Shown here: positions 1-64,000 of the stretch, one piece after another | How positions within the stretch are numbered: position 1 is the first letter of the stretch | How the letters are laid out: every line of letters begins with the position of its first letter | DNA from: Halorussus limi | Lineage (GTDB): Archaea; Halobacteriota; Halobacteria; Halobacteriales; Haladaptataceae | Length of the DNA stretch: 64,000 bases | Direction: 5' to 3' | Assembly (NCBI RefSeq): GCF_023238205.1 | Contig: NZ_CP096659.1 | Coordinates: forward strand, 1,550,001 to 1,614,000 | Position numbers and translations under genes: made by a program | Notes under the pieces: model-generated | Seen by the model: the letters and a program-made list of their open reading frames with translations, nothing else | What the model was told of the DNA's origin: nothing | The model's database searches: none

Positions 1-52
1 CCCGCGCGCTCTCCTTGACCGCGACGGTGAACGGTTCGGCGTCGAAGGTCAT
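1..52 (-). CDS. 5' end of an unidentified gene (cut by window edge)
   Basis: An ATG on the minus strand at 52-50 opens a frame that stays open to the window edge (17 codons, beginning MTFDAEPFTVAVKESAR). Codon use is GC-rich and acidic like the neighbours, so it is plausibly the start of a gene reading leftward out of the window. Too little is visible to name it. Confidence 0.4.
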   Translation of the reverse strand, partial: MTFDAEPFTVAVKESAR

Positions 53-167
53 TACGCGGGTGGTCTCGGGCGCGGTATTTGTATCTGAAGATGCCGACCG
101 ACCGCGTCGAAGAGACGTATCGCCCCGGTCCGAATACAGCGGACGAACGCTGTCCTGAATCCGTTGG

Positions 168-383
168 TCACTCCTGCTCGTTGGGGTTGAAGAGATAATA
201 GACGACGGCCATCGTAAGACCCATCGTGACTGCCTGAACTGTCACTAATTCACCGCCGAACAGCGCGCCAACGATAAACACGGCCACAGTGGACGTGAGG
301 CCAGCGAGAGAAGCGTACTCGACTCGGGATAGGTTCCGCGTCCACTCGTCGAGGCGACGGTACAACTGACTCGTTTTGCTCAT
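168..383 (-). CDS. small two-helix membrane protein
   Basis: A 71-residue protein with a basic, polar N-terminus (residues 1-20) and two predicted transmembrane segments (about 25-42 and 48-65) ending in an acidic tail, NPNEQE. This is the shape of many haloarchaeal small membrane proteins of unknown role. The minus-strand ATG at 383 follows an AT-richer stretch. It has no recognisable domain and no operon partner: the next leftward gene starts 115 nt away. Function unknown. Confidence 0.6.
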   Translation of the reverse strand: MSKTSQLYRRLDEWTRNLSRVEYASLAGLTSTVAVFIVGALFGGELVTVQAVTMGLTMAVVYYLFNPNEQE

Positions 384-730
384 ATTTCACGTTGACACGA
401 CCGACACAACTGTATTTCCACTGAAGATACATCTCTCTCGCGCGGTGGACCGACACGGAAACGCGCCGAGTCGGACTGTCGACATGCATGACTCAACGAC
501 GAGAGTTCGGTTGCTCGACTCAACTATCACTGGTTGCAGTGGCAGTACGGTCGCGGTTCGCATCAGTCATTGACCGCGAGCGAACGGACGTGAGCGAGCG
601 GGCCAAGGAATCCCTCGAGGCCTCGCCGAGCGAAGCGAGGGGAGGCTGAGGGGGTGACGCAGTGCTTTTGGTCGAGCTTTTTATCGAACGGGTCGCCGAC
701 GGCGACCCCGTTCGCAATAAAAAGGTCGCT
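384..730. other. gene-free stretch with terminator hairpin and an interspersed motif
   Basis: No convincing gene on either strand. The right part (about 560-690) is the 3' flank of the aldehyde dehydrogenase. It holds a run of GAGCGA/CGAGG-type repeats, a motif reading AAAAGCTCGACCAAAA on the minus strand that recurs near 29,865, and the hairpin listed separately. The left part (384-560) shows nothing recognisable beyond the upstream region of the small membrane protein. Confidence 0.5.
685..714 (-). terminator. hairpin downstream of the aldehyde dehydrogenase
   Basis: The arms CGAACGGG-TCGCC and GGCGA-CCCCGTTCG pair over 13 bp with one bulge and a 3-nt loop. A-rich or T-rich runs lie on both sides (GAGCTTTTTAT and AATAAAAAG). 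It begins 17 nt past the stop of the aldehyde dehydrogenase, so it probably ends or stabilises that transcript. Archaeal termination depends mainly on the T-run, so the hairpin itself may serve as an RNA 3' end. Confidence 0.5.
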
Positions 731-2206
731 TCAGAACGGGTAGTCGCGCTTCTCGGTCTGGGTCGAAATCCACTTCGTCTGGGTGAGTTCGTGGAGAATC
801 TCCTCGCCGTCGTACCGGCCGATGCCCGAGGCCTTCATGCCGCCGAACGGGATGTTCGGCTCCTCGTTGACCGGTTGGTCGTTGATGTGGACCATGCCCG
901 CCTCGATGGACTCGGCGATTTCCTTCGCGCGGTCGAGGTCGCCGCCGTGGACCGCGGCCGCCAGACCGTGTTCGGTGTCGTTGGCGAGTTCGACGGCTTC
1001 CTCCTCGTCCGAGAAGGGAATCACGGGTGCCACGGGACCGAAGTGTTCGTTGCAGGCCGCGGCCATGTCGTTGGTCGCGCCCGAGAGGACCGTCGGTTCG
1101 ACGTAGAGGTCGTCGTGGTCGCCGCCCGCTTCGAGGGTCGCGCCCTGCTCGACGGTCTGTTCGACGTATTCGAGAATCTGGTCGCGCTGACTCTCGTCGA
1201 TGACGGGACCGACGACGTTCTCGCGCTCGCGCGGGTCGCCGATGGGCAGGCTTTCGGCGCGTTCGGCCAACTGCTCGACGTACTCGTCGTAGAGCGATTC
1301 GTGAACGAGGTGGCGGTTGATGGAGATGCAGATCTGGCCCTGATGGAGGAACGACCCGAAGACCGCCGAATCGACCGCGGCGTCCACGTCGGCGTCCTCG
1401 GTCACGACGAACGGGTTGTTGCCCCCGAGTTCCATCGCCGGGATGGCGAGGTTCTCGGCGGCCTGCGCCGCGACGTTCCGGCCGACCTCGGTCGACCCGG
1501 TGAACGCCATCACGTCGAGTTCGGGGTGGCCCGCGACGCGGTCGCCGATGTCCGACCCGTGGCCCGTCACGACGTTCAGCACGCCGTCGGGGAGGCCGGC
1601 CTCCTCGAAGATGCGCGCGATGAGCAGGCCGCCCGTGACCGGCGTCGAGGAGGCGGGCTTGAGGACCACCGCGTTGCCCGTGGCCAGCGCGGGCGCGACC
1701 GCCCGCACCGAGAGGTTGAACGGGAAGTTCCACGGCGAGATGACGCCCACGACGCCCTCGGGGACCCGCCGGACCTCGTTTTCCTTGCCGGGAATCATCG
1801 AGTCGGAGGTTTCGACCTCGTCCATCTTCCCGGCCAGACTCTTCGCGTGGTGGCACATCCCCTGTGCGGTCTGCCACTCGGCGAACGCCTTCGCGTTGGC
1901 GCTGCCGGACTCGACCGCCAGCGCCTCCAAGATGTCGTCGCGCCGGTCGTCCAGAGTCTCGATGGCGTCCTCGATTACCGAGACGCGCTCGTCTACTGAC
2001 CGCTCGCTCCACGCGTCTTGGGCCTCGGCGGCCGCCTCGTAGGCGCGGTCCACGTCCTCCACGGTCGCGGCCGGGACCTCCGTCACCTGCTCGCGGGTCG
2101 CGGGGTTCTCGACCGCGATGGTCTCGCCGTCGGCCGCGTCGACCCACTCGCCGTCGACGTACAGTGCGTTCCAATCACCGTCGATAGTGAAGTTTCGGTC
2201 AGTCAC
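731..2206 (-). CDS. NAD(P)-dependent aldehyde dehydrogenase
   Basis: A full-length ALDH-superfamily enzyme (491 aa) that oxidises an aldehyde to the acid with NAD(P)+. The Rossmann and active-site signatures are intact: SPWNFPF with the catalytic Asn160, Lys183 in LKPASSTP for cofactor binding, FTGSTEVG at about 235-242, the general base Glu259 in ELGGNNP, and the nucleophile Cys293 in GQICIS. The frame is open further upstream, but homology begins at VTDRNFTIDG, so the GTG at 2206 is chosen. The GQICISINR active site resembles benzaldehyde/vanillin-type family members, but the substrate cannot be fixed from sequence. It is divergent from the Spo0M-like gene and alone in its transcript. Confidence 0.9.
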   Translation of the reverse strand: MTDRNFTIDGDWNALYVDGEWVDAADGETIAVENPATREQVTEVPAATVEDVDRAYEAAAEAQDAWSERSVDERVSVIEDAIETLDDRRDDILEALAVESGSANAKAFAEWQTAQGMCHHAKSLAGKMDEVETSDSMIPGKENEVRRVPEGVVGVISPWNFPFNLSVRAVAPALATGNAVVLKPASSTPVTGGLLIARIFEEAGLPDGVLNVVTGHGSDIGDRVAGHPELDVMAFTGSTEVGRNVAAQAAENLAIPAMELGGNNPFVVTEDADVDAAVDSAVFGSFLHQGQICISINRHLVHESLYDEYVEQLAERAESLPIGDPRERENVVGPVIDESQRDQILEYVEQTVEQGATLEAGGDHDDLYVEPTVLSGATNDMAAACNEHFGPVAPVIPFSDEEEAVELANDTEHGLAAAVHGGDLDRAKEIAESIEAGMVHINDQPVNEEPNIPFGGMKASGIGRYDGEEILHELTQTKWISTQTEKRDYPF

Positions 2207-2405
2207 GTTCCCCGTTTGGGGTTCGAGCCAGAAAACACGGTCGGAAGCGGGCGATTCGACTCCGACCGCTCCCTCGTCCGCGAGCCGCCTTATATGAAAA
2301 ATCTCACGTGATAAATCGTATCGTACTGTCAAGATAGGTGTTTCATCTATCCGCACTCGGTCCCAAAGATACACTATCCCGGAGCGTGAGATAGTACCCG
2401 AAGCC

Positions 2406-3143
2406 ATGAAGAAAGTTCTCGCTAGCATCGGAGTCGGCAACGCGACCGTCGACACCGTTCTGTCCTCCACGACCGTCACGCCCGGCGAAACCGTCGACGC
2501 GGAAGTTCGCGTCGACGGCGGGTCCGCCGAGCAGGAAATCGGCGCGATTCGCTTCGAAATCGAGACGCGGTACGCCACCGAAGAGGGGTACGAGGAGACC
2601 GACGTGGACCGGTTCACCCTGACCGACGACCTGACCATCGAACCCGGTCAGGAGGAGACCCGGTCGGTCGACATCGAGATTCCCTACGGGACGCCCGTCA
2701 CCCTCGGCAACGTGGACGTGTGGGTCGAGACCGAACTCGACATCGACTGGGCGGTCGACCCCGAAGACAAGGACTACCTCGACGTGCGGCCGACCCCGCG
2801 CTTGCAGGCGGTCTTCGACGCGATGGACGAATTGGGATTCTCGTTCCGGACCGCCGAGTGCGAGGCCGACCCCTACGACCGCTACGGGTCGGGCCAGCGG
2901 TTCGTCCAGGAGTTCGAGTTCACGCCGCAGGCCGGACCGTTCCGCGGCGACTTGGACGAGGTGGAACTCGTCGTGCGCGAGTCCGCCGACGAACTCACGC
3001 TGTTCGTTGAGATAGACCGCCGGGGCGGCCTCCTGAGCGAGATGGCCGAGACCGACGAGTCGAAGACGACACTCACGGTTCGGGACGCCGACGTAGCGAC
3101 GGTCCGCGACGACTTAGAGCGCGTGTTGGAACAGCACGCCTGA
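2406..3143 (+). CDS. Spo0M-family (arrestin-fold) protein
   Basis: A 245-residue protein with the layout of the sporulation-control protein Spo0M. An N-terminal arrestin-like beta-sandwich begins MKKVLASIGVGNATVDTVL and contains a TPGETVDAEVRVDGG strand pair. A second beta domain follows, with LGFSFRTAECE and an FVQEFEF strand at about 160-180. Haloarchaea do not sporulate; the archaeal members are cytoplasmic proteins of unknown role. There is no signal peptide or membrane segment. The ATG at 2406 lies about 200 nt from the divergent aldehyde dehydrogenase start, so the two share a promoter region. Confidence 0.8.
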   Translation: MKKVLASIGVGNATVDTVLSSTTVTPGETVDAEVRVDGGSAEQEIGAIRFEIETRYATEEGYEETDVDRFTLTDDLTIEPGQEETRSVDIEIPYGTPVTLGNVDVWVETELDIDWAVDPEDKDYLDVRPTPRLQAVFDAMDELGFSFRTAECEADPYDRYGSGQRFVQEFEFTPQAGPFRGDLDEVELVVRESADELTLFVEIDRRGGLLSEMAETDESKTTLTVRDADVATVRDDLERVLEQHA

Positions 3144-3301
3144 GTCGCCCGAGCGGCTCGCCTCCGAACAGTCACATTTTCGACGTGAAAAGTTAATACG
3201 TAACCGAAGATACGTTCGAAATATGCCCCGTTGGTCCCCTCCGAGACGGAGCAGCGAGTATCGACGCCGCGAACGAATCGACCGCCGGCGAGGTGGTCGG
3301 G

Positions 3302-4255
3302 ATGACTGAACGTCGGTTGCGCTCGGTCGCGGCGAGCGCCGCCCTCGCGCTCTTGCTCGTCGCGGCCGGGTGCGTGGGCGGCCTCTCGGGTAAGACCGGG
3401 ACGACGACCGACGCGCCCGACTCCACGGTTCCGACGACCGACACGACTTCGACCACTGACTCGGCGGGTACTCCCACGGCCGCCGAAATCCTCCAGCGCG
3501 TGCAGGAGAAACAGCGGTCGGTCGAGGGCTACAGCGCGACGCTCTCCTACGGGACGAACATCTCCCTGACGAACGGGAGTTCGCTCTCGCGCCAGCACAG
3601 CGAGCGACTCGCCGTGAGATACGGGAACGACAGCGCGCCGTCGTTCTACCGCCGGGTCTCGCTCTCCGACGGCGACCGACGCCGGGTGGAAGTGGCGAAC
3701 GCCGACCAGTTCGTCTCCTACAACGTGACCGGCGAGCGGTACCGGTACACCGAGCGGTCGGGCGAGGACCAGTTCGGGCAGCACTACTCGCTCGACGAAG
3801 TGGACTGGGCGGGCGACCCCGAAGCCCTCATGCGCGAGAACCACGCGAGTTACGAGGGCACCGAGACGGTGAACGGTCGCGAGGCGTACGTCGTCACGTT
3901 CGAGGCCAAGGAACACCCGAACGGGCCCGAATCGACCGCCACGGCGTACTTCGCCGAGCAGACCTACTGGTTCGACACCGAGACCGGCATCCTGTTGAAG
4001 CACGTCGCCCACAAGCCGGTCCGGCGGTTCAATCAGGCGATGTCGGAGTACCGAGACCCCCGCAACGACACCGGCGGATTCCGCGACGATAACGGCGACG
4101 ACGCGGTCTACCTCGAACACAAGGTGCGGACGACGCAGCTCTCGAACCTGACGGTGAACCCCGAGTTCGAGTCGGGGACCTTCGAGTTCGCCCCGCCCGA
4201 GGACGCCCAGCCGGTTGGCGCGCCCGAGGACGACGAACCGGAAGACGACGAGTAG
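3302..4255 (+). CDS. secreted lipoprotein, LolA-like/lipoprotein-sorting fold
   Basis: A 317-residue exported protein. It has an N-terminal RR pair (MTERRLRS), a hydrophobic stretch and the lipobox VAAGC, giving a lipidated Cys24. A Ser/Thr/Asp-rich linker (about 30-60) then leads to a globular domain starting with a VQEKQRSVEGYSATLSYG strand-helix unit. That unit is typical of the large haloarchaeal family related to LolA/LppX outer-membrane lipoprotein carriers. The tail is highly acidic. A GTG nine bases upstream (3293) is an alternative start; the ATG gives the better signal peptide. No partner gene is adjacent. Probably binds a lipid or hydrophobic ligand outside the membrane; this is inferred from fold only. 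Confidence 0.65.
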   Translation: MTERRLRSVAASAALALLLVAAGCVGGLSGKTGTTTDAPDSTVPTTDTTSTTDSAGTPTAAEILQRVQEKQRSVEGYSATLSYGTNISLTNGSSLSRQHSERLAVRYGNDSAPSFYRRVSLSDGDRRRVEVANADQFVSYNVTGERYRYTERSGEDQFGQHYSLDEVDWAGDPEALMRENHASYEGTETVNGREAYVVTFEAKEHPNGPESTATAYFAEQTYWFDTETGILLKHVAHKPVRRFNQAMSEYRDPRNDTGGFRDDNGDDAVYLEHKVRTTQLSNLTVNPEFESGTFEFAPPEDAQPVGAPEDDEPEDDE

Positions 4256-4367
4256 CACTTCACCGCCTGCCGGACTTCTTTGTCCTCGCTCGCTGGTAGC
4301 CGACGGTCCGGTTCCGGCGGCGTTCGCTGCCAAACGCTTACCTCCGCCCGCGGACAACGCCTCCGGC

Positions 4368-5210
4368 ATGAAGCAGTACCCCGGCGTCCCGCGCGCCGAC
4401 GAGGCGCCGCCCGAACTCTTCGAGTCGGGCCACCTCTGGTTGCAGGAGCAGATAGACGGCGCACACCTCCGGTTTCGCCTCCGGGAGTCGGGACTCCTCC
4501 AGTTCGGCGACCGGACTCGAACCCTCGACGCCGACGAAACGCCCCTGCCCTATCGCCGCGCGGTCCGACACGTCCGCGAGTCGTTCGACCGCGAGGCCCT
4601 CCGGAACACCGTCGCCGACGTGTCGTCGGTCGTGTTCTTCGGCGAGGCGACGGTCCGGCGCGCCGTGGACTACGACTGGGCGCGGACGCCCGCGTTCCTC
4701 GGCTTCGACGTGTGGGACGCCGCGGACGAGCGGTTCCTGCCGCCCGACTCGGTCGAGCGAATCTTCGACCGCCTCGGACTCCGGGCGGTCGACGCCTTCC
4801 AAAAGGAGGTCCGCGCCGTCGACTTCGACCCCGCGAGCTACGAGATTCCCAACTCGGCGTGGTACGACGGCCCCGCCGCGGGCGTCGTCGTCCGGAACAA
4901 GACCGGCGGGCGCGCGGCGATTCTCCACCCGGAGTACCGGGCGTGGCGCGAGGAGTCGGACCCGGCGACCGCGCCCGCCGACGAACTCGCCGAGCGGTAC
5001 GTCACCCGCCGGCGCGTCGAACGCGTCGCCGAGGAACTCGACGCCGACGGGCGGGCGGCCGGGTTCGACGCCGTCTTCGAGCGCCTGATCGAAGCCATTG
5101 CCCGCGAGGAGTACCACCGTCTGTTCCACGAGCGCGCCGCCGTGGACCTGCGGGCGTTCCGCTCGGCGGCCGCCGCGCGGACGCAGGAACTGCTGAACGA
5201 CCGGGAGTGA
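4368..5210 (+). CDS. RNA-ligase-like nucleotidyltransferase with altered active site
   Basis: A 280-residue protein with the overall pattern of the Rnl2/haloarchaeal RNA-ligase family. It has a motif I region (LWLQEQIDGAHLRF, about 23-36), motif III (VFFGEA, about 89-94), motif IIIa (FLGFDVWD, 110-117), a motif IV-like segment (AAGVVVRNKTG, 170-180) and a C-terminal helical domain. The lysine that carries AMP in ligase motif I (K-x-D-G) is Gln28 here, motif IV lacks its acidic residue, and the motif V lysine position reads Ala (RAAILHPE). It may therefore bind RNA or nucleotide without ligating. The ATG at 4368 matches the start of homology; the longer frame upstream is not protein-like. Family assignment is from memory of motif order. 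Confidence 0.6.
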   Translation: MKQYPGVPRADEAPPELFESGHLWLQEQIDGAHLRFRLRESGLLQFGDRTRTLDADETPLPYRRAVRHVRESFDREALRNTVADVSSVVFFGEATVRRAVDYDWARTPAFLGFDVWDAADERFLPPDSVERIFDRLGLRAVDAFQKEVRAVDFDPASYEIPNSAWYDGPAAGVVVRNKTGGRAAILHPEYRAWREESDPATAPADELAERYVTRRRVERVAEELDADGRAAGFDAVFERLIEAIAREEYHRLFHERAAVDLRAFRSAAAARTQELLNDRE

Positions 5211-5227
5211 CCGCACGCGGTCCCGTC

Positions 5228-5605
5228 TCAGAGTCCGAGCGCGCGGCGAAGCCGCGTCATCAGTCCGCCTCCGGAGGTCGGCAACTCCCGGAGGAGCGCG
5301 TCGAGTTCCTCGTCGTCGAACCGGTCGTCGTCGCGGGCCTCGCGGACCCACTCCTCCCACTCCTCGTCGGTCAGCGTGCCCCGCGACTCGGGACCCCACT
5401 GCTCGACCAGCGCCTCGCGCTCCCGGAACGGGATGTCCATCTCGCCGCCGCCCCAGTAGAGCGGCGAGAGCCAGAACTCCGTCTCGGCGTCCTCGCTCAC
5501 TGCCTCCTCGCCCGGGAACTCAACCCGGTAGGGGTAGTCGTTGTAGAGGAACACGTCGTCGGGCGTGACGGTCTCGCCGTTCGGAAGTTCGAGCGTCTGG
5601 GCCAT
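5228..5605 (-). CDS. conserved hypothetical protein
   Basis: A 125-residue, very acidic soluble protein starting MAQTLELPNGETVTPDDVFLYND. Its N-terminal half looks like a small beta domain (YRVEFPGEE, EFWLSPLYWGGGEMDIP), followed by a charged helical region and a basic C-terminal helix (LMTRLRRALGL). It converges on the RNA-ligase-like gene with a 17-nt gap. I do not recognise the family beyond its haloarchaeal composition. Confidence 0.65.
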   Translation of the reverse strand: MAQTLELPNGETVTPDDVFLYNDYPYRVEFPGEEAVSEDAETEFWLSPLYWGGGEMDIPFREREALVEQWGPESRGTLTDEEWEEWVREARDDDRFDDEELDALLRELPTSGGGLMTRLRRALGL

Positions 5606-5693
5606 TTAACGGGCGAACTACGGTTCGGAGGCTTTTGGGCGTTCGGTTCGGAGTCACCGGACTCCCCGGAAGTAATCGGAAGGGTTCGCTACG

Positions 5694-7052
5694 CTAACCG
5701 CTGTCCTGTTCGCAGAGCGCGAGTCGCCAGTTCTCCGCCTCGGCCAGCGACCGGTCCGCGAGCGTCCATTCGCCGTCGTCGGCGACCGGTCGGGCGACCT
5801 GCACCGTCGGCGAGGCGACCCACGAGAGCGGCGGCCGCCCGTCGCCGTGGAAGCCGTAGGCCGACAGGAGCGACTCCGGGACCGTCTCGCCGGGCGCGAG
5901 CAGGAGGTCGGCGTCGGCGTGTCGCCGGACCGCCGCGGCGACGAGCGCCGACAACGCGCGCTCTCTGTCTGCGCCCCCGACGAGCGGAACCACGTCGGCG
6001 AACTGCGCGACCGACGTTCCGTCGGGGTAGGTCCGCGTTCCGACGACGATTGCGGCGGTCGGGTCGCCGCGTTTTCCGGCCGGAGTCTCGTCGCGGTTCC
6101 CACGGTCGGGCGTCGCACCGTCCCGCGCCACGACGGTCTCGTACTCCCACTTCGGGTTCTCGAACCGCCAGCGGTAGAACCGCTCGTCGCGGGGGACGCG
6201 GAACTCGCGAGGCGTTCGCTTGCCGGCGAGCGACGCGAGGAGTTCGGCGGGCACCCCGTCGTGCCACCGGGGCGCGACTCCGGACGCGTCGGGCGCGAGT
6301 CGGTCCCGGACCGACAGGTACGACCGCGCCGCGGCCCGCCCCGCGAACCACGCTGCGGACCCGACCGTTGCGCCGACCGCCGAGGAGTCTCCGGGGAGCG
6401 CGTCCGAGAGCCACGTCGCCGGGTTCTGGACCCGGTAGTAGGTCTCCCGCTCGCCGACGACCTCCCACCCGAGTTTCAGGTTGCCCGCCAGCGAGTACTC
6501 GTTCGGGAAGTTGAAGAAGCAGTCCACGTCGTCGGCGTAGCGGTCGATGGCGGCCTCGGTCATCCGGGTGAACAGGCCCCGCCGCCGGTGGTCGGGGTGG
6601 ACCATCGTGTCGCAGGGCTGGAACGCGACGTACTCCGACCCGTCGGCCCGGAGTTCGAGCGAGAAGAACGCCCGCGCGCCGACGACTTCGCCGTCGGTCT
6701 CGGCGAGGAAAATCGGCACGTGGTCGACGTAGGGGTTCGCCCGGTACTTCCACTCGAACCACTCCTCGCTGGCCGGTTCGCCGAGGACCGCCTCGAACAG
6801 CGAGCGGAACGCGCGCTCGTCGGCCGGTTCGAAGGGCCGGACGGTGTACCGGTCGTCGTCGGGGTGTCGGTCGTCTCCGGAGGATTGGTCGTCGCCGGAC
6901 CGACCGAACTGCTGACCGCCGGTCGCGTCGTCCGCGGCCGCTTCGCTCCCGCCGCGTTCGCCGCCGGTCGCTCCGCTCACGGCGCTCCCCCCTGCGTCCG
7001 CGCGCTCGACTCGCTCCGGTACCGCGACCGCTCCGTCGGACCGCCGTCGCAC
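5694..7052 (-). CDS. GNAT-family N-acetyltransferase
   Basis: The GNAT core starts at about residue 69 (YTVRPFEPADERAFRSLF). The acetyl-CoA loop is visible at about 149-170 (VHPDHRRRGLFTRMTEA). This is followed by CFFNFPNEYSLAGNLKLGW, the stretch seen in the larger Eis-like enzymes that carry a second GNAT-like half (about 250-440). The first 68 residues are a low-complexity Gly/Ser/Asp region, so the real start may be downstream, but no better Met precedes the domain. The substrate is unknown. The gene is single and reads leftward. Confidence 0.7.
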   Translation of the reverse strand: MRRRSDGAVAVPERVERADAGGSAVSGATGGERGGSEAAADDATGGQQFGRSGDDQSSGDDRHPDDDRYTVRPFEPADERAFRSLFEAVLGEPASEEWFEWKYRANPYVDHVPIFLAETDGEVVGARAFFSLELRADGSEYVAFQPCDTMVHPDHRRRGLFTRMTEAAIDRYADDVDCFFNFPNEYSLAGNLKLGWEVVGERETYYRVQNPATWLSDALPGDSSAVGATVGSAAWFAGRAAARSYLSVRDRLAPDASGVAPRWHDGVPAELLASLAGKRTPREFRVPRDERFYRWRFENPKWEYETVVARDGATPDRGNRDETPAGKRGDPTAAIVVGTRTYPDGTSVAQFADVVPLVGGADRERALSALVAAAVRRHADADLLLAPGETVPESLLSAYGFHGDGRPPLSWVASPTVQVARPVADDGEWTLADRSLAEAENWRLALCEQDSG

Positions 7053-7242
7053 ACAGCGAGCATCGGCGAAGTCTCGACGCTCCTCGCACTATACTACGCG
7101 CCGCTTAACCGGCCGTTCCGGACGAACAGCCCTTCCCTTCGGAGCGTTAGTCCGCTCGTTACTGCTGGCGCAGTTCCGCGTCGTCGTTACGAGGCCCCGT
7201 CGCCTCGACGCTGTCGGGAGCGTCGCCGGGACCTCACGTCTC

Positions 7243-8220
7243 TCAGAGCAGGTCCCGATTCCGGAAGTAGACGAGACCGGCGACCGGCGCGACGACCGTC
7301 CAACAGAGCAGGACCGCGGCCGCGAACGGGTAGCCAATCGCCACCGTCGAAACCGTGTCGGCTGGCGTCGTGATTATCGGGTGGTACTCCACGTCGGCGA
7401 ACAGCGTCGTGAGTTTCACGTAGGCGTTGATGGGGTTGAGTCGGCCGACCCAGAAGTACCACTCCGGTCGGGGATACGGGTTCTCGACGCCCTGCATCAG
7501 CACGAACTGGAGCGCGGGCCACCCGGCCCGGAGGACCGTGAACACCGCGATGACCACCGCGACGGCCCGGTTCGAGGTGTCGGCGTAGGCGGACGCGGTG
7601 AGGCCGATGCCGACGAACAGGAGCGCGTAGGGAATCGAGACCAGCGTGAGACCCGCCATCCCGAGCAGCGAGCCGTTCTTGAACGTGGCCGCGACGATGA
7701 CGCCCGTGAGCGCCAGACACGCGACCAGCGGGACCGCGACGACCGACGACCGCGAGAGGTACTTGCCGACGTACGCCTCGTCGCGGGAGTTCGGCAGACC
7801 GAGCAGGAAGCGGACGCTCCCCGTCTCGCGTTCGCCGACCAGCGCGGCGTAACTGCCGACCAGACAGACCAGCGGGAGCAGGACCGACAGCCCCGACCCG
7901 ACCGCCACGACGGCCAGCGACATGTCCGGTCGCACGCCGGCGTGGGGGTCAGAGAGCGCGAGCGTCCCGACCACCGCGAGGCCGGCGAACCCGACGACGA
8001 CGCCCGCTATCTGCTTGGGGTTCCCGAGGAACACCAGCGCGAGGATGGACGCGACGGCGAAGAGGCCGCCGACGCCCGCGAGCGCGGACACGTCGCTCGC
8101 CAGCGCGAACAGGCCCGCGGCGACCACGGTGACGAGCGCGATGATGGCCGTCACCGCGGTGCCGGTCCGCGACCGGTAGACGCTGGTCAGGTCGCGCCGG
8201 AACACGTCCGCTCGGCTCAC
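7243..8220 (-). CDS. ABC-2-type transporter permease
   Basis: A 325-residue integral membrane protein with about six transmembrane segments and a short basic cytoplasmic N-terminus (MSRADVFRRDLTSVYRSR). The ABC-2 hallmarks are ERETGSVRFLLGLPNSRDEAYVGKYLSR in the first cytoplasmic loop and a final YFRNRDLL. It forms the membrane channel of an exporter. Its start overlaps the stop of the ATP-binding gene by 4 nt (ATGA), so the two are cotranscribed and translationally coupled. This architecture is common to haloarchaeal NosY/CcmB-like exporters of unknown cargo. Confidence 0.85.
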   Translation of the reverse strand: MSRADVFRRDLTSVYRSRTGTAVTAIIALVTVVAAGLFALASDVSALAGVGGLFAVASILALVFLGNPKQIAGVVVGFAGLAVVGTLALSDPHAGVRPDMSLAVVAVGSGLSVLLPLVCLVGSYAALVGERETGSVRFLLGLPNSRDEAYVGKYLSRSSVVAVPLVACLALTGVIVAATFKNGSLLGMAGLTLVSIPYALLFVGIGLTASAYADTSNRAVAVVIAVFTVLRAGWPALQFVLMQGVENPYPRPEWYFWVGRLNPINAYVKLTTLFADVEYHPIITTPADTVSTVAIGYPFAAAVLLCWTVVAPVAGLVYFRNRDLL

Positions 8221-9128
8221 GCCGGCCCCTCCGTGTACTTCGAGAACACGTCCGACAGGGACGCGTCACGGACCTCGAAGTCCTCGAACACGCCCGCGTC
8301 GGCGATCGCGTTGAGCGCCCGGAGTTTCGTCTCGCCGCCGCCGTCGCAGGCGATTTCGATGCGGCCGTGGCGCTCGCGCACCTCGCTGACGCCCGCTATC
8401 TCCCGGAGGCCGGCGAGGAGTTCGTCGGAGACCGCCGACACCCACACCGAGAGCGTCGCGCCCGCGCCGAGTTCCCGCTGGAGTTCGCCGACCTCGCCGA
8501 CCGCCGCGAGCGACCCGTCGAGCAGGATTCCGATGCGGTCGGCCACCGCGTCGACCTGTTCGAGGATGTGGCTGGAGAAGAAGACGGTCGCGCCCCGATT
8601 CGCCTCCTCGGTCACGACTTCCCGGAGGGTGCGCGCGCCGTTCGGGTCGAGTCCGGTCGAGGGTTCGTCGAGGACCAGCAGGTCGGGGTCGCCGACCAGC
8701 GCGACGGCGAGCGCCATCCGCTGGCGCATCCCCTTCGAGTAGCCGCCGGCGCGGCGGTCGGCCGCCTCCCGCAGGCCGACCCGGTCGAGGAGGGCGTCGG
8801 GATCGTCGTCGGCGTCCTTCGTGTCGATGGCGTGTTCGACGTGTTCGCGGCCCGTGAGCCGCGGGTACGCGCCGTAGCCTTCGAGCAGGAGGCCGGCGCG
8901 CTCGCGGACCGCGACCGACTCGCGGTTGGCGTCCCTGCCGAACACCCGAATCTCGCCGCTCGACGGTTTCGTGAAGTCGAGCATCGCGTTGATGGTCGTG
9001 GACTTGCCCGCGCCGTTCGGGCCGAGGAAGCCGAACACCTCGCCCTCCTCGACCGACAGCGAGAGGCCGTCCACGGCCGTCACGCCGCCGAACTGTTTCG
9101 TCAACTCGTCTATCTCGATGACTGACAT
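8217..9128 (-). CDS. ABC-2-type transporter ATP-binding protein
   Basis: A 303-residue ATPase with Walker A GPNGAGKST (36-44), a YSKGM-type signature (130-134) and Walker B LLVLDEPS (150-157). The His switch (SSHIL) and a C-terminal regulatory domain typical of CcmA/NatA-type drug or lipid exporters are also present. It energises the permease encoded directly downstream. The start ATG at 9128 lies about 160 nt from the divergent beta-CASP gene. Cargo unknown. Confidence 0.9.
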   Translation of the reverse strand: MSVIEIDELTKQFGGVTAVDGLSLSVEEGEVFGFLGPNGAGKSTTINAMLDFTKPSSGEIRVFGRDANRESVAVRERAGLLLEGYGAYPRLTGREHVEHAIDTKDADDDPDALLDRVGLREAADRRAGGYSKGMRQRMALAVALVGDPDLLVLDEPSTGLDPNGARTLREVVTEEANRGATVFFSSHILEQVDAVADRIGILLDGSLAAVGEVGELQRELGAGATLSVWVSAVSDELLAGLREIAGVSEVRERHGRIEIACDGGGETKLRALNAIADAGVFEDFEVRDASLSDVFSKYTEGPA

Positions 9129-9291
9129 GGGGACCTTGGTATCGTTGGCTCAGCGACGCGGAATAAGTCTTCTCACCCTCCGGGACGGGCCGAGGGCCTT
9201 CGAGGCTACCGTTTCCAATCGGGGGCCACGTCTGCGCTCCCGCACCCGACAACCGACAGGTGAAAACGGCCGAGACGAGTAGACTCCGCCA

Positions 9292-10536
9292 ATGAACGTC
9301 GAATTTCTCGGCGGGGCCCGCGAAATCGGGCGGAGCGCGATTCTCGTGGACGACTCGCTTCTGCTCGACTACGGGATGGCGACGGGCAACCCGCCCTCGT
9401 TTCCGGTCGGGGACCCCGACCCCGACGCCGTGGTGGTCAGCCACGGCCACCTCGACCACGTCGGCGCGGTGCCCTCGCTGCTGTCGGGCGACGCCCGGCC
9501 GCCCGTCCACTGGACGCCGCCGACCCGCGACCTGACCCGCGTGCTGGCCGAGGACACGCTCAAGTTGCACGGCGGGAGCTACGACTGCCCGTTCACCCAC
9601 ACCGAGGTCAAGCGCATGAGTCAGGTCTCGGAGACGCACGGTTACGGCGAGACCTTCGAGGCCGCAGGCTACGAGGTCACGTTCTACGATGCGGGCCACA
9701 TACCGGGGAGCGCGCACGTGCTGGTTGACGACGGCGAGACCCGCCTGCTCTACACCGGCGACTTCCACACCGAAGACACGCAACTGCTCTCCGGAACGAC
9801 CGCGCGGCCGGACGCCGACCTCGTGATTACGGAATCGACCTACTCCGACGTGGACCACGACCCGCGAAAGCAGGTCGAGGAGTCGTTCGCCGAGAGCGTC
9901 CGGACGACCGTCTGGGAGGGCGGCACCGTGGTGGTTCCGGCCTTCGCCATCGGGCGCACGCAGGAGATGCTGATGGTCTGCGAGGCCCACGACGTGGACT
10001 GCTACGTGGACGGGATGGGCCAGAAAGTGACCCGGATTGCCCGCCAGTACCCCGAGTTCGTCCGGGACGCCGACGCGCTCGGCCGCGCGAAGTCGAGCGC
10101 GCGGTTCGTGACGGGACGAGACGGTCAGCGCAGGCGCATCGCCGACAAGAACACCGTCATCGTGACGACTTCGGGGATGCTCTCGGGCGGTCCCGCGATG
10201 ACGTACGTCCCGGAAATCCGGGCGAACCCGACGAACAAAATCGCGTTCACGGGCTATCAGGTCGAGGGGACGCCGGGCCGGGAACTGCTGGACTCGGGCC
10301 GGGCCGAAATCGACGGGCGCGTGATGCCCGTGAGCGCGCAGGTCGAGGCTCACGACTTCTCGGCGCACGCCGACCGCGACGGCCTGCTGGACTTTCTGGA
10401 CGACTACCGCGACGCCGAGATTCTGGTCAACCACGGCGACCGGTGCGAGCAGTTCGCCGGGGAACTGCGCGAAGAGGGGTTCGACGCGAACGCGCCGGAA
10501 CTCGGCGATAGCCGCGTCGTCTCGGCCGGAAGCTAG
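9292..10536 (+). CDS. beta-CASP metallo-beta-lactamase ribonuclease
   Basis: A 414-residue nuclease of the RNA-processing MBL family (archaeal CPSF-like, without the N-terminal KH domains). Metal-site motifs: HGHLDH (51-56), DAGHIPGSAH (about 133-142) and TGDFH (155-159). The beta-CASP insertion carries ITESTY (motif A, about Glu181), DFSAHAD (motif B) and NHGD (motif C). It likely cleaves or degrades RNA 5' or 3' ends. ATG at 9292. Its TAG stop shares the palindromic CTAG at 10533-10536 with the stop of the convergent small gene. Confidence 0.85.
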   Translation: MNVEFLGGAREIGRSAILVDDSLLLDYGMATGNPPSFPVGDPDPDAVVVSHGHLDHVGAVPSLLSGDARPPVHWTPPTRDLTRVLAEDTLKLHGGSYDCPFTHTEVKRMSQVSETHGYGETFEAAGYEVTFYDAGHIPGSAHVLVDDGETRLLYTGDFHTEDTQLLSGTTARPDADLVITESTYSDVDHDPRKQVEESFAESVRTTVWEGGTVVVPAFAIGRTQEMLMVCEAHDVDCYVDGMGQKVTRIARQYPEFVRDADALGRAKSSARFVTGRDGQRRRIADKNTVIVTTSGMLSGGPAMTYVPEIRANPTNKIAFTGYQVEGTPGRELLDSGRAEIDGRVMPVSAQVEAHDFSAHADRDGLLDFLDDYRDAEILVNHGDRCEQFAGELREEGFDANAPELGDSRVVSAGS

Positions 10537-10757
10537 CGGGTCTCGCTCTCGGGCACCTCCGCGTCGATGTGGTGAATCGCGTCGGGCGACAGCAGGCGAC
10601 CCGAGGGGAGTTCGACCCACCCGTTGCCGAGGACGCGGAGCGGGCCTTCGTGGAGGACGGTCTCCTGCTCGAAGTCGGCGTAGACGACCGCGCTCTCGCA
10701 CTCCTTGGTGAAGTCGGCGGCGACCTCGCTCCAGACCGGTTCCGTGGAGAATACCAT
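10533..10757 (-). CDS. conserved small haloarchaeal protein
   Basis: A 74-residue protein beginning MVFSTEPVWSEVAADFTKECESAVVYADFEQETV and ending in an acidic tail. The pattern predicts a small beta-rich domain (VVYADF, ETVLHEGPLRVLGNGWVELPSGRLLSPDAIHHID), similar in size to small nucleic-acid-binding beta barrels, but no family motif is certain. Its stop codon overlaps the beta-CASP stop through a shared CTAG. It reads toward that gene, so a role in RNA metabolism is only guilt by association. Confidence 0.65.
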   Translation of the reverse strand: MVFSTEPVWSEVAADFTKECESAVVYADFEQETVLHEGPLRVLGNGWVELPSGRLLSPDAIHHIDAEVPESETR

Positions 10758-10833
10758 GCGGTCGGCTTCGCCTGACAGCGTGATAACAGTACCGCGTGGT
10801 CGCGGTCTCGACGCTTCGCGCCCGAGTGCCGAC

Positions 10834-12111
10834 TTACGCGTCGTCCACCAGCACCTCGGCGAGTTTCGGGACGAAGGTGCCCACGTCGGTCACCATCCCG
10901 ATGGCCTGCGCGCTCCCGCGGTCGAGCAGTTGGGTCACGGTCGCTGGGTTGATGTCCACGCAGACGACCTTCGTGGTCGAGGGCAGGCAGTTGCCGACCG
11001 CGACCGAGTGCAGGAGCGTCGAGAGCATCACGACGAGGTCGGCCTCGCGGGCCTGTTCGCGGATGGCGTTCTGGGCCTCCACCGCGTCGGTGATGGTGTC
11101 GGGCAGCGGGCCGTCGTCCCGAATCGACCCCGCGAGGACGTACGGCGCGTCGTTGACGACGCACTCGTACATCACGCCCTCCTCGACGAGTCCCTGCTCG
11201 ACGGCCTGCTCGATGCCGCCCGCGCGGATGATTTCGCTGATGGTGTAGATGTGGTGTTTGTGTCCCTTCCGCGGGCTTTCGAGGGTCTCGACGTCCATGC
11301 CGAGCGAGGTGCCGTACTGGCCGCGTTCGAGGTCGTGGACCGCGAAGCCGTTGCCCGCCGAGAGCATGTCCACGTAGCCCTCTCGGACGAGGCGGGCCAG
11401 CGCGTCGCCCGCGCCCGAGTGGATGACGGCGGGGCCGGCGACCGCCAACACCGACCCGCCCTCGGCCTTCGTCTCCGCGACGGACTCGGCGATTTCGCGG
11501 ATGAGCGACTCCGACGGGCGCTCGGCCGAGACCCCGCCCTGCATGAACCCGAAGGGACCCTTCGACCCGCGGGGTCGCTCGGGCGGGTCCACCCGGACGC
11601 CGGCCTCGTCGGTCACCACGAGGTCGCCCTCCTCGATGGCGTTCAGGACCTTGGTGTAGGCGCGCGGACCGCCGTCGCGACCGTTCTCCGCGTCTCGCTC
11701 GTCGCCCGGGTCGCCGTCTGCGCCCGGTTCGACGACGACGGCGCAGTCCATTTCGATGTTCTCGACGGGAAGCCACTCGTCGTCGTAGCGCACCTTCGTC
11801 GGGTGGTTCGTCGTGGAGTAGAAGCCGTGGGGGACCACTCTGTCGCCGGGCGCCGGCTTCAGCGTCGCGTTCGGTGGGTCCGAGAGGTGCGCGCCGTGCT
11901 GGTGGAGTTCGTGGAGAATCTCTCGGAGCGACTCCTCGTCGTCGGCCGTGACGGTCATCCGGCAGTACGACTCGGCGTCCTTGTGTTCGCCCACCTCGAA
12001 GACCTCCACGTCGAAATTGCCCCCGAGGTCCATCACGACGCCGAAGCACTGCTGCATCATCCCCGAGTCGATGATGTGGCCTTCGAGTTCGACCGTGCGT
12101 GCGACTGTCAT
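10834..12111 (-). CDS. archaeal ornithine cyclodeaminase-type protein (LOR/SDH domain, TIGR00300)
   Basis: A 425-residue protein. The N-terminal LOR/SDH bifunctional-enzyme domain (VELEGHIIDSGMMQQCFGVVMDLGGNFDVEVFEVGEHKDAESYCRM) is followed by a Rossmann-like half with nucleotide-binding glycines (VLAVAGPAVIHSGAG) and MLSTLLHSVAVGNCLPS near the end. The TIGR00300 family includes the archaeal ornithine cyclodeaminase and the second domain of cyanobacterial ArgZ/AgrE. It would convert ornithine to proline plus ammonia. It is a single gene, with a gene-free 190 nt upstream. The family call is confident; activity of this copy is inferred. Confidence 0.8.
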   Translation of the reverse strand: MTVARTVELEGHIIDSGMMQQCFGVVMDLGGNFDVEVFEVGEHKDAESYCRMTVTADDEESLREILHELHQHGAHLSDPPNATLKPAPGDRVVPHGFYSTTNHPTKVRYDDEWLPVENIEMDCAVVVEPGADGDPGDERDAENGRDGGPRAYTKVLNAIEEGDLVVTDEAGVRVDPPERPRGSKGPFGFMQGGVSAERPSESLIREIAESVAETKAEGGSVLAVAGPAVIHSGAGDALARLVREGYVDMLSAGNGFAVHDLERGQYGTSLGMDVETLESPRKGHKHHIYTISEIIRAGGIEQAVEQGLVEEGVMYECVVNDAPYVLAGSIRDDGPLPDTITDAVEAQNAIREQAREADLVVMLSTLLHSVAVGNCLPSTTKVVCVDINPATVTQLLDRGSAQAIGMVTDVGTFVPKLAEVLVDDA

Positions 12112-12302
12112 ACTCTGACGACGGAAGGCCGAGCAATCAACGTTGCGCTGGCGGTGAGACTTTCTAGAACGACCGCTCGCAGTCTCTCGACGGTCGGGGG
12201 CCGTGAGGTCGGAGACGGGTGTCGAAGCGCGTCAATTCCGACGCGTTGGCGGCATATTCGGACGATATCTACCGCGAACGTACGAGCGGAGTCCGACCGA
12301 CG

Positions 12303-13886
12303 CTATCGCGTGATGTATCTCCCCAGTACAAAGACGAGCAGCGCCATCATCGCAGAACCGACGAAGGCCTCGAACATAGCGACCGCCCGCCCGAATCCCA
12401 TCGGTTGAACGTCCCCGTATCCGACCGTCGTGAACGTGACTACGCTGAAGTAAACGGCCCGTCCGAACAGCAGTAAACTATCGACGGAGACCGAGGACGT
12501 GTATCGAAGCGTCTCTCCTGTCGCGGTGTCCCTGAGGCCGAAAATCGGGTAGACCGCCGCCAAGAGGACCGAAAATACGATCGAGGAGCCGAGTACCCGG
12601 TACGGGTTCGTCGCGTACGCCGTCGTCCATCGAGACACGCCGGAGGCGACGGCACTTATCAACGACGATACGCGAGTGGACGTCTTCAGGTTTCGGTCGG
12701 TCGACTCGATGAGGGCGTTTTCGAGGGGTACCGAGTTCCGGTCGTCCGTCAGTATCTCTTTCGCGAGGTCCTCCTTCCGAGACGTGTCGTACCCGACTAC
12801 CGGCTTTCCGGTCATCGCTCGCTTCCATTTGGTCCTTCGGCGGAGGTTCTTGTCCGCGATGTACAGGTCGACACGTCTCTCCGAGAGCGAGTTCCTGTCG
12901 GCTACCTCCCGTAACCTCTTGTAACTCCACGTCGCCCGAATGAACCAGTCGTCGTACTCCTCGGCGTCGGTCTCGTACTTGGACGATTTCCCGAACCTCG
13001 TGTCGATATCGACGGTCACGTTGCCGAAACTCGCCTTGTAGATTGCTGCCTCGGTCAGCGACGCGCCACCGAGGTCCGAGTCGTCTAGTTTCGCTCGCTC
13101 CAAGTCTGCACGGTAAAACACCGCGTCTCTCAGGTCGGCGTTTTGGAGCGTCGCCTCGCCGAGGTCTGCTTCTGCGAAGTTGACACTCCCCCTGTCGAAG
13201 ATGTCTACGTCGGGGTGTTGGAGACCGATTTTCGGTGGGTTTCGCCACATCACAGGCCCGAGGTGCAAGAGCGGAGCGAGACCCCCGGGAACGACGCCCT
13301 TCCCGAACGCGAAACTCGTAATCCTATCTAAGTCGGCACGTCGCAGGGTCGCGTCGTAGAAATCGACCGACTGCAAGGTCAACCCCGAAAGGTCAGCGCT
13401 CGTGAGGTCCGCTCCCCAGAAGAGACACCTCGAAAACTGCGCTTCGGTCAGGTCCGACCGCTTGAGGTCGGCGTTGACGAACGTACAGTTCGAGAAGGTA
13501 ACGGGCGGCAGTTCGGTATCGACGAGTTTCGCTCCGTCGAGTCGTACTCTCGACGCGGCCGCCGGAGCAGTCGTCGGGTCGAAGTTCGGTCCGGCGTACC
13601 GCTTTTCGCGACTGTAGTACCGGTTTAGGAGTTCGTCGGTCGGTTTGTCGCTCTCCTCGGCGTGCCAGATGCACCTCTCGTCCTTCCAGACCTCCCGGTT
13701 GCAACAGTAGCTTCCAAGGTCGTACCGGTCGAGTTCGACGGTGTACCCGCAAACTCCGTCCGAAGTATCGTTCACTGATGGTTCGTACCGAGAAGACGGT
13801 AGAAATCTTTCTTTTTCGACATCGCTACTTCGACGCACCCGGAAGCAGACCGGCGAACCGATCGACGGGACGGGAAGCGAGTTCAC
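12303..13886 (-). CDS. pentapeptide-repeat protein fused to a potassium-channel pore
   Basis: A 527-residue protein in three parts. The first is an N-terminal Cys/His cluster (CGYT...YCCNREVWKDERCIWH, about 45-75) that could bind metal. The second is a run of A(D/N)Lxx pentapeptide repeats (about 110-180, and after an interruption 215-285) that should form a right-handed quadrilateral beta-helix. The third is a C-terminal two-transmembrane ion-channel module with a textbook K+ selectivity filter TTVGYGD (486-492) between TM segments at about 430-450 and 505-525. The first Met (13886) is taken as start; a GTG at VNDTSD is an alternative. The gene is single. Confidence 0.8.
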   Translation of the reverse strand: MNSLPVPSIGSPVCFRVRRSSDVEKERFLPSSRYEPSVNDTSDGVCGYTVELDRYDLGSYCCNREVWKDERCIWHAEESDKPTDELLNRYYSREKRYAGPNFDPTTAPAAASRVRLDGAKLVDTELPPVTFSNCTFVNADLKRSDLTEAQFSRCLFWGADLTSADLSGLTLQSVDFYDATLRRADLDRITSFAFGKGVVPGGLAPLLHLGPVMWRNPPKIGLQHPDVDIFDRGSVNFAEADLGEATLQNADLRDAVFYRADLERAKLDDSDLGGASLTEAAIYKASFGNVTVDIDTRFGKSSKYETDAEEYDDWFIRATWSYKRLREVADRNSLSERRVDLYIADKNLRRRTKWKRAMTGKPVVGYDTSRKEDLAKEILTDDRNSVPLENALIESTDRNLKTSTRVSSLISAVASGVSRWTTAYATNPYRVLGSSIVFSVLLAAVYPIFGLRDTATGETLRYTSSVSVDSLLLFGRAVYFSVVTFTTVGYGDVQPMGFGRAVAMFEAFVGSAMMALLVFVLGRYITR

Positions 13887-13929
13887 CGCCGGATTCTCGG
13901 GTTTCTCGTCCGGGAGAAGACACGCTCTC

Positions 13930-15231
13930 CTACTCCGGCCCGACCGGCAGGTCGTACTCGCGCGCCCGCCGCCGAATCGCGTCGGCGTCGCCGGTCCGCA
14001 ACTCGCCGTCCTCGTACACCACGTCGCCGTTCACCATCGTGAACGCCACGTCGTCGCCGCGCGCGGCGAAGACGAGGTGCGAGAACACGTCGTGGAGCGG
14101 CGTGGCGCGCGTGATGTCGGTCGTCAGGCCGACGATATCGGCCTTCCACCCCGGCCGGAGTCGGCCGACGTTCTCGAAGCCCGCGGCCTTCGCGCCGTTC
14201 TCGGTCGCCATCTCGAAGACGAGTTCGGCGGGCGTCGTGGTCGGGTCGAGGTGTTCGACCTTCTGGAGGAGGCTGGCCTGCCGCATCTCGGTGAACGGGT
14301 CGAGCGTGTTGTTGCACGGCGGGCCGTCGTTGCCCAGCGCGACGTTGATGCCGCGGTCCGCGTAGTCCACGACGGGCGCGATGCCCGACGCGAGTTTCAT
14401 GTTCGAGGAGGGGCAGTAGGTGACGTGCGTGCCGGTCTCGGCCAGCACCTCGCGCTCGGACTCGTCGGTCCAGATGCAGTGGGCCAGCACCACGTCCTCG
14501 CCGGTCAGGCCCACCTCGTCGAGCCAGTGGATGTTCCGGCGGCCGGTCCGGTCCTCGACGGTCTGGACCTCGTCGCGGTTCTCGCTGGCGTGGGTGTGGA
14601 TGCGCACGCCCTCGTACTCGTCGGCGAGTTCGCGCGACCCGCGCAGGCACTCCTCGGTGCAACTCACCGCGAAGCGCGGCGTCACGGCGTACTGGATGCG
14701 CCCGTCGCGCGTATCGTGGTACTTCCGAATCAGGCGCTCGGTCTCGTCCAGTCCCTCTCGGGTGTCCTCCAGCAGGCCGTCGGGCGATTCGGTGTCCATC
14801 AGCACCTTGCCCATCCGGGCGCGGATGCCCAACTCGCCCGCGGCCTCGAACGCCTCGTCGGCGTGGCGGACCGACAGGTGGTCGATGGCGGTCGTGACGC
14901 CGGATTCGAGCAGTTCGAGGTAACCTAACTCGGCGGCGATGCGCATCCCCTCGGCGTCGAGCGCCGACTCCATCGGCAGCACGTAGTCGAACAGCCAGTC
15001 CAACAGGGACGTGTCGTCGGCGATACCCCGGCCCAGCGACTGGACGGAGTGGACGTGTCCGCCGACCACGCCCGGCGCGAGCAGGTCGTACTCCGCGCGC
15101 TCGTGTTCGGGGTAGGTCTCGACCAGTTCCTCCCGGTCGCCGACGGCGACTATCTCGTCGCCCTCCACGACCACCGCGCCGTCCTCGACCACCGTCTCGG
15201 CGTCGGCGACGACCGTTCCCTGTAGTAGCAT
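13930..15231 (-). CDS. amidohydrolase of the SAH/5'-deoxyadenosine/guanine deaminase group
   Basis: A 433-residue TRZ/ATZ-type metal-dependent deaminase. Metal and catalytic residues are in place: His59 and His61 in GGHVHS, His214 in HTHAS, His251 in AHCIW and Asp302 in GNDGPPCNN. The sequence SSNMKLASGIAPV is typical of the S-adenosylhomocysteine/MTA deaminase subgroup, so an adenosine-type substrate is likely. The ATG at 15231 fits the family start (MLLQGTVV); the frame is open further upstream without homology. Confidence 0.8.
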   Translation of the reverse strand: MLLQGTVVADAETVVEDGAVVVEGDEIVAVGDREELVETYPEHERAEYDLLAPGVVGGHVHSVQSLGRGIADDTSLLDWLFDYVLPMESALDAEGMRIAAELGYLELLESGVTTAIDHLSVRHADEAFEAAGELGIRARMGKVLMDTESPDGLLEDTREGLDETERLIRKYHDTRDGRIQYAVTPRFAVSCTEECLRGSRELADEYEGVRIHTHASENRDEVQTVEDRTGRRNIHWLDEVGLTGEDVVLAHCIWTDESEREVLAETGTHVTYCPSSNMKLASGIAPVVDYADRGINVALGNDGPPCNNTLDPFTEMRQASLLQKVEHLDPTTTPAELVFEMATENGAKAAGFENVGRLRPGWKADIVGLTTDITRATPLHDVFSHLVFAARGDDVAFTMVNGDVVYEDGELRTGDADAIRRRAREYDLPVGPE

Positions 15232-15365
15232 CCCGAAACGAATAGGGGCCGAATTCGGGAAATAGCTGTTGATTCCGAGGAGCGGACTCGGCGACGTGCG
15301 GTCCGACGTAGGCCGGACCGACGAACCAAGATATAACATCTGCCGATTCGACGGTCGAGACAGAG

Positions 15366-15953
15366 ATGGGAACGTACGAGGACTGCTGTTTCACGTTTCG
15401 CCCGGAGTCGCGGTCGGCCGACGAGGTGACGGCCGCCCTCGAACGGTTCGTCGAGCGACCGTTCGAGGACCTCCCGGACCTGCCCGACGACGTCGCTCCG
15501 TACAGCGACCCGAAGGACTACTTCGAGCGCGACCGACTCGACGTCGAGGCCGACCCGGAGCGGGGCCAAGTCTATCTCGGCGGGCGAACGCACCGGTCCT
15601 CGAACTGGTGGGCGTGGCGGTACTGGATTCGGGAACTCGGCATCGGCGACGGGACGCTCGCGCTGGTCTGGTGGCACGAGACCCCGCTTCAGGGCTACGG
15701 CGAACTCTGGCGCTGGGACGACGCGACCGGCGAGTACGTCGACGTCGACGCGGACCTCGACGCCGAGAACCACGGCGGTGACCGAACCGTGTACCTCGGC
15801 GAAGAAGGCGCTCAGGGCGCGAAAATCGCCGAGCGACTCGGCGCGGGCAGGGCAATCACGCCGGCCCGCCACGACGAGTTCGACGGCTTCCTCCGTTCCG
15901 GCGACGACAACTTCGTCCCGTTGCACTACCGCAGAATGCACGGAGACGAGTGA
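15366..15953 (+). CDS. hypothetical protein
   Basis: A 195-residue soluble acidic protein starting MGTYEDCCFTFRPESRSADEVTAALERFV. It is rich in Trp and Tyr in the middle (SNWWAWRYWIRELG, LVWWHETPLQGYGELWRW), suggesting a compact beta-sheet core. It has no signal peptide or membrane helix. It is divergent from the amidohydrolase, with 134 nt between the starts. The family is not recognised. Confidence 0.65.
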   Translation: MGTYEDCCFTFRPESRSADEVTAALERFVERPFEDLPDLPDDVAPYSDPKDYFERDRLDVEADPERGQVYLGGRTHRSSNWWAWRYWIRELGIGDGTLALVWWHETPLQGYGELWRWDDATGEYVDVDADLDAENHGGDRTVYLGEEGAQGAKIAERLGAGRAITPARHDEFDGFLRSGDDNFVPLHYRRMHGDE

Positions 15954-16166
15954 CGACGCCGCGTTACCGACGGGCGTTTCCACCGAGGCCGACGCGGACG
16001 AACGGGACGAGTTCCGGCGTGACGCGTCGGGGGCGACCCCGACGCGGCGTCGCGCGGTCGCGGCGCGGGAGAAATATTTACCGCTGTGAGACTTGGACAG
16101 AGATTTTTCAGGAGTGGCTACACATTTCTAAATGCCGCTCTCACTCCGTGTCGGTCGGCGACCGAA

Positions 16167-16185
16167 CGGACCGCGTCGCGGTCCG
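16167..16185. repeat. perfect inverted repeat in the KDG-kinase upstream region
   Basis: The arms CGGACCGCG and CGCGGTCCG match perfectly around one central base. It lies 155 nt before the kinase ATG and about 90 nt after the upstream TATA-like element. It could be an operator or an RNA hairpin. Confidence 0.45.
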
Positions 16186-16306
16186 CACAGTCGCTCACCG
16201 GACCGCCGACGGGGTCGGAGTCGGTCGCGTCGGTCGTCCGTCGGAACCGGGCCGCGATTCGGGGTACCGGTCCGTCGGACCCGGCGGAAACGTCTCCGGA
16301 ACCGAG

Positions 16307-16315
16307 TAAATTATT
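16307..16315 (+). promoter_or_regulatory. TATA box for a leaderless KDG-kinase transcript
   Basis: TAAATTATT sits in otherwise GC-rich DNA with its centre about 29 nt before the ATG at 16340. That would place transcription start within a few bases of the start codon, the usual haloarchaeal leaderless arrangement. Confidence 0.55.
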
Positions 16316-16339
16316 GCTCGGCGGGGAGAGGACCGACGT

Positions 16340-17293
16340 ATGACCGACCTCGTGACCTTCGGCGAGACGATGGTGCGACTCTCGCCGCCCGACGGCGAGC
16401 GACTGGAGACCACCGACGAACTCGAGTTCCGCGCGGCGGGCGCGGAGAGCAACGTCGCGGTCGCGGCCGCGCGACTCGGCGCGGACGCGGCGTGGACCTC
16501 GAAACTCCCCGACTCGCCGCTCGGACGGCGCGTGGTCTCGGGCCTCCGACGGCACGGCGTCGAGACCGACGTGGTGTGGAGCGACGAGGGCCGACAGGGC
16601 ACCTACTACCTCGAACACGGCGGCAAGCCCCGCGGGTCGAACGTCATCTACGACCGGGCGGGCGCGGCGGTCACGACCGCCGAGACCGACGAGTTGCCGG
16701 TCGAGCGCGTCCGCGAGGCCGACCGTTTCCACACCACCGGCATCACGCCCGCGCTCTCGGAGACGCTGGAGGAGACGACCGCCGACCTGCTCGCGGCGGC
16801 CAGCGAGGCCGGGACGACCACCTCCTTCGACGTGAACTACCGCTCGAAGCTCTGGAGTCCCGAGTCGGCCCGCGACACCCTCGAATCGCTGTTCCCCGAC
16901 GTGGACCTCCTGCTGGTCGCCGAACGCGACGCCCGCGAGGTGCTGGGCCGCGAGGGCGACCCCGAGGAAATCGCGGCGGGCCTCGCCGACGAGTTCGACT
17001 TCGAGACGGTCGTCGTCACCCGCGGCGAAGAGGGCGCGCTGGCGCTCCACGACGGCGAGACCTACGAGCAACCCGCCATCGAGACCGAGACGCTGGACCC
17101 CATCGGGACCGGCGACGCCTTCCTCGGGGCCTTCCTCTCGCGGCGCATCGCGGGCGACAGCGTGCCGACCGCGCTCGAATACGGGTCGGCGACCGCCGCG
17201 CTCAAGCGCACGATTCCGGGCGACGTGGCGGTCGTCACCCGCGAGGAGGTCGAGAGCGTGCTGGCCGAAGAAGGCGACGAGATTTCGCGGTAG
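16340..17293 (+). CDS. kdgK: 2-keto-3-deoxygluconate kinase (PfkB family)
   Basis: A 317-residue ribokinase-family sugar kinase that starts [16 protein letters not shown]. It carries the substrate glycine/asparagine region AAGAESNVA (32-40), [10 protein letters not shown] (about 165-174), and the catalytic anion hole and base [10 protein letters not shown] (256-265, Asp259). This pattern matches haloarchaeal KDG kinases of the semi-phosphorylative Entner-Doudoroff pathway, which phosphorylate 2-keto-3-deoxygluconate (and possibly the galactonate analogue). It stands alone, with a probable leaderless promoter. Confidence 0.8.
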
Positions 17294-17493
17294 GCCGGGG
17301 TCGCGCGGCCACGGCGAACCCCGGTCGAGTCCGTCGATTCACTTCAGTTCTGGGGCCGACGTGCCACGCCACCGCAATGTTCTGATGTGGCGTACGATGC
17401 ACATATTCGTTCTTTTCGGGACAGTTGTTCCATCATCCGCGTTCCACGAGGCCAAAAAGCGTATGAGGGCGTGCTGGGTCACCGCCGACCGCT

Positions 17494-18777
17494 ATGAAAC
17501 GACTCGCAAGCGCACTGGTACTGCTCGTAGTGACCGCGAGCGTCGTACCCGCCGCGACCGCCGTCGCGGCACCCGCCGAGACCCGACAGACCTCCGGCGA
17601 GGCGTACTCCGGAACCCACGTCTCGTTCGAGGTCTCGAACAGCGCCGTGACCGACTACGCCGTCGACAACGAGACCCTGCTGGATTCCGTGCGAGTCCAG
17701 TCCCAGAGTAACGTCGAAGACGGCGGCCTCGTGGACCTCGGGGCCTCGCTGTCGGCCGTGACCCGAATCGAGGGCGCGGGCCTCAGCGTCGGCGCGAAGA
17801 CGACGACCGAGGCCAGCGTGCGGGCCGAGAACGGCGCGAACCTCACCGTCCACGACAACGGCCGCGGCGTCCTCGTGGTCGAGTCGGGCGACCAGTCCGA
17901 CTACGTGGTGGCGAACCTCTCGTCCGGCGCGGACGCCTCGGCCGAGAGCGACTCGCAGGTCGAGGTCACGACCGAGAGCGGCACGAACGGGACCTTCCTC
18001 GTCGTCGGCGAAGGTAACGTCACCGTCAACGACGAGGGCGACGTGACCGCCACTCTCGGCGAGGACGGCCGCCTCGTCTTCCGGTCCTACCCCGACGGCA
18101 AGGACGACGGCGACGACCGGCAGGAGCGACTCATCGCCAACGGCGAGGCCAAGGCCGAGGCCTACGTGATGGCCGACGGCGGAGAAACCGTCGTGGATAC
18201 CGTGAGTTACGGCGCGAACACCACGGTCGAGGCGGCCGAGACGGCCGAGGGCGAGGTCTCGTTCACCGTCAACCGGACGACCCACGAGGGGACCGTCCTG
18301 CTGACCAGCGTCTCGGAGAAGGCGCTGAACGCCTCCGACGGCCTCGAAGTCACGGTGGACGGCGAGGCCGCCGCGGAGGCCCGGACCTACACCCAACTGA
18401 AGAGCGCTATCGGAAGCGACCAGTCGCGCTACGTGGTCGAGAGCGCGGGCGGCGCGTCGGCCGACGCCAGCGCGGACGTGCTGGTCGCGGTCAACCACTT
18501 CTCCGAGCGGACGGTCTCGATGCAGTCGGCCGATTCGACCTCGGAGACGACGAGCGACGGCGAGACGACCACCGACGACGGCCAGACGACTACTGGCGAC
18601 CAGACGACCGCCGCCGACGGTGAGACGACCGAAGACGGCGAGAGCCCCGGTGTGGAGACGAACACCACAACGGTCGTGGACGACGAGACCGACAACGGCG
18701 CGAGCGTCCCCGGATTCACCGGGGCGGCCGCTATCGTCGCGCTGGCCGGCGCGGCGATGCTGGCCCGACGCCGCTGA
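17494..18777 (+). CDS. secreted surface protein with PGF-CTERM anchor
   Basis: A 427-residue exported protein with a Sec signal peptide (MKRLASALVLLVVTASVVPAATAVAA, cleavage near 26). The repetitive, beta-rich, Asn-containing ectodomain has many N-x-S/T sites. A Thr/Asp/Glu linker (about 335-385, TTDDGQTTTGDQTT) leads to a C-terminal PGF-CTERM tail (PGFTG, hydrophobic helix, RRR; 406-427). PGF-CTERM proteins are processed and lipid-anchored by archaeosortase A. The role of the ectodomain is unknown. The gene is single. Confidence 0.8.
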   Translation: MKRLASALVLLVVTASVVPAATAVAAPAETRQTSGEAYSGTHVSFEVSNSAVTDYAVDNETLLDSVRVQSQSNVEDGGLVDLGASLSAVTRIEGAGLSVGAKTTTEASVRAENGANLTVHDNGRGVLVVESGDQSDYVVANLSSGADASAESDSQVEVTTESGTNGTFLVVGEGNVTVNDEGDVTATLGEDGRLVFRSYPDGKDDGDDRQERLIANGEAKAEAYVMADGGETVVDTVSYGANTTVEAAETAEGEVSFTVNRTTHEGTVLLTSVSEKALNASDGLEVTVDGEAAAEARTYTQLKSAIGSDQSRYVVESAGGASADASADVLVAVNHFSERTVSMQSADSTSETTSDGETTTDDGQTTTGDQTTAADGETTEDGESPGVETNTTTVVDDETDNGASVPGFTGAAAIVALAGAAMLARRR

Positions 18778-18884
18778 CCCGTCTGCTTCCGCGGCTATTT
18801 TTCCGCTGTCGCCCTTTCCGCGTTCGCCCGCCGGGCGTGCCGCGGGCCGAACTTCTAAATCCGTCGGGCGTCGTCAGTTTCGGT

Positions 18885-20297
18885 ATGACAACGCACGTCG
18901 TCGTCGTCGGCGCGTACGGGAGCGCCGGGGTCGCGGCCGCACAGGAGTTGGCTGACGAGGAGGACGTTCGACTGACGCTCGTGGACGACGGCGAACCCGG
19001 CGGCGGACTCTGCATTCTGAAGGGGTGTATGCCCTCGAAGGAGATTCTCTCGGCGGGTGAACACCGGTTTCAGGCGCGCCACGACGACCGAATCGAGGGC
19101 GTCCCCGAGGTGGACCTCGAATCGGTCGTGGCGACCAAGGACGACCACGTCGGCAACTGGGCGGAACACCGGCGCGCGGCGGTCCGAACACTGGCCGACC
19201 GCGAGAACGTCGAGTTCCTCCATCGTACCGCCCGGTTCGTCGACGACCGCACCCTCTCGGTCGGCGACCGCGAAATCGAGGCCGACTACGTCGTCGTGGC
19301 GACGGGGTCGACAGTCAACGTGCCGGACCTGAACGGCCTCGACGAGGTGGACTACGCGACCAGCGCGGACGTGCTGGACGCGACCGAGTTCCCCGACTCG
19401 GGCGTGGTGATGGGGTTCGGCTACGTCGGACTGGAGCTAGTTCCCTACCTCGTGGAGGCCGCCGAGATGGACGTCACGGTAATCGAACACGACGACTATC
19501 CGCTGGACGAGGCCGACGAGGCGTTCCGGGCGACGATGCTCGACCTCTACCGCGAGGAGTTCGACGTGGACGTGTTGACGAACACCTACGAGCAGTCGGT
19601 CGAGGAGTCCGCGGACGGCGGGGTTCGACTGCGCGTCAGGCGCGGCGGGCCGACCGACGGGCGGCGCGAGACCGTCGAAGCCGACGAGTTGTTCCTGTTC
19701 ACGGGCCGCCGTCCGGCGGTGTCGGACCTCGGACTGGAGAACACGCCGCTCGACCCCGGCACCGGGTGGGTCGCCGACACGATGCAGGCCCGCGACGACG
19801 AGCGAGTCTTCGTTCCCGGCGACGCCAACGGTCACGAACCCATCCTCCACGTCGCCAAGGAACAGGGGTTCCTGACCGCCGAGAACATCCTCCGGCACCG
19901 CGCGGGCGAGTCGCTGGAACCCTACCGAAACGTCCACCACCACGTCATCTTCTCGGGACTCGGCGTCTACCCCTTCGCGCGGGTCGGGGCCTCCGAGGAG
20001 GCGCTGGCGACCGAGGACCGCGACTACGTGGCCGTCACCCGCGAGGCCAGCGACGACGGCGTGTTCGCGACCAAGGCGGTCCCGCGCGGACTGGCGAAAC
20101 TCGTCGCGGACGCCGACGACGGCACGGTGCTGGGGTATCAGGGCCTCCACTACCACGCCGACGCGATGGCCAAGACGATGCAGGTCGCGGTCGAGACCGG
20201 GATGGACGTGCGCGAGATTCCCGACCGGGCGTACCACCCCACGACTCCCGAGATTCTCGACGGCCTGATTCGGGAGGCCAGCGAGCAGGTGGACTAA
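18885..20297 (+). CDS. FAD-dependent pyridine nucleotide-disulfide oxidoreductase
   Basis: A 470-residue enzyme of the dihydrolipoamide dehydrogenase/mercuric reductase family. It shows an N-terminal FAD-binding loop (VVVGAYGSAG), the redox-active pair Cys43-x4-Cys48 (GLCILKGCMPSK), an NAD(P)H-binding MGFGYVGLEL (about 181-190), an FAD contact VPGDANG and the C-terminal dimer-interface His in AYHPTTPE. All catalytic parts are therefore present. It has no 2-oxoacid dehydrogenase neighbours, so it probably reduces another disulfide substrate. The ATG at 18885 gives the correct N-terminus. Its stop overlaps the stop of the opposite-strand YHS gene. Confidence 0.85.
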   Translation: MTTHVVVVGAYGSAGVAAAQELADEEDVRLTLVDDGEPGGGLCILKGCMPSKEILSAGEHRFQARHDDRIEGVPEVDLESVVATKDDHVGNWAEHRRAAVRTLADRENVEFLHRTARFVDDRTLSVGDREIEADYVVVATGSTVNVPDLNGLDEVDYATSADVLDATEFPDSGVVMGFGYVGLELVPYLVEAAEMDVTVIEHDDYPLDEADEAFRATMLDLYREEFDVDVLTNTYEQSVEESADGGVRLRVRRGGPTDGRRETVEADELFLFTGRRPAVSDLGLENTPLDPGTGWVADTMQARDDERVFVPGDANGHEPILHVAKEQGFLTAENILRHRAGESLEPYRNVHHHVIFSGLGVYPFARVGASEEALATEDRDYVAVTREASDDGVFATKAVPRGLAKLVADADDGTVLGYQGLHYHADAMAKTMQVAVETGMDVREIPDRAYHPTTPEILDGLIREASEQVD

Positions 20298-20467
20298 GCG
20301 TACTCCTCGGGGGTCTCCTCGAACGCCCGGCGGTGTTCCTCGCTGCAGAACTCGTAGGTTACACCCTCGTACTCGACCTGCGCGACCGCGAACTCCTCGT
20401 CGCGGTAGTCGGTCTCCTCGGGACTGGTCTTCTCCACGTCGGCACCGCAGACGGCGCACTGGGCCAT
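20294..20467 (-). CDS. 57-residue YHS/TRASH-like zinc-binding protein
   Basis: The sequence opens MAQCAVCGADVEKTS and closes with GVTYEFCSEEHRRAFEETPEEYA. A CxxC pair at Cys4/Cys7 and the Cys41/His45 pair after an aromatic YxF match the YHS/TRASH pattern (CxxC ... Y-x-FCSxxCxxxFxxxPxxY), with the last Cys replaced by His. Such domains bind Zn or Cu and often serve as metallochaperones or sensors. ATG at 20467. Its stop overlaps by 3 nt the stop of the convergent disulfide reductase. The protein is short, but codon use and motif support a real gene. Confidence 0.7.
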   Translation of the reverse strand: MAQCAVCGADVEKTSPEETDYRDEEFAVAQVEYEGVTYEFCSEEHRRAFEETPEEYA

Positions 20468-20684
20468 GTCGGCCCTGCGACGGCTATCGCGGAAAGGATT
20501 CGGGCCGTGCGGCGGGGCGTCGCGAGCGATGGAGTGAGAACCGCGGGCGATTGCGGTAGTGTGAGGCCCGTACAGTGCGGTTCGGAAGCCTCAGTGGCTC
20601 ACGTCCGGCAATCGAACGTCAGTTCCGAGTCGTGTCAGTCGAGTAGCCGCAACCTATTCGTATCTGAGCGGCGAACTAACCTGT

Positions 20685-21101
20685 ATGGCAATCTTAGAGA
20701 TAAATCTGGAGAAGCCCGCCCTCGTCGAGGAGTACCAGTTCCCGAACGAATCGTCCGGTGGAACCGCCGGGCGGTCCGAGGCAGGAGCGTCCGGTTCCGG
20801 AAAGTCGGGGTCCGGCGAGTCCGAGACCGGCGAGTCGAAGTCGTCGGGCGGTCTCAAGGGCAAACTGCTCGGCCTGCTTGCGGTGGCGGTCGGGGTCGGC
20901 CTGTTGGTCTGGAAACTCAAGAGTCGCGGCGGGAGCGAACAGACCGACTTCGACGAGTTCGAGACCGAAGCGGAGTCGGGAACCGGCCACAACTCCGGCA
21001 CCGACGAGAGCGGCGGCGGCAAGCGCAAAGCCGCCAGCGTCCTCGGTCTCGCGGTCGCCGTCGTCGGCCTCGTGGCCGCGGTGCAGAAGCGCCGTAACTG
21101 A
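20685..21101 (+). CDS. hypothetical membrane protein
   Basis: A 138-residue protein with a short N-terminal segment (MAILEINLEKPALVEEYQFPNES), a Gly/Ser/Glu low-complexity linker and two hydrophobic helices (about 60-77, GLLAVAVGVGLLVW, and 115-131, VLGLAVAVVGLVAAV). Each helix is followed by basic residues (KLKSRG, KRRN). This predicts a two-pass membrane protein. The ATG at 20685 lies about 25 nt after an AT-richer patch. Function unknown. Confidence 0.65.
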   Translation: MAILEINLEKPALVEEYQFPNESSGGTAGRSEAGASGSGKSGSGESETGESKSSGGLKGKLLGLLAVAVGVGLLVWKLKSRGGSEQTDFDEFETEAESGTGHNSGTDESGGGKRKAASVLGLAVAVVGLVAAVQKRRN

Positions 21102-21413
21102 ACCGCCCGAGAGTCTCCTTTCCGTTGCCGTAGCGTCCTTTCGTCGAGGTTTACTGTGATAGTCGCCACGGACGACTTCGAGGTTTCTTATCAACTCGTC
21201 TGAATAGGAGTGTCGGGTAGAGGATGAATAGTTACTGGCGACGCCACGATTCCTTCCGCACACAAATCCGCGCGTGCCGGGCCGAGAGCGGAGAAATGCG
21301 TGCGCCGGCGGTGGCCAACGCGGGTCGAAGCGGAACGCCGTCTTTGCGCCATCACGGAAATAGCAAGAAAGTTTAAATGGACCGTCCGAGATAGCCGAAC
21401 GTACCCGAGTACC
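21102..21413. other. 312-nt gene-free stretch before the FlaD-like gene
   Basis: No coding frame is convincing. The left part is AT-richer (around 21155-21240) than the flanking genes. The right end carries the TATA box for the archaellum-like gene. Nothing else is recognised. Confidence 0.5.
21371..21379 (+). promoter_or_regulatory. TATA box of the FlaD/E-like gene
   Basis: GTTTAAATG, preceded by the purine-rich AAGAAA (a good BRE), is centred about 39 nt before the ATG at 21414. Transcription would start around 21402, leaving a leader of about 12 nt. Confidence 0.6.
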
Positions 21414-21893
21414 ATGCCGCCGACGCCCGGAGATTACGACCTGCGCGAACTGCGTCGCCTCGCGGACCCGAACCGGGAGAGCCCCGAGGAGTTACGGGAC
21501 GGCGAGGGACTGCCAGCGCCGCCAGACGAGGTACTGCGCCACAGCGAGCGAAACGAACTCGTCCAGCTTCAGAGCCAGTTCTCTGCGGCGGGCGTGCTCC
21601 CCGAGAAACCGTATCTCGACGCCCTGCCCGACCAGTACAGCACGGAGGTCGTGGTGTTCGAGTGGCTCGATTTCCTCATCAACAAGGCCGGGTTCGAGAA
21701 CACCGGCAACGCGCTGGAGTACTACGAGGAGGTCGACTGGATAACGCAATCGGTGCGCGAGAGCCTCCGGGAGTACATGCGCGGGTTCTCCGAAGTCGAG
21801 AGCTTCGACCCCGACAAGCCCGGTCCGGCCGATCTCGACGTGGACGACCACGTGCTGAGTCTGGTGTACATCGCGCGACTGGCGTCGGTCTGA
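21414..21893 (+). CDS. FlaD/E-type archaellum accessory protein (orphan)
   Basis: A 159-residue protein whose core resembles the FlaE/ArlE domain of haloarchaeal archaellum accessory proteins. It shows the PYLDALPDQYSTEVVVFEWLDFLINKAGFENTGNALEYYEEVDWI block (about 62-106) and a helical tail LREYMRGF. In haloarchaea FlaC/D/E connect CheF and the chemotaxis switch to the archaellum motor. No other arl or che gene lies nearby, so this is a stand-alone paralogue. The next gene is a large sensor kinase 130 nt downstream on the same strand. ATG at 21414 fits the family N-terminus. Confidence 0.7.
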   Translation: MPPTPGDYDLRELRRLADPNRESPEELRDGEGLPAPPDEVLRHSERNELVQLQSQFSAAGVLPEKPYLDALPDQYSTEVVVFEWLDFLINKAGFENTGNALEYYEEVDWITQSVRESLREYMRGFSEVESFDPDKPGPADLDVDDHVLSLVYIARLASV

Positions 21894-22023
21894 GAGCGGC
21901 GACGAGCGCGGCGTCGGGGTGAGCGTCGATTCTCGTACGGTGGTTTTCGGTTCCAGAACGCCTCGCTCAGGCGTGGGACTATTGTGGCCTCGGTGTGTAG
22001 CGGGCACAAGAGATTTCTACAGC

Positions 22024-25000
22024 ATGAGCGGCCACAGCGAACGACCGACCGAAGGCGGCGGGGAATCACCGAGCGCTCCCGACTTTGGCGACGACTTCTT
22101 CGAGCGCATGGTGGCGGCGGCCAACGACGCCGTGGTCACGGCCGACGCGGACGGGACCCTCGTCTACGCGAACGAGGCGGTCGAGGAACTGTTCGGCTAC
22201 GCGCCTTCGGAGGTCCGAGGCAGGCAGTTCGTCGAGTTCGTCCCGGAGCGCCTCCGGGGCCGCTACGACAGGTGGTTCGACCGCTACACCGACGGCGACG
22301 GCGGCACGCCGCTCGACGACGCGACCTTCGAGGTGACGTGGCTGACCGCCGACGGCGAGGAGATTCGGCTCTCCGTCTCGGGGTTCACCCACGAGAGCGA
22401 CGGCGGGACGCTGGTCACCGGGTTCCTCCGGGAGGCCGACGACACCGACGCTTCGGCCGAACGCCTCCGGGAGGAGGAGGCGCTCATCGAGGAGATATTC
22501 GAGACGAGTCCGGTAGCGTTCGCGGTGCGGGACGCCGACGGCGAACTCCTGCGGGCCAACGAGCGGGCGGCCGAACTGGTCGGAATCGGCTCCGGGGAAA
22601 TCCCCGCCGAAGACGGGGTCGAGCGGGCGTGGACCGTCTACGACGCCGACGGAGAACCGCTGGCGGAGGACGAGTACCCCGTCGCTCGGGTTCTGGAGAC
22701 CGGCGACCCCGTCTACAACGAGGAAGTCGTCGTAGAGCAACCGAGCGGACGGCGCGTCCACCTCTCGGTCAGCGTGGCCCCGGTCCGGGAGGACGACGAG
22801 ATTCGGCGGGTGGTCAGCGCGGCCGAGGACATCACCGAACTCAAAGAGACCCAGTTCGAACTCGAACGCCGCCACGAGGAACTGGAGACCGAACTCTCGG
22901 AGGTGTTCAGCCGAATCGCGGACGCCTTCTTCGCGCTGGACGACGAGTGGCGGTTCACCTACGTCAACGACGAGGCCGAGAACCTGCTGAACCAGTCTGA
23001 GCGCGAACTCGTGGGCGAGAACATCTGGGACGCGTTCTCGGCGGCGGTCGGGACGACGTTCCAGCACGAGTACGAGCGTGCGATGGAGACCCAAGAACCC
23101 GTCTCGTTCGTGGAGTACTACCCGCCGCTCGCGACGTGGTTCGAGGTGAAGGCGTACCCCTCCGAGACCGGTCTCTCGGTGTACTTCCGGGACGTGACCG
23201 CACGCGTCGAGCGGAAGGGCGAGTTACAGAACCACGTCAAGCAACAGCGCGCCGTCGCGGAGTTCTCGCAGGCCGCGCTCGAAGACCGGCCGCTCGACGA
23301 CCTGTTCGACGAGGCGGTCGAACTCGTCTGCGAGACGCTCGACCACGACTACTGCAAGGTGCTGGAACTCGACCCCGACGGGGACGAACTCCTGCTCCGG
23401 AACGGCGTTGGCTGGCCGGAGGGTGCCGTCGGGTCGGCGACGGTCGCGGCCGACCGCGGGTCACAGGCCGGTTACACGCTGGCCTCCGAGCAACCGGTGG
23501 TCGTGGCGAACCTCGAAACCGACGAGCGGTTCGCCGGTTCCGACCTACTGACCTCCAACGACGTAACTAGCGGAGTCAGCACCGTCATCGGGTCGGCCGA
23601 CGACCCGTGGGGAATCCTGGGCACCCACGACGCCGAGGAGCGCGACTACGCCGACCACGACGTGCAGTTCGTCCAGAGCATCGCCCACATCCTCACGACC
23701 GCCATCCGCCGCCGCGAGCGCGAACAGCAACTCGAACGCTACGAGACCATCGTGGAGACCGTCGACGACGGTATCTACATCGTCGGCCCGGACGGGACGT
23801 TCTCGATGGTGAACTCGTCGTTCGCCGAACCGCTCGGCTACGACCGCGAGGACCTCATCGGAACGTGCCCCTCGGCGCTCTACGACGAGGAGACAGTGAG
23901 TGCCGTCGAGCGACTCCAACGCGAGATACTCGACGGCGAGCGGACCTCCGCGACCATCGAGCATCCGCTGTTCACCGCCGACGGCGGGAGTTTCCCGGCC
24001 GAGACCACGTTCGTCCTCCGGCGGACCGAAGGCGGCGACCACGAGCGCGTGGGCGTGACCCGCGACATCACCGAGCGCAAGCGCTTCGAGCAGACGCTGA
24101 CCGCGCTCCACGAGTCGAGTCGCGAACTCCTGCAACGCGAGACCGCCGACGCGGTCGCCGAGTCGGTCCTCCAGACCACGACCGACGTGTTGGGAATCCG
24201 GGGTGCCGGAATCTATCTCTACGACGCCGAGCGCGAGGAACTCGCCCCGGCGGCGGTCTCGGACTACGTGGCGGACATCTTCGGCGACCTGCCGACGTTC
24301 GGGCCGGGCGACGAGGCGCTCACGTGGCGGGCGTTCGCCGACGAGACGACCATCGCGCTCGACGACGTGGCGAACACCGACCTCGCGTACCGCGACGACA
24401 CGCCGCTCCGGAGCGGCCTCTGGATTCCGCTCGGCGACCACGGCGTCCTCGCGGTGGTCTCCACGGAAGTCGGCGCGTTCGACGCCGACGACCGAACGCT
24501 CGCCGACCTGCTTGCGGCCACCGCGGAGGCCGCGCTCGACCGCGTCGAGCGCGAACGCGAGCGACGCCAGCACGAGCGGGAACTGGAGGCCCAGAACGAG
24601 CGCCTCGACGCCTTCGCCAGCATGCTCGCCCACGAACTCCGCAACCCACTCGAAATCGCCCAGATATACCTCGACATGGGCGTCGAGTCGACGGTCGGCG
24701 ACGACGAGGACGCCTCGTCGTTCTCGGAGGTCGAACGCGCGCTCGACCGCATCGAGGAGATGATAGATACGCTGCTGGTCGTCACCCGGCGCGACGGGCC
24801 GGTGGACACGACCGAACCGGTGAACCTCGGCGACGTGGCCCGCGAGTGGTGGGACGAGTTGGACCCCCGCGGTACGCTCGCGGTCGAGACCGACCGCGAG
24901 ATTCTGGCCGACCCCTCGCGACTCCGGCAACTGCTGGAGAACCTCTATCGCAACGCCGACGAACACGCCGGACCGGACGTGACGGTCCGTGTCGGGGACC

Positions 25001-25224
25001 TGCCGGGCGGCTTCTACGTCGCGGACGACGGCCCGGGCATCCCGCAGGAGGTCCGCGAGGAGGTGTTCGACCCCGGCTACTCGACCAGCAACGTCGGCAT
25101 CGGCTTCGGTCTCGCGGTGGTCGAGCAGTTGGTCGAGGCCCACGACTGGAACTGCGAAATCACCGAGAGCGAGTCCGGCGGCGCGCGCTTCGAGTTCACG
25201 AACGTCGAGACGCCCGAGGAGTGA
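22024..25224 (+). CDS. multi-PAS/GAF sensor histidine kinase
   Basis: A 1066-residue soluble kinase. In order: PAS (about 25-140), PAS (155-270), PAS (290-400), GAF (405-550), PAS (565-690), GAF (690-840), HisKA, then HATPase_c. The phosphoacceptor is His870 in MLAHELRNP. The ATP-binding domain has NLYRNADEH (N box, 973-981), DDGPGIP (G1, about 1001-1007) and GIGFGLAVV (G2). There are no transmembrane helices, so it senses intracellular or diffusible signals such as redox, light or gases. No response regulator is adjacent, which is normal for haloarchaea. An upstream GTG at 21919 is less likely than the ATG at 22024. Confidence 0.85.
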   Translation: MSGHSERPTEGGGESPSAPDFGDDFFERMVAAANDAVVTADADGTLVYANEAVEELFGYAPSEVRGRQFVEFVPERLRGRYDRWFDRYTDGDGGTPLDDATFEVTWLTADGEEIRLSVSGFTHESDGGTLVTGFLREADDTDASAERLREEEALIEEIFETSPVAFAVRDADGELLRANERAAELVGIGSGEIPAEDGVERAWTVYDADGEPLAEDEYPVARVLETGDPVYNEEVVVEQPSGRRVHLSVSVAPVREDDEIRRVVSAAEDITELKETQFELERRHEELETELSEVFSRIADAFFALDDEWRFTYVNDEAENLLNQSERELVGENIWDAFSAAVGTTFQHEYERAMETQEPVSFVEYYPPLATWFEVKAYPSETGLSVYFRDVTARVERKGELQNHVKQQRAVAEFSQAALEDRPLDDLFDEAVELVCETLDHDYCKVLELDPDGDELLLRNGVGWPEGAVGSATVAADRGSQAGYTLASEQPVVVANLETDERFAGSDLLTSNDVTSGVSTVIGSADDPWGILGTHDAEERDYADHDVQFVQSIAHILTTAIRRREREQQLERYETIVETVDDGIYIVGPDGTFSMVNSSFAEPLGYDREDLIGTCPSALYDEETVSAVERLQREILDGERTSATIEHPLFTADGGSFPAETTFVLRRTEGGDHERVGVTRDITERKRFEQTLTALHESSRELLQRETADAVAESVLQTTTDVLGIRGAGIYLYDAEREELAPAAVSDYVADIFGDLPTFGPGDEALTWRAFADETTIALDDVANTDLAYRDDTPLRSGLWIPLGDHGVLAVVSTEVGAFDADDRTLADLLAATAEAALDRVERERERRQHERELEAQNERLDAFASMLAHELRNPLEIAQIYLDMGVESTVGDDEDASSFSEVERALDRIEEMIDTLLVVTRRDGPVDTTEPVNLGDVAREWWDELDPRGTLAVETDREILADPSRLRQLLENLYRNADEHAGPDVTVRVGDLPGGFYVADDGPGIPQEVREEVFDPGYSTSNVGIGFGLAVVEQLVEAHDWNCEITESESGGARFEFTNVETPEE

Positions 25225-25400
25225 GACCCCGGTCGGCAGTGGACTACGGCGGCAGTACGACCGCCACGACGGGACGACTTCGACGCCGGTGAGCGAGGAA
25301 GTGACCGGATTCGGAAACGGAACCGTCGCTACTGGAAATTGATTCCGGCAGAAGGTCGTCACGGACTTGCCGAGAGACTCGTTCGAGAACGGGTGTCGGA

Positions 25401-25475
25401 TGGGCCCTGACGGATTCGAACCATCGACCACTCGGTTATGAGCCGAGCGCTCTAACCAGACTGAGCTAAGGGCCC
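25401..25475 (-). tRNA. tRNA with CAT anticodon (probably Ile2, else elongator Met)
   Basis: The cloverleaf folds fully. Acceptor GGGCCCT/AGGGCCC with discriminator A; D-stem GCTC/GAGC; anticodon stem CTCGG/CCGAG around loop CTCATAA; T-arm GATGG-TTCGAAT-CCGTC. Anticodon CAT is read by Met elongator tRNA or by the agmatidine-modified Ile2 tRNA of archaea. The G1-C72/A73 end favours Ile2 but sequence alone does not settle it. CCA is not encoded. No intron. Confidence 0.9.
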
Positions 25476-25618
25476 GTCGGATACACCTTTTCCATCGGAC
25501 CCTTTTAGCCTATCGCTTCGGGTAATACGGAAACTACCGGTGTCCGAGAGTAGGTCCGTTTTGCGGTCGGAAAGTCGGCTCAGACGAGACTGCCTGAACG
25601 ATGTTCGCGAGAATGTAG

Positions 25619-25691
25619 CGCCGCCGCCAGGGCTCGAACCTGGGACAACCTGGGTAACAACCAGGTGCTCTACCAACTGAGCTACGGCGGC
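25619..25691 (-). tRNA. tRNA-Asn (GTT)
   Basis: The cloverleaf is complete. Acceptor GCCGCCG/CGGCGGC with discriminator G73, as expected for Asn; D-stem GCTC/GAGC; anticodon stem CCTGG/CCAGG around loop TTGTTAC (anticodon GTT); T-arm CCAGG-TTCGAGC-CCTGG. No encoded CCA. It lies 143 nt upstream of the CAT tRNA in the same direction and may be cotranscribed with it. Confidence 0.95.
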
Positions 25692-25815
25692 TTCCTCCTG
25701 CATTCGTGCATATGCGCGAGTCGTTTGATATGGCTTTCGTTTTCGCCCGAAGGGAGAGAGTCGTTGACGTGGCGAGACGACACGTTTTCGGCCGAGCGTC
25801 GAGAATCTACCGCCA

Positions 25816-27234
25816 ATGACCGGCGAGGACGAGAGCTTTGAGGCGGTGGTCGCGGCGGTCGGTGAGCGAATCGACCCCGACGAGCGCGAGCGCGAGCGGA
25901 TGCGCGAGGCGGTGGCCGCGCTGACCCAGCGTGCGGAGGAGGCCATCGCCGACCTGCCCGTGGCGGGCGACGCGATGCAGGTCGGAAGCACCGCCCGCGG
26001 GACGTGGATAAGCGGCGACCGCGACATCGACCTGTTCGTGCGATTTCCCGCCGACGTGGACCGCGAGGCGCTGGAGTCCTACGGACTGGAGGTCGGCCAC
26101 GCCGTCCTGCCGGAGGGCCGCGAGGAGTACGCCGAACACCCCTACGTGACCGGCGAGTTCGACGGCTTCGACGTGGACCTCGTGCCGTGTTACCGCCTCG
26201 ACGCCGCGACCGAGATTCAGTCGGCGGTGGACCGGACCCCGTTCCACAACGAGTATCTGAACGCGCGCATCGACGCCGACCTCGCCGGGGAGGTGCGCCT
26301 GTTCAAGCAGTTCCTCAAGGGAATCGGCGCGTACGGGAGCGACCTCCGAACGCGGGGGTTCTCGGGCTACCTGACCGAACTGCTCGTGGTCGAGTACGGC
26401 AGTTTCCGCGCGGTGGTCGAGGCGGCCGCCGACGAGTGGCACCCGCCGGTTCGGTTCGACCCCGAGGACCACGGGCGGGCGCGCGAGACGGCGAAGCCGT
26501 CTCGGAACGAGGAGGTCGGCGACGCCGACCTCCCGTTCGACGACCCGCTGGTCGTCGTCGACCCGACCGACCCCGAGCGCAACGTGGCGGCGGTCTGCGC
26601 CGCCGAGAACGTCGCGCGCCTCCAGCACTACGCCCGCGAACTGCTCGCGGACCCCCGCGAGGAACTGTTCTTCCCCGACCCGACCGACCCGCTCTCGCCC
26701 GAGGCGGTCCGCGACCGCGTCGCGGACCGCGCGACGACGCCGGTCGCGGTGCGCTTCGACGCGCCCGACGTGGTCGAAGACCAACTCTACCCCCAACTCC
26801 GAAAGTCGCTGGCGGGCGTCCGCGACGAACTCGACCGCCGGGGATTCGACGCGCTCCGCGACGCGACGTTCGCCGACGAGTCGGCGGTCCTGCTCGCGGA
26901 ACTGGCGGTCGCCGAGCGCCCGGCGGTCGAGCGCCACGAGGGGCCGCCGGTCCACGTCCGCCAGCACGCCGAGGGGTTCTTCGAGAAGTACGCCGACGAC
27001 CCCGAGGCCTACGGACCCTTCATCGACGGCGACCGCTACGTCGTCGAGCGCCGCCGCGAGTTCGAGACCGCCGCGGCGTTTCTGGAGAGCGACGCGCTGT
27101 TCGACGTGGCGCTCGGGGTCCACGTCGAGTCGGCGCTGGCCGACGGCTACGACGTGCTGGTCGGCGAGGCGGTCGCGCAACTCGCCGACGAGTTCGGCGC
27201 GCAACTGGCCGACTACTTCGACCCCGAGCCGTAG
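25816..27234 (+). CDS. cca: archaeal (class I) CCA-adding tRNA nucleotidyltransferase
   Basis: A 472-residue enzyme that builds or repairs the CCA end of tRNAs. The nucleotidyltransferase signature is intact: GSTARGTWISGDRDIDLF (57-73, catalytic Asp70 and Asp72), with the third carboxylate in GFDVDLVPCYR. An FKQFLKGIGAYGSDLRTRGFSGYLTELLVVEYGSF helical segment and a C-terminal tail domain typical of archaeal Cca follow. Because the nearby tRNAs do not encode CCA, this enzyme is required. It is divergent from the tRNA-Asn gene, 125 nt away. Confidence 0.95.
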   Translation: MTGEDESFEAVVAAVGERIDPDERERERMREAVAALTQRAEEAIADLPVAGDAMQVGSTARGTWISGDRDIDLFVRFPADVDREALESYGLEVGHAVLPEGREEYAEHPYVTGEFDGFDVDLVPCYRLDAATEIQSAVDRTPFHNEYLNARIDADLAGEVRLFKQFLKGIGAYGSDLRTRGFSGYLTELLVVEYGSFRAVVEAAADEWHPPVRFDPEDHGRARETAKPSRNEEVGDADLPFDDPLVVVDPTDPERNVAAVCAAENVARLQHYARELLADPREELFFPDPTDPLSPEAVRDRVADRATTPVAVRFDAPDVVEDQLYPQLRKSLAGVRDELDRRGFDALRDATFADESAVLLAELAVAERPAVERHEGPPVHVRQHAEGFFEKYADDPEAYGPFIDGDRYVVERRREFETAAAFLESDALFDVALGVHVESALADGYDVLVGEAVAQLADEFGAQLADYFDPEP

Positions 27235-27276
27235 GCGGGGCGGCAGTTTACGAACCGCCTCAGTGGTGTTTGAGAC

Positions 27277-27339
27277 GCATTTTCATTCCTATCATCCGCA
27301 TTTTCATTGCTATTAGGTGTGTCTTTATTGCTGTCAGCC
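27277..27339. repeat. three degenerate 21-bp tandem repeats, AT-rich
   Basis: Units at 27277-27297, 27298-27318 and 27319-27339 share the pattern GCATTTTCATTNCTAT, losing similarity in the third copy. They fill the gap between the convergent cca and RidA genes and are far more AT-rich than the surroundings. A transcription-termination zone for both genes is the simplest explanation. Confidence 0.6.
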
Positions 27340-27365
27340 CTCTCTCGATTTCTCTAACGCCCCCG

Positions 27366-27809
27366 TCACTCCTCGCCGGTCACCACCTCGGTCTCCCACT
27401 CGTCGTCCGGAATCTCGGCCTCGATTGCTATCTCCACGAGGGCGTCGGGGTCGAGCAGGGCGGCGACGCCGACCATCGTGCTCGCCGGGTAGTGCGGCCG
27501 CTCGAAGAACTCGTCGCGGACCTCGTGAATCGTCGCCTGGGTCTCCCGCGAGAGCGCGTCCTCGCGGACGAACAACTGCATCTCGACCACGTCGTCCATG
27601 CTCCCGCCGAGGTCTTCGAGCGCGCGTTCTCGGTGGCTCAGCACCGTCCGAACCTGTTCGGCGAGACCGCCTTCGGGCGAGAGCGCGCCGGAGAAGACGA
27701 CCCGCCGGTGGTCGGCGTGGCGGGTCACGGTCGCGTACGACGATTTCGGTTCGTCGAGGTCGTCGGACGCGACGGTGCGCCACTCCGGCAGGATGACGGT
27801 CTTCTGCAT
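27366..27809 (-). CDS. RidA/YjgF-family protein
   Basis: A 147-residue member of the Rid family (trimeric imine/enamine deaminases or chorismate-mutase-fold proteins). It shows RRVVFSGALSPEGGLAEQVRTVLSHRERALEDLGGSMDDVVEMQLFV (about 35-82) and the last-strand block ALVEIAIEAEIP. The substrate-carboxylate Arg of canonical RidA (in P-x-R-S) is replaced: PASTMVG. It is thus probably a non-RidA subfamily member without the classical deaminase activity. It is single and convergent with cca. Confidence 0.75.
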   Translation of the reverse strand: MQKTVILPEWRTVASDDLDEPKSSYATVTRHADHRRVVFSGALSPEGGLAEQVRTVLSHRERALEDLGGSMDDVVEMQLFVREDALSRETQATIHEVRDEFFERPHYPASTMVGVAALLDPDALVEIAIEAEIPDDEWETEVVTGEE

Positions 27810-28011
27810 GCTCCGAAACGACTCGTCCGCGCGGCTTAAAACCGGACGGCGAACGCGACGCTCGGCCCCCGACGGACCGAGTTAAGCCGGTCGTTCGACG
27901 GGGGCCACGCGAGCTTACTCGCTTATCCGAATCCTACGCCGGCGGGGTCGCCGTCGGCCGGGACGAAACCGACGCCAACCTTGATACGTAACAACGTAGT
28001 CCCCGAAGACG

Positions 28012-29031
28012 ATGTGGCGAACACTGTTCGTCGCTGCCCTCCTCGTGCTGTCGGGGTGCGCCACTCAGGCGCCCGACACCGGGGCGGACGCGGACGGGTC
28101 GGCGACCCACCGGGCGCTCACGTCCGAGGACGCGCCGACCCGTCCGAATCCGTGGGGGGAAGGGGAGCTGACGGTCGCTATCAACAACACTGCGAACGAA
28201 TCGCGGAACTTCCGGCCGCTGGTGTCCGACGCGCTCGACTTCTGGTCGAACAACAGCACGCGCTTCGCCGGGTTCTCCATCGACTACGAACTCGAACCCA
28301 ACGCCTCGAACCCCGACGTGGTGGTGAAGTTCGTCGACGCCATCGAGTCGTGCGCCAACGTCTCCGAACCCGCGGGGTGTGCGCCCTACGTCACCCGCGG
28401 CGGGCAGGTCTCTCGTCCCATCTCCATCGAGGTGGTCGGTTCCTACTCGAACGCCTCGACGCGGCTCATCCTGAAGCACGAACTCGGCCACACCCTCGGG
28501 CTGAACCACAGCGCGGGCCCGCAGTCGGTGATGGCTCCGACCTCGCAACTGCGGACGCTGCCGCGACCGAACGCCACCGAGCGCCGGCTACCGTGGGCCG
28601 ACGCCGACTTCACGGTGTACCTCGACGCGAACCGGACCGACGACGCCGAGGCGACCCGCGAGCAGGTCCGGCACGCGCTCGACTACTACGCCGAGGGCGC
28701 GAACGGGACCGTCCCCGAGAACGTCTCGTTCGCGTTCACGCAGAATCGCTCCGCGGCGGACGTGGTCGTGGAGTTCACCGAGAACCTGCCCTGCCGGACC
28801 GGCGACAGCGGCTCCTGCGGTCGGGTCCGCGGCAACGACCCCGACGGCGACGGCGCGCTCGAACGCTACGACCACCTCCGGGTCACGCTCAGCGACATCG
28901 ACACCGAGGCGGTCGGCTGGCACGTCGGCTACTGGCTCGGTTACGGGTTCGGCTTCGAGGAGGACGCCGACTGGCCCGCGCCGTTCCGGAACGCGACCTA
29001 CGAGGACCGCAGGAACGCGTGGTGGAGGTAG
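28012..29031 (+). CDS. lipoprotein with tandem matrixin-type metalloprotease domains (second one inactive)
   Basis: A 339-residue exported protein with lipobox LVLSGC (lipidated Cys16). The first domain (about 52-185) is a metzincin protease with the zinc motif HELGHTLGLNH (His156, Glu157, His160, His166) and a Met-turn Met174 (SVMAP). The second half (about 199-320) repeats the same layout: FTVYLD matches LTVAIN, DVVVEF (250) matches DVVVKF (102), and each has a Cys pair. Its zinc motif has become YWLGYGFGFEE, so all ligands are lost. It probably acts outside the cell, anchored to the membrane. The substrate is unknown. Confidence 0.8.
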   Translation: MWRTLFVAALLVLSGCATQAPDTGADADGSATHRALTSEDAPTRPNPWGEGELTVAINNTANESRNFRPLVSDALDFWSNNSTRFAGFSIDYELEPNASNPDVVVKFVDAIESCANVSEPAGCAPYVTRGGQVSRPISIEVVGSYSNASTRLILKHELGHTLGLNHSAGPQSVMAPTSQLRTLPRPNATERRLPWADADFTVYLDANRTDDAEATREQVRHALDYYAEGANGTVPENVSFAFTQNRSAADVVVEFTENLPCRTGDSGSCGRVRGNDPDGDGALERYDHLRVTLSDIDTEAVGWHVGYWLGYGFGFEEDADWPAPFRNATYEDRRNAWWR

Positions 29032-29044
29032 TTCCGACTCGGGG

Positions 29045-29518
29045 CTACTCCCGGACCCCGACGACTTCCGACTCGCCGCCGGGCGCGGCCCCGGCCGCGA
29101 GCGCACCTTCGACTGCGTATACGGCCCCGCACGCGAGCGCGGCCCCGACGCCCAACAGCGTGTCGTAACGTGCGGCCGCGCCCGGCGGGAGCCACCGCGC
29201 GCCGGTCGCCAGCAGGTAGTTGACCGACCAGAGCGCCCCGTTCGGCGCACTGGGTCGGAGCGACCACCAGACCGCGACGGCGAGCGCCCCGCCGCCGAGG
29301 AGACCCGCGAGCAGGCCGTGGCGCATTCGCTCGCGCCACGACCCCGACCGACGCCCGGCGAGGTAGCCGCCGACGAGTCCACCCGCGAGGACCCCGGCGA
29401 AGGCGGGCCAGCGAGCGCCCTCCGGGAGCGCGACGATGGCCGCGAAGCACGCGAATCCGGCGTCGGCGAGTCCACCGACGAGGACGGCTCTCCAGTTCAC
29501 GCCGGGGCTTGGGCGCAC
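29045..29518 (-). CDS. multi-pass membrane protein (DUF5518-like)
   Basis: A 157-residue hydrophobic protein with about four transmembrane segments rich in Gly and Ala (VLVGGLADAGFACFAAIVAL, FAGVLAGGLVGGYLAG, GLLAGLLGGGALAVAVWW, LLGVGAALACGAVYAV). The GGLVGGYLAGRRSGSWRERMRHGLLAGLLGG pattern is like haloarchaeal DUF5518 proteins. Start is GTG at 29518. Role unknown. It converges on the matrixin lipoprotein gene with a 13-nt gap. Confidence 0.6.
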   Translation of the reverse strand: MRPSPGVNWRAVLVGGLADAGFACFAAIVALPEGARWPAFAGVLAGGLVGGYLAGRRSGSWRERMRHGLLAGLLGGGALAVAVWWSLRPSAPNGALWSVNYLLATGARWLPPGAAARYDTLLGVGAALACGAVYAVEGALAAGAAPGGESEVVGVRE

Positions 29519-29569
29519 AACGAGTAAAACGTGCGCACTTTTTTCGGACTCCGAACCGAACGCTCGGGC

Positions 29570-29749
29570 GTGAATCCCGAGAACCAGTCCAAACCGGCGC
29601 TACTACTCGGCGTCCTCTTCGCGGTCGTCGCGGTCGTGGGCTACGTCGGCCTCGGATGGCGGTTCGGCGGGGAGTCGAGTCCTGTCGCGGTCGGTCTCGC
29701 GTTGGTCGGCGTGGCGGCCGCGGTGTACTTCACGGTTCGCGGGGAGTAG
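29570..29749 (+). CDS. small two-helix membrane protein
   Basis: A 59-residue protein (GTG at 29570, VNPENQSKPALLL) with two transmembrane helices (LLLGVLFAVVAVVGYVGLGW and VAVGLALVGVAAAVYF) and a short charged end. A GTG at 29531 would add 13 basic residues. Function unknown. It is divergent from the DUF5518-like gene. Confidence 0.55.
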   Translation: MNPENQSKPALLLGVLFAVVAVVGYVGLGWRFGGESSPVAVGLALVGVAAAVYFTVRGE

Positions 29750-29755
29750 AGGGAG

Positions 29756-29807
29756 TCACTCCTCGAAGCTGCCCTCCCACCGGAAGGTGCCGTTTCGCCG
29801 GACGACC
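29756..29807 (-). pseudogene. duplicated 3' tail of an M29 aminopeptidase gene
   Basis: Bases 29756-29808 match the last 53 bases of the adjacent aminopeptidase gene (29888-29940) at 45 positions with no gaps, exactly 132 nt apart. On the minus strand the copy reads VVRRNGTFRWEGSFEE-stop, against VVQRNGTFRWEDGFEG-stop in the intact gene. It is a fragment only. The spacer holds GCGAGGCGC-type palindromic sequence and the interspersed motif CAAAAGCTGGACCAAAA. Confidence 0.75.
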
Positions 29808-29887
29808 TACACCCACCTTCTGTCTCGCTCCCGCGAGGCGCAGAGCGCCTCGCGTCGCTCGCAAAAGCTGGACCAAAAAGTGAACGG

Positions 29888-30985
29888 TTAGCCCTCGAAG
29901 CCGTCTTCCCACCGGAAGGTGCCGTTTCGCTGGACGACTTCGTCGTCGATTTCCATCCGCGAGTCCTCGCTCACGTCGGTAATCATGTCGATGTGGACCG
30001 CGCTCTGGTTGCCTTCCTCGCCCTCGGGCAGACACGAGGAGTAGGCCCGGCCGACCGCGAGGTGGACCGTGTCGCCCATCTTCTCGTCGAAGAGGATGCT
30101 GTCGGTGAAGCGGTCGATGCCCCGGTTCATCCCGATGCCGAGTTCGCCGAGTCGCTTCGCGCCCTCGTCGGTGGCGAAGATGTCGTCGAGCGCGCGTTCG
30201 CCGACCTCGGCCGACCAGTCGGTGACTTCGCCGTCCTCGAAGGTGAGGTGTACGTCCCGGATGCGCGCCCCGTCGTGGGTCATCGGCACGTCGAAGTAGA
30301 CCTCGCCCTCGGGGTCCTCGGGCGCGGTGAACACCTCGCCGCTGGGGAGATTGTGCGAGTCGTAGGCGACCGACGCGGCGCTGTTGACCGCGGTCCGGCC
30401 CTCGATGGACATCGTGAGGTCGGTGTCCTCCTTGACGAGTCGGACCTCGCTCCCCTCGTCCAGCAGGTCCTTCATGTTCGCCATCTCGTCGGCGAGGCTC
30501 TCCCAGTCCCGGAGGACGGCGTCGTAGACGAAGTCCTTGTACTCCTCGTAGCCCATCCCCGCGTTCTGGGCGTGGGCGCGGGTCGGGTGCATGGTCGAGA
30601 CCCAGTCGGTGTCCATCCGCCGGGCCTTGATTTCGGTCCGGGACTTCTTGTACGCCGCGCGCTTCTCGCCCGGCACCGCTCCCTTCGCGGCGGTGTTTCG
30701 CTTGCTCCGGAGCGACAGCACCACGTCCGCGCGTTCGAGCATCGCGACCTCGAAGTCGGGGTTCGGGTCGAAGTCGCCGTCGTGAGACCTGACGAACGCC
30801 GACTCGACCTCGTCGGAGATGTAGGTCGCGAGGTAGTTCGCGCCCCGTTCGCCCAATTTCTCGGCGACCGCGACCGCGAGGTCGTGTGCGCCCTCGTCGA
30901 CGCGGACGACGACGTCGTCGCCCGCCTCGACGCGGGCGCTCCAGTCGACCAACACTTCGGCGTGGTCGTAGATTCGCTGGTCCAT
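29888..30985 (-). CDS. M29-family (thermophilic) aminopeptidase
   Basis: A 365-residue metallo-aminopeptidase of the AmpS/aminopeptidase T type. The N-terminal domain begins MDQRIYDHAEVLVDWSARVEAGDDVVVR. The catalytic half has PSGEVFTAPEDPEGEVYFDVP (about 233-253, metal-binding Glu), ELGIGMN (about 292-298) and HLAVGRAY with HIDMI near the C-terminus (metal His and Asp). It removes N-terminal residues from peptides in the cytoplasm. The ATG at 30985 is the family start; the open frame upstream is not homologous. A shortened copy of its 3' end lies just downstream. Confidence 0.85.
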   Translation of the reverse strand: MDQRIYDHAEVLVDWSARVEAGDDVVVRVDEGAHDLAVAVAEKLGERGANYLATYISDEVESAFVRSHDGDFDPNPDFEVAMLERADVVLSLRSKRNTAAKGAVPGEKRAAYKKSRTEIKARRMDTDWVSTMHPTRAHAQNAGMGYEEYKDFVYDAVLRDWESLADEMANMKDLLDEGSEVRLVKEDTDLTMSIEGRTAVNSAASVAYDSHNLPSGEVFTAPEDPEGEVYFDVPMTHDGARIRDVHLTFEDGEVTDWSAEVGERALDDIFATDEGAKRLGELGIGMNRGIDRFTDSILFDEKMGDTVHLAVGRAYSSCLPEGEEGNQSAVHIDMITDVSEDSRMEIDDEVVQRNGTFRWEDGFEG

Positions 30986-31062
30986 GCCTCCGTGGAGGGG
31001 TGTCGGGATGAAAACGCCGACGGTTCCGGGCGTCGGCGTCGGAACGCCGGACGAGAGGCGAG

Positions 31063-32157
31063 TCAACTCGGCACCGCGCCGGGCCGGGACTGGCCGTTGT
31101 CGAGCGGGTCCTCGATTTCGCCCATCACGACTTCGAGCGCGTCTGTCGCCGTCAGGAGACCGACGACGTCGCCCTCCGAGAGGACGAGCGCGAGTTCTTG
31201 ACTCTCGGCCTGAAACTGGTCGATGGCGTCGCTGACGGTCGTGTCTGCCGAGACGGTCATCGGCGGTGCCGCCACGTCTTCGAGACGGGCTTCCTCGGCG
31301 CGCAACTCGTCGATTCGGTCGAGTACCGCGGGCACGTAGACGATGCCGAGGAAGTCCTCGTCGTCGCTCCCGAAGAGCGGATAACGGGTGTGGGGCGACG
31401 ACGACATGCGATGGAGATTCTCTTCTGTCGAATCCTCGGTCGAGAGGGCGACCATCTCCTCGGAGTCGACCATCACCGACTCGACGGCCTTGTCCCCTGC
31501 CGCCAGCGCGTTCAGGACCTCCTCGTGGCGTTCCTGAGAGAGTTCGCCGCGCTTCAGCACGGAGTTGAGCCGACTGTGTAGCTGTGCGCGGGATTCGATG
31601 GCCTCCTCCTCGGTTTCGAGCCACGCGCCGGTCATCTCGATACCGAACAGACGAAGCGTCCACTTCGCGACCCAGTCGCCGAGCGTGATGACCGGGGAGA
31701 TAATCTTGTAGAACCAGTAGAGCGGTGTCGCACCGTACCGACAGACCATCCGCGAGCGCTCGACTCCGAGGTAGGTCGGAGTCTGCTCACCGTGAGTGAG
31801 GTGGATGAGGTTGATAATCCCGTACGCGATAATCGCTCCCGCTCCAATCGTCGCGAGCGTCGTGCCAGCGAACAGCGGCTCGAACAACGCCGCCAGCGCC
31901 GGCTCGGCGACGATGCCGACCGCGATGCTCGACGCCGTGATGCCGACTTGGCAGGTCGTCAGGTACAGTTCGAGGTTCTGTGTCATCTCCCACGCCCGTT
32001 CGAGTTGGGAGTCGCCGTCGACGAACTCCGCTTCGGTGAACTGGCGGGCGCGCGTCAGCGCGAACTCGATAGCGACGAAGAAACCGTTCGCCAGAATGAG
32101 CAACAGTCCCGCGATTAACCTGAGACCGATCTGAGCTGTGCCTATCGACGGTGCCAT
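31063..32157 (-). CDS. CNNM/CBS-domain membrane protein (HlyC/CorC family)
   Basis: A 364-residue protein. The N-terminal DUF21/CNNM transmembrane domain has about four helices (LRLIAGLLLILANGFFVAIEFAL, LYLTTCQVGITASSIAVGIV, TIGAGAIIAYGIINLIHL, WFYKIISPVITLGDWVAKW). A pair of CBS domains follows (about 215-345; VESVMVDSEEMVAL, YPLFGSDDEDFLGIVYV, ELALVLSEGDVVGLLTATDALEVVMGEI). CNNM/CorC proteins are linked to Mg2+ or Na+ export, and the CBS pair senses adenine nucleotides. It lacks the C-terminal CorC_HlyC domain. It is divergent from the Lrp regulator. Confidence 0.85.
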   Translation of the reverse strand: MAPSIGTAQIGLRLIAGLLLILANGFFVAIEFALTRARQFTEAEFVDGDSQLERAWEMTQNLELYLTTCQVGITASSIAVGIVAEPALAALFEPLFAGTTLATIGAGAIIAYGIINLIHLTHGEQTPTYLGVERSRMVCRYGATPLYWFYKIISPVITLGDWVAKWTLRLFGIEMTGAWLETEEEAIESRAQLHSRLNSVLKRGELSQERHEEVLNALAAGDKAVESVMVDSEEMVALSTEDSTEENLHRMSSSPHTRYPLFGSDDEDFLGIVYVPAVLDRIDELRAEEARLEDVAAPPMTVSADTTVSDAIDQFQAESQELALVLSEGDVVGLLTATDALEVVMGEIEDPLDNGQSRPGAVPS

Positions 32158-32210
32158 CGCGTCGACGTTCGGACGCCACAGGTTAGAAAGCTGTGGCTTC
32201 GACGTGGCAT

Positions 32211-32219
32211 TTAAATAGG
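32211..32219. promoter_or_regulatory. TATA-like element between CNNM and Lrp genes
   Basis: ATTTAAATA is nearly symmetric and lies in the 162-nt divergent gap. It is 54 nt from the CNNM start and about 105 nt from the Lrp start, so it fits the leftward gene better. Confidence 0.5.
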
Positions 32220-32319
32220 AAAATCACGTTCTGACACCGAAATCGCGTTCTCGTATCGAACCGGGATGACCCCGTGGAGAACCACCGTTATTACGCTCCG
32301 GAGACAACTCCTCGGTCGA

Positions 32320-32811
32320 ATGCGCATCCGTGACCTCGACGAACTGGACAAACACATCGTCTACGCGCTCCAAGCAGCGGCGCGACACACCTCATCGAGT
32401 GACATCGCCGAGCAACTCGACGTGTCGCCGAGTACCGTCAGGAGTCGGATTCAGCAACTCGAAGCCGACGGGGTGATTCGGGGCTACTACGCCGACGTGG
32501 ACTACGAACGCGCCGGGTTCCAACTGTTCACGCTCATCGTCTGCACGGCACCGATTCCCGACCGCGAGGAGTTGGCCGAGCGCGCGGTCGAGATTCCCGG
32601 CGTGGTCGAGGTCCAGGAGGTGATGACCGGCGAAGCCAACGTCCTCGTGCGCGCAGTCGGGAGCGACGGTGACGACCTGAGCCGCATCGGTGAGGAACTG
32701 GACGAACTCGGCCTCAAGGTGTCAGACGAAGATATCATCCGGAACACCCACCGCCACCCGTACCACCGGTTCGAGAACGGCGAGGACCGCGAAAACGATG
32801 CCGGGCAGTGA
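32320..32811 (+). CDS. Lrp/AsnC-family transcriptional regulator
   Basis: A 163-residue regulator. The N-terminal winged HTH (LDELDKHIVYALQAAARHTSSSDIAEQLDVSPSTVRSRIQQLEADGVIRGY, about 6-57) is followed by an RAM-like ligand/oligomerisation domain (LFTLIVCTAPIPDREELAERAVEIPGVVEVQEVMTGEANVLVRAV, 68-112). Halophilic Lrp proteins control amino-acid and stress genes. The ATG at 32320 (MRIRDLDELDKH) matches the family start. It converges on the PAC2 gene with 21 nt between. Confidence 0.85.
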   Translation: MRIRDLDELDKHIVYALQAAARHTSSSDIAEQLDVSPSTVRSRIQQLEADGVIRGYYADVDYERAGFQLFTLIVCTAPIPDREELAERAVEIPGVVEVQEVMTGEANVLVRAVGSDGDDLSRIGEELDELGLKVSDEDIIRNTHRHPYHRFENGEDRENDAGQ

Positions 32812-32832
32812 CCGACGCGAGGCCGACGGTCG

Positions 32833-33591
32833 CTACTGATACATCGAAGAGTCGTCGACCGCGATCGGTTCGCCGCCCTCCATCAGTTGCTCGTAGTGCT
32901 GTGCGATCTGCTCCATCTGCTGGCGAATCTCCTCGCTCTGCTCTTCCAGCGCCGTCGTGTCGATGTCGAACTCGACCAGCGGTTCCAGCGCCTTCTCGAT
33001 GACCGCCTTCGCCGCCTTGGGGTCCGGCAGGTACGGGTGGGCCTTCACGATGAGCGCCGTCGTGGGGATGCTCGCGTGGTAGCAGTCGTTGAGGACGGCC
33101 CCACTGGCTCCGCCGACGAACCCGACGCTCGACTCCATCGGAACGCCGACCTCTCGGAGTTCGTCCGCGGCCGACTCCGAGGTGACGACCCCCGTGACCT
33201 CGCCGACCTGCTCCTCGGTCTGGGCGGGGACGGCGGCGAGGACGATGGCCCGCTCGAAGTCCGCCGCGAGGTCGTTGACGATGCAGGCGGCGAGGTCGGC
33301 GGTCGCGGTCGGCGGGAGCGCGATGTCGCAGTGGGGTATCACCACGTTCGGGTCGTTGCCTGCGTACACGCGGACGAGGTCGCGGACCCACCCGTCGCCG
33401 AACGTCGCCACCGGCGGAAAACTCTCCGAGACGATGTTCCCCTCGTGGTGTAGGTCCAACTGTTCGGTGATCTGATTCACCGCGATACTCCCGACGACCC
33501 CGTTCTCCGGCATGCCGACGATGAGCGTCGGCGACTCTGCGGTGATTTCGCCGCGTCGCTCGAATCGGGCGTTAGCTTGTGTTCTCGGCAT
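32833..33591 (-). CDS. PAC2-family proteasome assembly chaperone with HbYX-type tail
   Basis: A 252-residue protein of the PAC2/PbaB family: TLIVGMPENGVVGSIAVNQITEQL (22-45), GWVRDLVRVYAG, AIVLAAVPAQTEEQVGEVTGVVTS, SSVGFVGGASGAVLNDC, and a helical C-terminal tail of about 45 residues. It ends in SSMYQ, and hydrophobic-Tyr-X is the HbYX motif with which proteasome activators and PbaA dock on the 20S alpha ring. It therefore probably assists or regulates the 20S proteasome. It lies immediately downstream of valS in the same direction (72-nt gap). Confidence 0.8.
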   Translation of the reverse strand: MPRTQANARFERRGEITAESPTLIVGMPENGVVGSIAVNQITEQLDLHHEGNIVSESFPPVATFGDGWVRDLVRVYAGNDPNVVIPHCDIALPPTATADLAACIVNDLAADFERAIVLAAVPAQTEEQVGEVTGVVTSESAADELREVGVPMESSVGFVGGASGAVLNDCYHASIPTTALIVKAHPYLPDPKAAKAVIEKALEPLVEFDIDTTALEEQSEEIRQQMEQIAQHYEQLMEGGEPIAVDDSSMYQ

Positions 33592-33663
33592 TCCGAGTCC
33601 GGTACCACGCGCTGAACCGTAACTCTAGGTACGGGAGGCGAAAGAATCGAAGGAGAGGACGTT

Positions 33664-36294
33664 TCAGGGGAAGACCAGCGCGGTCGCGTGGTCGGTCTCC
33701 AGCACTTCGACCTCCTCGCCGCTCTCGGCGCGGTACTCCTCCTTGATGTCCACGGCGTCGCCCTCAATGGTGACTTCCTCGCCGTCGACGGTCAGGGTGA
33801 TTTCGCCCTCTATCTCCTTCTGGTTCTTGAGTTGGGTCAGGTCGGCCGACTCCAGCGCGGCGACGACCTGTCCGGCCTTGTCGCGGAACTGCGGGCCGAT
33901 GGTGCTGTGGTCGGGGTCGACGCCGACCGGGACGAGTTCGACGCTGGGTTCGCCCGCTTCGAGGTAGACCGGCGCGTTCACCGCCTCGCTGAGGTCGTAG
34001 GTGTCCCACCCGCGGCCGAGGTCGGAGTAGACCTCGATGCGGTCGAGTTCGGCGTTGAGCGCCATGCCGGCGTCGGACTTCCACGCCCGAATCTCGCTGG
34101 CGACCTCCGCGATGAGGTCGCCCCGCTCCTCGGCCTCGGGGTCCTCGAACTCGACCTCGGGCCACGAGGCGGCGTGGACGCTCCCCTCGGTGCCGGGGAG
34201 GTGGTCGTACAGTTCCTCGGCGAAGTGGGGCGAGAACGGCGACAGCATGCGGACCGACGCCGACACCGCGGTGTACAGCGCCTTGCGGGCGGCGTCGCGC
34301 TCGCCGGGCCGACCCTCGTAGAGTCGCCCCTTCACGAGTTCGAGGTAGTCGTCGGCGAGGTCGTTCCAGACGAACTCCCGGAGTTTGCGGAGCGCGGCGT
34401 CGAAGCGGTAGTTCTCCATGTCGGCCTCGACCGCCTCGACGGTCCGGGATAGCTTCGTCAGAATCCACTTGTCGGCGTCGCGGTACGCCGGCGCGCCGAT
34501 GTCGGGCGTCTCGTCGTCAAGATGTTCCGCCGAGAACTGGAAGATGTTCCAGAACTTGGTGAGGAACCGGGAGGCCGACTTGACCTCCTTCCACTGGAAC
34601 TGGATGTCGCTGCCGGGTTGGCCGCCGAGCGCGAGGGCTTGGCGGACGGAGTCGGCGCTGTACTCCTCGATGGCCTCCTCCGGTCCGACCGCGTTGCCCC
34701 GCGACTTGCTCATCTTGTTGCCGTCTTCGCCGAACACCATGCCGTTGACGAGCGACTCCTCCCACGGAATCTCGTCTTCGAGCGCCGTGACCCGCAAGAG
34801 GGTGTAGAACGCCCACGTCCGGATGATGTCGTGGCCCTGCTCGCGGAGCGTGGTTGGGGTGAACTCCGCGTCGGGCCAGCCCTGAACGTGCATCGGCGAG
34901 ATGGAGGAGTCCATCCACGTGTCCATCACGTCGGTCTCGCCCTCCCACTCGCTCGCGCCGCACTCGGGACAGGCGTCGATTTCGGGGTCGGTCTCGGTGG
35001 GTTCGACGGGGAGTTCCTCGATGCCGGCGACGTGGACGTGGTCGCACTCGTCGTTCCCGCAGAACCACGCGGGGATGGGCGTGGCGAACACGCGCTGGCG
35101 GGAGATGACCCAGTCCCACTCCATCCCCTCGGTCCAGTCTTCGAGTCGGTCGTACATGTGGTCGGGAATCCACTCGACCTTCTCGGCCTTCTCGAGAATC
35201 TCGTCCTGCCGGACCTCCACGAACCACTGCTCCTTCGAGAGGATTTCGATGGGGGTGTCACACCGCCAGCACGCGCCGACCGACTGGTCGGTGGGTTCGG
35301 TGTCTTCGAGGTAGCCGGCCTCGTCCAAGTCGTCGGCGATGGTCTCCTTCGCGTCCGCGATGGTCATGCCCTCGTACTCGCCGGCGAGTTCGTTGAGGCG
35401 ACCGTCCTCGGTGAAGACCGGCCGGAGGTCGAGGTCGTGTTCGGCCCACCAGTCGACGTCCTGCTTGTCGCCGAACGTGCATATCATGACCGCGCCGGTC
35501 CCGAAGTCGCCGTCGACGTCGTCGTCGGCGATGAGTTCGACCTCTTGGCCGAACAGCGGGACCTCGAAGGTGTCGCCGATGCGGTCGGCGTACCGCTCGT
35601 CGTCGGGGTCAACGGCCATGCCGACGCAGGCCGCCAGCAGTTCGGGCCGGGTGGTCGCAATCTGGATGTCCTCGTTGTCCACGCCGGGGAAGGTGACGTA
35701 GTGGAGCGTCCCCTCGCGGTCGATGTTCTCGACTTCGGCGTCGGCGATGGCGGTCTCACACCGCGGACACCAGTTGACCGGGTGTTCGTCGCGGTAGACG
35801 TAGCTCTCCTCTTCGTCGCCCTGCGCCATCTCCACGAACGACCGCTGGGTCTTCTCCCAGTAGTCCTCGTCCATCGTCCGGTACTCGGCCGACCAGTCCT
35901 GCGAGAAGCCGAGCGACTGCATCGTCTCCTTCATCCCGTCGATGCGTCGCTCGGTGTACTCGACGCAGAGGTCCCGGAACTCCTCGCGGGGCACGTCGGT
36001 CCGGTGGATGTCCTCTTCCTCCTCGACCTTCACTTCGGTCGGCAGGCCGTGGCAGTCCCAGCCCTGCGGGAACAGCACGTCGTCGCCCAGCAGTCGGTGG
36101 AACCGCGCGGCGAAGTCCATGTAACTCCAACCCAGCGCGTGGCCGAGGTGCAACTGGCCGGTCGGGTACGGCGGCGGCGTGTCGATGACGTAGTCGGGTT
36201 CGCCCTCGTGGTGGTAGACTTCGGAACCGCGCCACTCTTCCTGCCACTTCGGTTCGACTCGCTCGGGGTCGTAACTGTCGGGAACGTCGGTCAT
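33664..36294 (-). CDS. valS: valyl-tRNA synthetase
   Basis: An 876-residue class I synthetase that charges tRNA-Val. HIGH motif at 49-52 ([12 protein letters not shown]). The CP1 editing domain with DTPPPYPTG lead-in and [24 protein letters not shown] is present. The catalytic KMSKS is in [11 protein letters not shown], followed by an anticodon-binding helical domain. Two CxxC zinc knuckles (CPRCE at about 190, CWRC) are typical of archaeal ValRS. The ATG at 36294 is chosen by homology ([21 protein letters not shown]); 13 extra codons upstream are unlikely to be translated. Confidence 0.95.
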
Positions 36295-36529
36295 GGTGTG
36301 AGTATAGCTGACTCTGTCGGGGGAGTAGTCCAATCAGAAAGACGCGCCGCTGCGCTGGACAGTTCAACGTACTACCGACGCAGTCAGCCTCATACGAAAA
36401 CGGAGTGGACGGGTGATGATAAAGGTTCTCGTCTGTGCGGACGTTTCCGCGCGTCACAGTCGGCCTGCCGTCCCGCGTCCGCCGAGCGGAACCGCAACCC
36501 CTACCTTCGCCCCCGAACCACCAACTCGC

Positions 36530-37432
36530 ATGCAACTGGGCGTCATCGGACTGGGCCGGATGGGCCGCATCGTCGTGGACCGAGTACTCGACGCTGGCCA
36601 CGACGTAGTGGCCTTCGACTTGGACGAGGAAGCGGTCGCGTCGGCCGCCGAGGCGGGCGCGACCCCCGCCGACTCCGTGGTGGACCTCGCCGAGCGGTTG
36701 GATGACGAGAAGCGCATCTGGCTGATGGTCCCGGCCGGCGAGGCGGTGGACGCCGCGCTCGCCGACCTCGAACCGCACCTCGACGGCGACGACGTGGTCG
36801 TGGACGGCGGCAACTCCCACTTCGAGGACTCGACGCGCCGGGCCGACGAGACCCCGGCGGCGTACCTCGACTGCGGGACATCCGGCGGTCCCGCGGGCGC
36901 GGAACTGGGCTTCTCGCTGATGGTCGGCGGCCCGGAGTGGGCTTACGAGGAACTGACGCCGGTGTTCGACGCGGTGGCGACCGGGCCGGCGGGCCACGAC
37001 CGGATGGGTCCCGCGGGGTCGGGCCACTACGTCAAGATGGTCCACAACGGCGTCGAGTACGCGCTGATGCAGGCCTACGGCGAGGGCTTCGAGTTGCTCG
37101 CGGAGGGCCGGTACGACCTCGACCTCGAAGCGGTCGCGCGGACGTGGAACAACGGCGCGGTCATCCGGTCGTGGCTGCTGGAACTCTGCGAGGAGGCGTT
37201 CCGCGAGGAGGGCACCGACCTCGGCGACGTGGACGACTACGTGGCCGGTGGCTCGACCGGGACGTGGACCGTCCGAGAGGCGCTGGAGCAGGAGGTTCCG
37301 GTGCCGCTCATCTATCAGGCGCTCGGCGAGCGGTTCGGCTCTCGGGCGCGCGAGGACGGGCGGTTCTCCCGGCGGCTTGCCAATCGACTCCGCTACGGGT
37401 TCGGCCGCCACGAGGTCGCCCGCCGCGAGTAG
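36530..37432 (+). CDS. gnd: 6-phosphogluconate dehydrogenase (decarboxylating, short GndA type)
   Basis: A 300-residue enzyme converting 6-phosphogluconate to ribulose-5-phosphate with NAD(P)+, the oxidative branch that supplies pentoses in haloarchaea. It has an N-terminal Rossmann GLGRMG (7-12), DGGNSHFEDS (about 92-101), the substrate signature CGTSGGPAGAE and the catalytic Lys in VKMVHNGVEYA. Its length fits the short family, unlike the 470-residue bacterial enzyme. The ATG at 36530 is chosen; the frame extends upstream without homology. It is divergent from valS with 235 nt between. Confidence 0.9.
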   Translation: MQLGVIGLGRMGRIVVDRVLDAGHDVVAFDLDEEAVASAAEAGATPADSVVDLAERLDDEKRIWLMVPAGEAVDAALADLEPHLDGDDVVVDGGNSHFEDSTRRADETPAAYLDCGTSGGPAGAELGFSLMVGGPEWAYEELTPVFDAVATGPAGHDRMGPAGSGHYVKMVHNGVEYALMQAYGEGFELLAEGRYDLDLEAVARTWNNGAVIRSWLLELCEEAFREEGTDLGDVDDYVAGGSTGTWTVREALEQEVPVPLIYQALGERFGSRAREDGRFSRRLANRLRYGFGRHEVARRE

Positions 37433-37557
37433 CGATAGACAGAATTTCGTTGCTCTGAGAAACATTTTCCGTTATACGAGGCGGCCATAGCCTCCGGGAT
37501 GGTACCGGAACCCACACTCGCGCCAACTTGATAGCCGTCCGACGCGAACGACGCGCT

Positions 37558-38358
37558 ATGGCATCGCCCGTCTCCCTCTACTTCAGCGACTTCGCGGACG
37601 AACGCGGGCGAGTCGATTACTACTGGTCGCGCCTCCGGTCGCTCGACGTGCCGGTCCCCGACACGACGTTCGTGGCGCTCGACGCCACCGACGACGGCTA
37701 CCGGTGGGAAACCGACGAGATTCTGGCGTTCATGGACGAGGCGGACCGCCACCGGGCGTTCGTCCGGACGCAGTTCAAGGCCGCTACGGTCCGACTGCGC
37801 GAGGGGTCGTTCGTCCCGCGGCCGGACGCCGACGCCGTGGACCGGACCGTCGAGTCGCTCCTGAACCAGAACGACGAGCAGGGCTGGCCCCACGGCGGAA
37901 GTCTCGTCGTCCGTGAGTGGTTGGACCTCGATTTCTGTCGGTTTCCGAGCCACTCGTGTCACCCTTCGGTCCGCTTCTTCGTGAGCGACGGCGAGGTCAT
38001 CGGACGGACGCCGGTCGAACCGGAGGCTTCCGAGATGGTCTGCGACGGACGATACGAGTACGTCGAGCCGATTCTGGAGGACGCGTCGTTCGAGACGCCT
38101 CGAAGGTACGCCGAGCGAATCGCCGCGGAGTTCGACGAGGCGACGTGGGGCGTCGATTTCGTCGTGGACGCCCGCGGCGACTGGTACTGCACCGAGTTCA
38201 ACTTCAACGGAGTCTACTGGAACCGGCTGGAGGAACGGTGGTGGGACATGTGCGGTCAGGGCGACTTCGAACCGTTCGGCCCGACCGAACTCCACTCCGC
38301 CGCGCTGTGGGGCGTCCGGCCCGAGTCGGCCGACGAGGAGCGCGACCGCTGGTGGTGA
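37558..38358 (+). CDS. ATP-grasp-like protein of unknown substrate
   Basis: A 266-residue protein. The middle shows FVRTQFKAATVRLREGSF, then SLVVREWLDLDF and VRFFVSDGEVIGRTPVEP. The end has WGVDFVVDARGDWYCTEFNFNGVYWN (about 206-231), similar to the metal-binding D-x(n)-G-x-W/I-x-x-E-x-N strand of ATP-grasp ligases. There is no preserved ligase substrate motif. This suggests an ATP-dependent carboxylate-amine ligase relative. The ATG at 37558 is preferred; an in-frame start 30 nt upstream adds a basic stub. Family not certain. Confidence 0.55.
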   Translation: MASPVSLYFSDFADERGRVDYYWSRLRSLDVPVPDTTFVALDATDDGYRWETDEILAFMDEADRHRAFVRTQFKAATVRLREGSFVPRPDADAVDRTVESLLNQNDEQGWPHGGSLVVREWLDLDFCRFPSHSCHPSVRFFVSDGEVIGRTPVEPEASEMVCDGRYEYVEPILEDASFETPRRYAERIAAEFDEATWGVDFVVDARGDWYCTEFNFNGVYWNRLEERWWDMCGQGDFEPFGPTELHSAALWGVRPESADEERDRWW

Positions 38359-38361
38359 CGG

Positions 38362-38979
38362 TCAGCGCTCCCCGCCGCCCCGGTGAATCTTCCCCTGCGG
38401 TTCGTACTCGATTGTCGTCGCCACGCTCTCGGCCACTTCTTCTCCGCAGAGCCGACCGACGAGATGCAACGCTAAGTCCAACCCGGAAGTCACGCCGCCC
38501 GCGGTCAGCACGTCGCCGTCGTCCACCACGCGGGCGTCCACGACTTCCGCGTCGGTCGCTTCGAGGTCGTCGCGGGCGCTCGCGTGCGTGACCGCGGGCC
38601 GACCGTCCAGCACCCCGGCCTCGGCCAGCAGCATCCCGCCGGTGCAGACCGCCGCGAGTTCGACGCCGCGCTCGTGGAGGTCCGCGAGAGCGCGGGGCAG
38701 GTCGCCCTTCTGGGCTTCGGCCCACGCGCTCGCGTCCGCGCGGTCGTTCCATCCGCCGCCGGGAACCACCACGAGGTCCGGGTCGGAATCGGCGAGGCGC
38801 CCGTCGACTTCGATTCGGAGGCCGTGACTGGCGGTCACGAACTCCGCGGCGTCGAGCGACCGGAGACTGACGTCGAGGTCACAGCCACGGTCGGCCGCAG
38901 TCGAGAACACCTCGTACGGTCCGACAGCGTCTAGTTCGTCGAAGCCCTCGTAGACGACCACTGCGATTTCGGTTGTCAT
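38362..38979 (-). CDS. DJ-1/PfpI-family protein
   Basis: A 205-residue class I glutamine-amidotransferase-like protein: IAVVVYEGFDELDAVGPYEVF (5-25, Glu14), VVVPGGG (70-76) and the nucleophile elbow AAVCTGGMLLAEAGVL (Cys112). The sequence TAGGVTSGLDLALHLV closes the domain. This spacing is that of the AraC-associated/isonitrile-hydratase-like subgroup rather than of a protease. It converges on the ATP-grasp gene with 3 nt between. Probably a small-molecule hydratase or stress protein. Confidence 0.85.
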   Translation of the reverse strand: MTTEIAVVVYEGFDELDAVGPYEVFSTAADRGCDLDVSLRSLDAAEFVTASHGLRIEVDGRLADSDPDLVVVPGGGWNDRADASAWAEAQKGDLPRALADLHERGVELAAVCTGGMLLAEAGVLDGRPAVTHASARDDLEATDAEVVDARVVDDGDVLTAGGVTSGLDLALHLVGRLCGEEVAESVATTIEYEPQGKIHRGGGER

Positions 38980-39111
38980 ACCACCACTCTCGGCGGGTGC
39001 CGGCAAAAAGCGTCGGTCCCGCGTCCGCCGACGGTCTCCTCTCCCGACTCGTCGCCGTCAGGTCGCGCGATAATCACAATGCTGTTAAACCACCCTTCCG
39101 TAGTCCCGCGC

Positions 39112-39687
39112 ATGGTAGACGCACTGGGTCTGGGACTCGGGCTGACGCTCGTCCTCATCGTGGTGGCCCTTCACTACTCGGAGGGCACCGAGTGGCGAAC
39201 CCCCGACGACATCTCTCAGGAGGTACTCGAACGTCGGGCCGAGACCGTGCCGGAGACCGACTTCCCCGAACCGATGAACCGGTCCATCGGCGGCGGTGGC
39301 GGCGCGGTCGCGGTCGGCGGCGGTGCCGAAGGTGAACTCGAAGGAGAGGGCGAGGAAGAGGAGGGCTTCGACCCCGCCTCTATCTCCGACGACGAGGTCG
39401 AGTACTTCGACGTGGAGTACGTCAACGAGGGCGAGACCATCGAAGTCGCGAACAACGAAACCCTGCTCGAAGCGGGCGAGGAGCAAGACTGGGACCTGCC
39501 CTACGCGTGTCGGCAGGGACAGTGTCTCTCGTGTGGCGGTAAGGTGCAGGACGGCGACGCCCACGACTACGTCCAGCACAGCAACAACGAGACGCTCGGT
39601 GACGACGAGGTAGAGAAGGGGTACGTCCTGACGTGTACCGCGTATCCGACCGACGACTTCGCGCTCGAAACGAACGAGACACCCTGA
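39112..39687 (+). CDS. membrane-anchored [2Fe-2S] ferredoxin
   Basis: A 191-residue protein. One N-terminal transmembrane helix (residues 4-20, ALGLGLGLTLVLIVVAL) and a Gly/Glu-rich linker (about 55-85) precede a plant/halobacterial-type ferredoxin domain. The cluster ligands are Cys133, Cys138, Cys141 and Cys175 (C-x4-C-x2-C-x33-C; YACRQGQCLSCGG, LTCTAYP). The domain is thus held at the membrane's cytoplasmic face and could feed electrons to a membrane enzyme. The ATG at 39112 gives the clean helix. Single gene. Confidence 0.85.
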   Translation: MVDALGLGLGLTLVLIVVALHYSEGTEWRTPDDISQEVLERRAETVPETDFPEPMNRSIGGGGGAVAVGGGAEGELEGEGEEEEGFDPASISDDEVEYFDVEYVNEGETIEVANNETLLEAGEEQDWDLPYACRQGQCLSCGGKVQDGDAHDYVQHSNNETLGDDEVEKGYVLTCTAYPTDDFALETNETP

Positions 39688-39804
39688 CGGTTCCGCGAAC
39701 GGCTTCACGAGGCGTCTCGGACCGCCGTCCGGTCTCTTTTACCGGCGCCGGAGTACAATTTCAACCGGAAACATTACAATCCCAAGGAGTCTTGGAGACT
39801 GACA

Positions 39805-41265
39805 GTGGCATCGACGCACGCTGACGATATCACGGAGGGCGGCCTGGCGCGCCCCCTCTTTCATCTGGCGTGGCCTATCGTGGTCACCCAGTTACTGCAG
39901 GTCGCCTACAACGTGGGCGACGCCTTCTGGCTGGGGCGCTACTCCGCCAGCGCGGTCGGCGCAATCAGCCTCGCGTTCCCGCTCATCTTCTTCTTCATCG
40001 CGTTCGGTGGCGGGTTCAACGTCGCGGGAAGCACGCTTGTCGCCCAGTACACGGGCGCGGACAGCGACGGGTCGGCCGGCAAAGTCGCGGGCCAGACGCT
40101 CGGATTCGTCGTCGCCATCGGCGCGATTCTGAGCGTCGTCGGTCACTTCGGCTCCGGACCGATGCTGGCGCTGTTCCCGAGCGACGCCGCCACCGCCGAC
40201 GAGGTGGTCCCGCTGGCCGCCCGGTACATGGAGATATTCTTCCTCGGCCTGCCGTTCATGTTCGGCTTTCTGGCGTTCTCGGCGCTCCTCCGGGGGTACG
40301 GCAACACCCGGACGCCGATGCGGGTCATGGCGGTCACGGTCGTCCTCAACCTCGTTTTGGACCCGGTGTTAGTCTTCGGCGTCGGCCCGGTCCCGGCGCT
40401 GGGTATCGAGACCGCGCTCGTCCCCGAGATGGGCATCAGGGGCGCGGCCGTCGCTACGCTCGTCGCTCGCGCGGTCGGCGGTGTCGTGGGCGTCTACGTC
40501 CTGTTCTTCACCGACACCGGCCCTGACGTCGACCTCAGTCATCTCGTACCCGACCTAGAGTACGTCGAGGACATCGTGCGCATCGGGATTCCGTCGGCGC
40601 TGGAGCAGTCGGCGGGCGCGCTCGCGATGGTGATGCTGACGGTGATGATAGTCACCTTCGAGCCGTCGGTCATCGCGGCCTACGGACTCGGCAATCGACT
40701 CATCTCGCTGGTCTTCCTGCCCGCGGTCGGCCTCGGCAAGGCGACCAACACGGTGGTCGGCCAGAACCTCGGCGCGGGCAAGGCCGACCGGGCCGAGCGC
40801 GCGGTCCGACTCGCGGCGAGCGTCGGCGCCGGCGTGATGGTCTCGCTGGCGGTTCTCGCCGCGGCGTTCCCCGAACCCATCGTCGAGGTGTTCATGGCGA
40901 CCGGCACCGCCGAGGCCGCCAAGACCATCGAACACGCCTCGGAGTACCTCCGGATTCGCACGGTCGAGTTCGCCTTCATCGGCGTCTTTCAGGTGCTGGT
41001 CGGGGCCTACCGCGGCGCGGGCAACACCAAGACCGCGATGGCGTTCTCGCTGATTACGCTGTGGCTCGTCCGCGTGCCCGCGGTGTACCTCCTCGCGTTC
41101 GAGACGACGCTCGGCGCGACCGGCATCTGGATCGGCGTCGCGCTCGGCCACGTCGTCGGCGCTATCGGCGCGGCCGTCTGGTTCACTCGCGGGACGTGGA
41201 AGTCGGCCGTCATCGACAGCGAGGCGCCCGAGACCGCGGCCGACCCCGCTGTCTCGGAGGACTGA
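39805..41265 (+). CDS. MATE-family multidrug/Na+ antiporter
   Basis: A 486-residue transporter with twelve transmembrane segments in two homologous halves. It starts with ITEGGLARPLFHLAWPIVVTQLLQVAYNVGDAFWLGRYS and has a repeat-like second half LDPVLVFGVGPVP ... VFLPAVGLGKATNTVVGQNLGAGK. This is the NorM/DinF branch. It exports organic cations or other toxic compounds using a Na+ or H+ gradient. GTG start at 39805, with AT-richer AAACATTACAAT just before. A close paralogue starts at 63009. It precedes tRNA-Arg by 49 nt. Confidence 0.9.
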   Translation: MASTHADDITEGGLARPLFHLAWPIVVTQLLQVAYNVGDAFWLGRYSASAVGAISLAFPLIFFFIAFGGGFNVAGSTLVAQYTGADSDGSAGKVAGQTLGFVVAIGAILSVVGHFGSGPMLALFPSDAATADEVVPLAARYMEIFFLGLPFMFGFLAFSALLRGYGNTRTPMRVMAVTVVLNLVLDPVLVFGVGPVPALGIETALVPEMGIRGAAVATLVARAVGGVVGVYVLFFTDTGPDVDLSHLVPDLEYVEDIVRIGIPSALEQSAGALAMVMLTVMIVTFEPSVIAAYGLGNRLISLVFLPAVGLGKATNTVVGQNLGAGKADRAERAVRLAASVGAGVMVSLAVLAAAFPEPIVEVFMATGTAEAAKTIEHASEYLRIRTVEFAFIGVFQVLVGAYRGAGNTKTAMAFSLITLWLVRVPAVYLLAFETTLGATGIWIGVALGHVVGAIGAAVWFTRGTWKSAVIDSEAPETAADPAVSED

Positions 41266-41314
41266 TTGCGGCTATCACAATCGTTAAGCCCGCGACCGGA
41301 GTAAACCCGTGTGA

Positions 41315-41387
41315 GGGCGGCTAGTTCAGCGGACAGAACGCTTGGTTCCGGACCAAGAGGTCATGGGTTCAAATCCCATGCCGCCCG
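41315..41387 (+). tRNA. tRNA-Arg (CCG)
   Basis: A complete cloverleaf: acceptor GGGCGGC/GCCGCCC with discriminator G; D-arm GTTC/GAAC; anticodon stem CTTGG/CCAAG with loop TTCCGGA (anticodon CCG); T-arm CATGG-GTTCAAAT-CCATG. No encoded CCA. Its last 13 bases plus the next base form the left copy of a 14-bp direct repeat that recurs at 43646, so it is the likely integration target of the islet that follows. Confidence 0.95.
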
Positions 41388-41388
41388 T
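41375..41388. repeat. left att-like repeat (attL), in tRNA-Arg
   Basis: CCCATGCCGCCCGT covers the 3' acceptor strand and discriminator of tRNA-Arg(CCG). An identical copy lies at 43646-43659 in the same orientation. A 14-bp exact match starting inside a tRNA gene is the standard mark of tyrosine-recombinase integration. Confidence 0.7.
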
Positions 41389-41599
41389 CGCACCCTTATC
41401 CCGCGATTTCTGTGGTTTCAGGCCTTTCATCCACTAGATCTCATTTTAGCCCTTTCTCCTCTTCGTTCGATAGTCGAACGAAAGGACCTTCGTCGGGCAG
41501 TCAAATTTATCCAACTCGCCGGAAGATGTTCGGCTTCCTGCTCGTTCGATACTCTCACCCCGCTGATTTCAGAATCGGAAGGAGAGATCGACTATGCTC
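41388..41599. other. gene-free left arm of the islet
   Basis: AT-rich DNA with no coding frame of note. It contains a perfect inverted repeat at 41462-41482 (TTCGTTCGA, TAG, TCGAACGAA). Confidence 0.5.
41462..41482. repeat. inverted repeat near the islet's left end
   Basis: Nine-base arms TTCGTTCGA/TCGAACGAA flank TAG. An 18-of-21 match sits at 43623-43643 beside the right att copy, so this may be a recombinase- or repressor-binding site shared by both ends. Confidence 0.5.
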
Positions 41600-42247
41600 C
41601 TATTCAGCGTAGTCGCATAAATCGGCAACCGGACAGTCTGAACATTTCGGATTCGACGCCGTGCAGACTGTACTGCCAAAATCGATGAGCGCGTGCAGAT
41701 AATCGCTACATCTCCCTGTCGGAGAGGACCGTTCGGCAAGGTCCCAGTTTTCGGCCGCGTTCGGATCGTCGGCCGCGTCGAGTCCGAACACCCGCGACAG
41801 AACTCGCGCCACGTTAGTATCCACGGCGACGGCGTCTTTCCCGTGAGCGTGAGCGAGTACCGAGGCCGCAGTATACTCGCCGGCGCCGTGCAAGTCGAGT
41901 AATTCGGATCGCTCGTCCGGTACATGTCCGCCGTGCTGTTCGATGATACGGTGCGATGCCTTCCGGAAATACTTCGTTCGCTTCTGTAAGCCGAGAGGCT
42001 CTATCTCCTCGCTGATTTCTTCCTCGGAGACCGCGACTACCGAGTCGGGATTAGGAAACTTCTCGACGAACTCCTCGAACACCTCCTGCACCTGTTCGAC
42101 GGACGTCTGCTGGAGCATGAGCTCGGCGACGAGCACCTCGAATGGCGACGCATCGTTCTTGCGCCAAGGGAGGTGATGCCTTCCGTTATCGTCGTACCAA
42201 GTAAGTAACTTATCGACAAACGCGTCGCAGTTCGGGTGCGAGGACAT
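41600..42247 (-). CDS. MutY/EndoIII-family DNA glycosylase, Mig-type T/G mismatch glycosylase
   Basis: A 215-residue HhH-GPD glycosylase. N-terminal RHHLPWRKNDASPFEVLVAELMLQQTSVEQV (23-53) is MutY/Mig-like. The helix-hairpin-helix LHGAGEYTA has Tyr125 where EndoIII has its catalytic Lys and MutY a Ser, as in the thymine-mismatch glycosylase Mig.MthI. Catalytic Asp143 is in VDTNVARVL. The [4Fe-4S] ligands Cys195-x6-Cys202-x2-Cys205-x5-Cys211 are intact. It lacks the C-terminal A/G-recognition domain of MutY, again like Mig. Such enzymes repair T:G arising from deaminated 5-methylcytosine and usually travel with a C5 methyltransferase; none is present here. It is the last gene of the minus-strand cluster. 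Confidence 0.8.
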   Translation of the reverse strand: MSSHPNCDAFVDKLLTWYDDNGRHHLPWRKNDASPFEVLVAELMLQQTSVEQVQEVFEEFVEKFPNPDSVVAVSEEEISEEIEPLGLQKRTKYFRKASHRIIEQHGGHVPDERSELLDLHGAGEYTAASVLAHAHGKDAVAVDTNVARVLSRVFGLDAADDPNAAENWDLAERSSPTGRCSDYLHALIDFGSTVCTASNPKCSDCPVADLCDYAE

Positions 42248-42294
42248 GGTCAGCTCTAGTTATCCTTTCACTTTTGAAATTATGGGGGCAGTAT

Positions 42295-42777
42295 CTACTC
42301 ACAGAGACAGTCTTGCGTCCGCGTCAGCGCGACGACCTCCTCGTGAAGCGCCACGGCGAGCGCGAAGACCGTCTCGGCGCGATACTCGCCAGCGATGCCC
42401 GTCCGATAGTACGACTCCGACCGGTTCTCGATCCAGAGCTTTTCGAGTCGGTCGGCGACGTCCTGCGAGAACAGTCCTGCACGGACGCCCTCGTCGTAGA
42501 CTTCGGTGTGTCGCTGACCGGCGACGTCGTATCCCTTCTCCTCGACGTAGAACTGAATCGACCGTTCGATGGCGACGAACGACGCCTCGATGATTACCGT
42601 GAAGTGGCCGTTGCGGTCAAGCAGGAATCCCGCGGCGTCGAGGAGTCGGCACGCCTTCCGCAACTGGAGGATCGACGAATCGGAGACGTACTCCAGTCCG
42701 ACCTCCGGATTCTCGGGCCTGCGCTGGAAAGCGTCCTCCGCATCGCCGAGCGCTTCTTCCAACTCGTTCGAGGTCAT
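42295..42777 (-). CDS. HEPN-domain protein (putative toxin of HEPN/MNT pair)
   Basis: A 160-residue, mostly helical protein (MTSNELEEALGDAEDAF, LRKACRLLDAAGFLLDRNGHFTVIIEASFVAIERSIQFYVEEKG). This is the layout of HEPN proteins that pair with minimal nucleotidyltransferases. The R-x4-6-H ribonuclease motif is not evident in classical form, so its toxic mode is unclear. Its start overlaps the stop of the MNT gene by 4 nt, so it is translationally coupled. An AT-rich 47-nt gap separates it from the glycosylase gene. Confidence 0.7.
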   Translation of the reverse strand: MTSNELEEALGDAEDAFQRRPENPEVGLEYVSDSSILQLRKACRLLDAAGFLLDRNGHFTVIIEASFVAIERSIQFYVEEKGYDVAGQRHTEVYDEGVRAGLFSQDVADRLEKLWIENRSESYYRTGIAGEYRAETVFALAVALHEEVVALTRTQDCLCE

Positions 42778-43433
42778 TCGTCGTCTCCTCCGAACACGTC
42801 ACGCTTCGCTCGGTCGAACGTCTCGGTTTCGTGCAAGGCGATGCCCTCTTTCAGAACCGGTCGGAGGTCTTCGCCCCGATTGCGAGCACTTTCCCCCGAC
42901 TCGACGAACACCTCGAACTCGTAACGCTGTCCGTCGATGGGTTCCGCTTCGAGGTCGCGCTTCACGTCCGAGACGGTTCGACGGGCAGTCACCAGCTCGT
43001 CGTCGTTCTCGACTAGCACGAACACGTCGATGTCGCTCACGCGGTCGGCTTCGCCGCGCGCCACGCTTCCGAAGCAGACGATCCCCGCGACCGACGGTAC
43101 TTCGTCGGTGACTCGGTCTACGAACGCCCGAAGCGGTCTCCGGAACTCCGCTTGCGGTATCTCCAGAAACGGATCGTCGGCCTCACGGAGTCGCGTCTCC
43201 TCGATTCGGTAGAGGGTCTTTCGACCGCTGTCTCGCCGGACGACCAAACCCAACGCTTCGAGTAGCGAGAGCGATTTCGAGACGCTCGGTCCGCCGAATC
43301 CGCTGAGTTCTTGTAGCTCGCTGTTCGAGAACTCTTCGGTGGGATTCCGTGCGGTGATTTCGAGAATGTCGTCCATCGCTTCGTACCTGAAGATTCGGTC
43401 GTCCGGGAGCGGAAGCTGTATCTCCACGCGCAT
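42774..43433 (-). CDS. winged-HTH-fused minimal nucleotidyltransferase (MNT antitoxin)
   Basis: A 219-residue protein. N-terminal winged HTH (about 20-80; NSELQELSGFGGPSVSKSLSLLEALGLVVRRDSGRKTLYRI) followed by a pol-beta-fold minimal nucleotidyltransferase with CFGSVARGEADRVSDIDVFVLV (Gly122-Ser123, Asp134 and Asp136). In HEPN/MNT systems the nucleotidyltransferase neutralises the HEPN toxin, in MntA/HepT by AMPylating it. The fused HTH suggests that it also represses its own promoter; a TTACA-n5-TGTAA operator overlaps the expected start site. Confidence 0.8.
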   Translation of the reverse strand: MRVEIQLPLPDDRIFRYEAMDDILEITARNPTEEFSNSELQELSGFGGPSVSKSLSLLEALGLVVRRDSGRKTLYRIEETRLREADDPFLEIPQAEFRRPLRAFVDRVTDEVPSVAGIVCFGSVARGEADRVSDIDVFVLVENDDELVTARRTVSDVKRDLEAEPIDGQRYEFEVFVESGESARNRGEDLRPVLKEGIALHETETFDRAKRDVFGGDDE

Positions 43434-43436
43434 TTG

Positions 43437-43451
43437 TTACACCTGATGTAA
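43437..43451 (-). promoter_or_regulatory. operator of the HEPN/MNT pair
   Basis: TTACA-CCTGA-TGTAA is a perfect inverted repeat lying between the MNT start codon (43433) and its TATA box, at the expected transcription start. It fits autorepression by the HTH-MNT protein. Confidence 0.55.
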
Positions 43452-43462
43452 GAGTTTACGTT

Positions 43463-43471
43463 GTATATAAA
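43463..43471 (-). promoter_or_regulatory. TATA box of the HEPN/MNT pair
   Basis: TTTATATAC on the minus strand is centred 34 nt before the MNT ATG. It is the strongest TATA match in this part of the window. Confidence 0.6.
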
Positions 43472-43622
43472 CATTCGGCGTTCTACCGAGCCGGAGAACA
43501 TCGAAGCCGCGCAATCAAACGGTTCTCGTTCTGTGCGAAAACGCGAATACATTTCACGTACTCCGACTGAAATCGCCACTTTCGGCTCCGATGATTTGGC
43601 TGTCACACGCCCGAAAGGACGA

Positions 43623-43643
43623 TTCGTTCGATGGACGAACGAG
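43623..43643. repeat. inverted repeat near the islet's right end
   Basis: The core TCGTTCG-ATGGA-CGAACGA matches the left-end repeat at 18 of 21 positions. It stops 2 nt before the right att copy. Confidence 0.5.
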
Positions 43644-43645
43644 CG

Positions 43646-43659
43646 CCCATGCCGCCCGT
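43646..43659. repeat. right att-like repeat (attR)
   Basis: An exact copy of CCCATGCCGCCCGT from the tRNA-Arg 3' end, same orientation, 2271 bp away. No tRNA body precedes it, as expected for the distal att copy of an integrated element. Confidence 0.7.
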
Positions 43660-43744
43660 TCGATTCTCCCTCTCTCCGGACGCCTTCGTCGCAATCACGA
43701 GGCGTTCGGACAGGCCGTCGCCCTCGCGAATGCAAAATCTTATG

Positions 43745-43760
43745 TTTAGGACGACCTAAA
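43745..43760 (+). promoter_or_regulatory. DtxR/SirR-like metal-responsive operator
   Basis: TTTAGGACGACCTAAA has perfect TTTAGG/CCTAAA arms, close to the TTAGGTnnnCCTAA core recognised by DtxR-family iron repressors (Idr1/Idr2 in Halobacterium). It follows the TATA-like AAAATCTTA and overlaps the expected start site, so Fe-loaded repressor would block transcription of the ABC ATPase gene. Confidence 0.6.
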
Positions 43761-43773
43761 ATCACGCCCACTG

Positions 43774-43806
43774 ATGACCGACGGGACCAAACGCGGTGAT
43801 ACCTGA
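43774..43806 (+). other. 10-codon leader ORF overlapping the ATPase start
   Basis: ATG ACC GAC GGG ACC AAA CGC GGT GAT ACC TGA reads MTDGTKRGDT. Its TGA overlaps the ATPase ATG by one base (TGATG). The ATG lies about 14 nt after the iron operator, at leaderless distance from the TATA-like sequence. It could couple translation of the ATPase or be the remnant tail of a lost upstream permease gene. Confidence 0.4.
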
Positions 43807-44681
43807 TGTCCGCGGACACTGATTCGGAGGAGGACGCGGCCGACGAGCGGACGGAGGGGCAGGTGTTCGACGGTGGGGCGTCGCCCGGCGAGTCGGACCC
43901 GGCGAGCGTCCTCCACGCCGAAGGACTCGCGCTCGGCTACCCCGGAACCGACGAACCGGTCGTCGAGTGCGACCGCATCGACGTGCCCGAAGGCGAAATT
44001 ACGGCGCTCGTCGGCCCGAACGGGTCGGGTAAGAGTACGCTGTTGAAGGTGCTCTCGAACCACCTCGAACCGGAGCGGGGGTCGGTGGTCCTCGACGGTC
44101 GGGAGATTCACCAGTACGGCGACAAGGAACTGGCCCGCGAACTCGGCCTGCTCTCGCAGGAGAACGACGCGCCGGGGAGCATCACGGTCGAGGACCTCGT
44201 CTACCACGGCCGGTACCCCCACCGCGGATTCTTCGACTCCGTGAGCGACGAGGACCGCGAGGCGGTCGAGCGCGCCATCGAACTCGCGGGCGTCGGGGAC
44301 CTCCGCGACGAGACGGTCGGCAACCTCAGCGGCGGCCAGAAGCAACTCGCGTGGATAGCGATGGTCCTCGCCCAAGACACCGACGTCCTCCTGCTGGACG
44401 AACCGACGACTTTCCTCGACCTCCACCACCAACTCCGCGTGATGGAGGTCGTCCGGACGCTCAACGAGGAGGAGGACGTCACGGTCGCGGTCGTCCTCCA
44501 CGACATCGCGCAGGCCGCGCGCTTCGCCGACTACCTCGTCGCGCTTCAGGACGGCGAACCGTACGACTGGGGACCGCCCCGCGAAGTCGTCACCGAGCAA
44601 CTGCTGGCCGACGTGTTCGAGGTCGACGCCGCGGTCACGTACACGCCCGACCCCGAAATCGTCCCTAAGCGGTCGCTGTAG
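43806..44681 (+). CDS. FecE/BtuD-type ABC ATPase (iron-siderophore or cobalamin uptake)
   Basis: A 291-residue ATPase: Walker A GPNGSGKST (70-78), LSGGQKQ signature (174-180), Walker B LLLDEPT (195-201), D-loop FLDL and switch His in VLHD. SQENDAPGSITVEDLVYHGRYPHRG is the FecE/FhuC-specific stretch. The first 35 residues are an acidic extension not seen in bacterial FecE. A DtxR-like operator upstream supports iron uptake. No permease or binding protein is next to it, so its partners are encoded elsewhere or were lost. Confidence 0.85.
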   Translation: MSADTDSEEDAADERTEGQVFDGGASPGESDPASVLHAEGLALGYPGTDEPVVECDRIDVPEGEITALVGPNGSGKSTLLKVLSNHLEPERGSVVLDGREIHQYGDKELARELGLLSQENDAPGSITVEDLVYHGRYPHRGFFDSVSDEDREAVERAIELAGVGDLRDETVGNLSGGQKQLAWIAMVLAQDTDVLLLDEPTTFLDLHHQLRVMEVVRTLNEEEDVTVAVVLHDIAQAARFADYLVALQDGEPYDWGPPREVVTEQLLADVFEVDAAVTYTPDPEIVPKRSL

Positions 44682-44682
44682 G

Positions 44683-44828
44683 TCCGTCTCTCTCCGCTTC
44701 GTCCCGCTGTCCCCGTCTCGTTCGGTCTTCCATCTCGTCTCCGCTTCGTCGCATCTCGTTCATTCCCTCTCGTCTCTTCCTTCGCCCCGCACGTTTCTCC
44801 CCTTCTCGTCCCGTGCGTTCTCCCGAAC
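44683..44828. other. pyrimidine-rich intergenic tract
   Basis: About 145 nt after the ATPase stop are overwhelmingly C and T on the plus strand, with TCCGCTTCGTC and TCTCGTTC each occurring twice. It would give a U/C-rich RNA end, plausibly a transcription-termination zone for the ATPase gene. Confidence 0.45.
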
Positions 44829-44924
44829 TAACCGGTGAGCGCCCCGAACGGGACGCTCGGTTCGGCGTCTCGCCGATTTCCGGAGGCGATACTTCTTACT
44901 CGTCCGCCTGAGACAGTCTAACAG

Positions 44925-45998
44925 ATGACCGCGACAGTTCGACTCCGCCGCGCGCTCGACAAGTGCGAGACCGAGCGGGCACCCGACCCCCGCACGACGG
45001 TCTTCGACGTGACTCCCGAGGAAACCGCCGGTGCGGTCCTGCTCTCGGGAACCGTCCTGACCGCCGACCTCCGAGCGCGAGCGGTCGAGGCCGTCGAGTC
45101 GGTCGCCGACGCTCCGGTCGCGGCGACCGACGTGACCGTCCTCGCCGACGAGGCCCGCCAGCGAACCGCCACCGCGCCGGTCGCGCCGGTCCGCGGGGAA
45201 CCGAACGAGGACGCCGAGCAGGTGACGCAGGTCCTCTACGGCGCGGCCGTCGAGGCGTTCGACGCCGACGGCGAGTGGCGGCGGGTGCGAACCCCGGACG
45301 GCTACGTCGCGTGGGTCGAAGACGACGCGCTCGGCCCGGCCGTCGAGGCGTTCGACGCCGACGCGGTGGTGTCGGTCGGGGCCGTTCGCGGCGAGGGCGT
45401 CGGGGACCGCGCCGGCGGCCCCGAACCGGTGTACGCGGGCACCGAGTGCGAACTCCTCGGCGACGGCGCGACCGGAGGTTCGGACGCTCACGACCCCGGG
45501 TCCGGGAAGTCGGATTCCTCGTCTGCGGATTCCGACGCGCGAGTCCGGGTCCGGTTCCCGACCGGCGCGGAGCGAACCCTGCCCGCCGACGCGGTGGCCC
45601 GGACTCCGGACGAACCCACCCGCGAGGGCGTGGTCGCGGCGGCGCGGCGCTATCTCGGAACCGAGTACGTCTGGGGCGGGACGACCGTCGAGGGCATCGA
45701 CTGCTCGGGACTGACGCGGATGGCCTACCACCAGAACGGCGTCTCGCTCCCCCGAGACGCCGACCTCCAGCGTCGGATGGGCGAGGCGGTCGCCCGCGAG
45801 ACGGTCGCGCCCAACGAACTCGCGCCGGCCGACCTGCTCTTTTTCCCCGGCCACGTCGCGCTGAGTCTCGGCGGGGCTGAGTTCGTCCACGCTTACGGCG
45901 ACGCCGACGAAGTCGTCGTGGACAGTCTCGACCCGGACGCCGAGAACTACAACGCGGCGCTCGACGAGGACTTCGAGTTAGCGACGCGACTGCTCTGA
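44925..45998 (+). CDS. NlpC/P60 cysteine peptidase, YkfC-like (gamma-D-Glu-L-diamino-acid type)
   Basis: A 357-residue peptidase. An N-terminal beta region (about 25-80), one clear bacterial-type SH3 domain (82-135; VAPVRGEPNEDAEQVTQVLYG, DGYVAWVEDDAL), a second SH3-like region (140-226) and a C-terminal NlpC/P60 domain. The catalytic triad Cys260 (GIDCSGL), His310 (FFPGHVAL) and His322 (EFVHAYG) is in place. This SH3-SH3-NlpC order is that of Bacillus YkfC and dipeptidyl-peptidase VI, which cut L-Ala-gamma-D-Glu-diaminopimelate peptides. No signal peptide, so it acts in the cytoplasm. It heads the run dgcN, epimerase, regulator, S9 peptidase. Confidence 0.8.
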   Translation: MTATVRLRRALDKCETERAPDPRTTVFDVTPEETAGAVLLSGTVLTADLRARAVEAVESVADAPVAATDVTVLADEARQRTATAPVAPVRGEPNEDAEQVTQVLYGAAVEAFDADGEWRRVRTPDGYVAWVEDDALGPAVEAFDADAVVSVGAVRGEGVGDRAGGPEPVYAGTECELLGDGATGGSDAHDPGSGKSDSSSADSDARVRVRFPTGAERTLPADAVARTPDEPTREGVVAAARRYLGTEYVWGGTTVEGIDCSGLTRMAYHQNGVSLPRDADLQRRMGEAVARETVAPNELAPADLLFFPGHVALSLGGAEFVHAYGDADEVVVDSLDPDAENYNAALDEDFELATRLL

Positions 45999-46073
45999 AA
46001 ACTGTCAGAGGGGAGCGGCGACCCATACATGCGTGGGGGTCCAATTTTACCGTTCCGTACGTCACAGCAACGC

Positions 46074-47117
46074 ATGGATTTACGGAGTGCGTTCGACCCG
46101 CCGGTTCCCACCATCGTCCTCGCGGAGGGCGAGTTCGGCCGACCGGGCGGCAAGACCGCGAACGGCGTCGTCAGCCACAGCGAACTGTTCGAGGCCCGGG
46201 CGGTCGTGGACTCGACCCACGCGGGCCGCGACGTGGACGAGGTTCTCGACCACCCCGGACGCTCGGACGTGCCCGTCGTCGCGTCGGTCGAGGAGGCCCT
46301 GACGGTCGCACCCGAGGCCGAGGCGCTGGTCGTCGGCGTCGCGCCCGCGGGCGGCGAACTCCCGGAGGAGTGGAAGGCCGACATCCGGGACGCCATCCGG
46401 GCGGGGTGCGACGTGGTGTCGGGCCTCCACGTCTTCCTCGGCGAGCAAGACGAGTGGCGGGGACTGGCCGACGAGGCGGGCGTCCGGTTGTTCGACGTGC
46501 GGAAACCGCCCGCCGAAGACGAGTTGCGGGTCGGCGACGGCCGGGTGGACGACCTCGACGCGACGGTGGTCCTCACGCTCGGCACCGATTGCGCGGTCGG
46601 CAAGCGCACGACTACCTTCGAACTCTATCGGGCGGCCCGAGAGGCGGGACTCGACGCGGGGTGGGTCGCGACGGGCCAGACCGGCATCATGGTCGGCGCT
46701 CACCGCGGCGTCGTCGTCGACCGCGTACCCGCCGACTTCACCGCTGGCGCGGTCGAGGACTCCGTCTGCGGAGTCGCCGAGGACCACGACATCGTCTTCG
46801 TCGAGGGGCAGGCCGCGCTCTCCCACCGCGCGTACTCGGGCGTCACGCTCTCGCTCCTCCACGGCGCGTGGCCCGACGCGGTGGTGCTGGCTCACGACCC
46901 GGACCGCGAGCGCCGGACCCACTTCGAGCGGTTCTCGGTCGGCCTCCCCGAGGCCGAAATCGACCTGATAGAGTCGCTCTCGGACGCGGAGGTCGCGGCG
47001 GTCTCGACGTGGGGCGACCCGGCCGACGACGACTTCGGCCGACCCGCGGCGAACGTCTATCACGAGGGCGGCCCGGCGCGACTCTTGGACGCGGTCCGGG
47101 AGGCGACCGACTCGTGA
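46074..47117 (+). CDS. dgcN: DUF1611 P-loop protein, DgcN (D-glutamate N-acetyltransferase type)
   Basis: A 347-residue DUF1611 protein. The N-terminal domain (LAEGEFGRPGGKTANGVVSHSELFEARAVVDSTHAG) leads to a C-terminal P-loop fold with GTDCAVGKRTT (170-180) and VFVEGQAALSHRAYSG. DUF1611 members paired with a dipeptide-epimerase-like enzyme were described as DgcN, which N-acetylates D-glutamate as the first step of D-Glu breakdown in marine bacteria and haloarchaea. Its stop overlaps the GTG of the epimerase gene (GTGA), so both are coexpressed. ATG at 46074 by homology. Confidence 0.75.
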   Translation: MDLRSAFDPPVPTIVLAEGEFGRPGGKTANGVVSHSELFEARAVVDSTHAGRDVDEVLDHPGRSDVPVVASVEEALTVAPEAEALVVGVAPAGGELPEEWKADIRDAIRAGCDVVSGLHVFLGEQDEWRGLADEAGVRLFDVRKPPAEDELRVGDGRVDDLDATVVLTLGTDCAVGKRTTTFELYRAAREAGLDAGWVATGQTGIMVGAHRGVVVDRVPADFTAGAVEDSVCGVAEDHDIVFVEGQAALSHRAYSGVTLSLLHGAWPDAVVLAHDPDRERRTHFERFSVGLPEAEIDLIESLSDAEVAAVSTWGDPADDDFGRPAANVYHEGGPARLLDAVREATDS

Positions 47118-48193
47118 CCGGGGAGGCGTCCGAAATCCCGGTCGCCGAACTCCGTGTCGAACCGCTGACGCTCGCGCTGGAAGCGCCCTTCGAAATCGCG
47201 CTCGGCACGCGCCGCGAGGCCCGGAACGTGCTGGTGGAAGTCGAGACCGAGGACGGCGTCGTCGGTTACGGCGAGGGGTCGCCGCTCCCGCCCGTGACCG
47301 GCGAGACGCAGGACGCCGCGGTCGCGGTCGCGCGCGAGGCCGCGGACCTGCTCGTAGGCCGGGACCTCGCGGAGTATCGGGCCGTCTGCGCCGACCTCCG
47401 GGCGGCGTTCCCGGGCGCGAACTCGGCGCTGTTCGCGCTCGAAACCGCGGTGCTGGACGCCTACGCGAGGAGTCGCGGACTGGCGCTCTCGGAACTGTTC
47501 GGCGGGCCGCCCGAGACCGTCGAGACCGACCTCACGATTCCCATCGTCGGGAGCGACGAGGCCCGCGAGCGCGCCGCGAGCGCCGCGGGAGCGGGCTTCT
47601 CGCACCTCAAAATCAAGGCGGGCGACGGGGTGTCGGCCGCGGTCGAGCGCGTCGCCGCCGCCCGTGAGGGCGCTCCCGAGGCGGCGCTCAAGGTGGACGC
47701 GAATCAGGGCTGGTCGTCGAAGGAGACGCTCCGATTCCTCCGGAGACTGCGGGAGCGCGGGGTGGAACTCGCGCTGCTGGAACAGCCGGTACACCGCGAC
47801 GACCTCGCGGGACTGGCCCGGGTCCGGGACCGCGCGAGGGCGCCGGTCGCGGCCGACGAGGCGGTGTTCTCGCCCGAGGACGCGCTGGCGGTCGTCCGGG
47901 CCGACGCCGCCGACGTGATAAACGTGAAGTTGGGCAAGTCGGGACCGGTCGCGGCGGGCGAAATCGCGGCCGTCGCGGACGCCGCGAACCTCGACCTCAT
48001 GGTCGGGTGCATGCTCGAGAGCGCGCTCGGCATCCGCGCGAGCGCCCACGTCGTCGCCGGTCTCGGGTCGTTCGACTACGTGGACCTCGACGGCAACCGA
48101 CTGCTCGCCGAGGACGTGGCGGCGTCCGAGGCGGGTCCCGATATCGAAATCGCCGGACCGGGCCACGGCGTCGTCCCCGAGCGAGACAGGTGA
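47114..48193 (+). CDS. dgcA: enolase-superfamily dipeptide epimerase (L-Ala-D/L-Glu or N-acetyl-D-Glu racemase)
   Basis: A 359-residue enolase-superfamily enzyme of the muconate-lactonising/epimerase branch. The two-base system is intact: K-x-K with Lys166 and Lys168 (HLKIKAG), metal ligands Asp195 (VDANQGW), Glu223 (LLEQPV) and Asp248 (ADEAV), and Lys272 (VKLGKSGPV). The substrate-specificity strand GCMLES (299-303) is the mark of L-Ala-D/L-Glu epimerases (YkfB/YcjG). Coupled to DgcN it may instead be DgcA, the N-acetyl-D-Glu racemase. Either way it inverts a D-Glu centre. GTG start at 47114 overlaps the dgcN stop. Confidence 0.85.
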   Translation: MTGEASEIPVAELRVEPLTLALEAPFEIALGTRREARNVLVEVETEDGVVGYGEGSPLPPVTGETQDAAVAVAREAADLLVGRDLAEYRAVCADLRAAFPGANSALFALETAVLDAYARSRGLALSELFGGPPETVETDLTIPIVGSDEARERAASAAGAGFSHLKIKAGDGVSAAVERVAAAREGAPEAALKVDANQGWSSKETLRFLRRLRERGVELALLEQPVHRDDLAGLARVRDRARAPVAADEAVFSPEDALAVVRADAADVINVKLGKSGPVAAGEIAAVADAANLDLMVGCMLESALGIRASAHVVAGLGSFDYVDLDGNRLLAEDVAASEAGPDIEIAGPGHGVVPERDR

Positions 48194-48247
48194 ATTCCCC
48201 GACACGAACGCAACACTAATTACGATTGTACTGTGTCATCATAACCC

Positions 48248-48982
48248 GTGAGTGTGACACGCATTCCCGACGCCGACGGCGGCGTCTCCTACAAGCAGGT
48301 CGAACTCGACCTCTGGCACCCCAACTGCTGGACGCTGGAGGTGACCGACGACTTCCCGAACACCCACCTCATCGAGAAGTCGCTCTACCCCGCCGACGAC
48401 CAAATCAAGGGCGACTTCCTCCTCGTCTCCGAGGGCGAGACCGACATCGAAACGTTCGTCGAGGCCATCGACGACCACCCGGTCGTCGACGAGGTGGCGG
48501 TCCTCAAGCAGTCGGGCGAGCGCGCCCGGGTCGTGGTCAACTACGACCGGGCCAACAGCATCGTCCCCGACATCGTGAACTCCGAGTTCATGCCGGTGGA
48601 ACCGGTCCACATCACCGGCGGCACCGAACACTGGACCGTTCTGGTCCGGGCCGACCGACTCGGCGACGTGGTCGAAGCGATGCAGGCCGAGTACGACGTG
48701 GACGTGAACTCGATTCGGGAGGCCGACCCGAGGGAGAGCGTCGAGTTCGCCGACTTCGTGGACCAAGTCGAGGACCGCCTCTCGGAGCGCCAGACCGAGA
48801 GTCTGCTCAGCGCCCGGCGCATCGGCTACTACAACTGGCCCCGCGACGTGTCGGCCGACGCCGTGGCCGACTGTCTCGACGTGAGCAAGCCGACCGTCCT
48901 CGAACACCTCCGGAAGGGCGAACAGAAGGTGCTGAACCTCTGTATCGACGAACTCGAACGCCGGAAGGGCCGCAAGCGATGA
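48248..48982 (+). CDS. bacterioopsin-activator-type HTH (HTH_10) transcriptional regulator
   Basis: A 244-residue regulator with an N-terminal ligand- or signal-binding region (VSYKQVELDLWHPNCWTLEVTDD) and a C-terminal HTH_10 domain (about 175-235; LSERQTESLLSARRIGYYNWPRDVSADAVADCLDVSKPTVLEHLRKGEQKVL). This family is specific to Halobacteria. Its stop overlaps the start of the S9 peptidase gene (ATGA), placing it inside the peptide-salvage operon. It is the best candidate for its specific regulator. GTG start at 48248. Confidence 0.85.
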   Translation: MSVTRIPDADGGVSYKQVELDLWHPNCWTLEVTDDFPNTHLIEKSLYPADDQIKGDFLLVSEGETDIETFVEAIDDHPVVDEVAVLKQSGERARVVVNYDRANSIVPDIVNSEFMPVEPVHITGGTEHWTVLVRADRLGDVVEAMQAEYDVDVNSIREADPRESVEFADFVDQVEDRLSERQTESLLSARRIGYYNWPRDVSADAVADCLDVSKPTVLEHLRKGEQKVLNLCIDELERRKGRKR

Positions 48983-50976
48983 CGGAGGGGTCGAGGCTCT
49001 CGGTCGCCGACGTTCTCGACGTGAACTACCCGAGCGCGCCCGAGTGGTCGGCCGACGGCGACTTCCTCGCGACGCTGGTCTACGAGGACGACGGAAACGC
49101 CCTCCGAATCGCCGACGCCGACGCGCCGCGCGAGGCGTGGCGCGTCTCGCCCGGCGAGGGCCACGTCGCGGGGTTCGAGTGGGCGCCCGAGGCCCGACCG
49201 ACCGAGTTCGTCGCGACCACCGACGCGGGCGAGACGTTCCGCGGCGACGCCGCCGACCGGTCGCTCAGCCTCGTCGCCCGGTCGCCAGAGGGCGAGTCTC
49301 ACCACGAGTGGTCGCCCGACGGCGACCGGGTGGCGTTCTACCGCGACGGACGCCTCTGGGTCCGGGACGCTGATTCGGCGGTAGAGCGACGCCTCGACGT
49401 GCCCGGACGCGACGCGTTCCTCCCGAGCGAGCGTCCGATAGTGTGGGACGGAGCGGGCGACCGCCTCGCGTTCTCGTTCACCGACCGCGAGTCGCGACAG
49501 GTCGGGGTCGCGGCGGTCGAATCGGGTGACCTCCGGTGGCGGACCGACGCGCCCGCGTCGAGCGCGAACCCGGCGTGGCTCGCGGACGGCCGGGTCGTCT
49601 TCGAGCGCATCGCGGACGAGCGGACCGTCCGGTCGGTGGTGGCCGCCGACCCCGAGTCGGGCGACCGGTCCGAGTTGGTCCGCGAGGAGGACGAGCGCGG
49701 CACCGTCTCGTCGGGCGCGCCGACCGTCTCGCCCGACGGCGCTCGACTCGCGATGGCGCTCCCGCTCGACGGGTGGGAACACGTCCACGTCGTGGACTGC
49801 GCGACCGGCGAGCGCCGCCAGTTGACCGCCGGCGCGTTCGAGGACAAGGGACTCGCCGGGTCGTCGCCTCAGTGGGTGGACGACGAGACGCTGGCGTTCG
49901 CGTCGAACCGCCGGGACCTCGGCGAGCGCCAGATTTTCGCGGTCGATACCGGGACCGAGGCGGTCCGTCCGCTGGTCGAGTCTCAGGGTACGAACGTCTA
50001 CCCCCGGCCCTCGCCCGCGGGCGACCGAGTCGCGTACGTCCACGCCGACGCCGGCGTCTCGCCCGAAGTTCGGGTGCGGTCGCTCGGCGACGAGGCGAGC
50101 GACCCGGTGCGAGTCACCCGTTCCGCCGTCGAGGACTGGCCGACGGACCCGCTCGCGCCCGAGGCGGTCAGTTTCGAGAGCGCCGACGGGCGGGAGATTC
50201 GGGGCTACCTGTTCGACCCGCGCGAGACCGACGCGGTGGCCGACGACGCGACGGACCTGCCGGGCGTGGTCTGGGTCCACGGCGGGCCGATGCGCCAGAT
50301 GCGCGACGGGTGGCACCCCTCGCGGTCGTACGGACTGGCCTACGCGTTCCACCAGTACCTCGCCCGGCGAGGGTACGTCGGCCTGCTGGTCAACTACCGG
50401 GGCGGCATCGGGTACGGCCGGGAGTTCCGCCAGTCGCTGACCGAGGGCTACGGCCGCGACGAGATGGCCGACGTGGTCGCGGGCGGGGAGTTCCTCCGGG
50501 ACAGGCCCTCCGCGTCGGACGCCGTCGGCGTCTGGGGCCTCTCGTACGGCGGGTACGCCGCGCTCCAGATTCTCGGCACACACCCGACGGCGTTCGACGT
50601 GGGCGTCAACCTCGCTGGACTGGCCGACCTCGAACTCTACGAGGAGTGGGCCATCGAGACGAAGTTTCCCGCCGTCGAGTCCTCGCAGGCGCTCACGTTC
50701 GGCGGGAACCCGTGGGAGGCCGACGACGAGTGGGCCGCCGCGAGTCCGAAGACCCACTTCGGGAACTACGAGGCACCGCTCTACAACTTCCACGGCACGG
50801 GCGACTCCTACGTCAACTTCGAGCAGTTGGACGTGGTTATCGAGGGGATGCTCGAACACGGCAACGAGTACGAGGCCGAGTACTACCCCGGCGAGAACCA
50901 CGTCTTCGCCGAGCGTGCGACGTGGGAGCGCACCTTCGACAAAATCGAGTCGGCCTTCGACGAGCATCTGAAGTGA
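48979..50976 (+). CDS. S9-family (prolyl oligopeptidase/acylaminoacyl) serine peptidase
   Basis: A 665-residue two-domain peptidase. The N-terminal seven-bladed beta-propeller (about 10-400, with repeats such as WSPDGDRVAF and VSPDGARLAMAL) gates access for short peptides. The alpha/beta-hydrolase domain has Ser522 (GLSYGGYAA), Asp609 (FHGTGDSYV) and His641 (GENHVF). An oxyanion motif WVHGGP precedes it. No signal peptide, so it cleaves short peptides in the cytoplasm. Overlap with the HTH gene and position next to dacB and dpp suggest work on imported peptides. Confidence 0.9.
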   Translation: MTEGSRLSVADVLDVNYPSAPEWSADGDFLATLVYEDDGNALRIADADAPREAWRVSPGEGHVAGFEWAPEARPTEFVATTDAGETFRGDAADRSLSLVARSPEGESHHEWSPDGDRVAFYRDGRLWVRDADSAVERRLDVPGRDAFLPSERPIVWDGAGDRLAFSFTDRESRQVGVAAVESGDLRWRTDAPASSANPAWLADGRVVFERIADERTVRSVVAADPESGDRSELVREEDERGTVSSGAPTVSPDGARLAMALPLDGWEHVHVVDCATGERRQLTAGAFEDKGLAGSSPQWVDDETLAFASNRRDLGERQIFAVDTGTEAVRPLVESQGTNVYPRPSPAGDRVAYVHADAGVSPEVRVRSLGDEASDPVRVTRSAVEDWPTDPLAPEAVSFESADGREIRGYLFDPRETDAVADDATDLPGVVWVHGGPMRQMRDGWHPSRSYGLAYAFHQYLARRGYVGLLVNYRGGIGYGREFRQSLTEGYGRDEMADVVAGGEFLRDRPSASDAVGVWGLSYGGYAALQILGTHPTAFDVGVNLAGLADLELYEEWAIETKFPAVESSQALTFGGNPWEADDEWAAASPKTHFGNYEAPLYNFHGTGDSYVNFEQLDVVIEGMLEHGNEYEAEYYPGENHVFAERATWERTFDKIESAFDEHLK

Positions 50977-51212
50977 CCGGTCGTCGGAGACTACAAATAT
51001 ACGGGCGTTTCTAAGACACCTTCACCATTGTCAAAGAAATACGTAGCGCCTTTTTCGTAACGCGACGGCCGACTCACCCCGCGAACGCTCGACAGAGAAC
51101 CCGCCGTGAGTGGATGAAGGGGCCGCCCGCTCGCGGGCCTTCGGAGGCGTCCTTCACTGCGTCTTCCGTGATAGCCTCCAGAAAAACCCACTCGAACGCT
51201 ACGAATCTCGAC

Positions 51213-52568
51213 TCACTTCAGAAGTCCACGGACGAACTCGTCCTGCCGTCGCCGCGCCTCGTCCGCTTCGACCGTCAGGCCGCCGTAGACGGCCGAGAAG
51301 AACACGTCCGACTCTTCCTCCCGACGAACCACGCCCGAGAGCGCGCTCGTCCCCGTCACGGTCCCGGTCTTGGCGCGCAGGCCGTCCACGCCGTCCAAGC
51401 GCGACGAGAGGGTTCCCTCGCCCGGCGCGGGGAGCGAGTCGAAGAAGGCGTCGGCCCACGGCGCGTCGTCGGCCCGCGCCAGAAGGCCGACCATCCCCCG
51501 CGCGGTGACGAGGTTGTAGCGCGACAGCCCAGACCCGTCGCGGAGTCGGCAGGCGACCGCGCCGCAGTCTCCGAGGAAGTCGGTCGCGAGCGACTCCCAC
51601 CGCTCCCACGACCCCTCGCCGTCGCGTTCGGCGGCGACGGTTCGGGCGAGTTGCTCGGCGACGAAGTTGTCCGAGGGGACGTTCATCGCCCGGAGCAGGT
51701 CGGCGACCGGCGCGGACTCGACCGCGCGGGAGAACGCCTCGCGCGCCGGAGTTTCGCCCGACTCCGCGGCGCGAACCTCGCCCTCGACTGTCACGCCCGC
51801 CGCTTCGAGCGCGTCCCGAAAGACGAGTCCGCAGTGTCGCTCGGGCCGGACGACCGGCGCGCGCTCGGTCCGGTCGGCCCCGGCGGGGAGCGACCCCTCG
51901 ACGCGAACCGCGCCGGTGTCGGGGTCGGTGAAGACCTCGAACGCGGCGTCGTCGCCCTCGGCCGCGCCGAGGTCGGTCTCGACAGCGATTTCCGGCGAGT
52001 CGGGCGCGACCGAGACCCGGAACTCGCCGGACTCGTCGGGGTCGGAGGCCCGGACCTCGACGGTGTTGCCCGAGAGCGCGAGCGCCGAACTCGGCGCGCC
52101 GTAGGCGTGCCGCCGGTCGCCGACCGTCCACCCCGGTGCGTAGCGCCCGCCCGCGAACCGACTCCCGTCGAGCAGGAGGTCACCGGCGACCGCACTCGCT
52201 TCCTCGGCGACCGCTTCGGCGAGGTCGGTCAGGTCCTCGCGAGTGAGGTCGGGCGCGCCCGACCCGCGGAGGACGAGGTCGCCGTCGAGTCGGTCGTCGC
52301 GGACGCTTCCCCGGCCCGCGACGCGCGTCTCGAAGGTGTACGCCGGTCCCAACTCGTCGAGCGCCAGCGCCGCGGTGACGAGTTTGGTGTTCGACGCCGG
52401 GGTGAGCGCCCGGTCGGGGTCTGCGCTCGCGAGGACTTCGCCGCGGATGTCTCCGCTCGCGGGGTCGTCGCCGTCCGCAGTGACGACCTCGCCACCGTCT
52501 CGCGCCGCGGCCAGCACCCCGACGCTCGCGCCGTCGATTCCGGCGAGCGGCGCGGTCGGGTCGCTCAC
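51213..52568 (-). CDS. dacB: DacB/PBP4-type D-Ala-D-Ala carboxypeptidase (S13), cytoplasmic
   Basis: A 451-residue penicillin-binding-fold peptidase. SxxK at Ser59-Lys62 (TPASNTK), SxN at 299-301 (VPSDNFVAE) and KTG at 400-402 (LRAKTGTVTGTSAL), with the extra inserted domain of PBP4/DacB between the first two. It has no signal peptide, unlike bacterial DacB. A murein-free archaeon has no own substrate, so it probably removes terminal D-Ala from imported muropeptides. Start: GTG at 52568, whose GTGA overlaps the dppF stop; GTG at 52571 is possible. Last gene of the minus-strand dpp operon. Confidence 0.85.
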   Translation of the reverse strand: MSDPTAPLAGIDGASVGVLAAARDGGEVVTADGDDPASGDIRGEVLASADPDRALTPASNTKLVTAALALDELGPAYTFETRVAGRGSVRDDRLDGDLVLRGSGAPDLTREDLTDLAEAVAEEASAVAGDLLLDGSRFAGGRYAPGWTVGDRRHAYGAPSSALALSGNTVEVRASDPDESGEFRVSVAPDSPEIAVETDLGAAEGDDAAFEVFTDPDTGAVRVEGSLPAGADRTERAPVVRPERHCGLVFRDALEAAGVTVEGEVRAAESGETPAREAFSRAVESAPVADLLRAMNVPSDNFVAEQLARTVAAERDGEGSWERWESLATDFLGDCGAVACRLRDGSGLSRYNLVTARGMVGLLARADDAPWADAFFDSLPAPGEGTLSSRLDGVDGLRAKTGTVTGTSALSGVVRREEESDVFFSAVYGGLTVEADEARRRQDEFVRGLLK

Positions 52569-53950
52569 CACTCGAACGCCTCGCTGGCCTCGGCGTCGAG
52601 GTGGCAGGCCGACCGGTGGTTCTCGCCGACGGATTCGAGCGGCGGCACCTGCGACTCGCAGACCGACTCGTGGGGCGCGAGCGCACCGAGCGCGTCGTCC
52701 CACTCGCGGCGGGCGACGGCGTCGGCGGCGTCCCGAACTGCGCGCTCGGCGTCGGGCGGAATCTCGCTGAGGCGGTCGAAGTACGCCGCGACGAGGTCGT
52801 CGGGCGAGCGGCCGGGGTCGAGGTCCCGCGCCTCCACGTCGTCGCGGAACGCCGCGAACTCGGCGTACCCCTCGTCGGTGAACCCTTCGGGGACTATGAA
52901 CGCCGGACAGCGCGTGTGGAACTTACACCCGGAGGGCGGGTTCGTCGGACTCGGCACGTCGCCCGCCAGTTCGGCGACGACCCCCGACGAGTCGGGGTCG
53001 GGGTTCGGCACCGCGTCGAGCAGCGAACGGGTGTACGGGTGGTGGGGTTCGGTGAACAGTCGCTCGGTCGGGCCGGTCTCCACGAAGTCGCCGACGTACA
53101 TCACCGACACGCGGTCGGCCATGTTCCGGATGACCCCGAGGTCGTGGGTGATGAACAGGTAGGTCAGGCCGAACTTCTCCTGCAGGTCGTCCATCAGGCT
53201 GAGAATCTGGGCCTGCACGGACATGTCGAGTCCGCTGACCGGTTCGTCGGCGATGACGAGGTCGGGGTTGATGCTGAGCGCCCGCGCGAGGTTGACGCGC
53301 TGGCGCTGGCCGCCCGAGAACTCGTGGGGGTAGCGACCGTAGTAGTCGCCCTCCAGTCCGACCTGTTCGAGCAGTTCGACCGCGCGGTCCTTCCGGTCGG
53401 CCTTCGACCACCCCGCGGCCTCCAGCGGGTCGGCGATGATTTCGCCGACCTTCCGGCGCGGGTTCAGACTGCTCATCGGGTCCTGAAACACCATCTGGAC
53501 GTTCTCGCGGAACCACCGCTCGTCCTCGCTGTCGAAGTTCGTCACGTCCCGGCCGTCGAACCGGATGGTCCCGTCGGTCGGTTCTTCGAGGCCGACGACG
53601 GTCCGGGCGAGCGTGGACTTGCCGCATCCCGACTCGCCGACGACGCCCAGCGTCTCGCCGGGGTAGAGTTCGAAGTCCACGCCGTCGACGGCCTTCACGC
53701 TCGAATCGTCGAACCCGAACGGGAGGCCGCCGCGGTCGGACCTGAACAGGTTGACGAACGCATCCCGCGGGGAACCGCTGAACTGACGGAGCGTCTCCTG
53801 CTCGCGGAACTGGCGGAAAACTTCCCCATCGCGGTCGAGTTTGATGGAGTCGAGGAACCCCGAGTTGACCGGGAAGTGAGTCTTCAGTCCCTCGACGCTC
53901 AGGAGCGGTTGGTCGGCGTCCTTCCGGCGGCGCTCGACGGTCGAACTCAT
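52565..53950 (-). CDS. dppF: dipeptide/oligopeptide ABC transporter ATPase (DppF)
   Basis: A 461-residue ATPase: Walker [10 protein letters not shown] (105-113), signature SGGQRQR, Walker B LVIADEP, and the oligopeptide-specific C-terminal Cys motif [11 protein letters not shown], which binds an Fe-S cluster in this family. It is longer than usual. About 50 extra residues (30-82) sit before the conserved [16 protein letters not shown] strand, and there is an acidic C-terminal extension with a late Cys. It overlaps dppD by 4 nt and dacB by 4 nt. Confidence 0.9.
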
Positions 53951-55005
53951 CGTTCACCTCCGAGTCCGCCGTCGGTCCGTCCTCGTCTGCCCGCTCCGCC
54001 GGTCCCGCCCGTCTCGTGGAGCCTCGGGTCGCCGTCGCCGCCCTCGCCGTAGAGCAGACACGACACCTCGTGGTCCGGGCCGACCTCGTAGCTCCCGGGT
54101 TCGACCTCGGCGCAGTCCTCGAACGCGGCCGGACACCGGGTCCGGTAGCGACACCCCGACGGCGGGTCGATGGCGCTCGGCATCGACCCCTCGATGGGGT
54201 CTAACTCCTCGGTCCGCCGGTCGGCCGTCACCGTCGAGCGGAGCAGCGCCTGCGTGTAGGGATGCTTGGGGTTGCGGTACAACTCCTCGTAGGGCGCGTT
54301 CTCGGCGACTTCGCCGAGGTACATCACGGACACCCGGTCGCACACCTCGCGGACGACCCCGAGGTCGTGGGTCACGTATATCATGCTCGTGTCGTACTCC
54401 GTCTGGATGTCGTTGAACAGGTCGAGAATCTGGGCCTGAATCGTCACGTCGAGCGCCGTCGTGGGTTCGTCGGCGATGATGAGGTCGGGTTCGCACGACA
54501 GCGCCATCGCGATGATGGCGCGCTGTTGCATCCCGCCCGAGAACTCGTGGGGGTACTGGTCGGCCCGTTCGGCCGGGTCGGGGATGCCCACGTCGTCGAG
54601 CAGTTCGACGGTTCGGTCCCACGCCTCCGCCTCGGTCACGTCGCGGTGGTGTTCGATGATTTCCGAAATCTGGCTCCCGACGGTGAAGACGGGGTTGAGC
54701 GCCGACATGGGGTCCTGGAAGATGAACGAAATCTCCTCGCCCCGGACCTGATTGCGGAGTTCGGTCTCCGAGTAGTCGAGCAGTTCTTCGCCCTTGAACC
54801 GAATCGACCCGTCCACGATGTGGCCGGGCGGCCGGACGAGGCCGAGCAGACTCTGGACGGCGACCGACTTGCCCGCGCCGCTCTCGCCGACCAGTCCGAG
54901 CGTCTCGCCCCGCTCGATTTCGAAGCTGATGCCGTCGACCGCCTGCACGATGCCCTCCTCGGTGTAGAAGTACGTCGTCAGGTCCTCGACTTCGAGCAGC
55001 GCCAT
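53947..55005 (-). CDS. dppD: dipeptide/oligopeptide ABC transporter ATPase (DppD)
   Basis: A 352-residue ATPase with Walker A GESGAGKS (40-47), SGGMQQR signature, Walker B LIIADEPT, and the family-specific C-terminal Cys motif PSGCRYRTRCP (about 289-299). A low-complexity acidic/Arg-Gly tail ends it. It forms the ATPase heterodimer with DppF. Its ATG overlaps the dppC stop by one base, and its own stop overlaps the dppF start, so all subunits are translated together. Confidence 0.9.
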   Translation of the reverse strand: MALLEVEDLTTYFYTEEGIVQAVDGISFEIERGETLGLVGESGAGKSVAVQSLLGLVRPPGHIVDGSIRFKGEELLDYSETELRNQVRGEEISFIFQDPMSALNPVFTVGSQISEIIEHHRDVTEAEAWDRTVELLDDVGIPDPAERADQYPHEFSGGMQQRAIIAMALSCEPDLIIADEPTTALDVTIQAQILDLFNDIQTEYDTSMIYVTHDLGVVREVCDRVSVMYLGEVAENAPYEELYRNPKHPYTQALLRSTVTADRRTEELDPIEGSMPSAIDPPSGCRYRTRCPAAFEDCAEVEPGSYEVGPDHEVSCLLYGEGGDGDPRLHETGGTGGAGRRGRTDGGLGGER

Positions 55006-56054
55006 CAGTCGTCACCTCCGCCCTGCGGGTCGGGACCCGGACCGGCGTCGGTCGGGTCGCCGTTCGGAGTCGGGTGGGCCGGGGCGTCGGGTTCGGTGGT
55101 CCCCGGCATCGGCAGGTCGTCCTCGTCGTAAGGCTGGCGGAGCGTCGTCTTGGGGTCCATCGCGTCGCGCAGGCCGTCGCCGAGCATGTTGAACCCCATC
55201 ACGGTCAGGAATATCATCAGGCCGGGGAAGACGGCGACCCACGGCGCGATTATCATGGCCTGCTGTGCGTCGTTCAGCATTCGGCCCCACGACGCGGTCG
55301 GCGGTTGGACGCCGAACCCGAGGAACGACAGCGCGGCCGCGCCGATGATGACGCTGCCCATCGAGAGGGTCGCCTGCACCAGCACCGCGGCGAAGCCGTT
55401 CGGCACGATTTCCCGGAGCAGAATCTTGTGGGTCGGCAGGCCCGCCGCGCGGGCCGCGTCGACGTACTCCTCCTCGCGTATCGACAGCACCTCCGAGCGC
55501 ATCACCCGGGCGTACGCCGGGATGCCGATGATGCCGTAGGCCAGAAACAGATTGTAGATGCTCGCGCCGAAGATGGCCATGAAGGTCATCGCCAGCACGA
55601 GGCCCGGAATCGAGTACAGCACTTCCACGAGGCGCATCAGCACGTCGTCGGTGTAGCCCCCGCTGTAGGCCGCGAACGACCCGACGAGAACGCCGCCGAC
55701 GAACGAGATGCCGACCGCGACGACGCCGATGGCGAGCGCGATGCGGCTCCCGTAGATGATGCGGGCCAGCACGTCGCGGCCGAACTGGTCGGTGCCCATC
55801 GGGTGTTCGAGCGACGGCGGCGCGTAGGCGTTTATCTGGTCCATCGCGTGGGGGTCGGCGACCAGCGTCGTGATGAGCGCCTTGTCGAGCAGGAGCTTGT
55901 CGACGGTCGAGAGTATCGCCAGCACGACGAGCGTCCCGACGATGAAACCGCCCGCGAGCGCGGTCGGACTGTGCCGGAGTTCCTTGAGTGTCGATACGAC
56001 GCCGCTCTCGGTCTCGAAGTCCGCACTGGAGACGGTGGTACTTGACGAACTCAT
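55005..56054 (-). CDS. dppC: dipeptide/oligopeptide ABC transporter permease (DppC)
   Basis: A 349-residue permease with six transmembrane segments: N-terminal helix at about 32-52, the BPD domain (LAIGVVAVGISFVGGVLVG to GLMIFLTVMGFNMLGDGLRDAMDP), the EAA loop VDAARAAGLPTHKILLREIVPNG (about 205-227) and GTDQFGRDVLARIIYGSRIAL, typical of DppC/OppC. The C-terminus is a long Pro/Asp/Gly tail of about 30 residues. It starts 1 nt after the dppB stop. Confidence 0.9.
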   Translation of the reverse strand: MSSSSTTVSSADFETESGVVSTLKELRHSPTALAGGFIVGTLVVLAILSTVDKLLLDKALITTLVADPHAMDQINAYAPPSLEHPMGTDQFGRDVLARIIYGSRIALAIGVVAVGISFVGGVLVGSFAAYSGGYTDDVLMRLVEVLYSIPGLVLAMTFMAIFGASIYNLFLAYGIIGIPAYARVMRSEVLSIREEEYVDAARAAGLPTHKILLREIVPNGFAAVLVQATLSMGSVIIGAAALSFLGFGVQPPTASWGRMLNDAQQAMIIAPWVAVFPGLMIFLTVMGFNMLGDGLRDAMDPKTTLRQPYDEDDLPMPGTTEPDAPAHPTPNGDPTDAGPGPDPQGGGDD

Positions 56055-56055
56055 G

Positions 56056-57006
56056 TTAATCGTACCTGATTCGGGGGTCGATGTAGGCGTACGCGAGGTC
56101 GGTCAACAGCACGCCGGTCAGGAACAGGATGGCGAAGAAGATGTTCAGTCCGATGATGACGCCATAGTCCTGATTCAGCAGGGCGTTGTAACCGAGTCGC
56201 CCCATGCCGGGGATGGCGAAGATGGACTCCACGATGACGCTCCCGTCGAGCAGGAACGACAGTTGGAGGCCGATGATGGTGACGAGGGGCAACAGCGCGT
56301 TCCGGAAAGCGTGCCGGAGCAGGATGGTCCGCTCGGGCAACCCGTAGGCCCGCGCCGTCTCGACGTAGTCCTTCGACAGTTCCTCGACCATGCTGGACCG
56401 TGTCATCCGCATCAGGGTCGCGGTCTGGGCCGTGGCGAGCGTGATGATGGGTAGCACGAGGTGCTTGGCCGCGGCTATCGGGTCCTCGAAGGGCGAGACG
56501 TACCCGGACGCCGGGAGCATCTTGAACTCGAGGGCGAACACGAAGATGAGCATCAGGCCGAGCCAGAAGTTCGGCGTCGAGAGGCCCGCGAGGCCGACGA
56601 ACCGCGAGACGTGGTCGCCCATCTGGTTGTGCTTGGCGGCCGAGTAGACGCCCAACAGCAGGGCCGTCGGGAGCGCGATGACGTACGACAGGCCCATCAG
56701 TATGACCGTCGGTCCCATTCGCTCGAGCATGAGGCCGGTCACGGGCCGCTTTCGCATGAACGACTCGCCGAGGTCGAAGTGGAGGAGTCGCCAGAGGTAA
56801 TCGAGGTACTGCTTCCAGAGCGGTTGGTCGAAGCCGTACCGCCGTATCAGTTCGTCCGCGAGGGCCTGACTCGGATTCAGGCCGAGGTATATCCGAACGG
56901 GGTTGCCCGGCAGGGCGTGGACCATCACGAACGTGAGGGTGAACACGCCCAGCAGGACCGGGATTATCTGGAGTATCCGTCGAATCGTGTATCTGTATAG
57001 GCTCAT
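56056..57006 (-). CDS. dppB: dipeptide/oligopeptide ABC transporter permease (DppB)
   Basis: A 316-residue permease with six transmembrane helices: MSLYRYTIRRILQIIPVLLGVFTLTFVMVHALPGNPV, the periplasmic-side LGLNPSQALADELIRRYGFDQPLWKQYLDYLWRLLHFDLGESF, the EAA loop YVETARAYGLPERTILLRHAFRNALLP and the ending RIRYD. This fits DppB, partner of DppC. First membrane gene after dppA, separated by an 82-nt gap, with dppC directly following. Confidence 0.9.
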   Translation of the reverse strand: MSLYRYTIRRILQIIPVLLGVFTLTFVMVHALPGNPVRIYLGLNPSQALADELIRRYGFDQPLWKQYLDYLWRLLHFDLGESFMRKRPVTGLMLERMGPTVILMGLSYVIALPTALLLGVYSAAKHNQMGDHVSRFVGLAGLSTPNFWLGLMLIFVFALEFKMLPASGYVSPFEDPIAAAKHLVLPIITLATAQTATLMRMTRSSMVEELSKDYVETARAYGLPERTILLRHAFRNALLPLVTIIGLQLSFLLDGSVIVESIFAIPGMGRLGYNALLNQDYGVIIGLNIFFAILFLTGVLLTDLAYAYIDPRIRYD

Positions 57007-57088
57007 CTTTGGCGTAGCGTCCGACGTGAGCGACTCATTGTCATTTGGTAACTATAATCGTACTGGATGCGGAACCGGGAGGGGACCG

Positions 57089-58813
57089 CTACTTCTGGAG
57101 GTAGGCGTTCGACCACTCGTTACAGAGCGGCTGCTGGGCGAACGCGCTCGGTTCGTAGTCCTTCACGTCCTTGCTCCACCCGGTGACGGCCTGCTCCGAG
57201 AACACCGGGATGTGGGGGTACAGCGACTGCCACGTCTCGGCGGCGTCGATGTAGAGTTTCTTGCGCTCGGCCCTGTCGGTCGTCCGCCGGGCGTCCCGAA
57301 TCTTCTTGTCCACCTGTTTGAGTTGGTCGCTGTCCTGGGACTTGTAGAGGTACCCGGCCGAGGCGTTGCCGACCACGCCGTCGCTCAGGCCGCCCTCGTC
57401 GTTGCGCATGTCGCGGAACAGGTAGTAGTAGAACCCGTCGGGGTCCTGTCCGCCCGACCAGCCGTAGATGTTCACGTCGAACTCGCCGGAGTCGAGTTCG
57501 TTGAGCCACTGGCCGATGGTGACCTCGCGGACCTCCGACTTGATGCCGACCTTCTTCAACTCGTTCTGGAGGATGATGGCCATGTTCTTGAACTTCGAAC
57601 TGGCCAGCGACGAGATTTTGAGCGTCTTGTCCATCCCGCCGCCGTAGCCCGCCTCCTTCAGGAGCTGTTTGGCCTTCTGGTGGTCCTTGGCCGGGTAGTA
57701 CTTCTCCTTCCACTCCTGCCACGGGAACTCCCACGACTTGTTGACCTCGGTGGGCATGAACCCGTACGCGCGCTTGCCGAGTTGGCCCTTCGTGGACTTC
57801 AGCATCTTGTCGTAGTCGACGAGGTACTGCATCGCCTCCCGGACTTTCACGTCGTCGAACGGCTTGCGCATCGAGTTGAAGATTAGGCCGTTGTAGTCGA
57901 ACTGCGAGATGCGCTTCATGTTGATGCTCGACTCCGACTTGGCCTTCCCGATGAGGTTCTTGGGCACGGTGGCCTGGTGAACGCCGCCGGAGGCCAGTTC
58001 CACGAACTGGACCTGCGGCTTGGGGATGACTCGCTTCTTTATCTTCCCGAGGTTCGGCTTCTTCAGGAAGTAGTCGGCGTTGCGCGTCAGGTCGATGTGC
58101 GACGACGAGACGTGCTTCTCGAACGCGAACGGCCCGGTGCCGACCGGCTTCTGGCCGAACTTCTTCGGGCCCTGCTTCTCGGCGACGCTCTTGGGGACGA
58201 TGCCCGCGTTCATCCCCGACAGCACGAGTTGGAACAGCGCGAACGGGTACTTCAGGTTGAACGTCGCCTCGTACTTGCCCGACGCCTCGACGCTGTCCAC
58301 GAAGTTGAGGTTCGCCCTGTTCGGCGACTTGTTCTCGGGGTCGAGCGTCCAGTTGATCGAGTAGGCCACGTCCTCGGCCGTGAGTTCGTCGCCGTTGTGG
58401 AACTTGACGCCCTCCTTGAGCGGGATGACGAACGTCGTCTCGTCCTGCTGTTTCGGCTGCTCGCTGGCGAGGTGGGGAACGAACTTCTTCCCGTCGGGAC
58501 TCGGGAGGTAGAGCGTGTCGAAGATGTAGTGGAGGAAGCTGTTCACCCACGCGAGTTCGTTCATCCGCGGGTCGAGCGTGGTGGCGTCCTCGGCCGTCGT
58601 CCCGATGAACGTGCCGCCGCCCTGCACGTTCTGTTGCTGTTCCTCGGTCGTTTCGCCGCCGCCCATCGACTCCGTGGTCGTGCCACCGCCGCCGGTGGTC
58701 GTGCCTTGGCCGTCGTTGTTGCCGCCGGCACAGCCGGCGAGCATGCTACCACCCAACAGACCCGAAGTCGCCAGGAAGCGACGCCGGTCGAATTTCGTGT
58801 GTTCGTCGGTCAT
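57089..58813 (-). CDS. dppA: dipeptide/oligopeptide-binding lipoprotein (DppA/OppA type)
   Basis: A 574-residue extracellular solute-binding protein (SBP_bac_5). Tat motif DRRRFLAT (9-16) and lipobox MLAGC (lipidated Cys28), then a Gly/Thr/Glu linker (29-65) and the peptide-binding fold (GTFIGTTAEDATTLDPRMNELAWV, FVIPLKEGVKFHNGDELTAEDVAYSINWTL). It captures peptides outside the membrane and delivers them to DppBC. First gene of dppABCDF-dacB. The Tat signal is the only secretion signal found in the cluster. Confidence 0.9.
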   Translation of the reverse strand: MTDEHTKFDRRRFLATSGLLGGSMLAGCAGGNNDGQGTTTGGGGTTTESMGGGETTEEQQQNVQGGGTFIGTTAEDATTLDPRMNELAWVNSFLHYIFDTLYLPSPDGKKFVPHLASEQPKQQDETTFVIPLKEGVKFHNGDELTAEDVAYSINWTLDPENKSPNRANLNFVDSVEASGKYEATFNLKYPFALFQLVLSGMNAGIVPKSVAEKQGPKKFGQKPVGTGPFAFEKHVSSSHIDLTRNADYFLKKPNLGKIKKRVIPKPQVQFVELASGGVHQATVPKNLIGKAKSESSINMKRISQFDYNGLIFNSMRKPFDDVKVREAMQYLVDYDKMLKSTKGQLGKRAYGFMPTEVNKSWEFPWQEWKEKYYPAKDHQKAKQLLKEAGYGGGMDKTLKISSLASSKFKNMAIILQNELKKVGIKSEVREVTIGQWLNELDSGEFDVNIYGWSGGQDPDGFYYYLFRDMRNDEGGLSDGVVGNASAGYLYKSQDSDQLKQVDKKIRDARRTTDRAERKKLYIDAAETWQSLYPHIPVFSEQAVTGWSKDVKDYEPSAFAQQPLCNEWSNAYLQK

Positions 58814-58891
58814 GATTATTAAGTACGGTCGGCTCGAACCGTGATAACGAATAGCAAGTCGAACGGGAGTAAATAAGTGAGCCCTATTATA
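58814..58891 (-). promoter_or_regulatory. promoter region of the dpp operon
   Basis: The 78 nt before dppA contain an AT-rich TATTATACTAG on the plus strand (58883-58893) that could serve as TATA region for the leftward operon, although it is rather far from the ATG. A closer AATAATC-type patch (58812-58818) adjoins the start. No clear operator repeat is seen. Confidence 0.35.
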
Positions 58892-59368
58892 CTAGTGCTC
58901 AGCCGATACTTCCACCGAAAGTTCGTCGTACGCTCCCCGCGCCCGCCAGTCCGGAACGGCGAGATAGCCCGTGAAATCGACTCTTCCGGGGTACGCGACC
59001 CACCGGTCGCCGTCGTCGCCCCGGCGTCGAATCCGACCGTCCCACGTCGCCTCGAACGTCCGTCGCTCGCCGCCGCTCAAGACGGTCGCCCGGGTCGCCT
59101 CGGGGGGTTCGAGGCCGCGCTCGTCGGCCTCCGGCACGTCGTCGACCCGCCAGCCCCAGACCCGACTGGTCGGGTGCGTGACCCGAACCGCCACCGGGAG
59201 TCGATTTTTGACCGCGACCACGAACCGCGCCGGTTCGCCGACCGTCACGGTGTCGGGTCCGCGGACCGCGACCGAGAGCGCGCGAACCGCGAGCGACTGG
59301 GGGACGAGTCCGGCGAACCGCCCGGTGCTACCGCCGTCGCCGTCGTCGGAGACTGAAAACTGCCGCAT
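58892..59368 (-). CDS. hypothetical single-domain beta protein
   Basis: A 158-residue acidic protein. The middle (VRGPDTVTVGEPARFVVAVKNRLPVAVRVTHPTSRVWGWRVDDV, about 36-79) and the late GERRTFEATWDG resemble an Ig-like beta-sandwich of the BsuPI/intracellular proteinase-inhibitor type, but this is only a pattern resemblance. No signal peptide. It lies between dppA and lysA on the same strand, 78 nt before dppA, so it may belong to the same operon. Function unknown. Confidence 0.6.
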   Translation of the reverse strand: MRQFSVSDDGDGGSTGRFAGLVPQSLAVRALSVAVRGPDTVTVGEPARFVVAVKNRLPVAVRVTHPTSRVWGWRVDDVPEADERGLEPPEATRATVLSGGERRTFEATWDGRIRRRGDDGDRWVAYPGRVDFTGYLAVPDWRARGAYDELSVEVSAEH

Positions 59369-59394
59369 TCGTCCGGAGGGTCGGACCGGGCCGA

Positions 59395-60690
59395 CTAATT
59401 TGTTCGCCCCGCCGACGCCTCCTCGTCGGTCAGGTCGCCGGGGATGCGGTCGTTGCCCAGCACGTCCTCGCAGGTCTCGCGCGCTCGAATCGTCTCGACG
59501 TCGCCCGACTCCCGGACCAGCGCGACCGGGGGTTTCGGTTCGGCGTTGGTGTGACTCGCGCTCCCGAGCGAGTAGGCTCCGATGCGGTCCACCGCCAGCA
59601 CGTCGCCGCGGTCGAGTTCCGGGAGGTTCACGTCCTCCTGAATCACGTCGCCGGTGTAGCAGAGCGGCCCCGCGACGTGGTACTTCTGGGACGCATTGGC
59701 CTCCGAGAGCGCGTAAATCGGGTAGGGCCAGTACGAAGAGACCGCGTTCGTCCCGGCGTCCAGCACCGCGAACGAGGCGTGGGGCGTCTCCTTCACGACG
59801 CCGACCTCGGCCAGCAGGGTGCCGGCGTTACCCACGAGACGGCGGCCGGGTTCGACGCAGAGGGTCGGTTCCGAGAGGTCGCGGTCGGCCGCCGCGCTCC
59901 GCACGGCGTCGGCCATGCTCGCCACGATGGTCTCGGTGTCGGGCACCTCCTCGTCGTAGGGGACCGGGAACCCGCCGCCGAGGTCCAGCACCTCGATTTC
60001 GACGCCGGTCGCGTCGCGCACGTCGGCCGCGAACGAGAGCATCTCGCGGGCCGCGACCTCGTAGGGTTCGACGCCCCGAATCTGGCTCCCGACGTGCAAC
60101 TGGACCCCGACGAGTTCGACGCCGTCGGCCGCGACCGCCTCCTCGGCGACCGACAGCGCCCGGCCCGACTCGATGTCGAGACCGAACTTGCTCTCGCGGG
60201 TGGCGGTCGCCACCTCGGGGTGGGTCGGCACCTCCATCGCCGGGTTCCCGCGAATCAGCACCTCGGCCTCGGTGTCGGTCCGGGCGGTCGCCTCCCGAAT
60301 CTTCGCCAGTTCCTGTTCGTTGTCCACGAGGAACCGCTCGACGCCGAGGTCGAGCGCGCGTTCCACGTCCTCGACGGGTCGGTTCATCCCGGTCAACAGC
60401 ACGTCCTCGGCGTCGAATCCGGCGGCCTGCGTGGCCGAGAGTTCGCACCGGGCGTAGGCCTCGGCGTGACAGCCTTCGTCGCGCAGGACCGACAGCACGC
60501 CGAGGTTGTAGTTGGCCTTGACCGCGAAGTGAATGGTGGAGTCGGGGTAGTGGTCGTTGAGCGCCGCCCGGACCGCTCGGTAGTTGCGCCGCAGGTCTTC
60601 CTCGAAGAAGGCGTACACCGGGGTGTCGAACGCCTCGAACAGCGCGTCCCGGTGGTCGAGCAGTCGGGCTTTGCGTGCCGCTAAGTCCAT
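59395..60690 (-). CDS. lysA: diaminopimelate decarboxylase-type PLP enzyme (LysA)
   Basis: A 431-residue fold-type III PLP decarboxylase. PLP-lysine Lys58 (HFAVKANYN), LHVGSQI (His-Gly-Ser, about 198-204), GGGFPVPY (phosphate loop), CVEPGRRLVGNAG (Glu-Pro-Gly-Arg), the second-subunit Cys in CYTGDVIQED and Tyr in GAYSLGSASHTN. These fit meso-diaminopimelate decarboxylase, giving L-lysine and CO2. Ornithine or other diamino-acid decarboxylases of the family are alternatives. No dap biosynthesis genes are nearby; the peptide-salvage neighbours suggest it handles imported diaminopimelate. ATG at 60690 by homology. Confidence 0.8.
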   Translation of the reverse strand: MDLAARKARLLDHRDALFEAFDTPVYAFFEEDLRRNYRAVRAALNDHYPDSTIHFAVKANYNLGVLSVLRDEGCHAEAYARCELSATQAAGFDAEDVLLTGMNRPVEDVERALDLGVERFLVDNEQELAKIREATARTDTEAEVLIRGNPAMEVPTHPEVATATRESKFGLDIESGRALSVAEEAVAADGVELVGVQLHVGSQIRGVEPYEVAAREMLSFAADVRDATGVEIEVLDLGGGFPVPYDEEVPDTETIVASMADAVRSAAADRDLSEPTLCVEPGRRLVGNAGTLLAEVGVVKETPHASFAVLDAGTNAVSSYWPYPIYALSEANASQKYHVAGPLCYTGDVIQEDVNLPELDRGDVLAVDRIGAYSLGSASHTNAEPKPPVALVRESGDVETIRARETCEDVLGNDRIPGDLTDEEASAGRTN

Positions 60691-60818
60691 ACACGGTGGA
60701 GGGAAAACGACGACAAAAGCTATCGACCTAGCATGCGGGGGTGGAAATCGAGGCGAACCCGGAGGCGGTTCGCCGGGGGACCGAGAAGTTATCAGGCCGG
60801 ACTGTGAGAACTCTGCGC

Positions 60819-61901
60819 ATGGTCGAACGCTCCGTCCGCTTCGAGGACCTCGAAACACTCGTCGCGGCGCGCGGCCCGCCGGGGGGCGAGTACCCCGTCG
60901 CGGACGCCTTCGCCGAACTGGTCGAACCGCACGTCGACTCGGTGACCCACGACGAGATGGGCAACGTAATCGCAACGAGCGAGGGGTCGGACCCCGACGC
61001 GCCCGAAATCGCGCTCGCGGCCCACACCGACGAACTCGCCGTTCTCGTCGACGACGTGACCGACGACGGCTTTCTGGAGTACCGGATGCTCGGGGGCCAC
61101 TACAAGGGGAACTTCCCCGGCCAGCGCGTCCGGGTCGGTCCGGACGGCGTCCTCGGCGTCGTCGGCCCGAAGTCCCGACACTACATGTCCGGCGACGAGA
61201 AGGAGTCGCTGGCCGAGGACCTCGTCGTGGACGTGGGCGCGAGCAGTCGCGCCGAGGTCGAGGCGCTGAACGTCGAACCCGGCGACCACGCGACGTGGGA
61301 CCGCGAGGTGGCCGAACTCGCCGGAGACCGCGTCACGGGCCGGGCGCTCGACGACCGCCTCGCGCTCGCGGTGCTTCTGGGCGCGGCGCGCGCCGCCGAC
61401 ACCGACGCCACGGTCCACTACGTCGCCACGGTGCAGGAGGAGGTCGGTCTCCGGGGCGCGCGGGCGACCGGGTTCTCGATAGACCCCGACGTGGCGGTCG
61501 CGGTCGAGATATTCCCGGCCGACGACTACCCCGCGGGCGGCGACGACGGACCGGGGGTCGCGCTCGGCGAGGGCCCCGTGGTGGAGTTCGGCGACGGCAC
61601 CTCCGAGTACATGTTCGGCGGCGTGCTGGTCGACCGACAGACCCGCTCGTGGCTCGAAACCGCCGGAGAGTCGGCCGACGCGTCGCTCCAGCACGCCGTG
61701 ATGGTCGGGGGAACCACCGACGCCACCGAGTTCCAGCAGGTCCGGGGCGGGCGACACGCGGGGGCCATCGCGGTCCCGTGTCGCTACACGCACTCGCCGG
61801 TCGAGACGGTGTCGCTCGCGGACGCCCACGAGACGGTCGCCGTCCTCTCCGAGGCCCTCGAAACGCCGTTCCCGTCCCGCGACGAGGTCCGGTGGGGATG
61901 A
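60819..61901 (+). CDS. M42-family metallo-aminopeptidase
   Basis: A 360-residue dinuclear zinc/cobalt aminopeptidase. Metal and catalytic residues are visible: His in AAHTDELAV, Asp in GRALDDRLAL, Glu pair in QEEVGLRGA, and His in RYTHSPVE. The PDZ-like insert of M42 (about 75-165; FPGQRVRVGPDGVLGVVG) builds the tetrahedral TET particle. It removes N-terminal residues from short peptides. It overlaps the beta-lactamase-fold gene by 4 nt (ATGA), forming a two-gene operon divergent from lysA. ATG at 60819 by homology. Confidence 0.9.
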   Translation: MVERSVRFEDLETLVAARGPPGGEYPVADAFAELVEPHVDSVTHDEMGNVIATSEGSDPDAPEIALAAHTDELAVLVDDVTDDGFLEYRMLGGHYKGNFPGQRVRVGPDGVLGVVGPKSRHYMSGDEKESLAEDLVVDVGASSRAEVEALNVEPGDHATWDREVAELAGDRVTGRALDDRLALAVLLGAARAADTDATVHYVATVQEEVGLRGARATGFSIDPDVAVAVEIFPADDYPAGGDDGPGVALGEGPVVEFGDGTSEYMFGGVLVDRQTRSWLETAGESADASLQHAVMVGGTTDATEFQQVRGGRHAGAIAVPCRYTHSPVETVSLADAHETVAVLSEALETPFPSRDEVRWG

Positions 61902-62797
61902 GGCCAGACCCGCCCGCCGTCGAGACGCGCGCCGAACTCGCCGAGTACGTCGAGTCCTACGCCGACCGCCTCGACGGCCGACTCGGCGTCTTCCTCGGGT
62001 TCCCCCGCGGCCCGGACGAGTTCGACGCGGTGGTTCGGCGGAACGCCGAGACCGCGTTCGCCGCGGCGAGCACCGTCAAACTCCCCGTCCTCTACGCGCT
62101 CTACGACGAGTACGACGGCCGCCTCGACGACCTCGACCGGACCCGCGAAATCGCATCCGAGAACCGGGTCGCGGGGAGCGGTCTCTACCACCTGCTCTCG
62201 GCGACCGACCCGTCGGTCGAGGACCTCGCTCGCGCGATGATAGCGGTCAGCGACAACGCCGCGACGAACGAACTCATCAACCTCCTCGGGACTGACCGAA
62301 TCGAGGCCGCGGCGGCCGACCTCGGGATGGAGCGGACCCGCCTGCGCCGGAAGATGATGGCGACGCTCGGCGACAACGACCTCGAACCGACCCGCGACTG
62401 GCCGGCGGACGAACCCGCGAACGCCACCTCGCCGGCCGACTGCGCGCGCTTCTTCGCCGACGTGGTCCACCGGGCGACCCTCTCGGCGGCGGCCTACGAC
62501 CGGTTGCTGGTTCCGCTCCGCGAGCAGAAGCACACGATGCTGTTCCCGCGCTACCTCCCGATGGACGTCTCTCTGACGCACAAGACCGGCCGACTCCCGA
62601 CCGCCGCGCTCGACGCCGGGTACGTCGAACCGCCGACCGAATCCGACGCGTCGGATTCGGCCCTTCCCGACCCCGACGACCCGCCGCTCGTCTTCGCGGT
62701 GTTCGCCGACGGACTCGACACCGGGACCGACGGGGCCGACGCCATCGCAGAAATTGGGGACGCGGCGTTCTCGTGGCTGTCGAGTCGCTCGGCGTGA
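61898..62797 (+). CDS. class A beta-lactamase-fold serine hydrolase, cytoplasmic
   Basis: A 299-residue penicillin-recognising hydrolase: SxxK Ser58-Lys61 (AASTVK), SDN 118-120 (IAVSDNAAT) and HKTG 228-231 (LTHKTG). The omega-loop Glu166 of true class A beta-lactamases is not recognisable (RRKMMATLGDNDLEP instead), so it is probably a DD-peptidase or esterase relative, not an antibiotic resistance enzyme. It has no signal peptide. Translationally coupled to the M42 peptidase, consistent with trimming D-Ala or D-residue-containing peptides. Confidence 0.8.
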   Translation: MRPDPPAVETRAELAEYVESYADRLDGRLGVFLGFPRGPDEFDAVVRRNAETAFAAASTVKLPVLYALYDEYDGRLDDLDRTREIASENRVAGSGLYHLLSATDPSVEDLARAMIAVSDNAATNELINLLGTDRIEAAAADLGMERTRLRRKMMATLGDNDLEPTRDWPADEPANATSPADCARFFADVVHRATLSAAAYDRLLVPLREQKHTMLFPRYLPMDVSLTHKTGRLPTAALDAGYVEPPTESDASDSALPDPDDPPLVFAVFADGLDTGTDGADAIAEIGDAAFSWLSSRSA

Positions 62798-62832
62798 GGT
62801 CTCGCGTCTTCGAACACGCCGCACGGTACGTG

Positions 62833-62887
62833 TCGTTACACAGTCCGCGTCGTTACACTGTGCGTATCGTTACCGTTTATCGGTAAC
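62833..62887. promoter_or_regulatory. phased TCGTTAC repeats and inverted repeat upstream of the second MATE gene
   Basis: TCGTTAC occurs at 62833, 62850 and 62867, exactly 17 bp apart. The third copy runs into a perfect inverted repeat GTTACCG-TTTAT-CGGTAAC (62869-62887). The block lies 121 to 176 nt before the MATE start. Regular spacing and symmetry suggest a binding site for a multimeric regulator. Confidence 0.5.
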
Positions 62888-63008
62888 TCACTTGTAAGAA
62901 GCCGCGAGTAGGAAGCGTACGACGGCCTCTCCCGCGACGGACCGAGCGCGGGACGAACCGACAACCGACCCGCAACCTACAAAAACACCCCCTTCGTTTC
63001 GAAACACC

Positions 63009-64000
63009 ATGGACCGCGCAGTCGACGACAGTATCACCGAGGGAGGCCTCCTCGGCCCGATGTTCAAGCTCGCGTGGCCCATCGTCGTCATCCAGCTGTT
63101 GCAGGTGACGTACAACATCGCCGACACGTTCTGGCTCGGACGGCTGTCGGCGGACGCGGTGGGCGCGCTGAGCCTCGCGTTCCCCCTCATCTTCCTGCTC
63201 ATCTCCATCGCCGGCGGGTTCACCACCGCGGGGTCGATTCTCGTCGCCCAGTACACCGGTGCCGACAGCGAGGGGTCGGCCGGCGAGGTGGCGGGCCAAA
63301 TCGTCTCGTTCGTCACCCTGTTGGCGCTCGCGCTGAGCGTCCTCGGCTACTTCGCCACCGAACCGATGCTCGGGGCGCTCCCGAGTCAGGCCCAGACGAC
63401 CGACCAGATCGTCCCGTTGGCCAGACAGTACATGGAGGTGTTCTTCCTCGGTCTCCCCTTCCTGTTCGGCTTCTTCGTGTTCACGTCGCTGATGCGCGGG
63501 TACGGCGACACGCGGACGCCGATGCGCGTGATGTTCGTCTCGGTCGCGCTCAACGTCGTGTTGGACCCGCTGCTCATCTTCGGCTACGGTCCGTTTCCCG
63601 CGATGGAGATAGAGGGCGCGGCGCTCGCGACCATCCTCTCGCGGGGCGTCGCCAGCGTGCTCGGCTTCTACGTCCTCTTCGTCGCGAAGGCCGGGCCGGA
63701 CGTGGAGGTCGCCGACCTCGTTCCCGACCTCGGATACATCTGGGACATCGTGCGCATCGGCGTCCCCTCGACCGTCGAACAGTCGATGAGCGCGCTGGCG
63801 ATGATAACCCTGACCGCGATGGTCGTCCAGTTCGCGCCGCCCGTGGTCTCGGCCTACGGTCTGGGCAACCGACTCGCGTCGCTGGTCTTCCTGCCCGCGA
63901 TGGGACTGGGCCGGGCGACCAACACGATGGTCGGCCAGAACCTCGGCGCGGGCAAGGCCGACCGGGCCGAGCGCGCGGTCTGGATAGCCGCCAAGGCGGG
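63009..64000 (+). CDS. MATE-family efflux transporter (3' end outside window)
   Basis: Open frame from ATG at 63009 to the window edge (330 codons so far). It begins MDRAVDDSITEGGLLGPMFKLAWPIVVIQLLQVTYN and continues through LVAQYTGADSEGSAGEVAGQ, LDPLLIFGYGPFP and VFLPAMGLGRATNTMVGQNLGAGKADRAERAV. It is a clear paralogue of the MATE gene at 39805, sharing the ITEGGL start and most signature stretches. About 150 residues are missing at the end. Confidence 0.9.
   Translation, partial: MDRAVDDSITEGGLLGPMFKLAWPIVVIQLLQVTYNIADTFWLGRLSADAVGALSLAFPLIFLLISIAGGFTTAGSILVAQYTGADSEGSAGEVAGQIVSFVTLLALALSVLGYFATEPMLGALPSQAQTTDQIVPLARQYMEVFFLGLPFLFGFFVFTSLMRGYGDTRTPMRVMFVSVALNVVLDPLLIFGYGPFPAMEIEGAALATILSRGVASVLGFYVLFVAKAGPDVEVADLVPDLGYIWDIVRIGVPSTVEQSMSALAMITLTAMVVQFAPPVVSAYGLGNRLASLVFLPAMGLGRATNTMVGQNLGAGKADRAERAVWIAAKA

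Follow-up and report, generated by a model that had tools for sequence, protein, structure and literature searches.

A pentapeptide-repeat solenoid joined to a two-helix potassium channel pore in Halorussus limi and its relatives

One reading frame for a solenoid and a pore

The window is the whole stretch of DNA that was analyzed, 64,000 nucleotides of Halorussus limi (contig NZ_CP096659.1, positions 1,550,001 to 1,614,000). On its minus strand, a reading frame at 12303-13886 is open throughout for 527 codons from a GTG at 13886 and holds both a repeat domain and a channel domain. It is flanked by an ArgZ-like gene and a gene for an amidohydrolase. The N-terminus as first called, from 13886, appears too long. 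Codons 1 to 37 have a GC3 of 0.54 against 0.73 to 0.83 downstream and include an AT-rich stretch, and the sequence upstream of the first conserved cysteine is not conserved among homologs, many of which start a few residues ahead of that cysteine. Because GC3 is low in the first 37 codons and homologs start near the first conserved cysteine, the start is probably the GTG at 13775, giving a protein of 490 amino acids (Table 1). Public annotation of relatives names the pieces only, as "pentapeptide repeat-containing protein" or "potassium channel family protein".

Table 1. Features of the channel gene in the window
Feature	Positions	Strand	Basis
Coding sequence, most likely extent, 490 aa, GTG start 13775	12303..13775	-	GC3 drop upstream, homolog starts
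First 37 codons of the longer ORF, probably 5' noncoding	13776..13886	-	GC3, AT-rich stretch, homologs
C-C-C-H knuckle, putative metal-binding module	13662..13751	-	Conservation in alignments A1, A2, A5
Pentapeptide-repeat run 1	13323..13559	-	PF00805/PF13599, shuffle test, period-5 strand ladder in model
Pentapeptide-repeat run 2	12999..13226	-	PF00805 best stretch 236-273, shuffle test, model pLDDT mostly >90
TPR-like helical hairpin, solenoid to membrane part	12810..12953	-	Alignment conservation; model helices 275-294, 298-322
Pre-TM1 helix	12621..12725	-	AlphaFold2 model helix 351-385
TM1, outer helix	12540..12605	-	Hydropathy; AlphaFold2 model helix 391-412
Pore helix	12432..12485	-	AlphaFold2 model helix 431-448
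Selectivity filter TTVGYGD	12411..12431	-	Sequence; T450, G452, G454, D455 invariant over 51 rows (partly circular, see text)
TM2, inner helix	12309..12392	-	Hydropathy; AlphaFold2 model helix 462-489; constant tail length in relatives

The fusion of a solenoid to a K+ pore with a TTVGYGD filter, proposed with no strand given in an earlier note on this DNA, is borne out by Pfam matches, repeat statistics, and homologs. Ion_trans_2 matches residues 473-526 of the 527-residue form (E 5.4e-14, 52.3 bits against a gathering score of 22.5), and the canonical TxGYGD filter sits between two hydrophobic transmembrane helices seen as hydropathy windows on either side. The protein ends 35 residues past the filter, just beyond TM2, and a tail of 34 to 38 residues is constant in 78 relatives. 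The invariance of the filter over 51 aligned rows is partly circular, as many of those loci were found by means of the filter pattern. Ahead of the pore, Pentapeptide (PF00805, E 9.4e-24) and Pentapeptide_4 (PF13599, E 1.6e-15) match well above their gathering scores. The two repeat runs that the note had placed near residues 110-180 and 215-285 hold up. Run 1 (residues 108-188) has 14 of 16 units in phase (shuffle mean 2.8, maximum 9) and run 2 (residues 221-296) has 10 of 15 (shuffle mean 2.1, maximum 6), values unreached in 5,000 shuffles. Pfam, the shuffles, an AlphaFold2 model, and Foldseek agree on A(D/N)LXX repeats that form a four-sided beta-helix. Between the solenoid and the membrane part, the helical linker and a (C)GYGE-x-P-x-RV segment beside TM1 are among the best conserved parts of the alignments. 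By sequence, a profile of the linker searched against the PDB found no channel and no HalA, and returned weak TPR-like and other matches only.

The N-terminal cluster of Cys and His residues holds up as a strongly conserved C-C-C-H knuckle (C9, C25, C35, and H38, equivalent to C46, C62, C72, and H75 of the 527-residue form), and a metal site is plausible. With the probable start at 13775, the cysteine at residue 14 of the 527-residue form would fall outside the protein. The knuckle is invariant in all 17 diverse haloarchaeal rows of alignments A1 and A2, two of which lack the filter. In alignment A5 all four residues are present in 42 of 51 rows; two of the nine exceptions are merely trimmed at the start, and the other seven are gammaproteobacterial rows without the site, mostly by complete loss. 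Disappearance as a unit in one gammaproteobacterial subgroup is as expected of a putative metal site, and because that subgroup does without it, the knuckle is not essential to all such channels. Weak profile matches to DUF5763 (6 of 34 members, best E 0.0056) and to GvpO_arch_Nterm (6 of 32 members, best E 1.3e-4, where residues 7-27 of the member L113 are the knuckle) hint that it may be a small mobile module.

Distribution and unusual relatives

The solenoid-pore fusion occurs across Halobacteria, marine Gammaproteobacteria, Nitrospinota, and Planctomycetota, and the same order of modules (knuckle, repeats, helical linker, TM1, pore, TM2, end) is common to archaea and bacteria. The same genome encodes two further members, in open frames of 415 and 384 codons, and has nine Ion_trans_2 matches in all. 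A single-sequence search matched 164 of the order's 293 genomes, spread over 65 of its 87 genera, some of them through one domain only. A profile search at E <= 1e-20, run with profile A1 as A2 was too divergent, matched 47 of the phylum's 391 genomes, in some cases likewise through a single domain. Scanning genome contigs added marine Gammaproteobacteria (Shewanella, Vibrio, Pseudoalteromonas, Colwellia, and others), Nitrospinota, an Anammoxibacter metagenome-assembled genome (MAG), and a Thermococcus MAG, the MAG assignments being as labeled. A scan of viral contigs gave 32 pattern matches, none of them confirmed. In a tree built from linker and pore sequences, the haloarchaeal rows form one supported group (99/97) separate from the bacterial rows, and the window protein is divergent, on a long branch, with a top identity of 40% to a protein of the same genus. 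The earlier note had stressed the importance of a gated K+ channel in salt-in archaea; as marine bacteria also carry the fusion, nothing links it specifically to that lifestyle. Its description of the architecture as unusual was only half right, for many haloarchaea and marine Gammaproteobacteria have the fusion, and it has a solved full-length structural relative (see below).

Repeats and filter are retained together in nearly all relatives seen, and the few without the filter are L008 (772-2652), L015 (139-1488), and L153 (374-4405). The sign of a spurious fusion that the note had named, homologs lacking the filter or the repeat domain, is thus not what the family shows. There the knuckle, repeats, linker, and two hydrophobic helices are kept, the filter is destroyed, and the Ion_trans_2 match is absent. 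These three are possibly regulatory subunits. L008, from the same plasmid region as L134, adjoins a gene whose annotation reads NAD-binding potassium-transport protein. Solenoid length also varies widely, with about 17 units at the short end and well over 100 at the long end. Channels of about 1,150 residues or more at L151, L152, and L154 (genomes G110, G132, and G235) consist, before the pore, almost wholly of pentapeptide repeats; L151 was checked by Pfam, and L152 was read only as an open frame of 1336. Two giant relatives of about 1,358 residues from the first ATG, L150 (279-4352, minus strand, genome G110) and L155 (624-4697, plus strand, genome G044), run in a single frame from HEAT repeats through the C-C-C-H knuckle and pentapeptide repeats to Ion_trans_2. 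The pleolipovirus Haloarcula virus Harhisp1 (MW344767) encodes at L036 (4938-6254) a protein with the knuckle, repeats, and a C-terminal transmembrane segment and without a K+ pore. On haloarchaeal plasmids, at L038 (4899-6100) and L119 (4658-5789), the homolog is split into adjacent repeat and channel reading frames, for which frameshift, sequencing error, and a true split are the candidate causes. At L029 (1917-3017), the reading frame that follows a channel relative resembles, by eye, a type I restriction-type protein.

The gene appears to act alone, because no recurrent partner was found at the window, at plasmid loci, or at bacterial loci. A HalB nucleotidyltransferase was sought beside the window gene without success, and neither ten haloarchaeal plasmid loci nor the six bacterial loci at which flanking genes were scanned had a recurrent partner or a nucleotidyltransferase.

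Resemblance to HalA

AlphaFold2 modeled the window protein as a monomer with a mean pLDDT of 84.8 and a pTM of 0.79, and the 321-residue Bermanella homolog with values of 92.7 and 0.85. From the N-terminus onward, the prediction runs through the knuckle, a helix, the beta-helix, a pair of TPR-like helices, the pre-TM1 helix, TM1, the pore helix, and TM2. In Foldseek searches of the PDB, the beta-helix matched known pentapeptide-repeat proteins, and the sole full-length match that combines these parts was 9nyi, HalA with oligodeoxyadenylate (E 5.3e-7 over 475 columns, 9.3e-6 over 322 columns). The overall fold, a cytosolic domain plus a channel domain, matches that of HalA over nearly the full length, with a loose superposition on 9nyi (rmsd 9 to 13 Å, TM 0.32 to 0.45). 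Because the rmsd is high and the TM score low, the domain orientations in the model differ from those of HalA, and the match speaks for a common module order and common folds rather than a common domain arrangement. HalA is the effector of the Hailong anti-phage system (Tan et al. 2025, as cited in PMC12657230 and PMC13275509), and PMC13275509 describes it as an ion channel blocked by poly-dA and controlled by a DNA ligand.

The window protein could therefore be imagined as a HalA-type anti-viral effector, a channel that a nucleic-acid signal keeps closed until infection, when it would open and arrest the cell. Consistent with such a role are the full-length fold match, weak matches of the NCBIfam HalA profile (NF051894) in 20 of 32 homologs, the location of some members on plasmids, and the relative of the N-terminal half in Harhisp1. 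We consider this role unlikely, however. No HalB-like nucleotidyltransferase or other conserved partner lies beside the gene, and the gammaproteobacterial copies sit amid unrelated chromosomal genes. Moreover, NF051894 matches the window protein over the repeats only, at 30.2 bits against a cut-off of 250 bits; none of the genomes searched passes that cut-off, and the control genomes do not pass it either, so that the absence is weakly supported. PADLOC likewise gave no match, although its library is older than Hailong. On the profile score, its confinement to the repeats, and the lack of a HalB-like neighbor or conserved partner, we rejected filing the protein as HalA.

Proposed gating and comparison with known channels

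We conclude that the gene probably encodes a stand-alone K+ channel gated by its cytosolic solenoid, with the knuckle as a metal or redox site. Four subunits would assemble a KcsA-like pore from TM1, the pore helix, the TTVGYGD filter, and TM2, which presumably selects for K+ in practice. The N-terminal half, comprising the knuckle, the beta-helix, and the TPR-like linker running into TM1, would lie in the cytosol. A putative cytosolic ligand on the solenoid, or a change of metal or redox state at the knuckle, would shift the linker and TM1 and thereby open or close the pore; a binding partner is a further candidate trigger. As the protein ends after TM2, any built-in sensor has only the N-terminal side through which to act; since, moreover, the segment beside TM1 is highly conserved, solenoid and knuckle would gate the pore by way of the linker and TM1. 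A pore of this kind in haloarchaea would pass K+ as dictated by the membrane potential and the large K+ pool inside the cell, and in marine bacteria osmotic or potential control would be an equally likely function.

Alternatively, the solenoid might be a scaffold or localization module on a K+ leak channel that stays open constitutively and that the repeats do not control. The wide variation in solenoid length is as expected of such a module, but the linker and the segment by TM1 are too well conserved for the idea to be other than quite improbable; moreover, the invariant knuckle suggests a sensor, and a DNA ligand, according to PMC13275509, controls the structural relative HalA. That a frameshift or an annotation error produced the fusion by chance, as the split homologs on two plasmid groups might have suggested, is ruled out as near to impossible by homologs, in which the module order recurs in one open frame in archaea and several bacterial phyla.

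That the fusion is widespread as a stand-alone gene, in haloarchaea as well as marine bacteria, suggests that potassium channels with internal gating form a large class that has so far gone unstudied. Potassium channels are classed by their sensor domains, and a pentapeptide beta-helix before the pore would be a distinct sensor type. A literature search that covered few subscription journals found no characterization of a pentapeptide-repeat/K+ channel fusion and no characterized K+-selective member with such a beta-helix before the pore. We speculate, tentatively, that the class is large and ancient, that its solenoid has a metal-binding tip and senses a cytosolic ligand or metal state, and that HalA is a specialized phage-defense branch. 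The fold match makes a common origin of the defense channel and the stand-alone channel testable, and small bacterial members such as the confidently modeled Bermanella protein are good structure targets.

KirBac, RCK, and CNG-type channels place their sensor after the inner helix. The window protein has TM1, a pore helix, T-[TA]-[VL]-G-Y-G-D, and TM2 in common with KcsA, KirBac, and other two-helix K+ channels (Pfam Ion_trans_2, IRK), but its regulatory part lies N-terminal to the pore, and the chain stops after TM2. With the stand-alone pentapeptide-repeat proteins HetL, NP275, MfpA, and Qnr it shares the four-sided beta-helix, by sequence and by fold, but those proteins are soluble and lack a membrane pore. 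Members also resemble DUF5763 and the N-terminal domain of GvpO from halophiles, by weak profile matches only. HalA is alike in its full-length solved structure, in pentapeptide-type repeats that the NCBIfam HalA profile matches, and in being described as an ion channel. The window family differs from it in the C-C-C-H knuckle, in neighbors without HalB, and in sequence, which is similar in the repeats only; HalA nevertheless already shows a channel of such a fold under the control of a DNA ligand.

What the first reader, a model, noticed from the sequence alone, without database searches (positions are those of the whole stretch)
44925..62797. A haloarchaeal murein-peptide salvage locus: import plus cytoplasmic dismantling of bacterial cell-wall peptides
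Seen: within 18 kb lie an NlpC/P60 peptidase with YkfC domain order, a dipeptide epimerase with intact K-x-K and GCMLES motifs, DgcN, an S9 peptidase, a DD-carboxypeptidase (DacB), a full DppABCDF importer with coupled start/stop overlaps, a LysA-type decarboxylase, an M42 aminopeptidase and a beta-lactamase-fold hydrolase. Known: Bacillus dpp-ykf pairs the same importer with YkfB (epimerase) and YkfC (gamma-D-Glu endopeptidase) to eat muropeptides; LysA would turn diaminopimelate into lysine. Halobacteria make no murein. Inference: this is a scavenging system for bacterial cell-wall debris covering each unusual bond or residue (D-Ala, gamma-D-Glu, diaminopimelate), run from cytoplasmic enzymes. 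I have not seen it described as one system in archaea.
Basis: partly seen in the sequence, partly recalled or inferred. Interest (0 to 1): 0.88.

Follow-up and report, generated by a model that had tools for sequence, protein, structure and literature searches.

The report
Haloarchaeal bacterial-wall peptide salvage island
A salt-loving archaeon, which has no bacterial-type cell wall of its own, carries a conserved gene island that looks built to import and digest the unusual peptides of bacterial cell walls, including a decarboxylase labelled as a lysine-making enzyme whose substrate pocket has been rebuilt.

Summary
The genes are there, intact, at the stated coordinates. The muropeptide-salvage reading is largely supported, and comparison strengthens it. 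Of 242 Halobacteria genomes searched, 19 have an NlpC/P60 gene, 10 the window-type LysA homologue and 10 an S13 (DacB) gene; every genome with either of the latter two also has NlpC/P60. Importer, DacB, LysA-type and NlpC genes recur together, in rearranged order, in several families, on main contigs and plasmids. All 18 intact NlpC copies aligned keep both YkfC residues that read a free N-terminal L-Ala. Corrections: (1) the 'LysA' is probably not an ordinary diaminopimelate decarboxylase: in 22 of 22 genomes two of three residues that grip the free L-end of DAP are replaced (Arg to Ser, Glu to Tyr), and the genome has a second, canonical lysA among dap genes. (2) The DgcN-epimerase pair is a separate module found in relatives without NlpC; it resembles a D-glutamate pathway that a paper's title ascribes to halophilic archaea. 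(3) S9 and M42 peptidases are generic. Proposal: imported murein peptides are trimmed, cut at gamma-D-Glu, and the D-centre of DAP is decarboxylated, possibly while still peptide-bound. No activity or transport has been shown.

The parts
44925..45998 (+). YkfC-type NlpC/P60 peptidase (SH3b + NlpC/P60), no leader seen by eye; predicted gamma-D-Glu-diamino acid endopeptidase
   Evidence: PF00877, PF18348; 18 of 18 intact haloarchaeal copies keep Cys/His/His and the YkfC-diagnostic Asp256 and Tyr118 equivalents; AlphaFold model pLDDT 88, six best PDB matches are dipeptidyl-peptidase VI entries and 3h41
46029..47117 (+). DUF1611 / DgcN-like D-glutamate N-acetyltransferase candidate
   Evidence: PF07755/PF17396; NF041892 DgcN 194 bits, below its cut-off of 480; pairs with an epimerase elsewhere in relatives
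47114..48193 (+). Dipeptide epimerase / N-acyl-Glu racemase of the enolase superfamily
   Evidence: PF13378/PF02746; catalytic Lys, metal ligands and DxD motif intact, position 24 Gly instead of Arg
48248..48982 (+). HTH_10 regulator, overlapping the S9 start
   Evidence: PF04967; similar gene in 11 of 24 compared neighbourhoods
48979..50976 (+). S9 prolyl-oligopeptidase-family peptidase
   Evidence: PF00326, PF00930; start
51213..52568 (-). DacB-like S13 D-Ala-D-Ala carboxypeptidase, no leader seen by eye, start overlapping the dppF stop
   Evidence: TIGR00666 235 bits, over cut-off; SNTK, SDN, KTG and 4-nt overlap; S13 in 10 of 242 genomes, all NlpC+
52565..53950 (-). DppF-type ATPase
   Evidence: PF00005 + PF08352
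53947..55005 (-). DppD-type ATPase
   Evidence: PF00005 + PF08352
55005..56054 (-). DppC-type permease
   Evidence: PF00528
56056..57006 (-). DppB-type permease
   Evidence: PF00528 + PF19300
57089..58813 (-). DppA-type peptide-binding lipoprotein with a twin-Arg leader and lipobox (read by eye)
   Evidence: PF00496 267 bits; RRRF/RRKF...AGC N-terminus in all 10 rows printed, the window and nine copies from seven relatives
58892..59368 (-). Conserved protein of unknown function between the LysA-type gene and dppA
   Evidence: No Pfam or NCBIfam match at E 0.001; similar gene in 12 of 24 compared neighbourhoods
59395..60690 (-). LysA-family PLP decarboxylase with remodelled distal pocket
   Evidence: TIGR01048 325 bits, over cut-off; Ser and Tyr at the R285 and E315 positions of T. 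maritima DAPDC, R249 equivalent kept, in 22 of 22 distinct genomes
60819..61901 (+). M42 aminopeptidase (start inferred)
   Evidence: PF05343 240 bits; frame printed
61898..62797 (+). Class A beta-lactamase-fold serine hydrolase, start overlapping the M42 stop
   Evidence: PF13354 145 bits; STVK, SDN and KTG readable, no leader by eye

Best explanation
A salvage island for the peptide part of bacterial peptidoglycan, in an archaeon without murein. Inferred flow: the DppABCDF transporter imports murein stem peptides or D-amino-acid peptides of that kind. DacB (S13), the beta-lactamase-fold hydrolase and, elsewhere in the genome, an M55 D-aminopeptidase and an S66 LD-carboxypeptidase homologue remove D-Ala in the cytoplasm. 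The YkfC-type NlpC/P60 enzyme cuts L-Ala-gamma-D-Glu from the diamino acid. The DgcN/epimerase pair turns the D-Glu part into L-Glu, as a dipeptide or as N-acetyl-D-Glu. The LysA-family enzyme decarboxylates a D-centre, most likely the free D-end of meso-DAP whose L-end is peptide-linked or otherwise modified, giving lysine or a lysyl peptide. Shown by computation: gene content, conserved association, YkfC-specific residues, YkfC-like fold match, altered LysA pocket. Inferred: transport specificity, cell location, order of steps and every enzymatic activity.
For: NlpC in 19 of 242 Halobacteria; LysA clade 10 of 242 and S13 10 of 242, each wholly inside the NlpC+ set (hypergeometric 5.9e-13 each), 9 shared between LysA and S13. 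Dpp, DacB, LysA, NlpC and epimerase in the same order and strand in G163, G032, G116 and G047, and clustered within 18 kb of NlpC, in other orders, in the window, G073 and (without a nearby epimerase) G123. The window's arrangement recurs on a Halorussus halophilus plasmid; Natrialba magadii pNMAG01 has overlapping lysA-NlpC-epimerase-serine hydrolase genes and an annotated D-aminoacylase. YkfC diagnostics (Asp256 + Tyr118 rule, PMC2954226, passages) kept in 18 of 18 intact copies. Six best PDB matches of the NlpC model are dipeptidyl-peptidase VI entries and 3h41. An M55 gene (family of Bacillus DppA D-aminopeptidase) lies near the island genes in G073, G123 and G209, and similar genes in three more loci; M55 is in 7 of the 10 LysA genomes against 19 of 242 overall. 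Own genome encodes an M23 peptidase with a twin-Arg-like leader by eye.
Against: No substrate or activity tested; DppA-type binding proteins are broad. Nine of 19 NlpC+ genomes lack the LysA clade; the four of genus g5 (one with a broken NlpC) show no other island protein within 18 kb except distant DppF-like matches in two. G045 and G082 have LysA, NlpC and epimerase but no importer within 18 kb. Position 24 (Arg in YkfB) is Gly in 26 of 26 full-length haloarchaeal epimerases aligned. DgcN, DgcA and epimerase scores lie below NCBIfam cut-offs. S13 also occurs in the control Methanosarcina acetivorans, so it is not unique to this setting. Association values treat genomes as independent.
Confidence: 0.74

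Rival explanations
1. One reading: the LysA-family enzyme is an ordinary meso-DAP decarboxylase that turns free DAP, released by NlpC/P60, into lysine.
For: Passes the curated TIGR01048 cut-off (325 vs 297.9 bits); EPGR, GGG, KAN and Cys/GAY stretches kept; best Foldseek matches are M. jannaschii DAPDC (model pLDDT 74); changing E315 alone in T. maritima DAPDC leaves residual DAP activity.
Against: In 22 of 22 genomes the Arg285 and Glu315 equivalents, which bind the free L-carboxylate and L-amine of DAP, are Ser and Tyr. The genome's own canonical LysA, the G209 LysA, the solved DAPDC sequences printed (five rows, four distinct proteins) and two archaeal relatives (L097, L098) keep Arg and Glu. 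E315F in T. maritima drops meso-DAP activity from 675 to 36 mU/mg; the Tyr change itself and changes at Arg285 were not in the text I saw.
Confidence: 0.25
2. The island salvages D-amino-acid or gamma-glutamyl peptides in general (for example poly-gamma-D-glutamate fragments or D-amino acids of dissolved matter), not murein in particular.
For: DgcN/epimerase, an annotated D-aminoacylase and M55 are general D-amino acid enzymes; the LysA-type protein scores higher with the D-ornithine/D-lysine decarboxylase model (187 bits) than the canonical LysA does (130 bits).
Against: YkfC-type residues for free L-Ala before gamma-D-Glu in 18 of 18 copies, and an S13 family confined to NlpC+ genomes in this sample, point to murein.
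Confidence: 0.2
3. Part of an attack or defence trait: debris handling after killing bacteria with secreted hydrolases, or protection from wall-derived or beta-lactam compounds, rather than feeding.
For: M23 genes scoring at least 85 bits occur in 10 of 242 genomes, 7 of them NlpC+ (cut-off chosen after seeing the gap); archaeal wall hydrolases kill bacteria (PMC12352652, passages).
Against: By eye the island enzymes have no export leader except NlpC in one relative; an importer with peptidases fits feeding better. The two ideas are compatible.
Confidence: 0.08
4. Chance neighbourhood of ordinary peptide-utilisation genes with over-read annotations.
For: S9 and M42 are generic; DgcN/epimerase is a separate module.
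Against: Repeated co-localisation in rearranged order across families, and restriction of S13 and the LysA clade to NlpC+ genomes.
Confidence: 0.03

Closest known systems
Bacillus dpp-ykf muropeptide uptake and recycling genes (gene layout recalled; YkfC structure paper PMC2954226 seen in passages)
   Same: Dpp-type importer, YkfC-type gamma-D-Glu endopeptidase, L-Ala-D/L-Glu-type epimerase; in some relatives an M55 gene like Bacillus DppA.
   Different: Archaeal, no murein to recycle; S13 carboxypeptidase gene overlapping the importer operon; LysA-family decarboxylase with altered pocket; DgcN; beta-lactamase-fold hydrolase; HTH_10 regulator.
DgcN-DgcA D-glutamate catabolic pathway (Yu et al. 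2023, title seen only in a reference list; paper not held)
   Same: Adjacent DUF1611 protein and enolase-superfamily racemase; title names marine Proteobacteria and halophilic archaea.
   Different: Here placed beside NlpC and the importer; scores lie below the NCBIfam cut-offs for DgcN and DgcA.
Meso-diaminopimelate decarboxylase LysA
   Same: Fold, PLP-site stretches, over the TIGR01048 cut-off.
   Different: Ser and Tyr in place of the distal-site Arg and Glu; not among the dap genes; in 21 of 22 genomes beside at least one of NlpC, DacB or importer genes (the exception, L094, shows only the 158-aa gene).
OppBCDF-MppA murein peptide uptake and archaeal peptidoglycan hydrolases (PMC12352652, passages)
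   Same: That paper notes that archaea with wall hydrolases more often have a full set of OppBCDF-MppA homologues (23% versus 8%) and suggests uptake of peptidoglycan.
   Different: The passages I read do not describe this catabolic island; the term NlpC does not occur in its main text.

Membership tests
YkfC / dipeptidyl-peptidase VI subfamily of NlpC/P60 | Catalytic Cys-His-His | tested here: met
   18 of 18 intact copies; the broken copy (G235) was dropped
YkfC / dipeptidyl-peptidase VI subfamily of NlpC/P60 | Asp256 plus SH3b Tyr118 equivalents | tested here: met
   18 of 18; rule from PMC2954226
YkfC / dipeptidyl-peptidase VI subfamily of NlpC/P60 | First SH3b domain packed on the NlpC/P60 active site | tested here: inconclusive
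   Full-chain Foldseek matches to 3npf, 3pvq, 4r0k, 3h41 with target TM 0.70-0.71 but rmsd 4.1-5.8; packing itself not measured
YkfC / dipeptidyl-peptidase VI subfamily of NlpC/P60 | Cleavage of L-Ala-gamma-D-Glu-mDAP | not testable with these tools
   No assay
Diaminopimelate decarboxylase (LysA) | Curated model score | tested here: met
   TIGR01048 325.5 vs cut-off 297.9
Diaminopimelate decarboxylase (LysA) | Distal-site Arg285 and Glu315 (T. maritima numbering) | tested here: not met
   Ser and Tyr in 22 of 22 distinct genomes; canonical LysAs compared keep Arg and Glu
L-Ala-D/L-Glu epimerase | Catalytic Lys residues, metal ligands and DxD motif | tested here: met
   26 of 27 haloarchaeal rows, the window included; the degenerate row G026b fails; four of 31 hits at about 41% identity or less were dropped before alignment
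L-Ala-D/L-Glu epimerase | Arg24 for the Glu side chain (role recalled) | tested here: not met
   Gly in all 26 rows that cover the site; Lys, Arg or Gln at position 26
L-Ala-D/L-Glu epimerase | NCBIfam equivalog cut-off (NF041118) | tested here: not met
   262 vs 500 bits, best of its matches
DgcN / DgcA | NCBIfam equivalog cut-offs | tested here: not met
   DgcN 194 vs 480 bits; DgcA 163 vs 400 bits
S13 D-Ala-D-Ala carboxypeptidase | SxxK, SxN, KTG and family score | tested here: met
   TIGR00666 235 vs 107.8; motifs
Murein peptide importer | Binding of murein peptides by DppA | not testable with these tools
   No binding data

The most novel reading that the evidence does not exclude
The LysA-family enzyme of this island is a new activity: a decarboxylase of the D-centre of meso-DAP while DAP is still in the stem peptide. 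In L-Ala-gamma-D-Glu-mDAP the L-amine is acylated (no Glu needed, Tyr instead) and the L-carboxylate is free (one of two Arg kept). It would turn a DAP-type murein peptide into a Lys-type peptide, which NlpC/P60 then splits to L-Ala-D-Glu and lysine, making bacterial walls a lysine and glutamate source for archaea.
Probability: 0.3. Interest if true: 0.8.

Novelty: new variant of a known kind. Interest (0 to 1): 0.62.

Why it matters
It gives a concrete, testable gene set for the open question whether archaea eat bacterial cell walls, links secreted archaeal wall hydrolases to a possible cytoplasmic catabolic route, and shows that a widely used LysA annotation hides an enzyme whose substrate pocket is rebuilt.

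Tried and rejected
A 222-aa minus-strand ORF at 48239-48907 that I first carried along as a gene is taken as an antisense reading: the gene with a family match there is the plus-strand HTH_10 regulator (H. halophilus annotation). I considered whether this LysA is simply the genome's lysine-biosynthesis enzyme; rejected, since a second, higher-scoring lysA lies in a dapA-dapB-dapD-lysA-dapF-dapE run. The AlphaFold model of the LysA-family protein was of no use for the pocket: most of residues 298-336 are below pLDDT 50. I could not see residue alignments to D-ornithine/D-lysine decarboxylase or BtrK, which rank outside the alignments shown. Island proteins were sought around the own-genome M55 gene and none was found in the 16 kb fetched. 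S66 is common (97 of 242), so its presence in 16 of 19 NlpC+ genomes is only mild support. M23 at the default threshold is common (70 of 242; 12 of 19 NlpC+); the stronger link uses a cut-off chosen after seeing the scores. No tree of the epimerases or decarboxylases was built. An earlier count said 18 of 18 for the LysA motif; the recount is 22 of 22 distinct genomes.
Full report
What is there. The window lies in a 4.6 Mb Halobacteria genome, on a 3.58 Mb contig. Its genus is Halorussus by inference: G147, listed as same genus, has a contig of the same length (115,478 bases) as Halorussus amylolyticus, and G176 one of the same length as a Halorussus salilacus plasmid. The 18 kb holds NlpC/P60, DUF1611 (DgcN-like), an enolase-superfamily epimerase, an HTH_10 regulator and S9 on the plus strand; DppA-B-C-D-F, DacB, a 158-aa unknown and a LysA-family decarboxylase on the minus strand; and M42 plus a class A beta-lactamase fold on the plus strand. 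Several start/stop overlaps are real. It is the only PF00877 match in the genome.

Is it a system? I searched 242 Halobacteria genomes, drawn by the tool evenly from the class. NlpC/P60: 19 of 242 genomes, 11 of 73 genera. Window-type LysA at E of 1e-60 or better: 10 of 242, 8 of 73 genera. S13: 10 of 242, 7 of 73 genera. All 10 LysA genomes and all 10 S13 genomes are NlpC+; 9 are shared between LysA and S13; hypergeometric values 5.9e-13, 5.9e-13 and 1.5e-14. These values treat genomes as independent and so overstate significance, but the LysA genomes fall in four families, and two of the five same-genus relatives in the sample lack NlpC. M55 D-aminopeptidase: 19 of 242, 7 of the 10 LysA genomes. 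S66: 97 of 242, 16 of 19 NlpC+ genomes. Among the tool's 14 control genomes NlpC/P60 rings in nine, none of them archaeal as I read the names; S13 rings in eight, one of them Methanosarcina acetivorans; S66 rings in Haloferax volcanii.

Gene order. Importer, DacB and LysA-type genes lie within 18 kb of NlpC in the window and in G163, G032, G116, G047, G073 and G123. In G147 NlpC with DgcN and epimerase sits on one contig, and LysA with importer on another, each near a contig end. G045 and G082 have LysA, NlpC and epimerase but no importer within 18 kb. Of the nine NlpC+ genomes without this LysA, G057 and G026 have a distant Dpp set and a more distant epimerase (G057 also a beta-lactamase-fold gene); G209 has an M55, a beta-lactamase-fold gene, a distant DppA and a canonical-type LysA; G176 has a beta-lactamase-fold gene; G024 only the FecE-type gene that also neighbours the window's NlpC; and the four of genus g5 show NlpC (one copy broken) and at most a distant DppF. 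A scan of the named genome collection with the LysA alignment gave 20 loci, 15 of them in this clade at 60 to 84% identity, the other five at 25 to 35%. With the Halorussus halophilus and Natrialba magadii plasmids that makes 17 named records: 16 have DacB, 15 importer genes and 12 NlpC in the stretch held; several stretches are cut by contig ends or by the 10 kb flank. H. halophilus carries the window's arrangement on a 532 kb plasmid. N. magadii pNMAG01 carries importer and dacB, then HTH, then lysA, NlpC, epimerase and a PF00144 serine hydrolase with touching or overlapping ends, then an annotated D-aminoacylase.

NlpC/P60. [quoted passage not shown] PMC2954226, passages), 18 of 18 intact haloarchaeal copies qualify; the copy with an in-frame stop was left out. 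That 2010 paper placed the subfamily predominantly in four bacterial phyla. The AlphaFold model (pLDDT 88) has three dipeptidyl-peptidase VI entries and 3h41 (the B. cereus YkfC structure, identity recalled) as its six best PDB chains. By eye no signal peptide is seen in the N-termini printed (starts there were picked by a script, some clearly wrong), except G057 (Halostagnicola), which has a twin-Arg-like start.

LysA. It passes the curated lysA cut-off. In Thermotoga maritima DAPDC, Arg249 and Arg285 hold the distal carboxylate of DAP and Glu315 its distal amine; replacing Glu315 by Phe lowers meso-DAP activity from 675 to 36 mU/mg and gives weak activity on two other D-amino acids (PMC8277567, passages and section 15; a Tyr mutant is not in the table I read). 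The genome's own canonical LysA, in a dapA-B-D-lysA-F-E run, keeps Arg and Glu, as do the four distinct solved DAPDC sequences printed. So the label 'LysA' should not be read as 'makes lysine from free DAP'. My reading, not shown: the D-centre is attacked while the L-end is peptide-linked. The window protein scores higher with the D-ornithine/D-lysine decarboxylase model than the canonical LysA does (187 against 130 bits), so another D-amino acid remains possible.

Epimerase and DgcN. The window's epimerase sits beside DgcN. The same pair stands side by side in nine genomes without an NlpC/P60 match (G162, G171, G009, G113, G115, G234, G039, G022, G016). G045, G047 and G082 hold two epimerase copies, one beside NlpC and one beside DgcN elsewhere; no tree was built. 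Catalytic residues and the DxD motif are intact in 26 of 27 rows, while YkfB's Arg24 is Gly in all 26 rows that cover it. [quoted passage not shown] I saw only its title in a reference list.

Literature. Searches for haloarchaea with muropeptide, dipeptide epimerase, peptidoglycan, murein, necromass, and the genera showed no description of this island in the listings I saw (longer result lists were cut at 12 to 20 rows) of an open-licence library that lacks most subscription papers. The nearest is PMC12352652, which reports secreted archaeal wall hydrolases and notes that such genomes more often have a full OppBCDF-MppA set, suggesting uptake (passages). In line with that, this genome has an M23 peptidase gene with a twin-Arg-like leader, and high-scoring M23 genes (10 of 242) fall mostly in NlpC+ genomes (7 of 10; cut-off chosen afterwards).

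Verdict. A real, conserved, patchily distributed island; function by inference; known in kind (dpp-ykf, recalled), new as an archaeal variant as far as these searches show, with one enzyme whose chemistry is probably mis-annotated.

Noticed in passing
G000:C1:3224577-3224861 (L110): An M23 peptidase gene with a twin-Arg-like leader and an SH3-like part by eye; M23 genes of at least 85 bits are in 10 of 242 genomes, 7 of them NlpC+.
   Followed up: partly
58892-59368: A 158-aa protein without any family match; similar genes occur in 12 of 24 compared neighbourhoods.
   Followed up: partly
L102:12001-13176 (Haloarcula sp. JP-L23 plasmid): A 48% relative of the LysA-type enzyme with Ala/Tyr at the two pocket positions, near a dapF and an amidase; no NlpC or importer among the annotated neighbours.
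   Followed up: partly
L008 (Halostagnicola, G057): The one NlpC copy seen with a twin-Arg-like start, so possibly exported.
   Followed up: no
L019 (G235) and L077 (G026): An NlpC copy with an in-frame TGA and a degenerate second epimerase: signs of decay of the module in some lineages.
   Followed up: no
G163:C34:129803, G032:C1:2017986, G116:C9:66897, G047:C1:2965511, G147:C3:33528, G123:C12:111862: Second S13 genes away from the island in six of the ten S13+ genomes; whether they are exported was not examined.
   Followed up: no
L104 and L103: The island lies on large plasmids in Halorussus halophilus and Natrialba magadii but on the 3.58 Mb contig here, which hints at mobility.
   Followed up: partly
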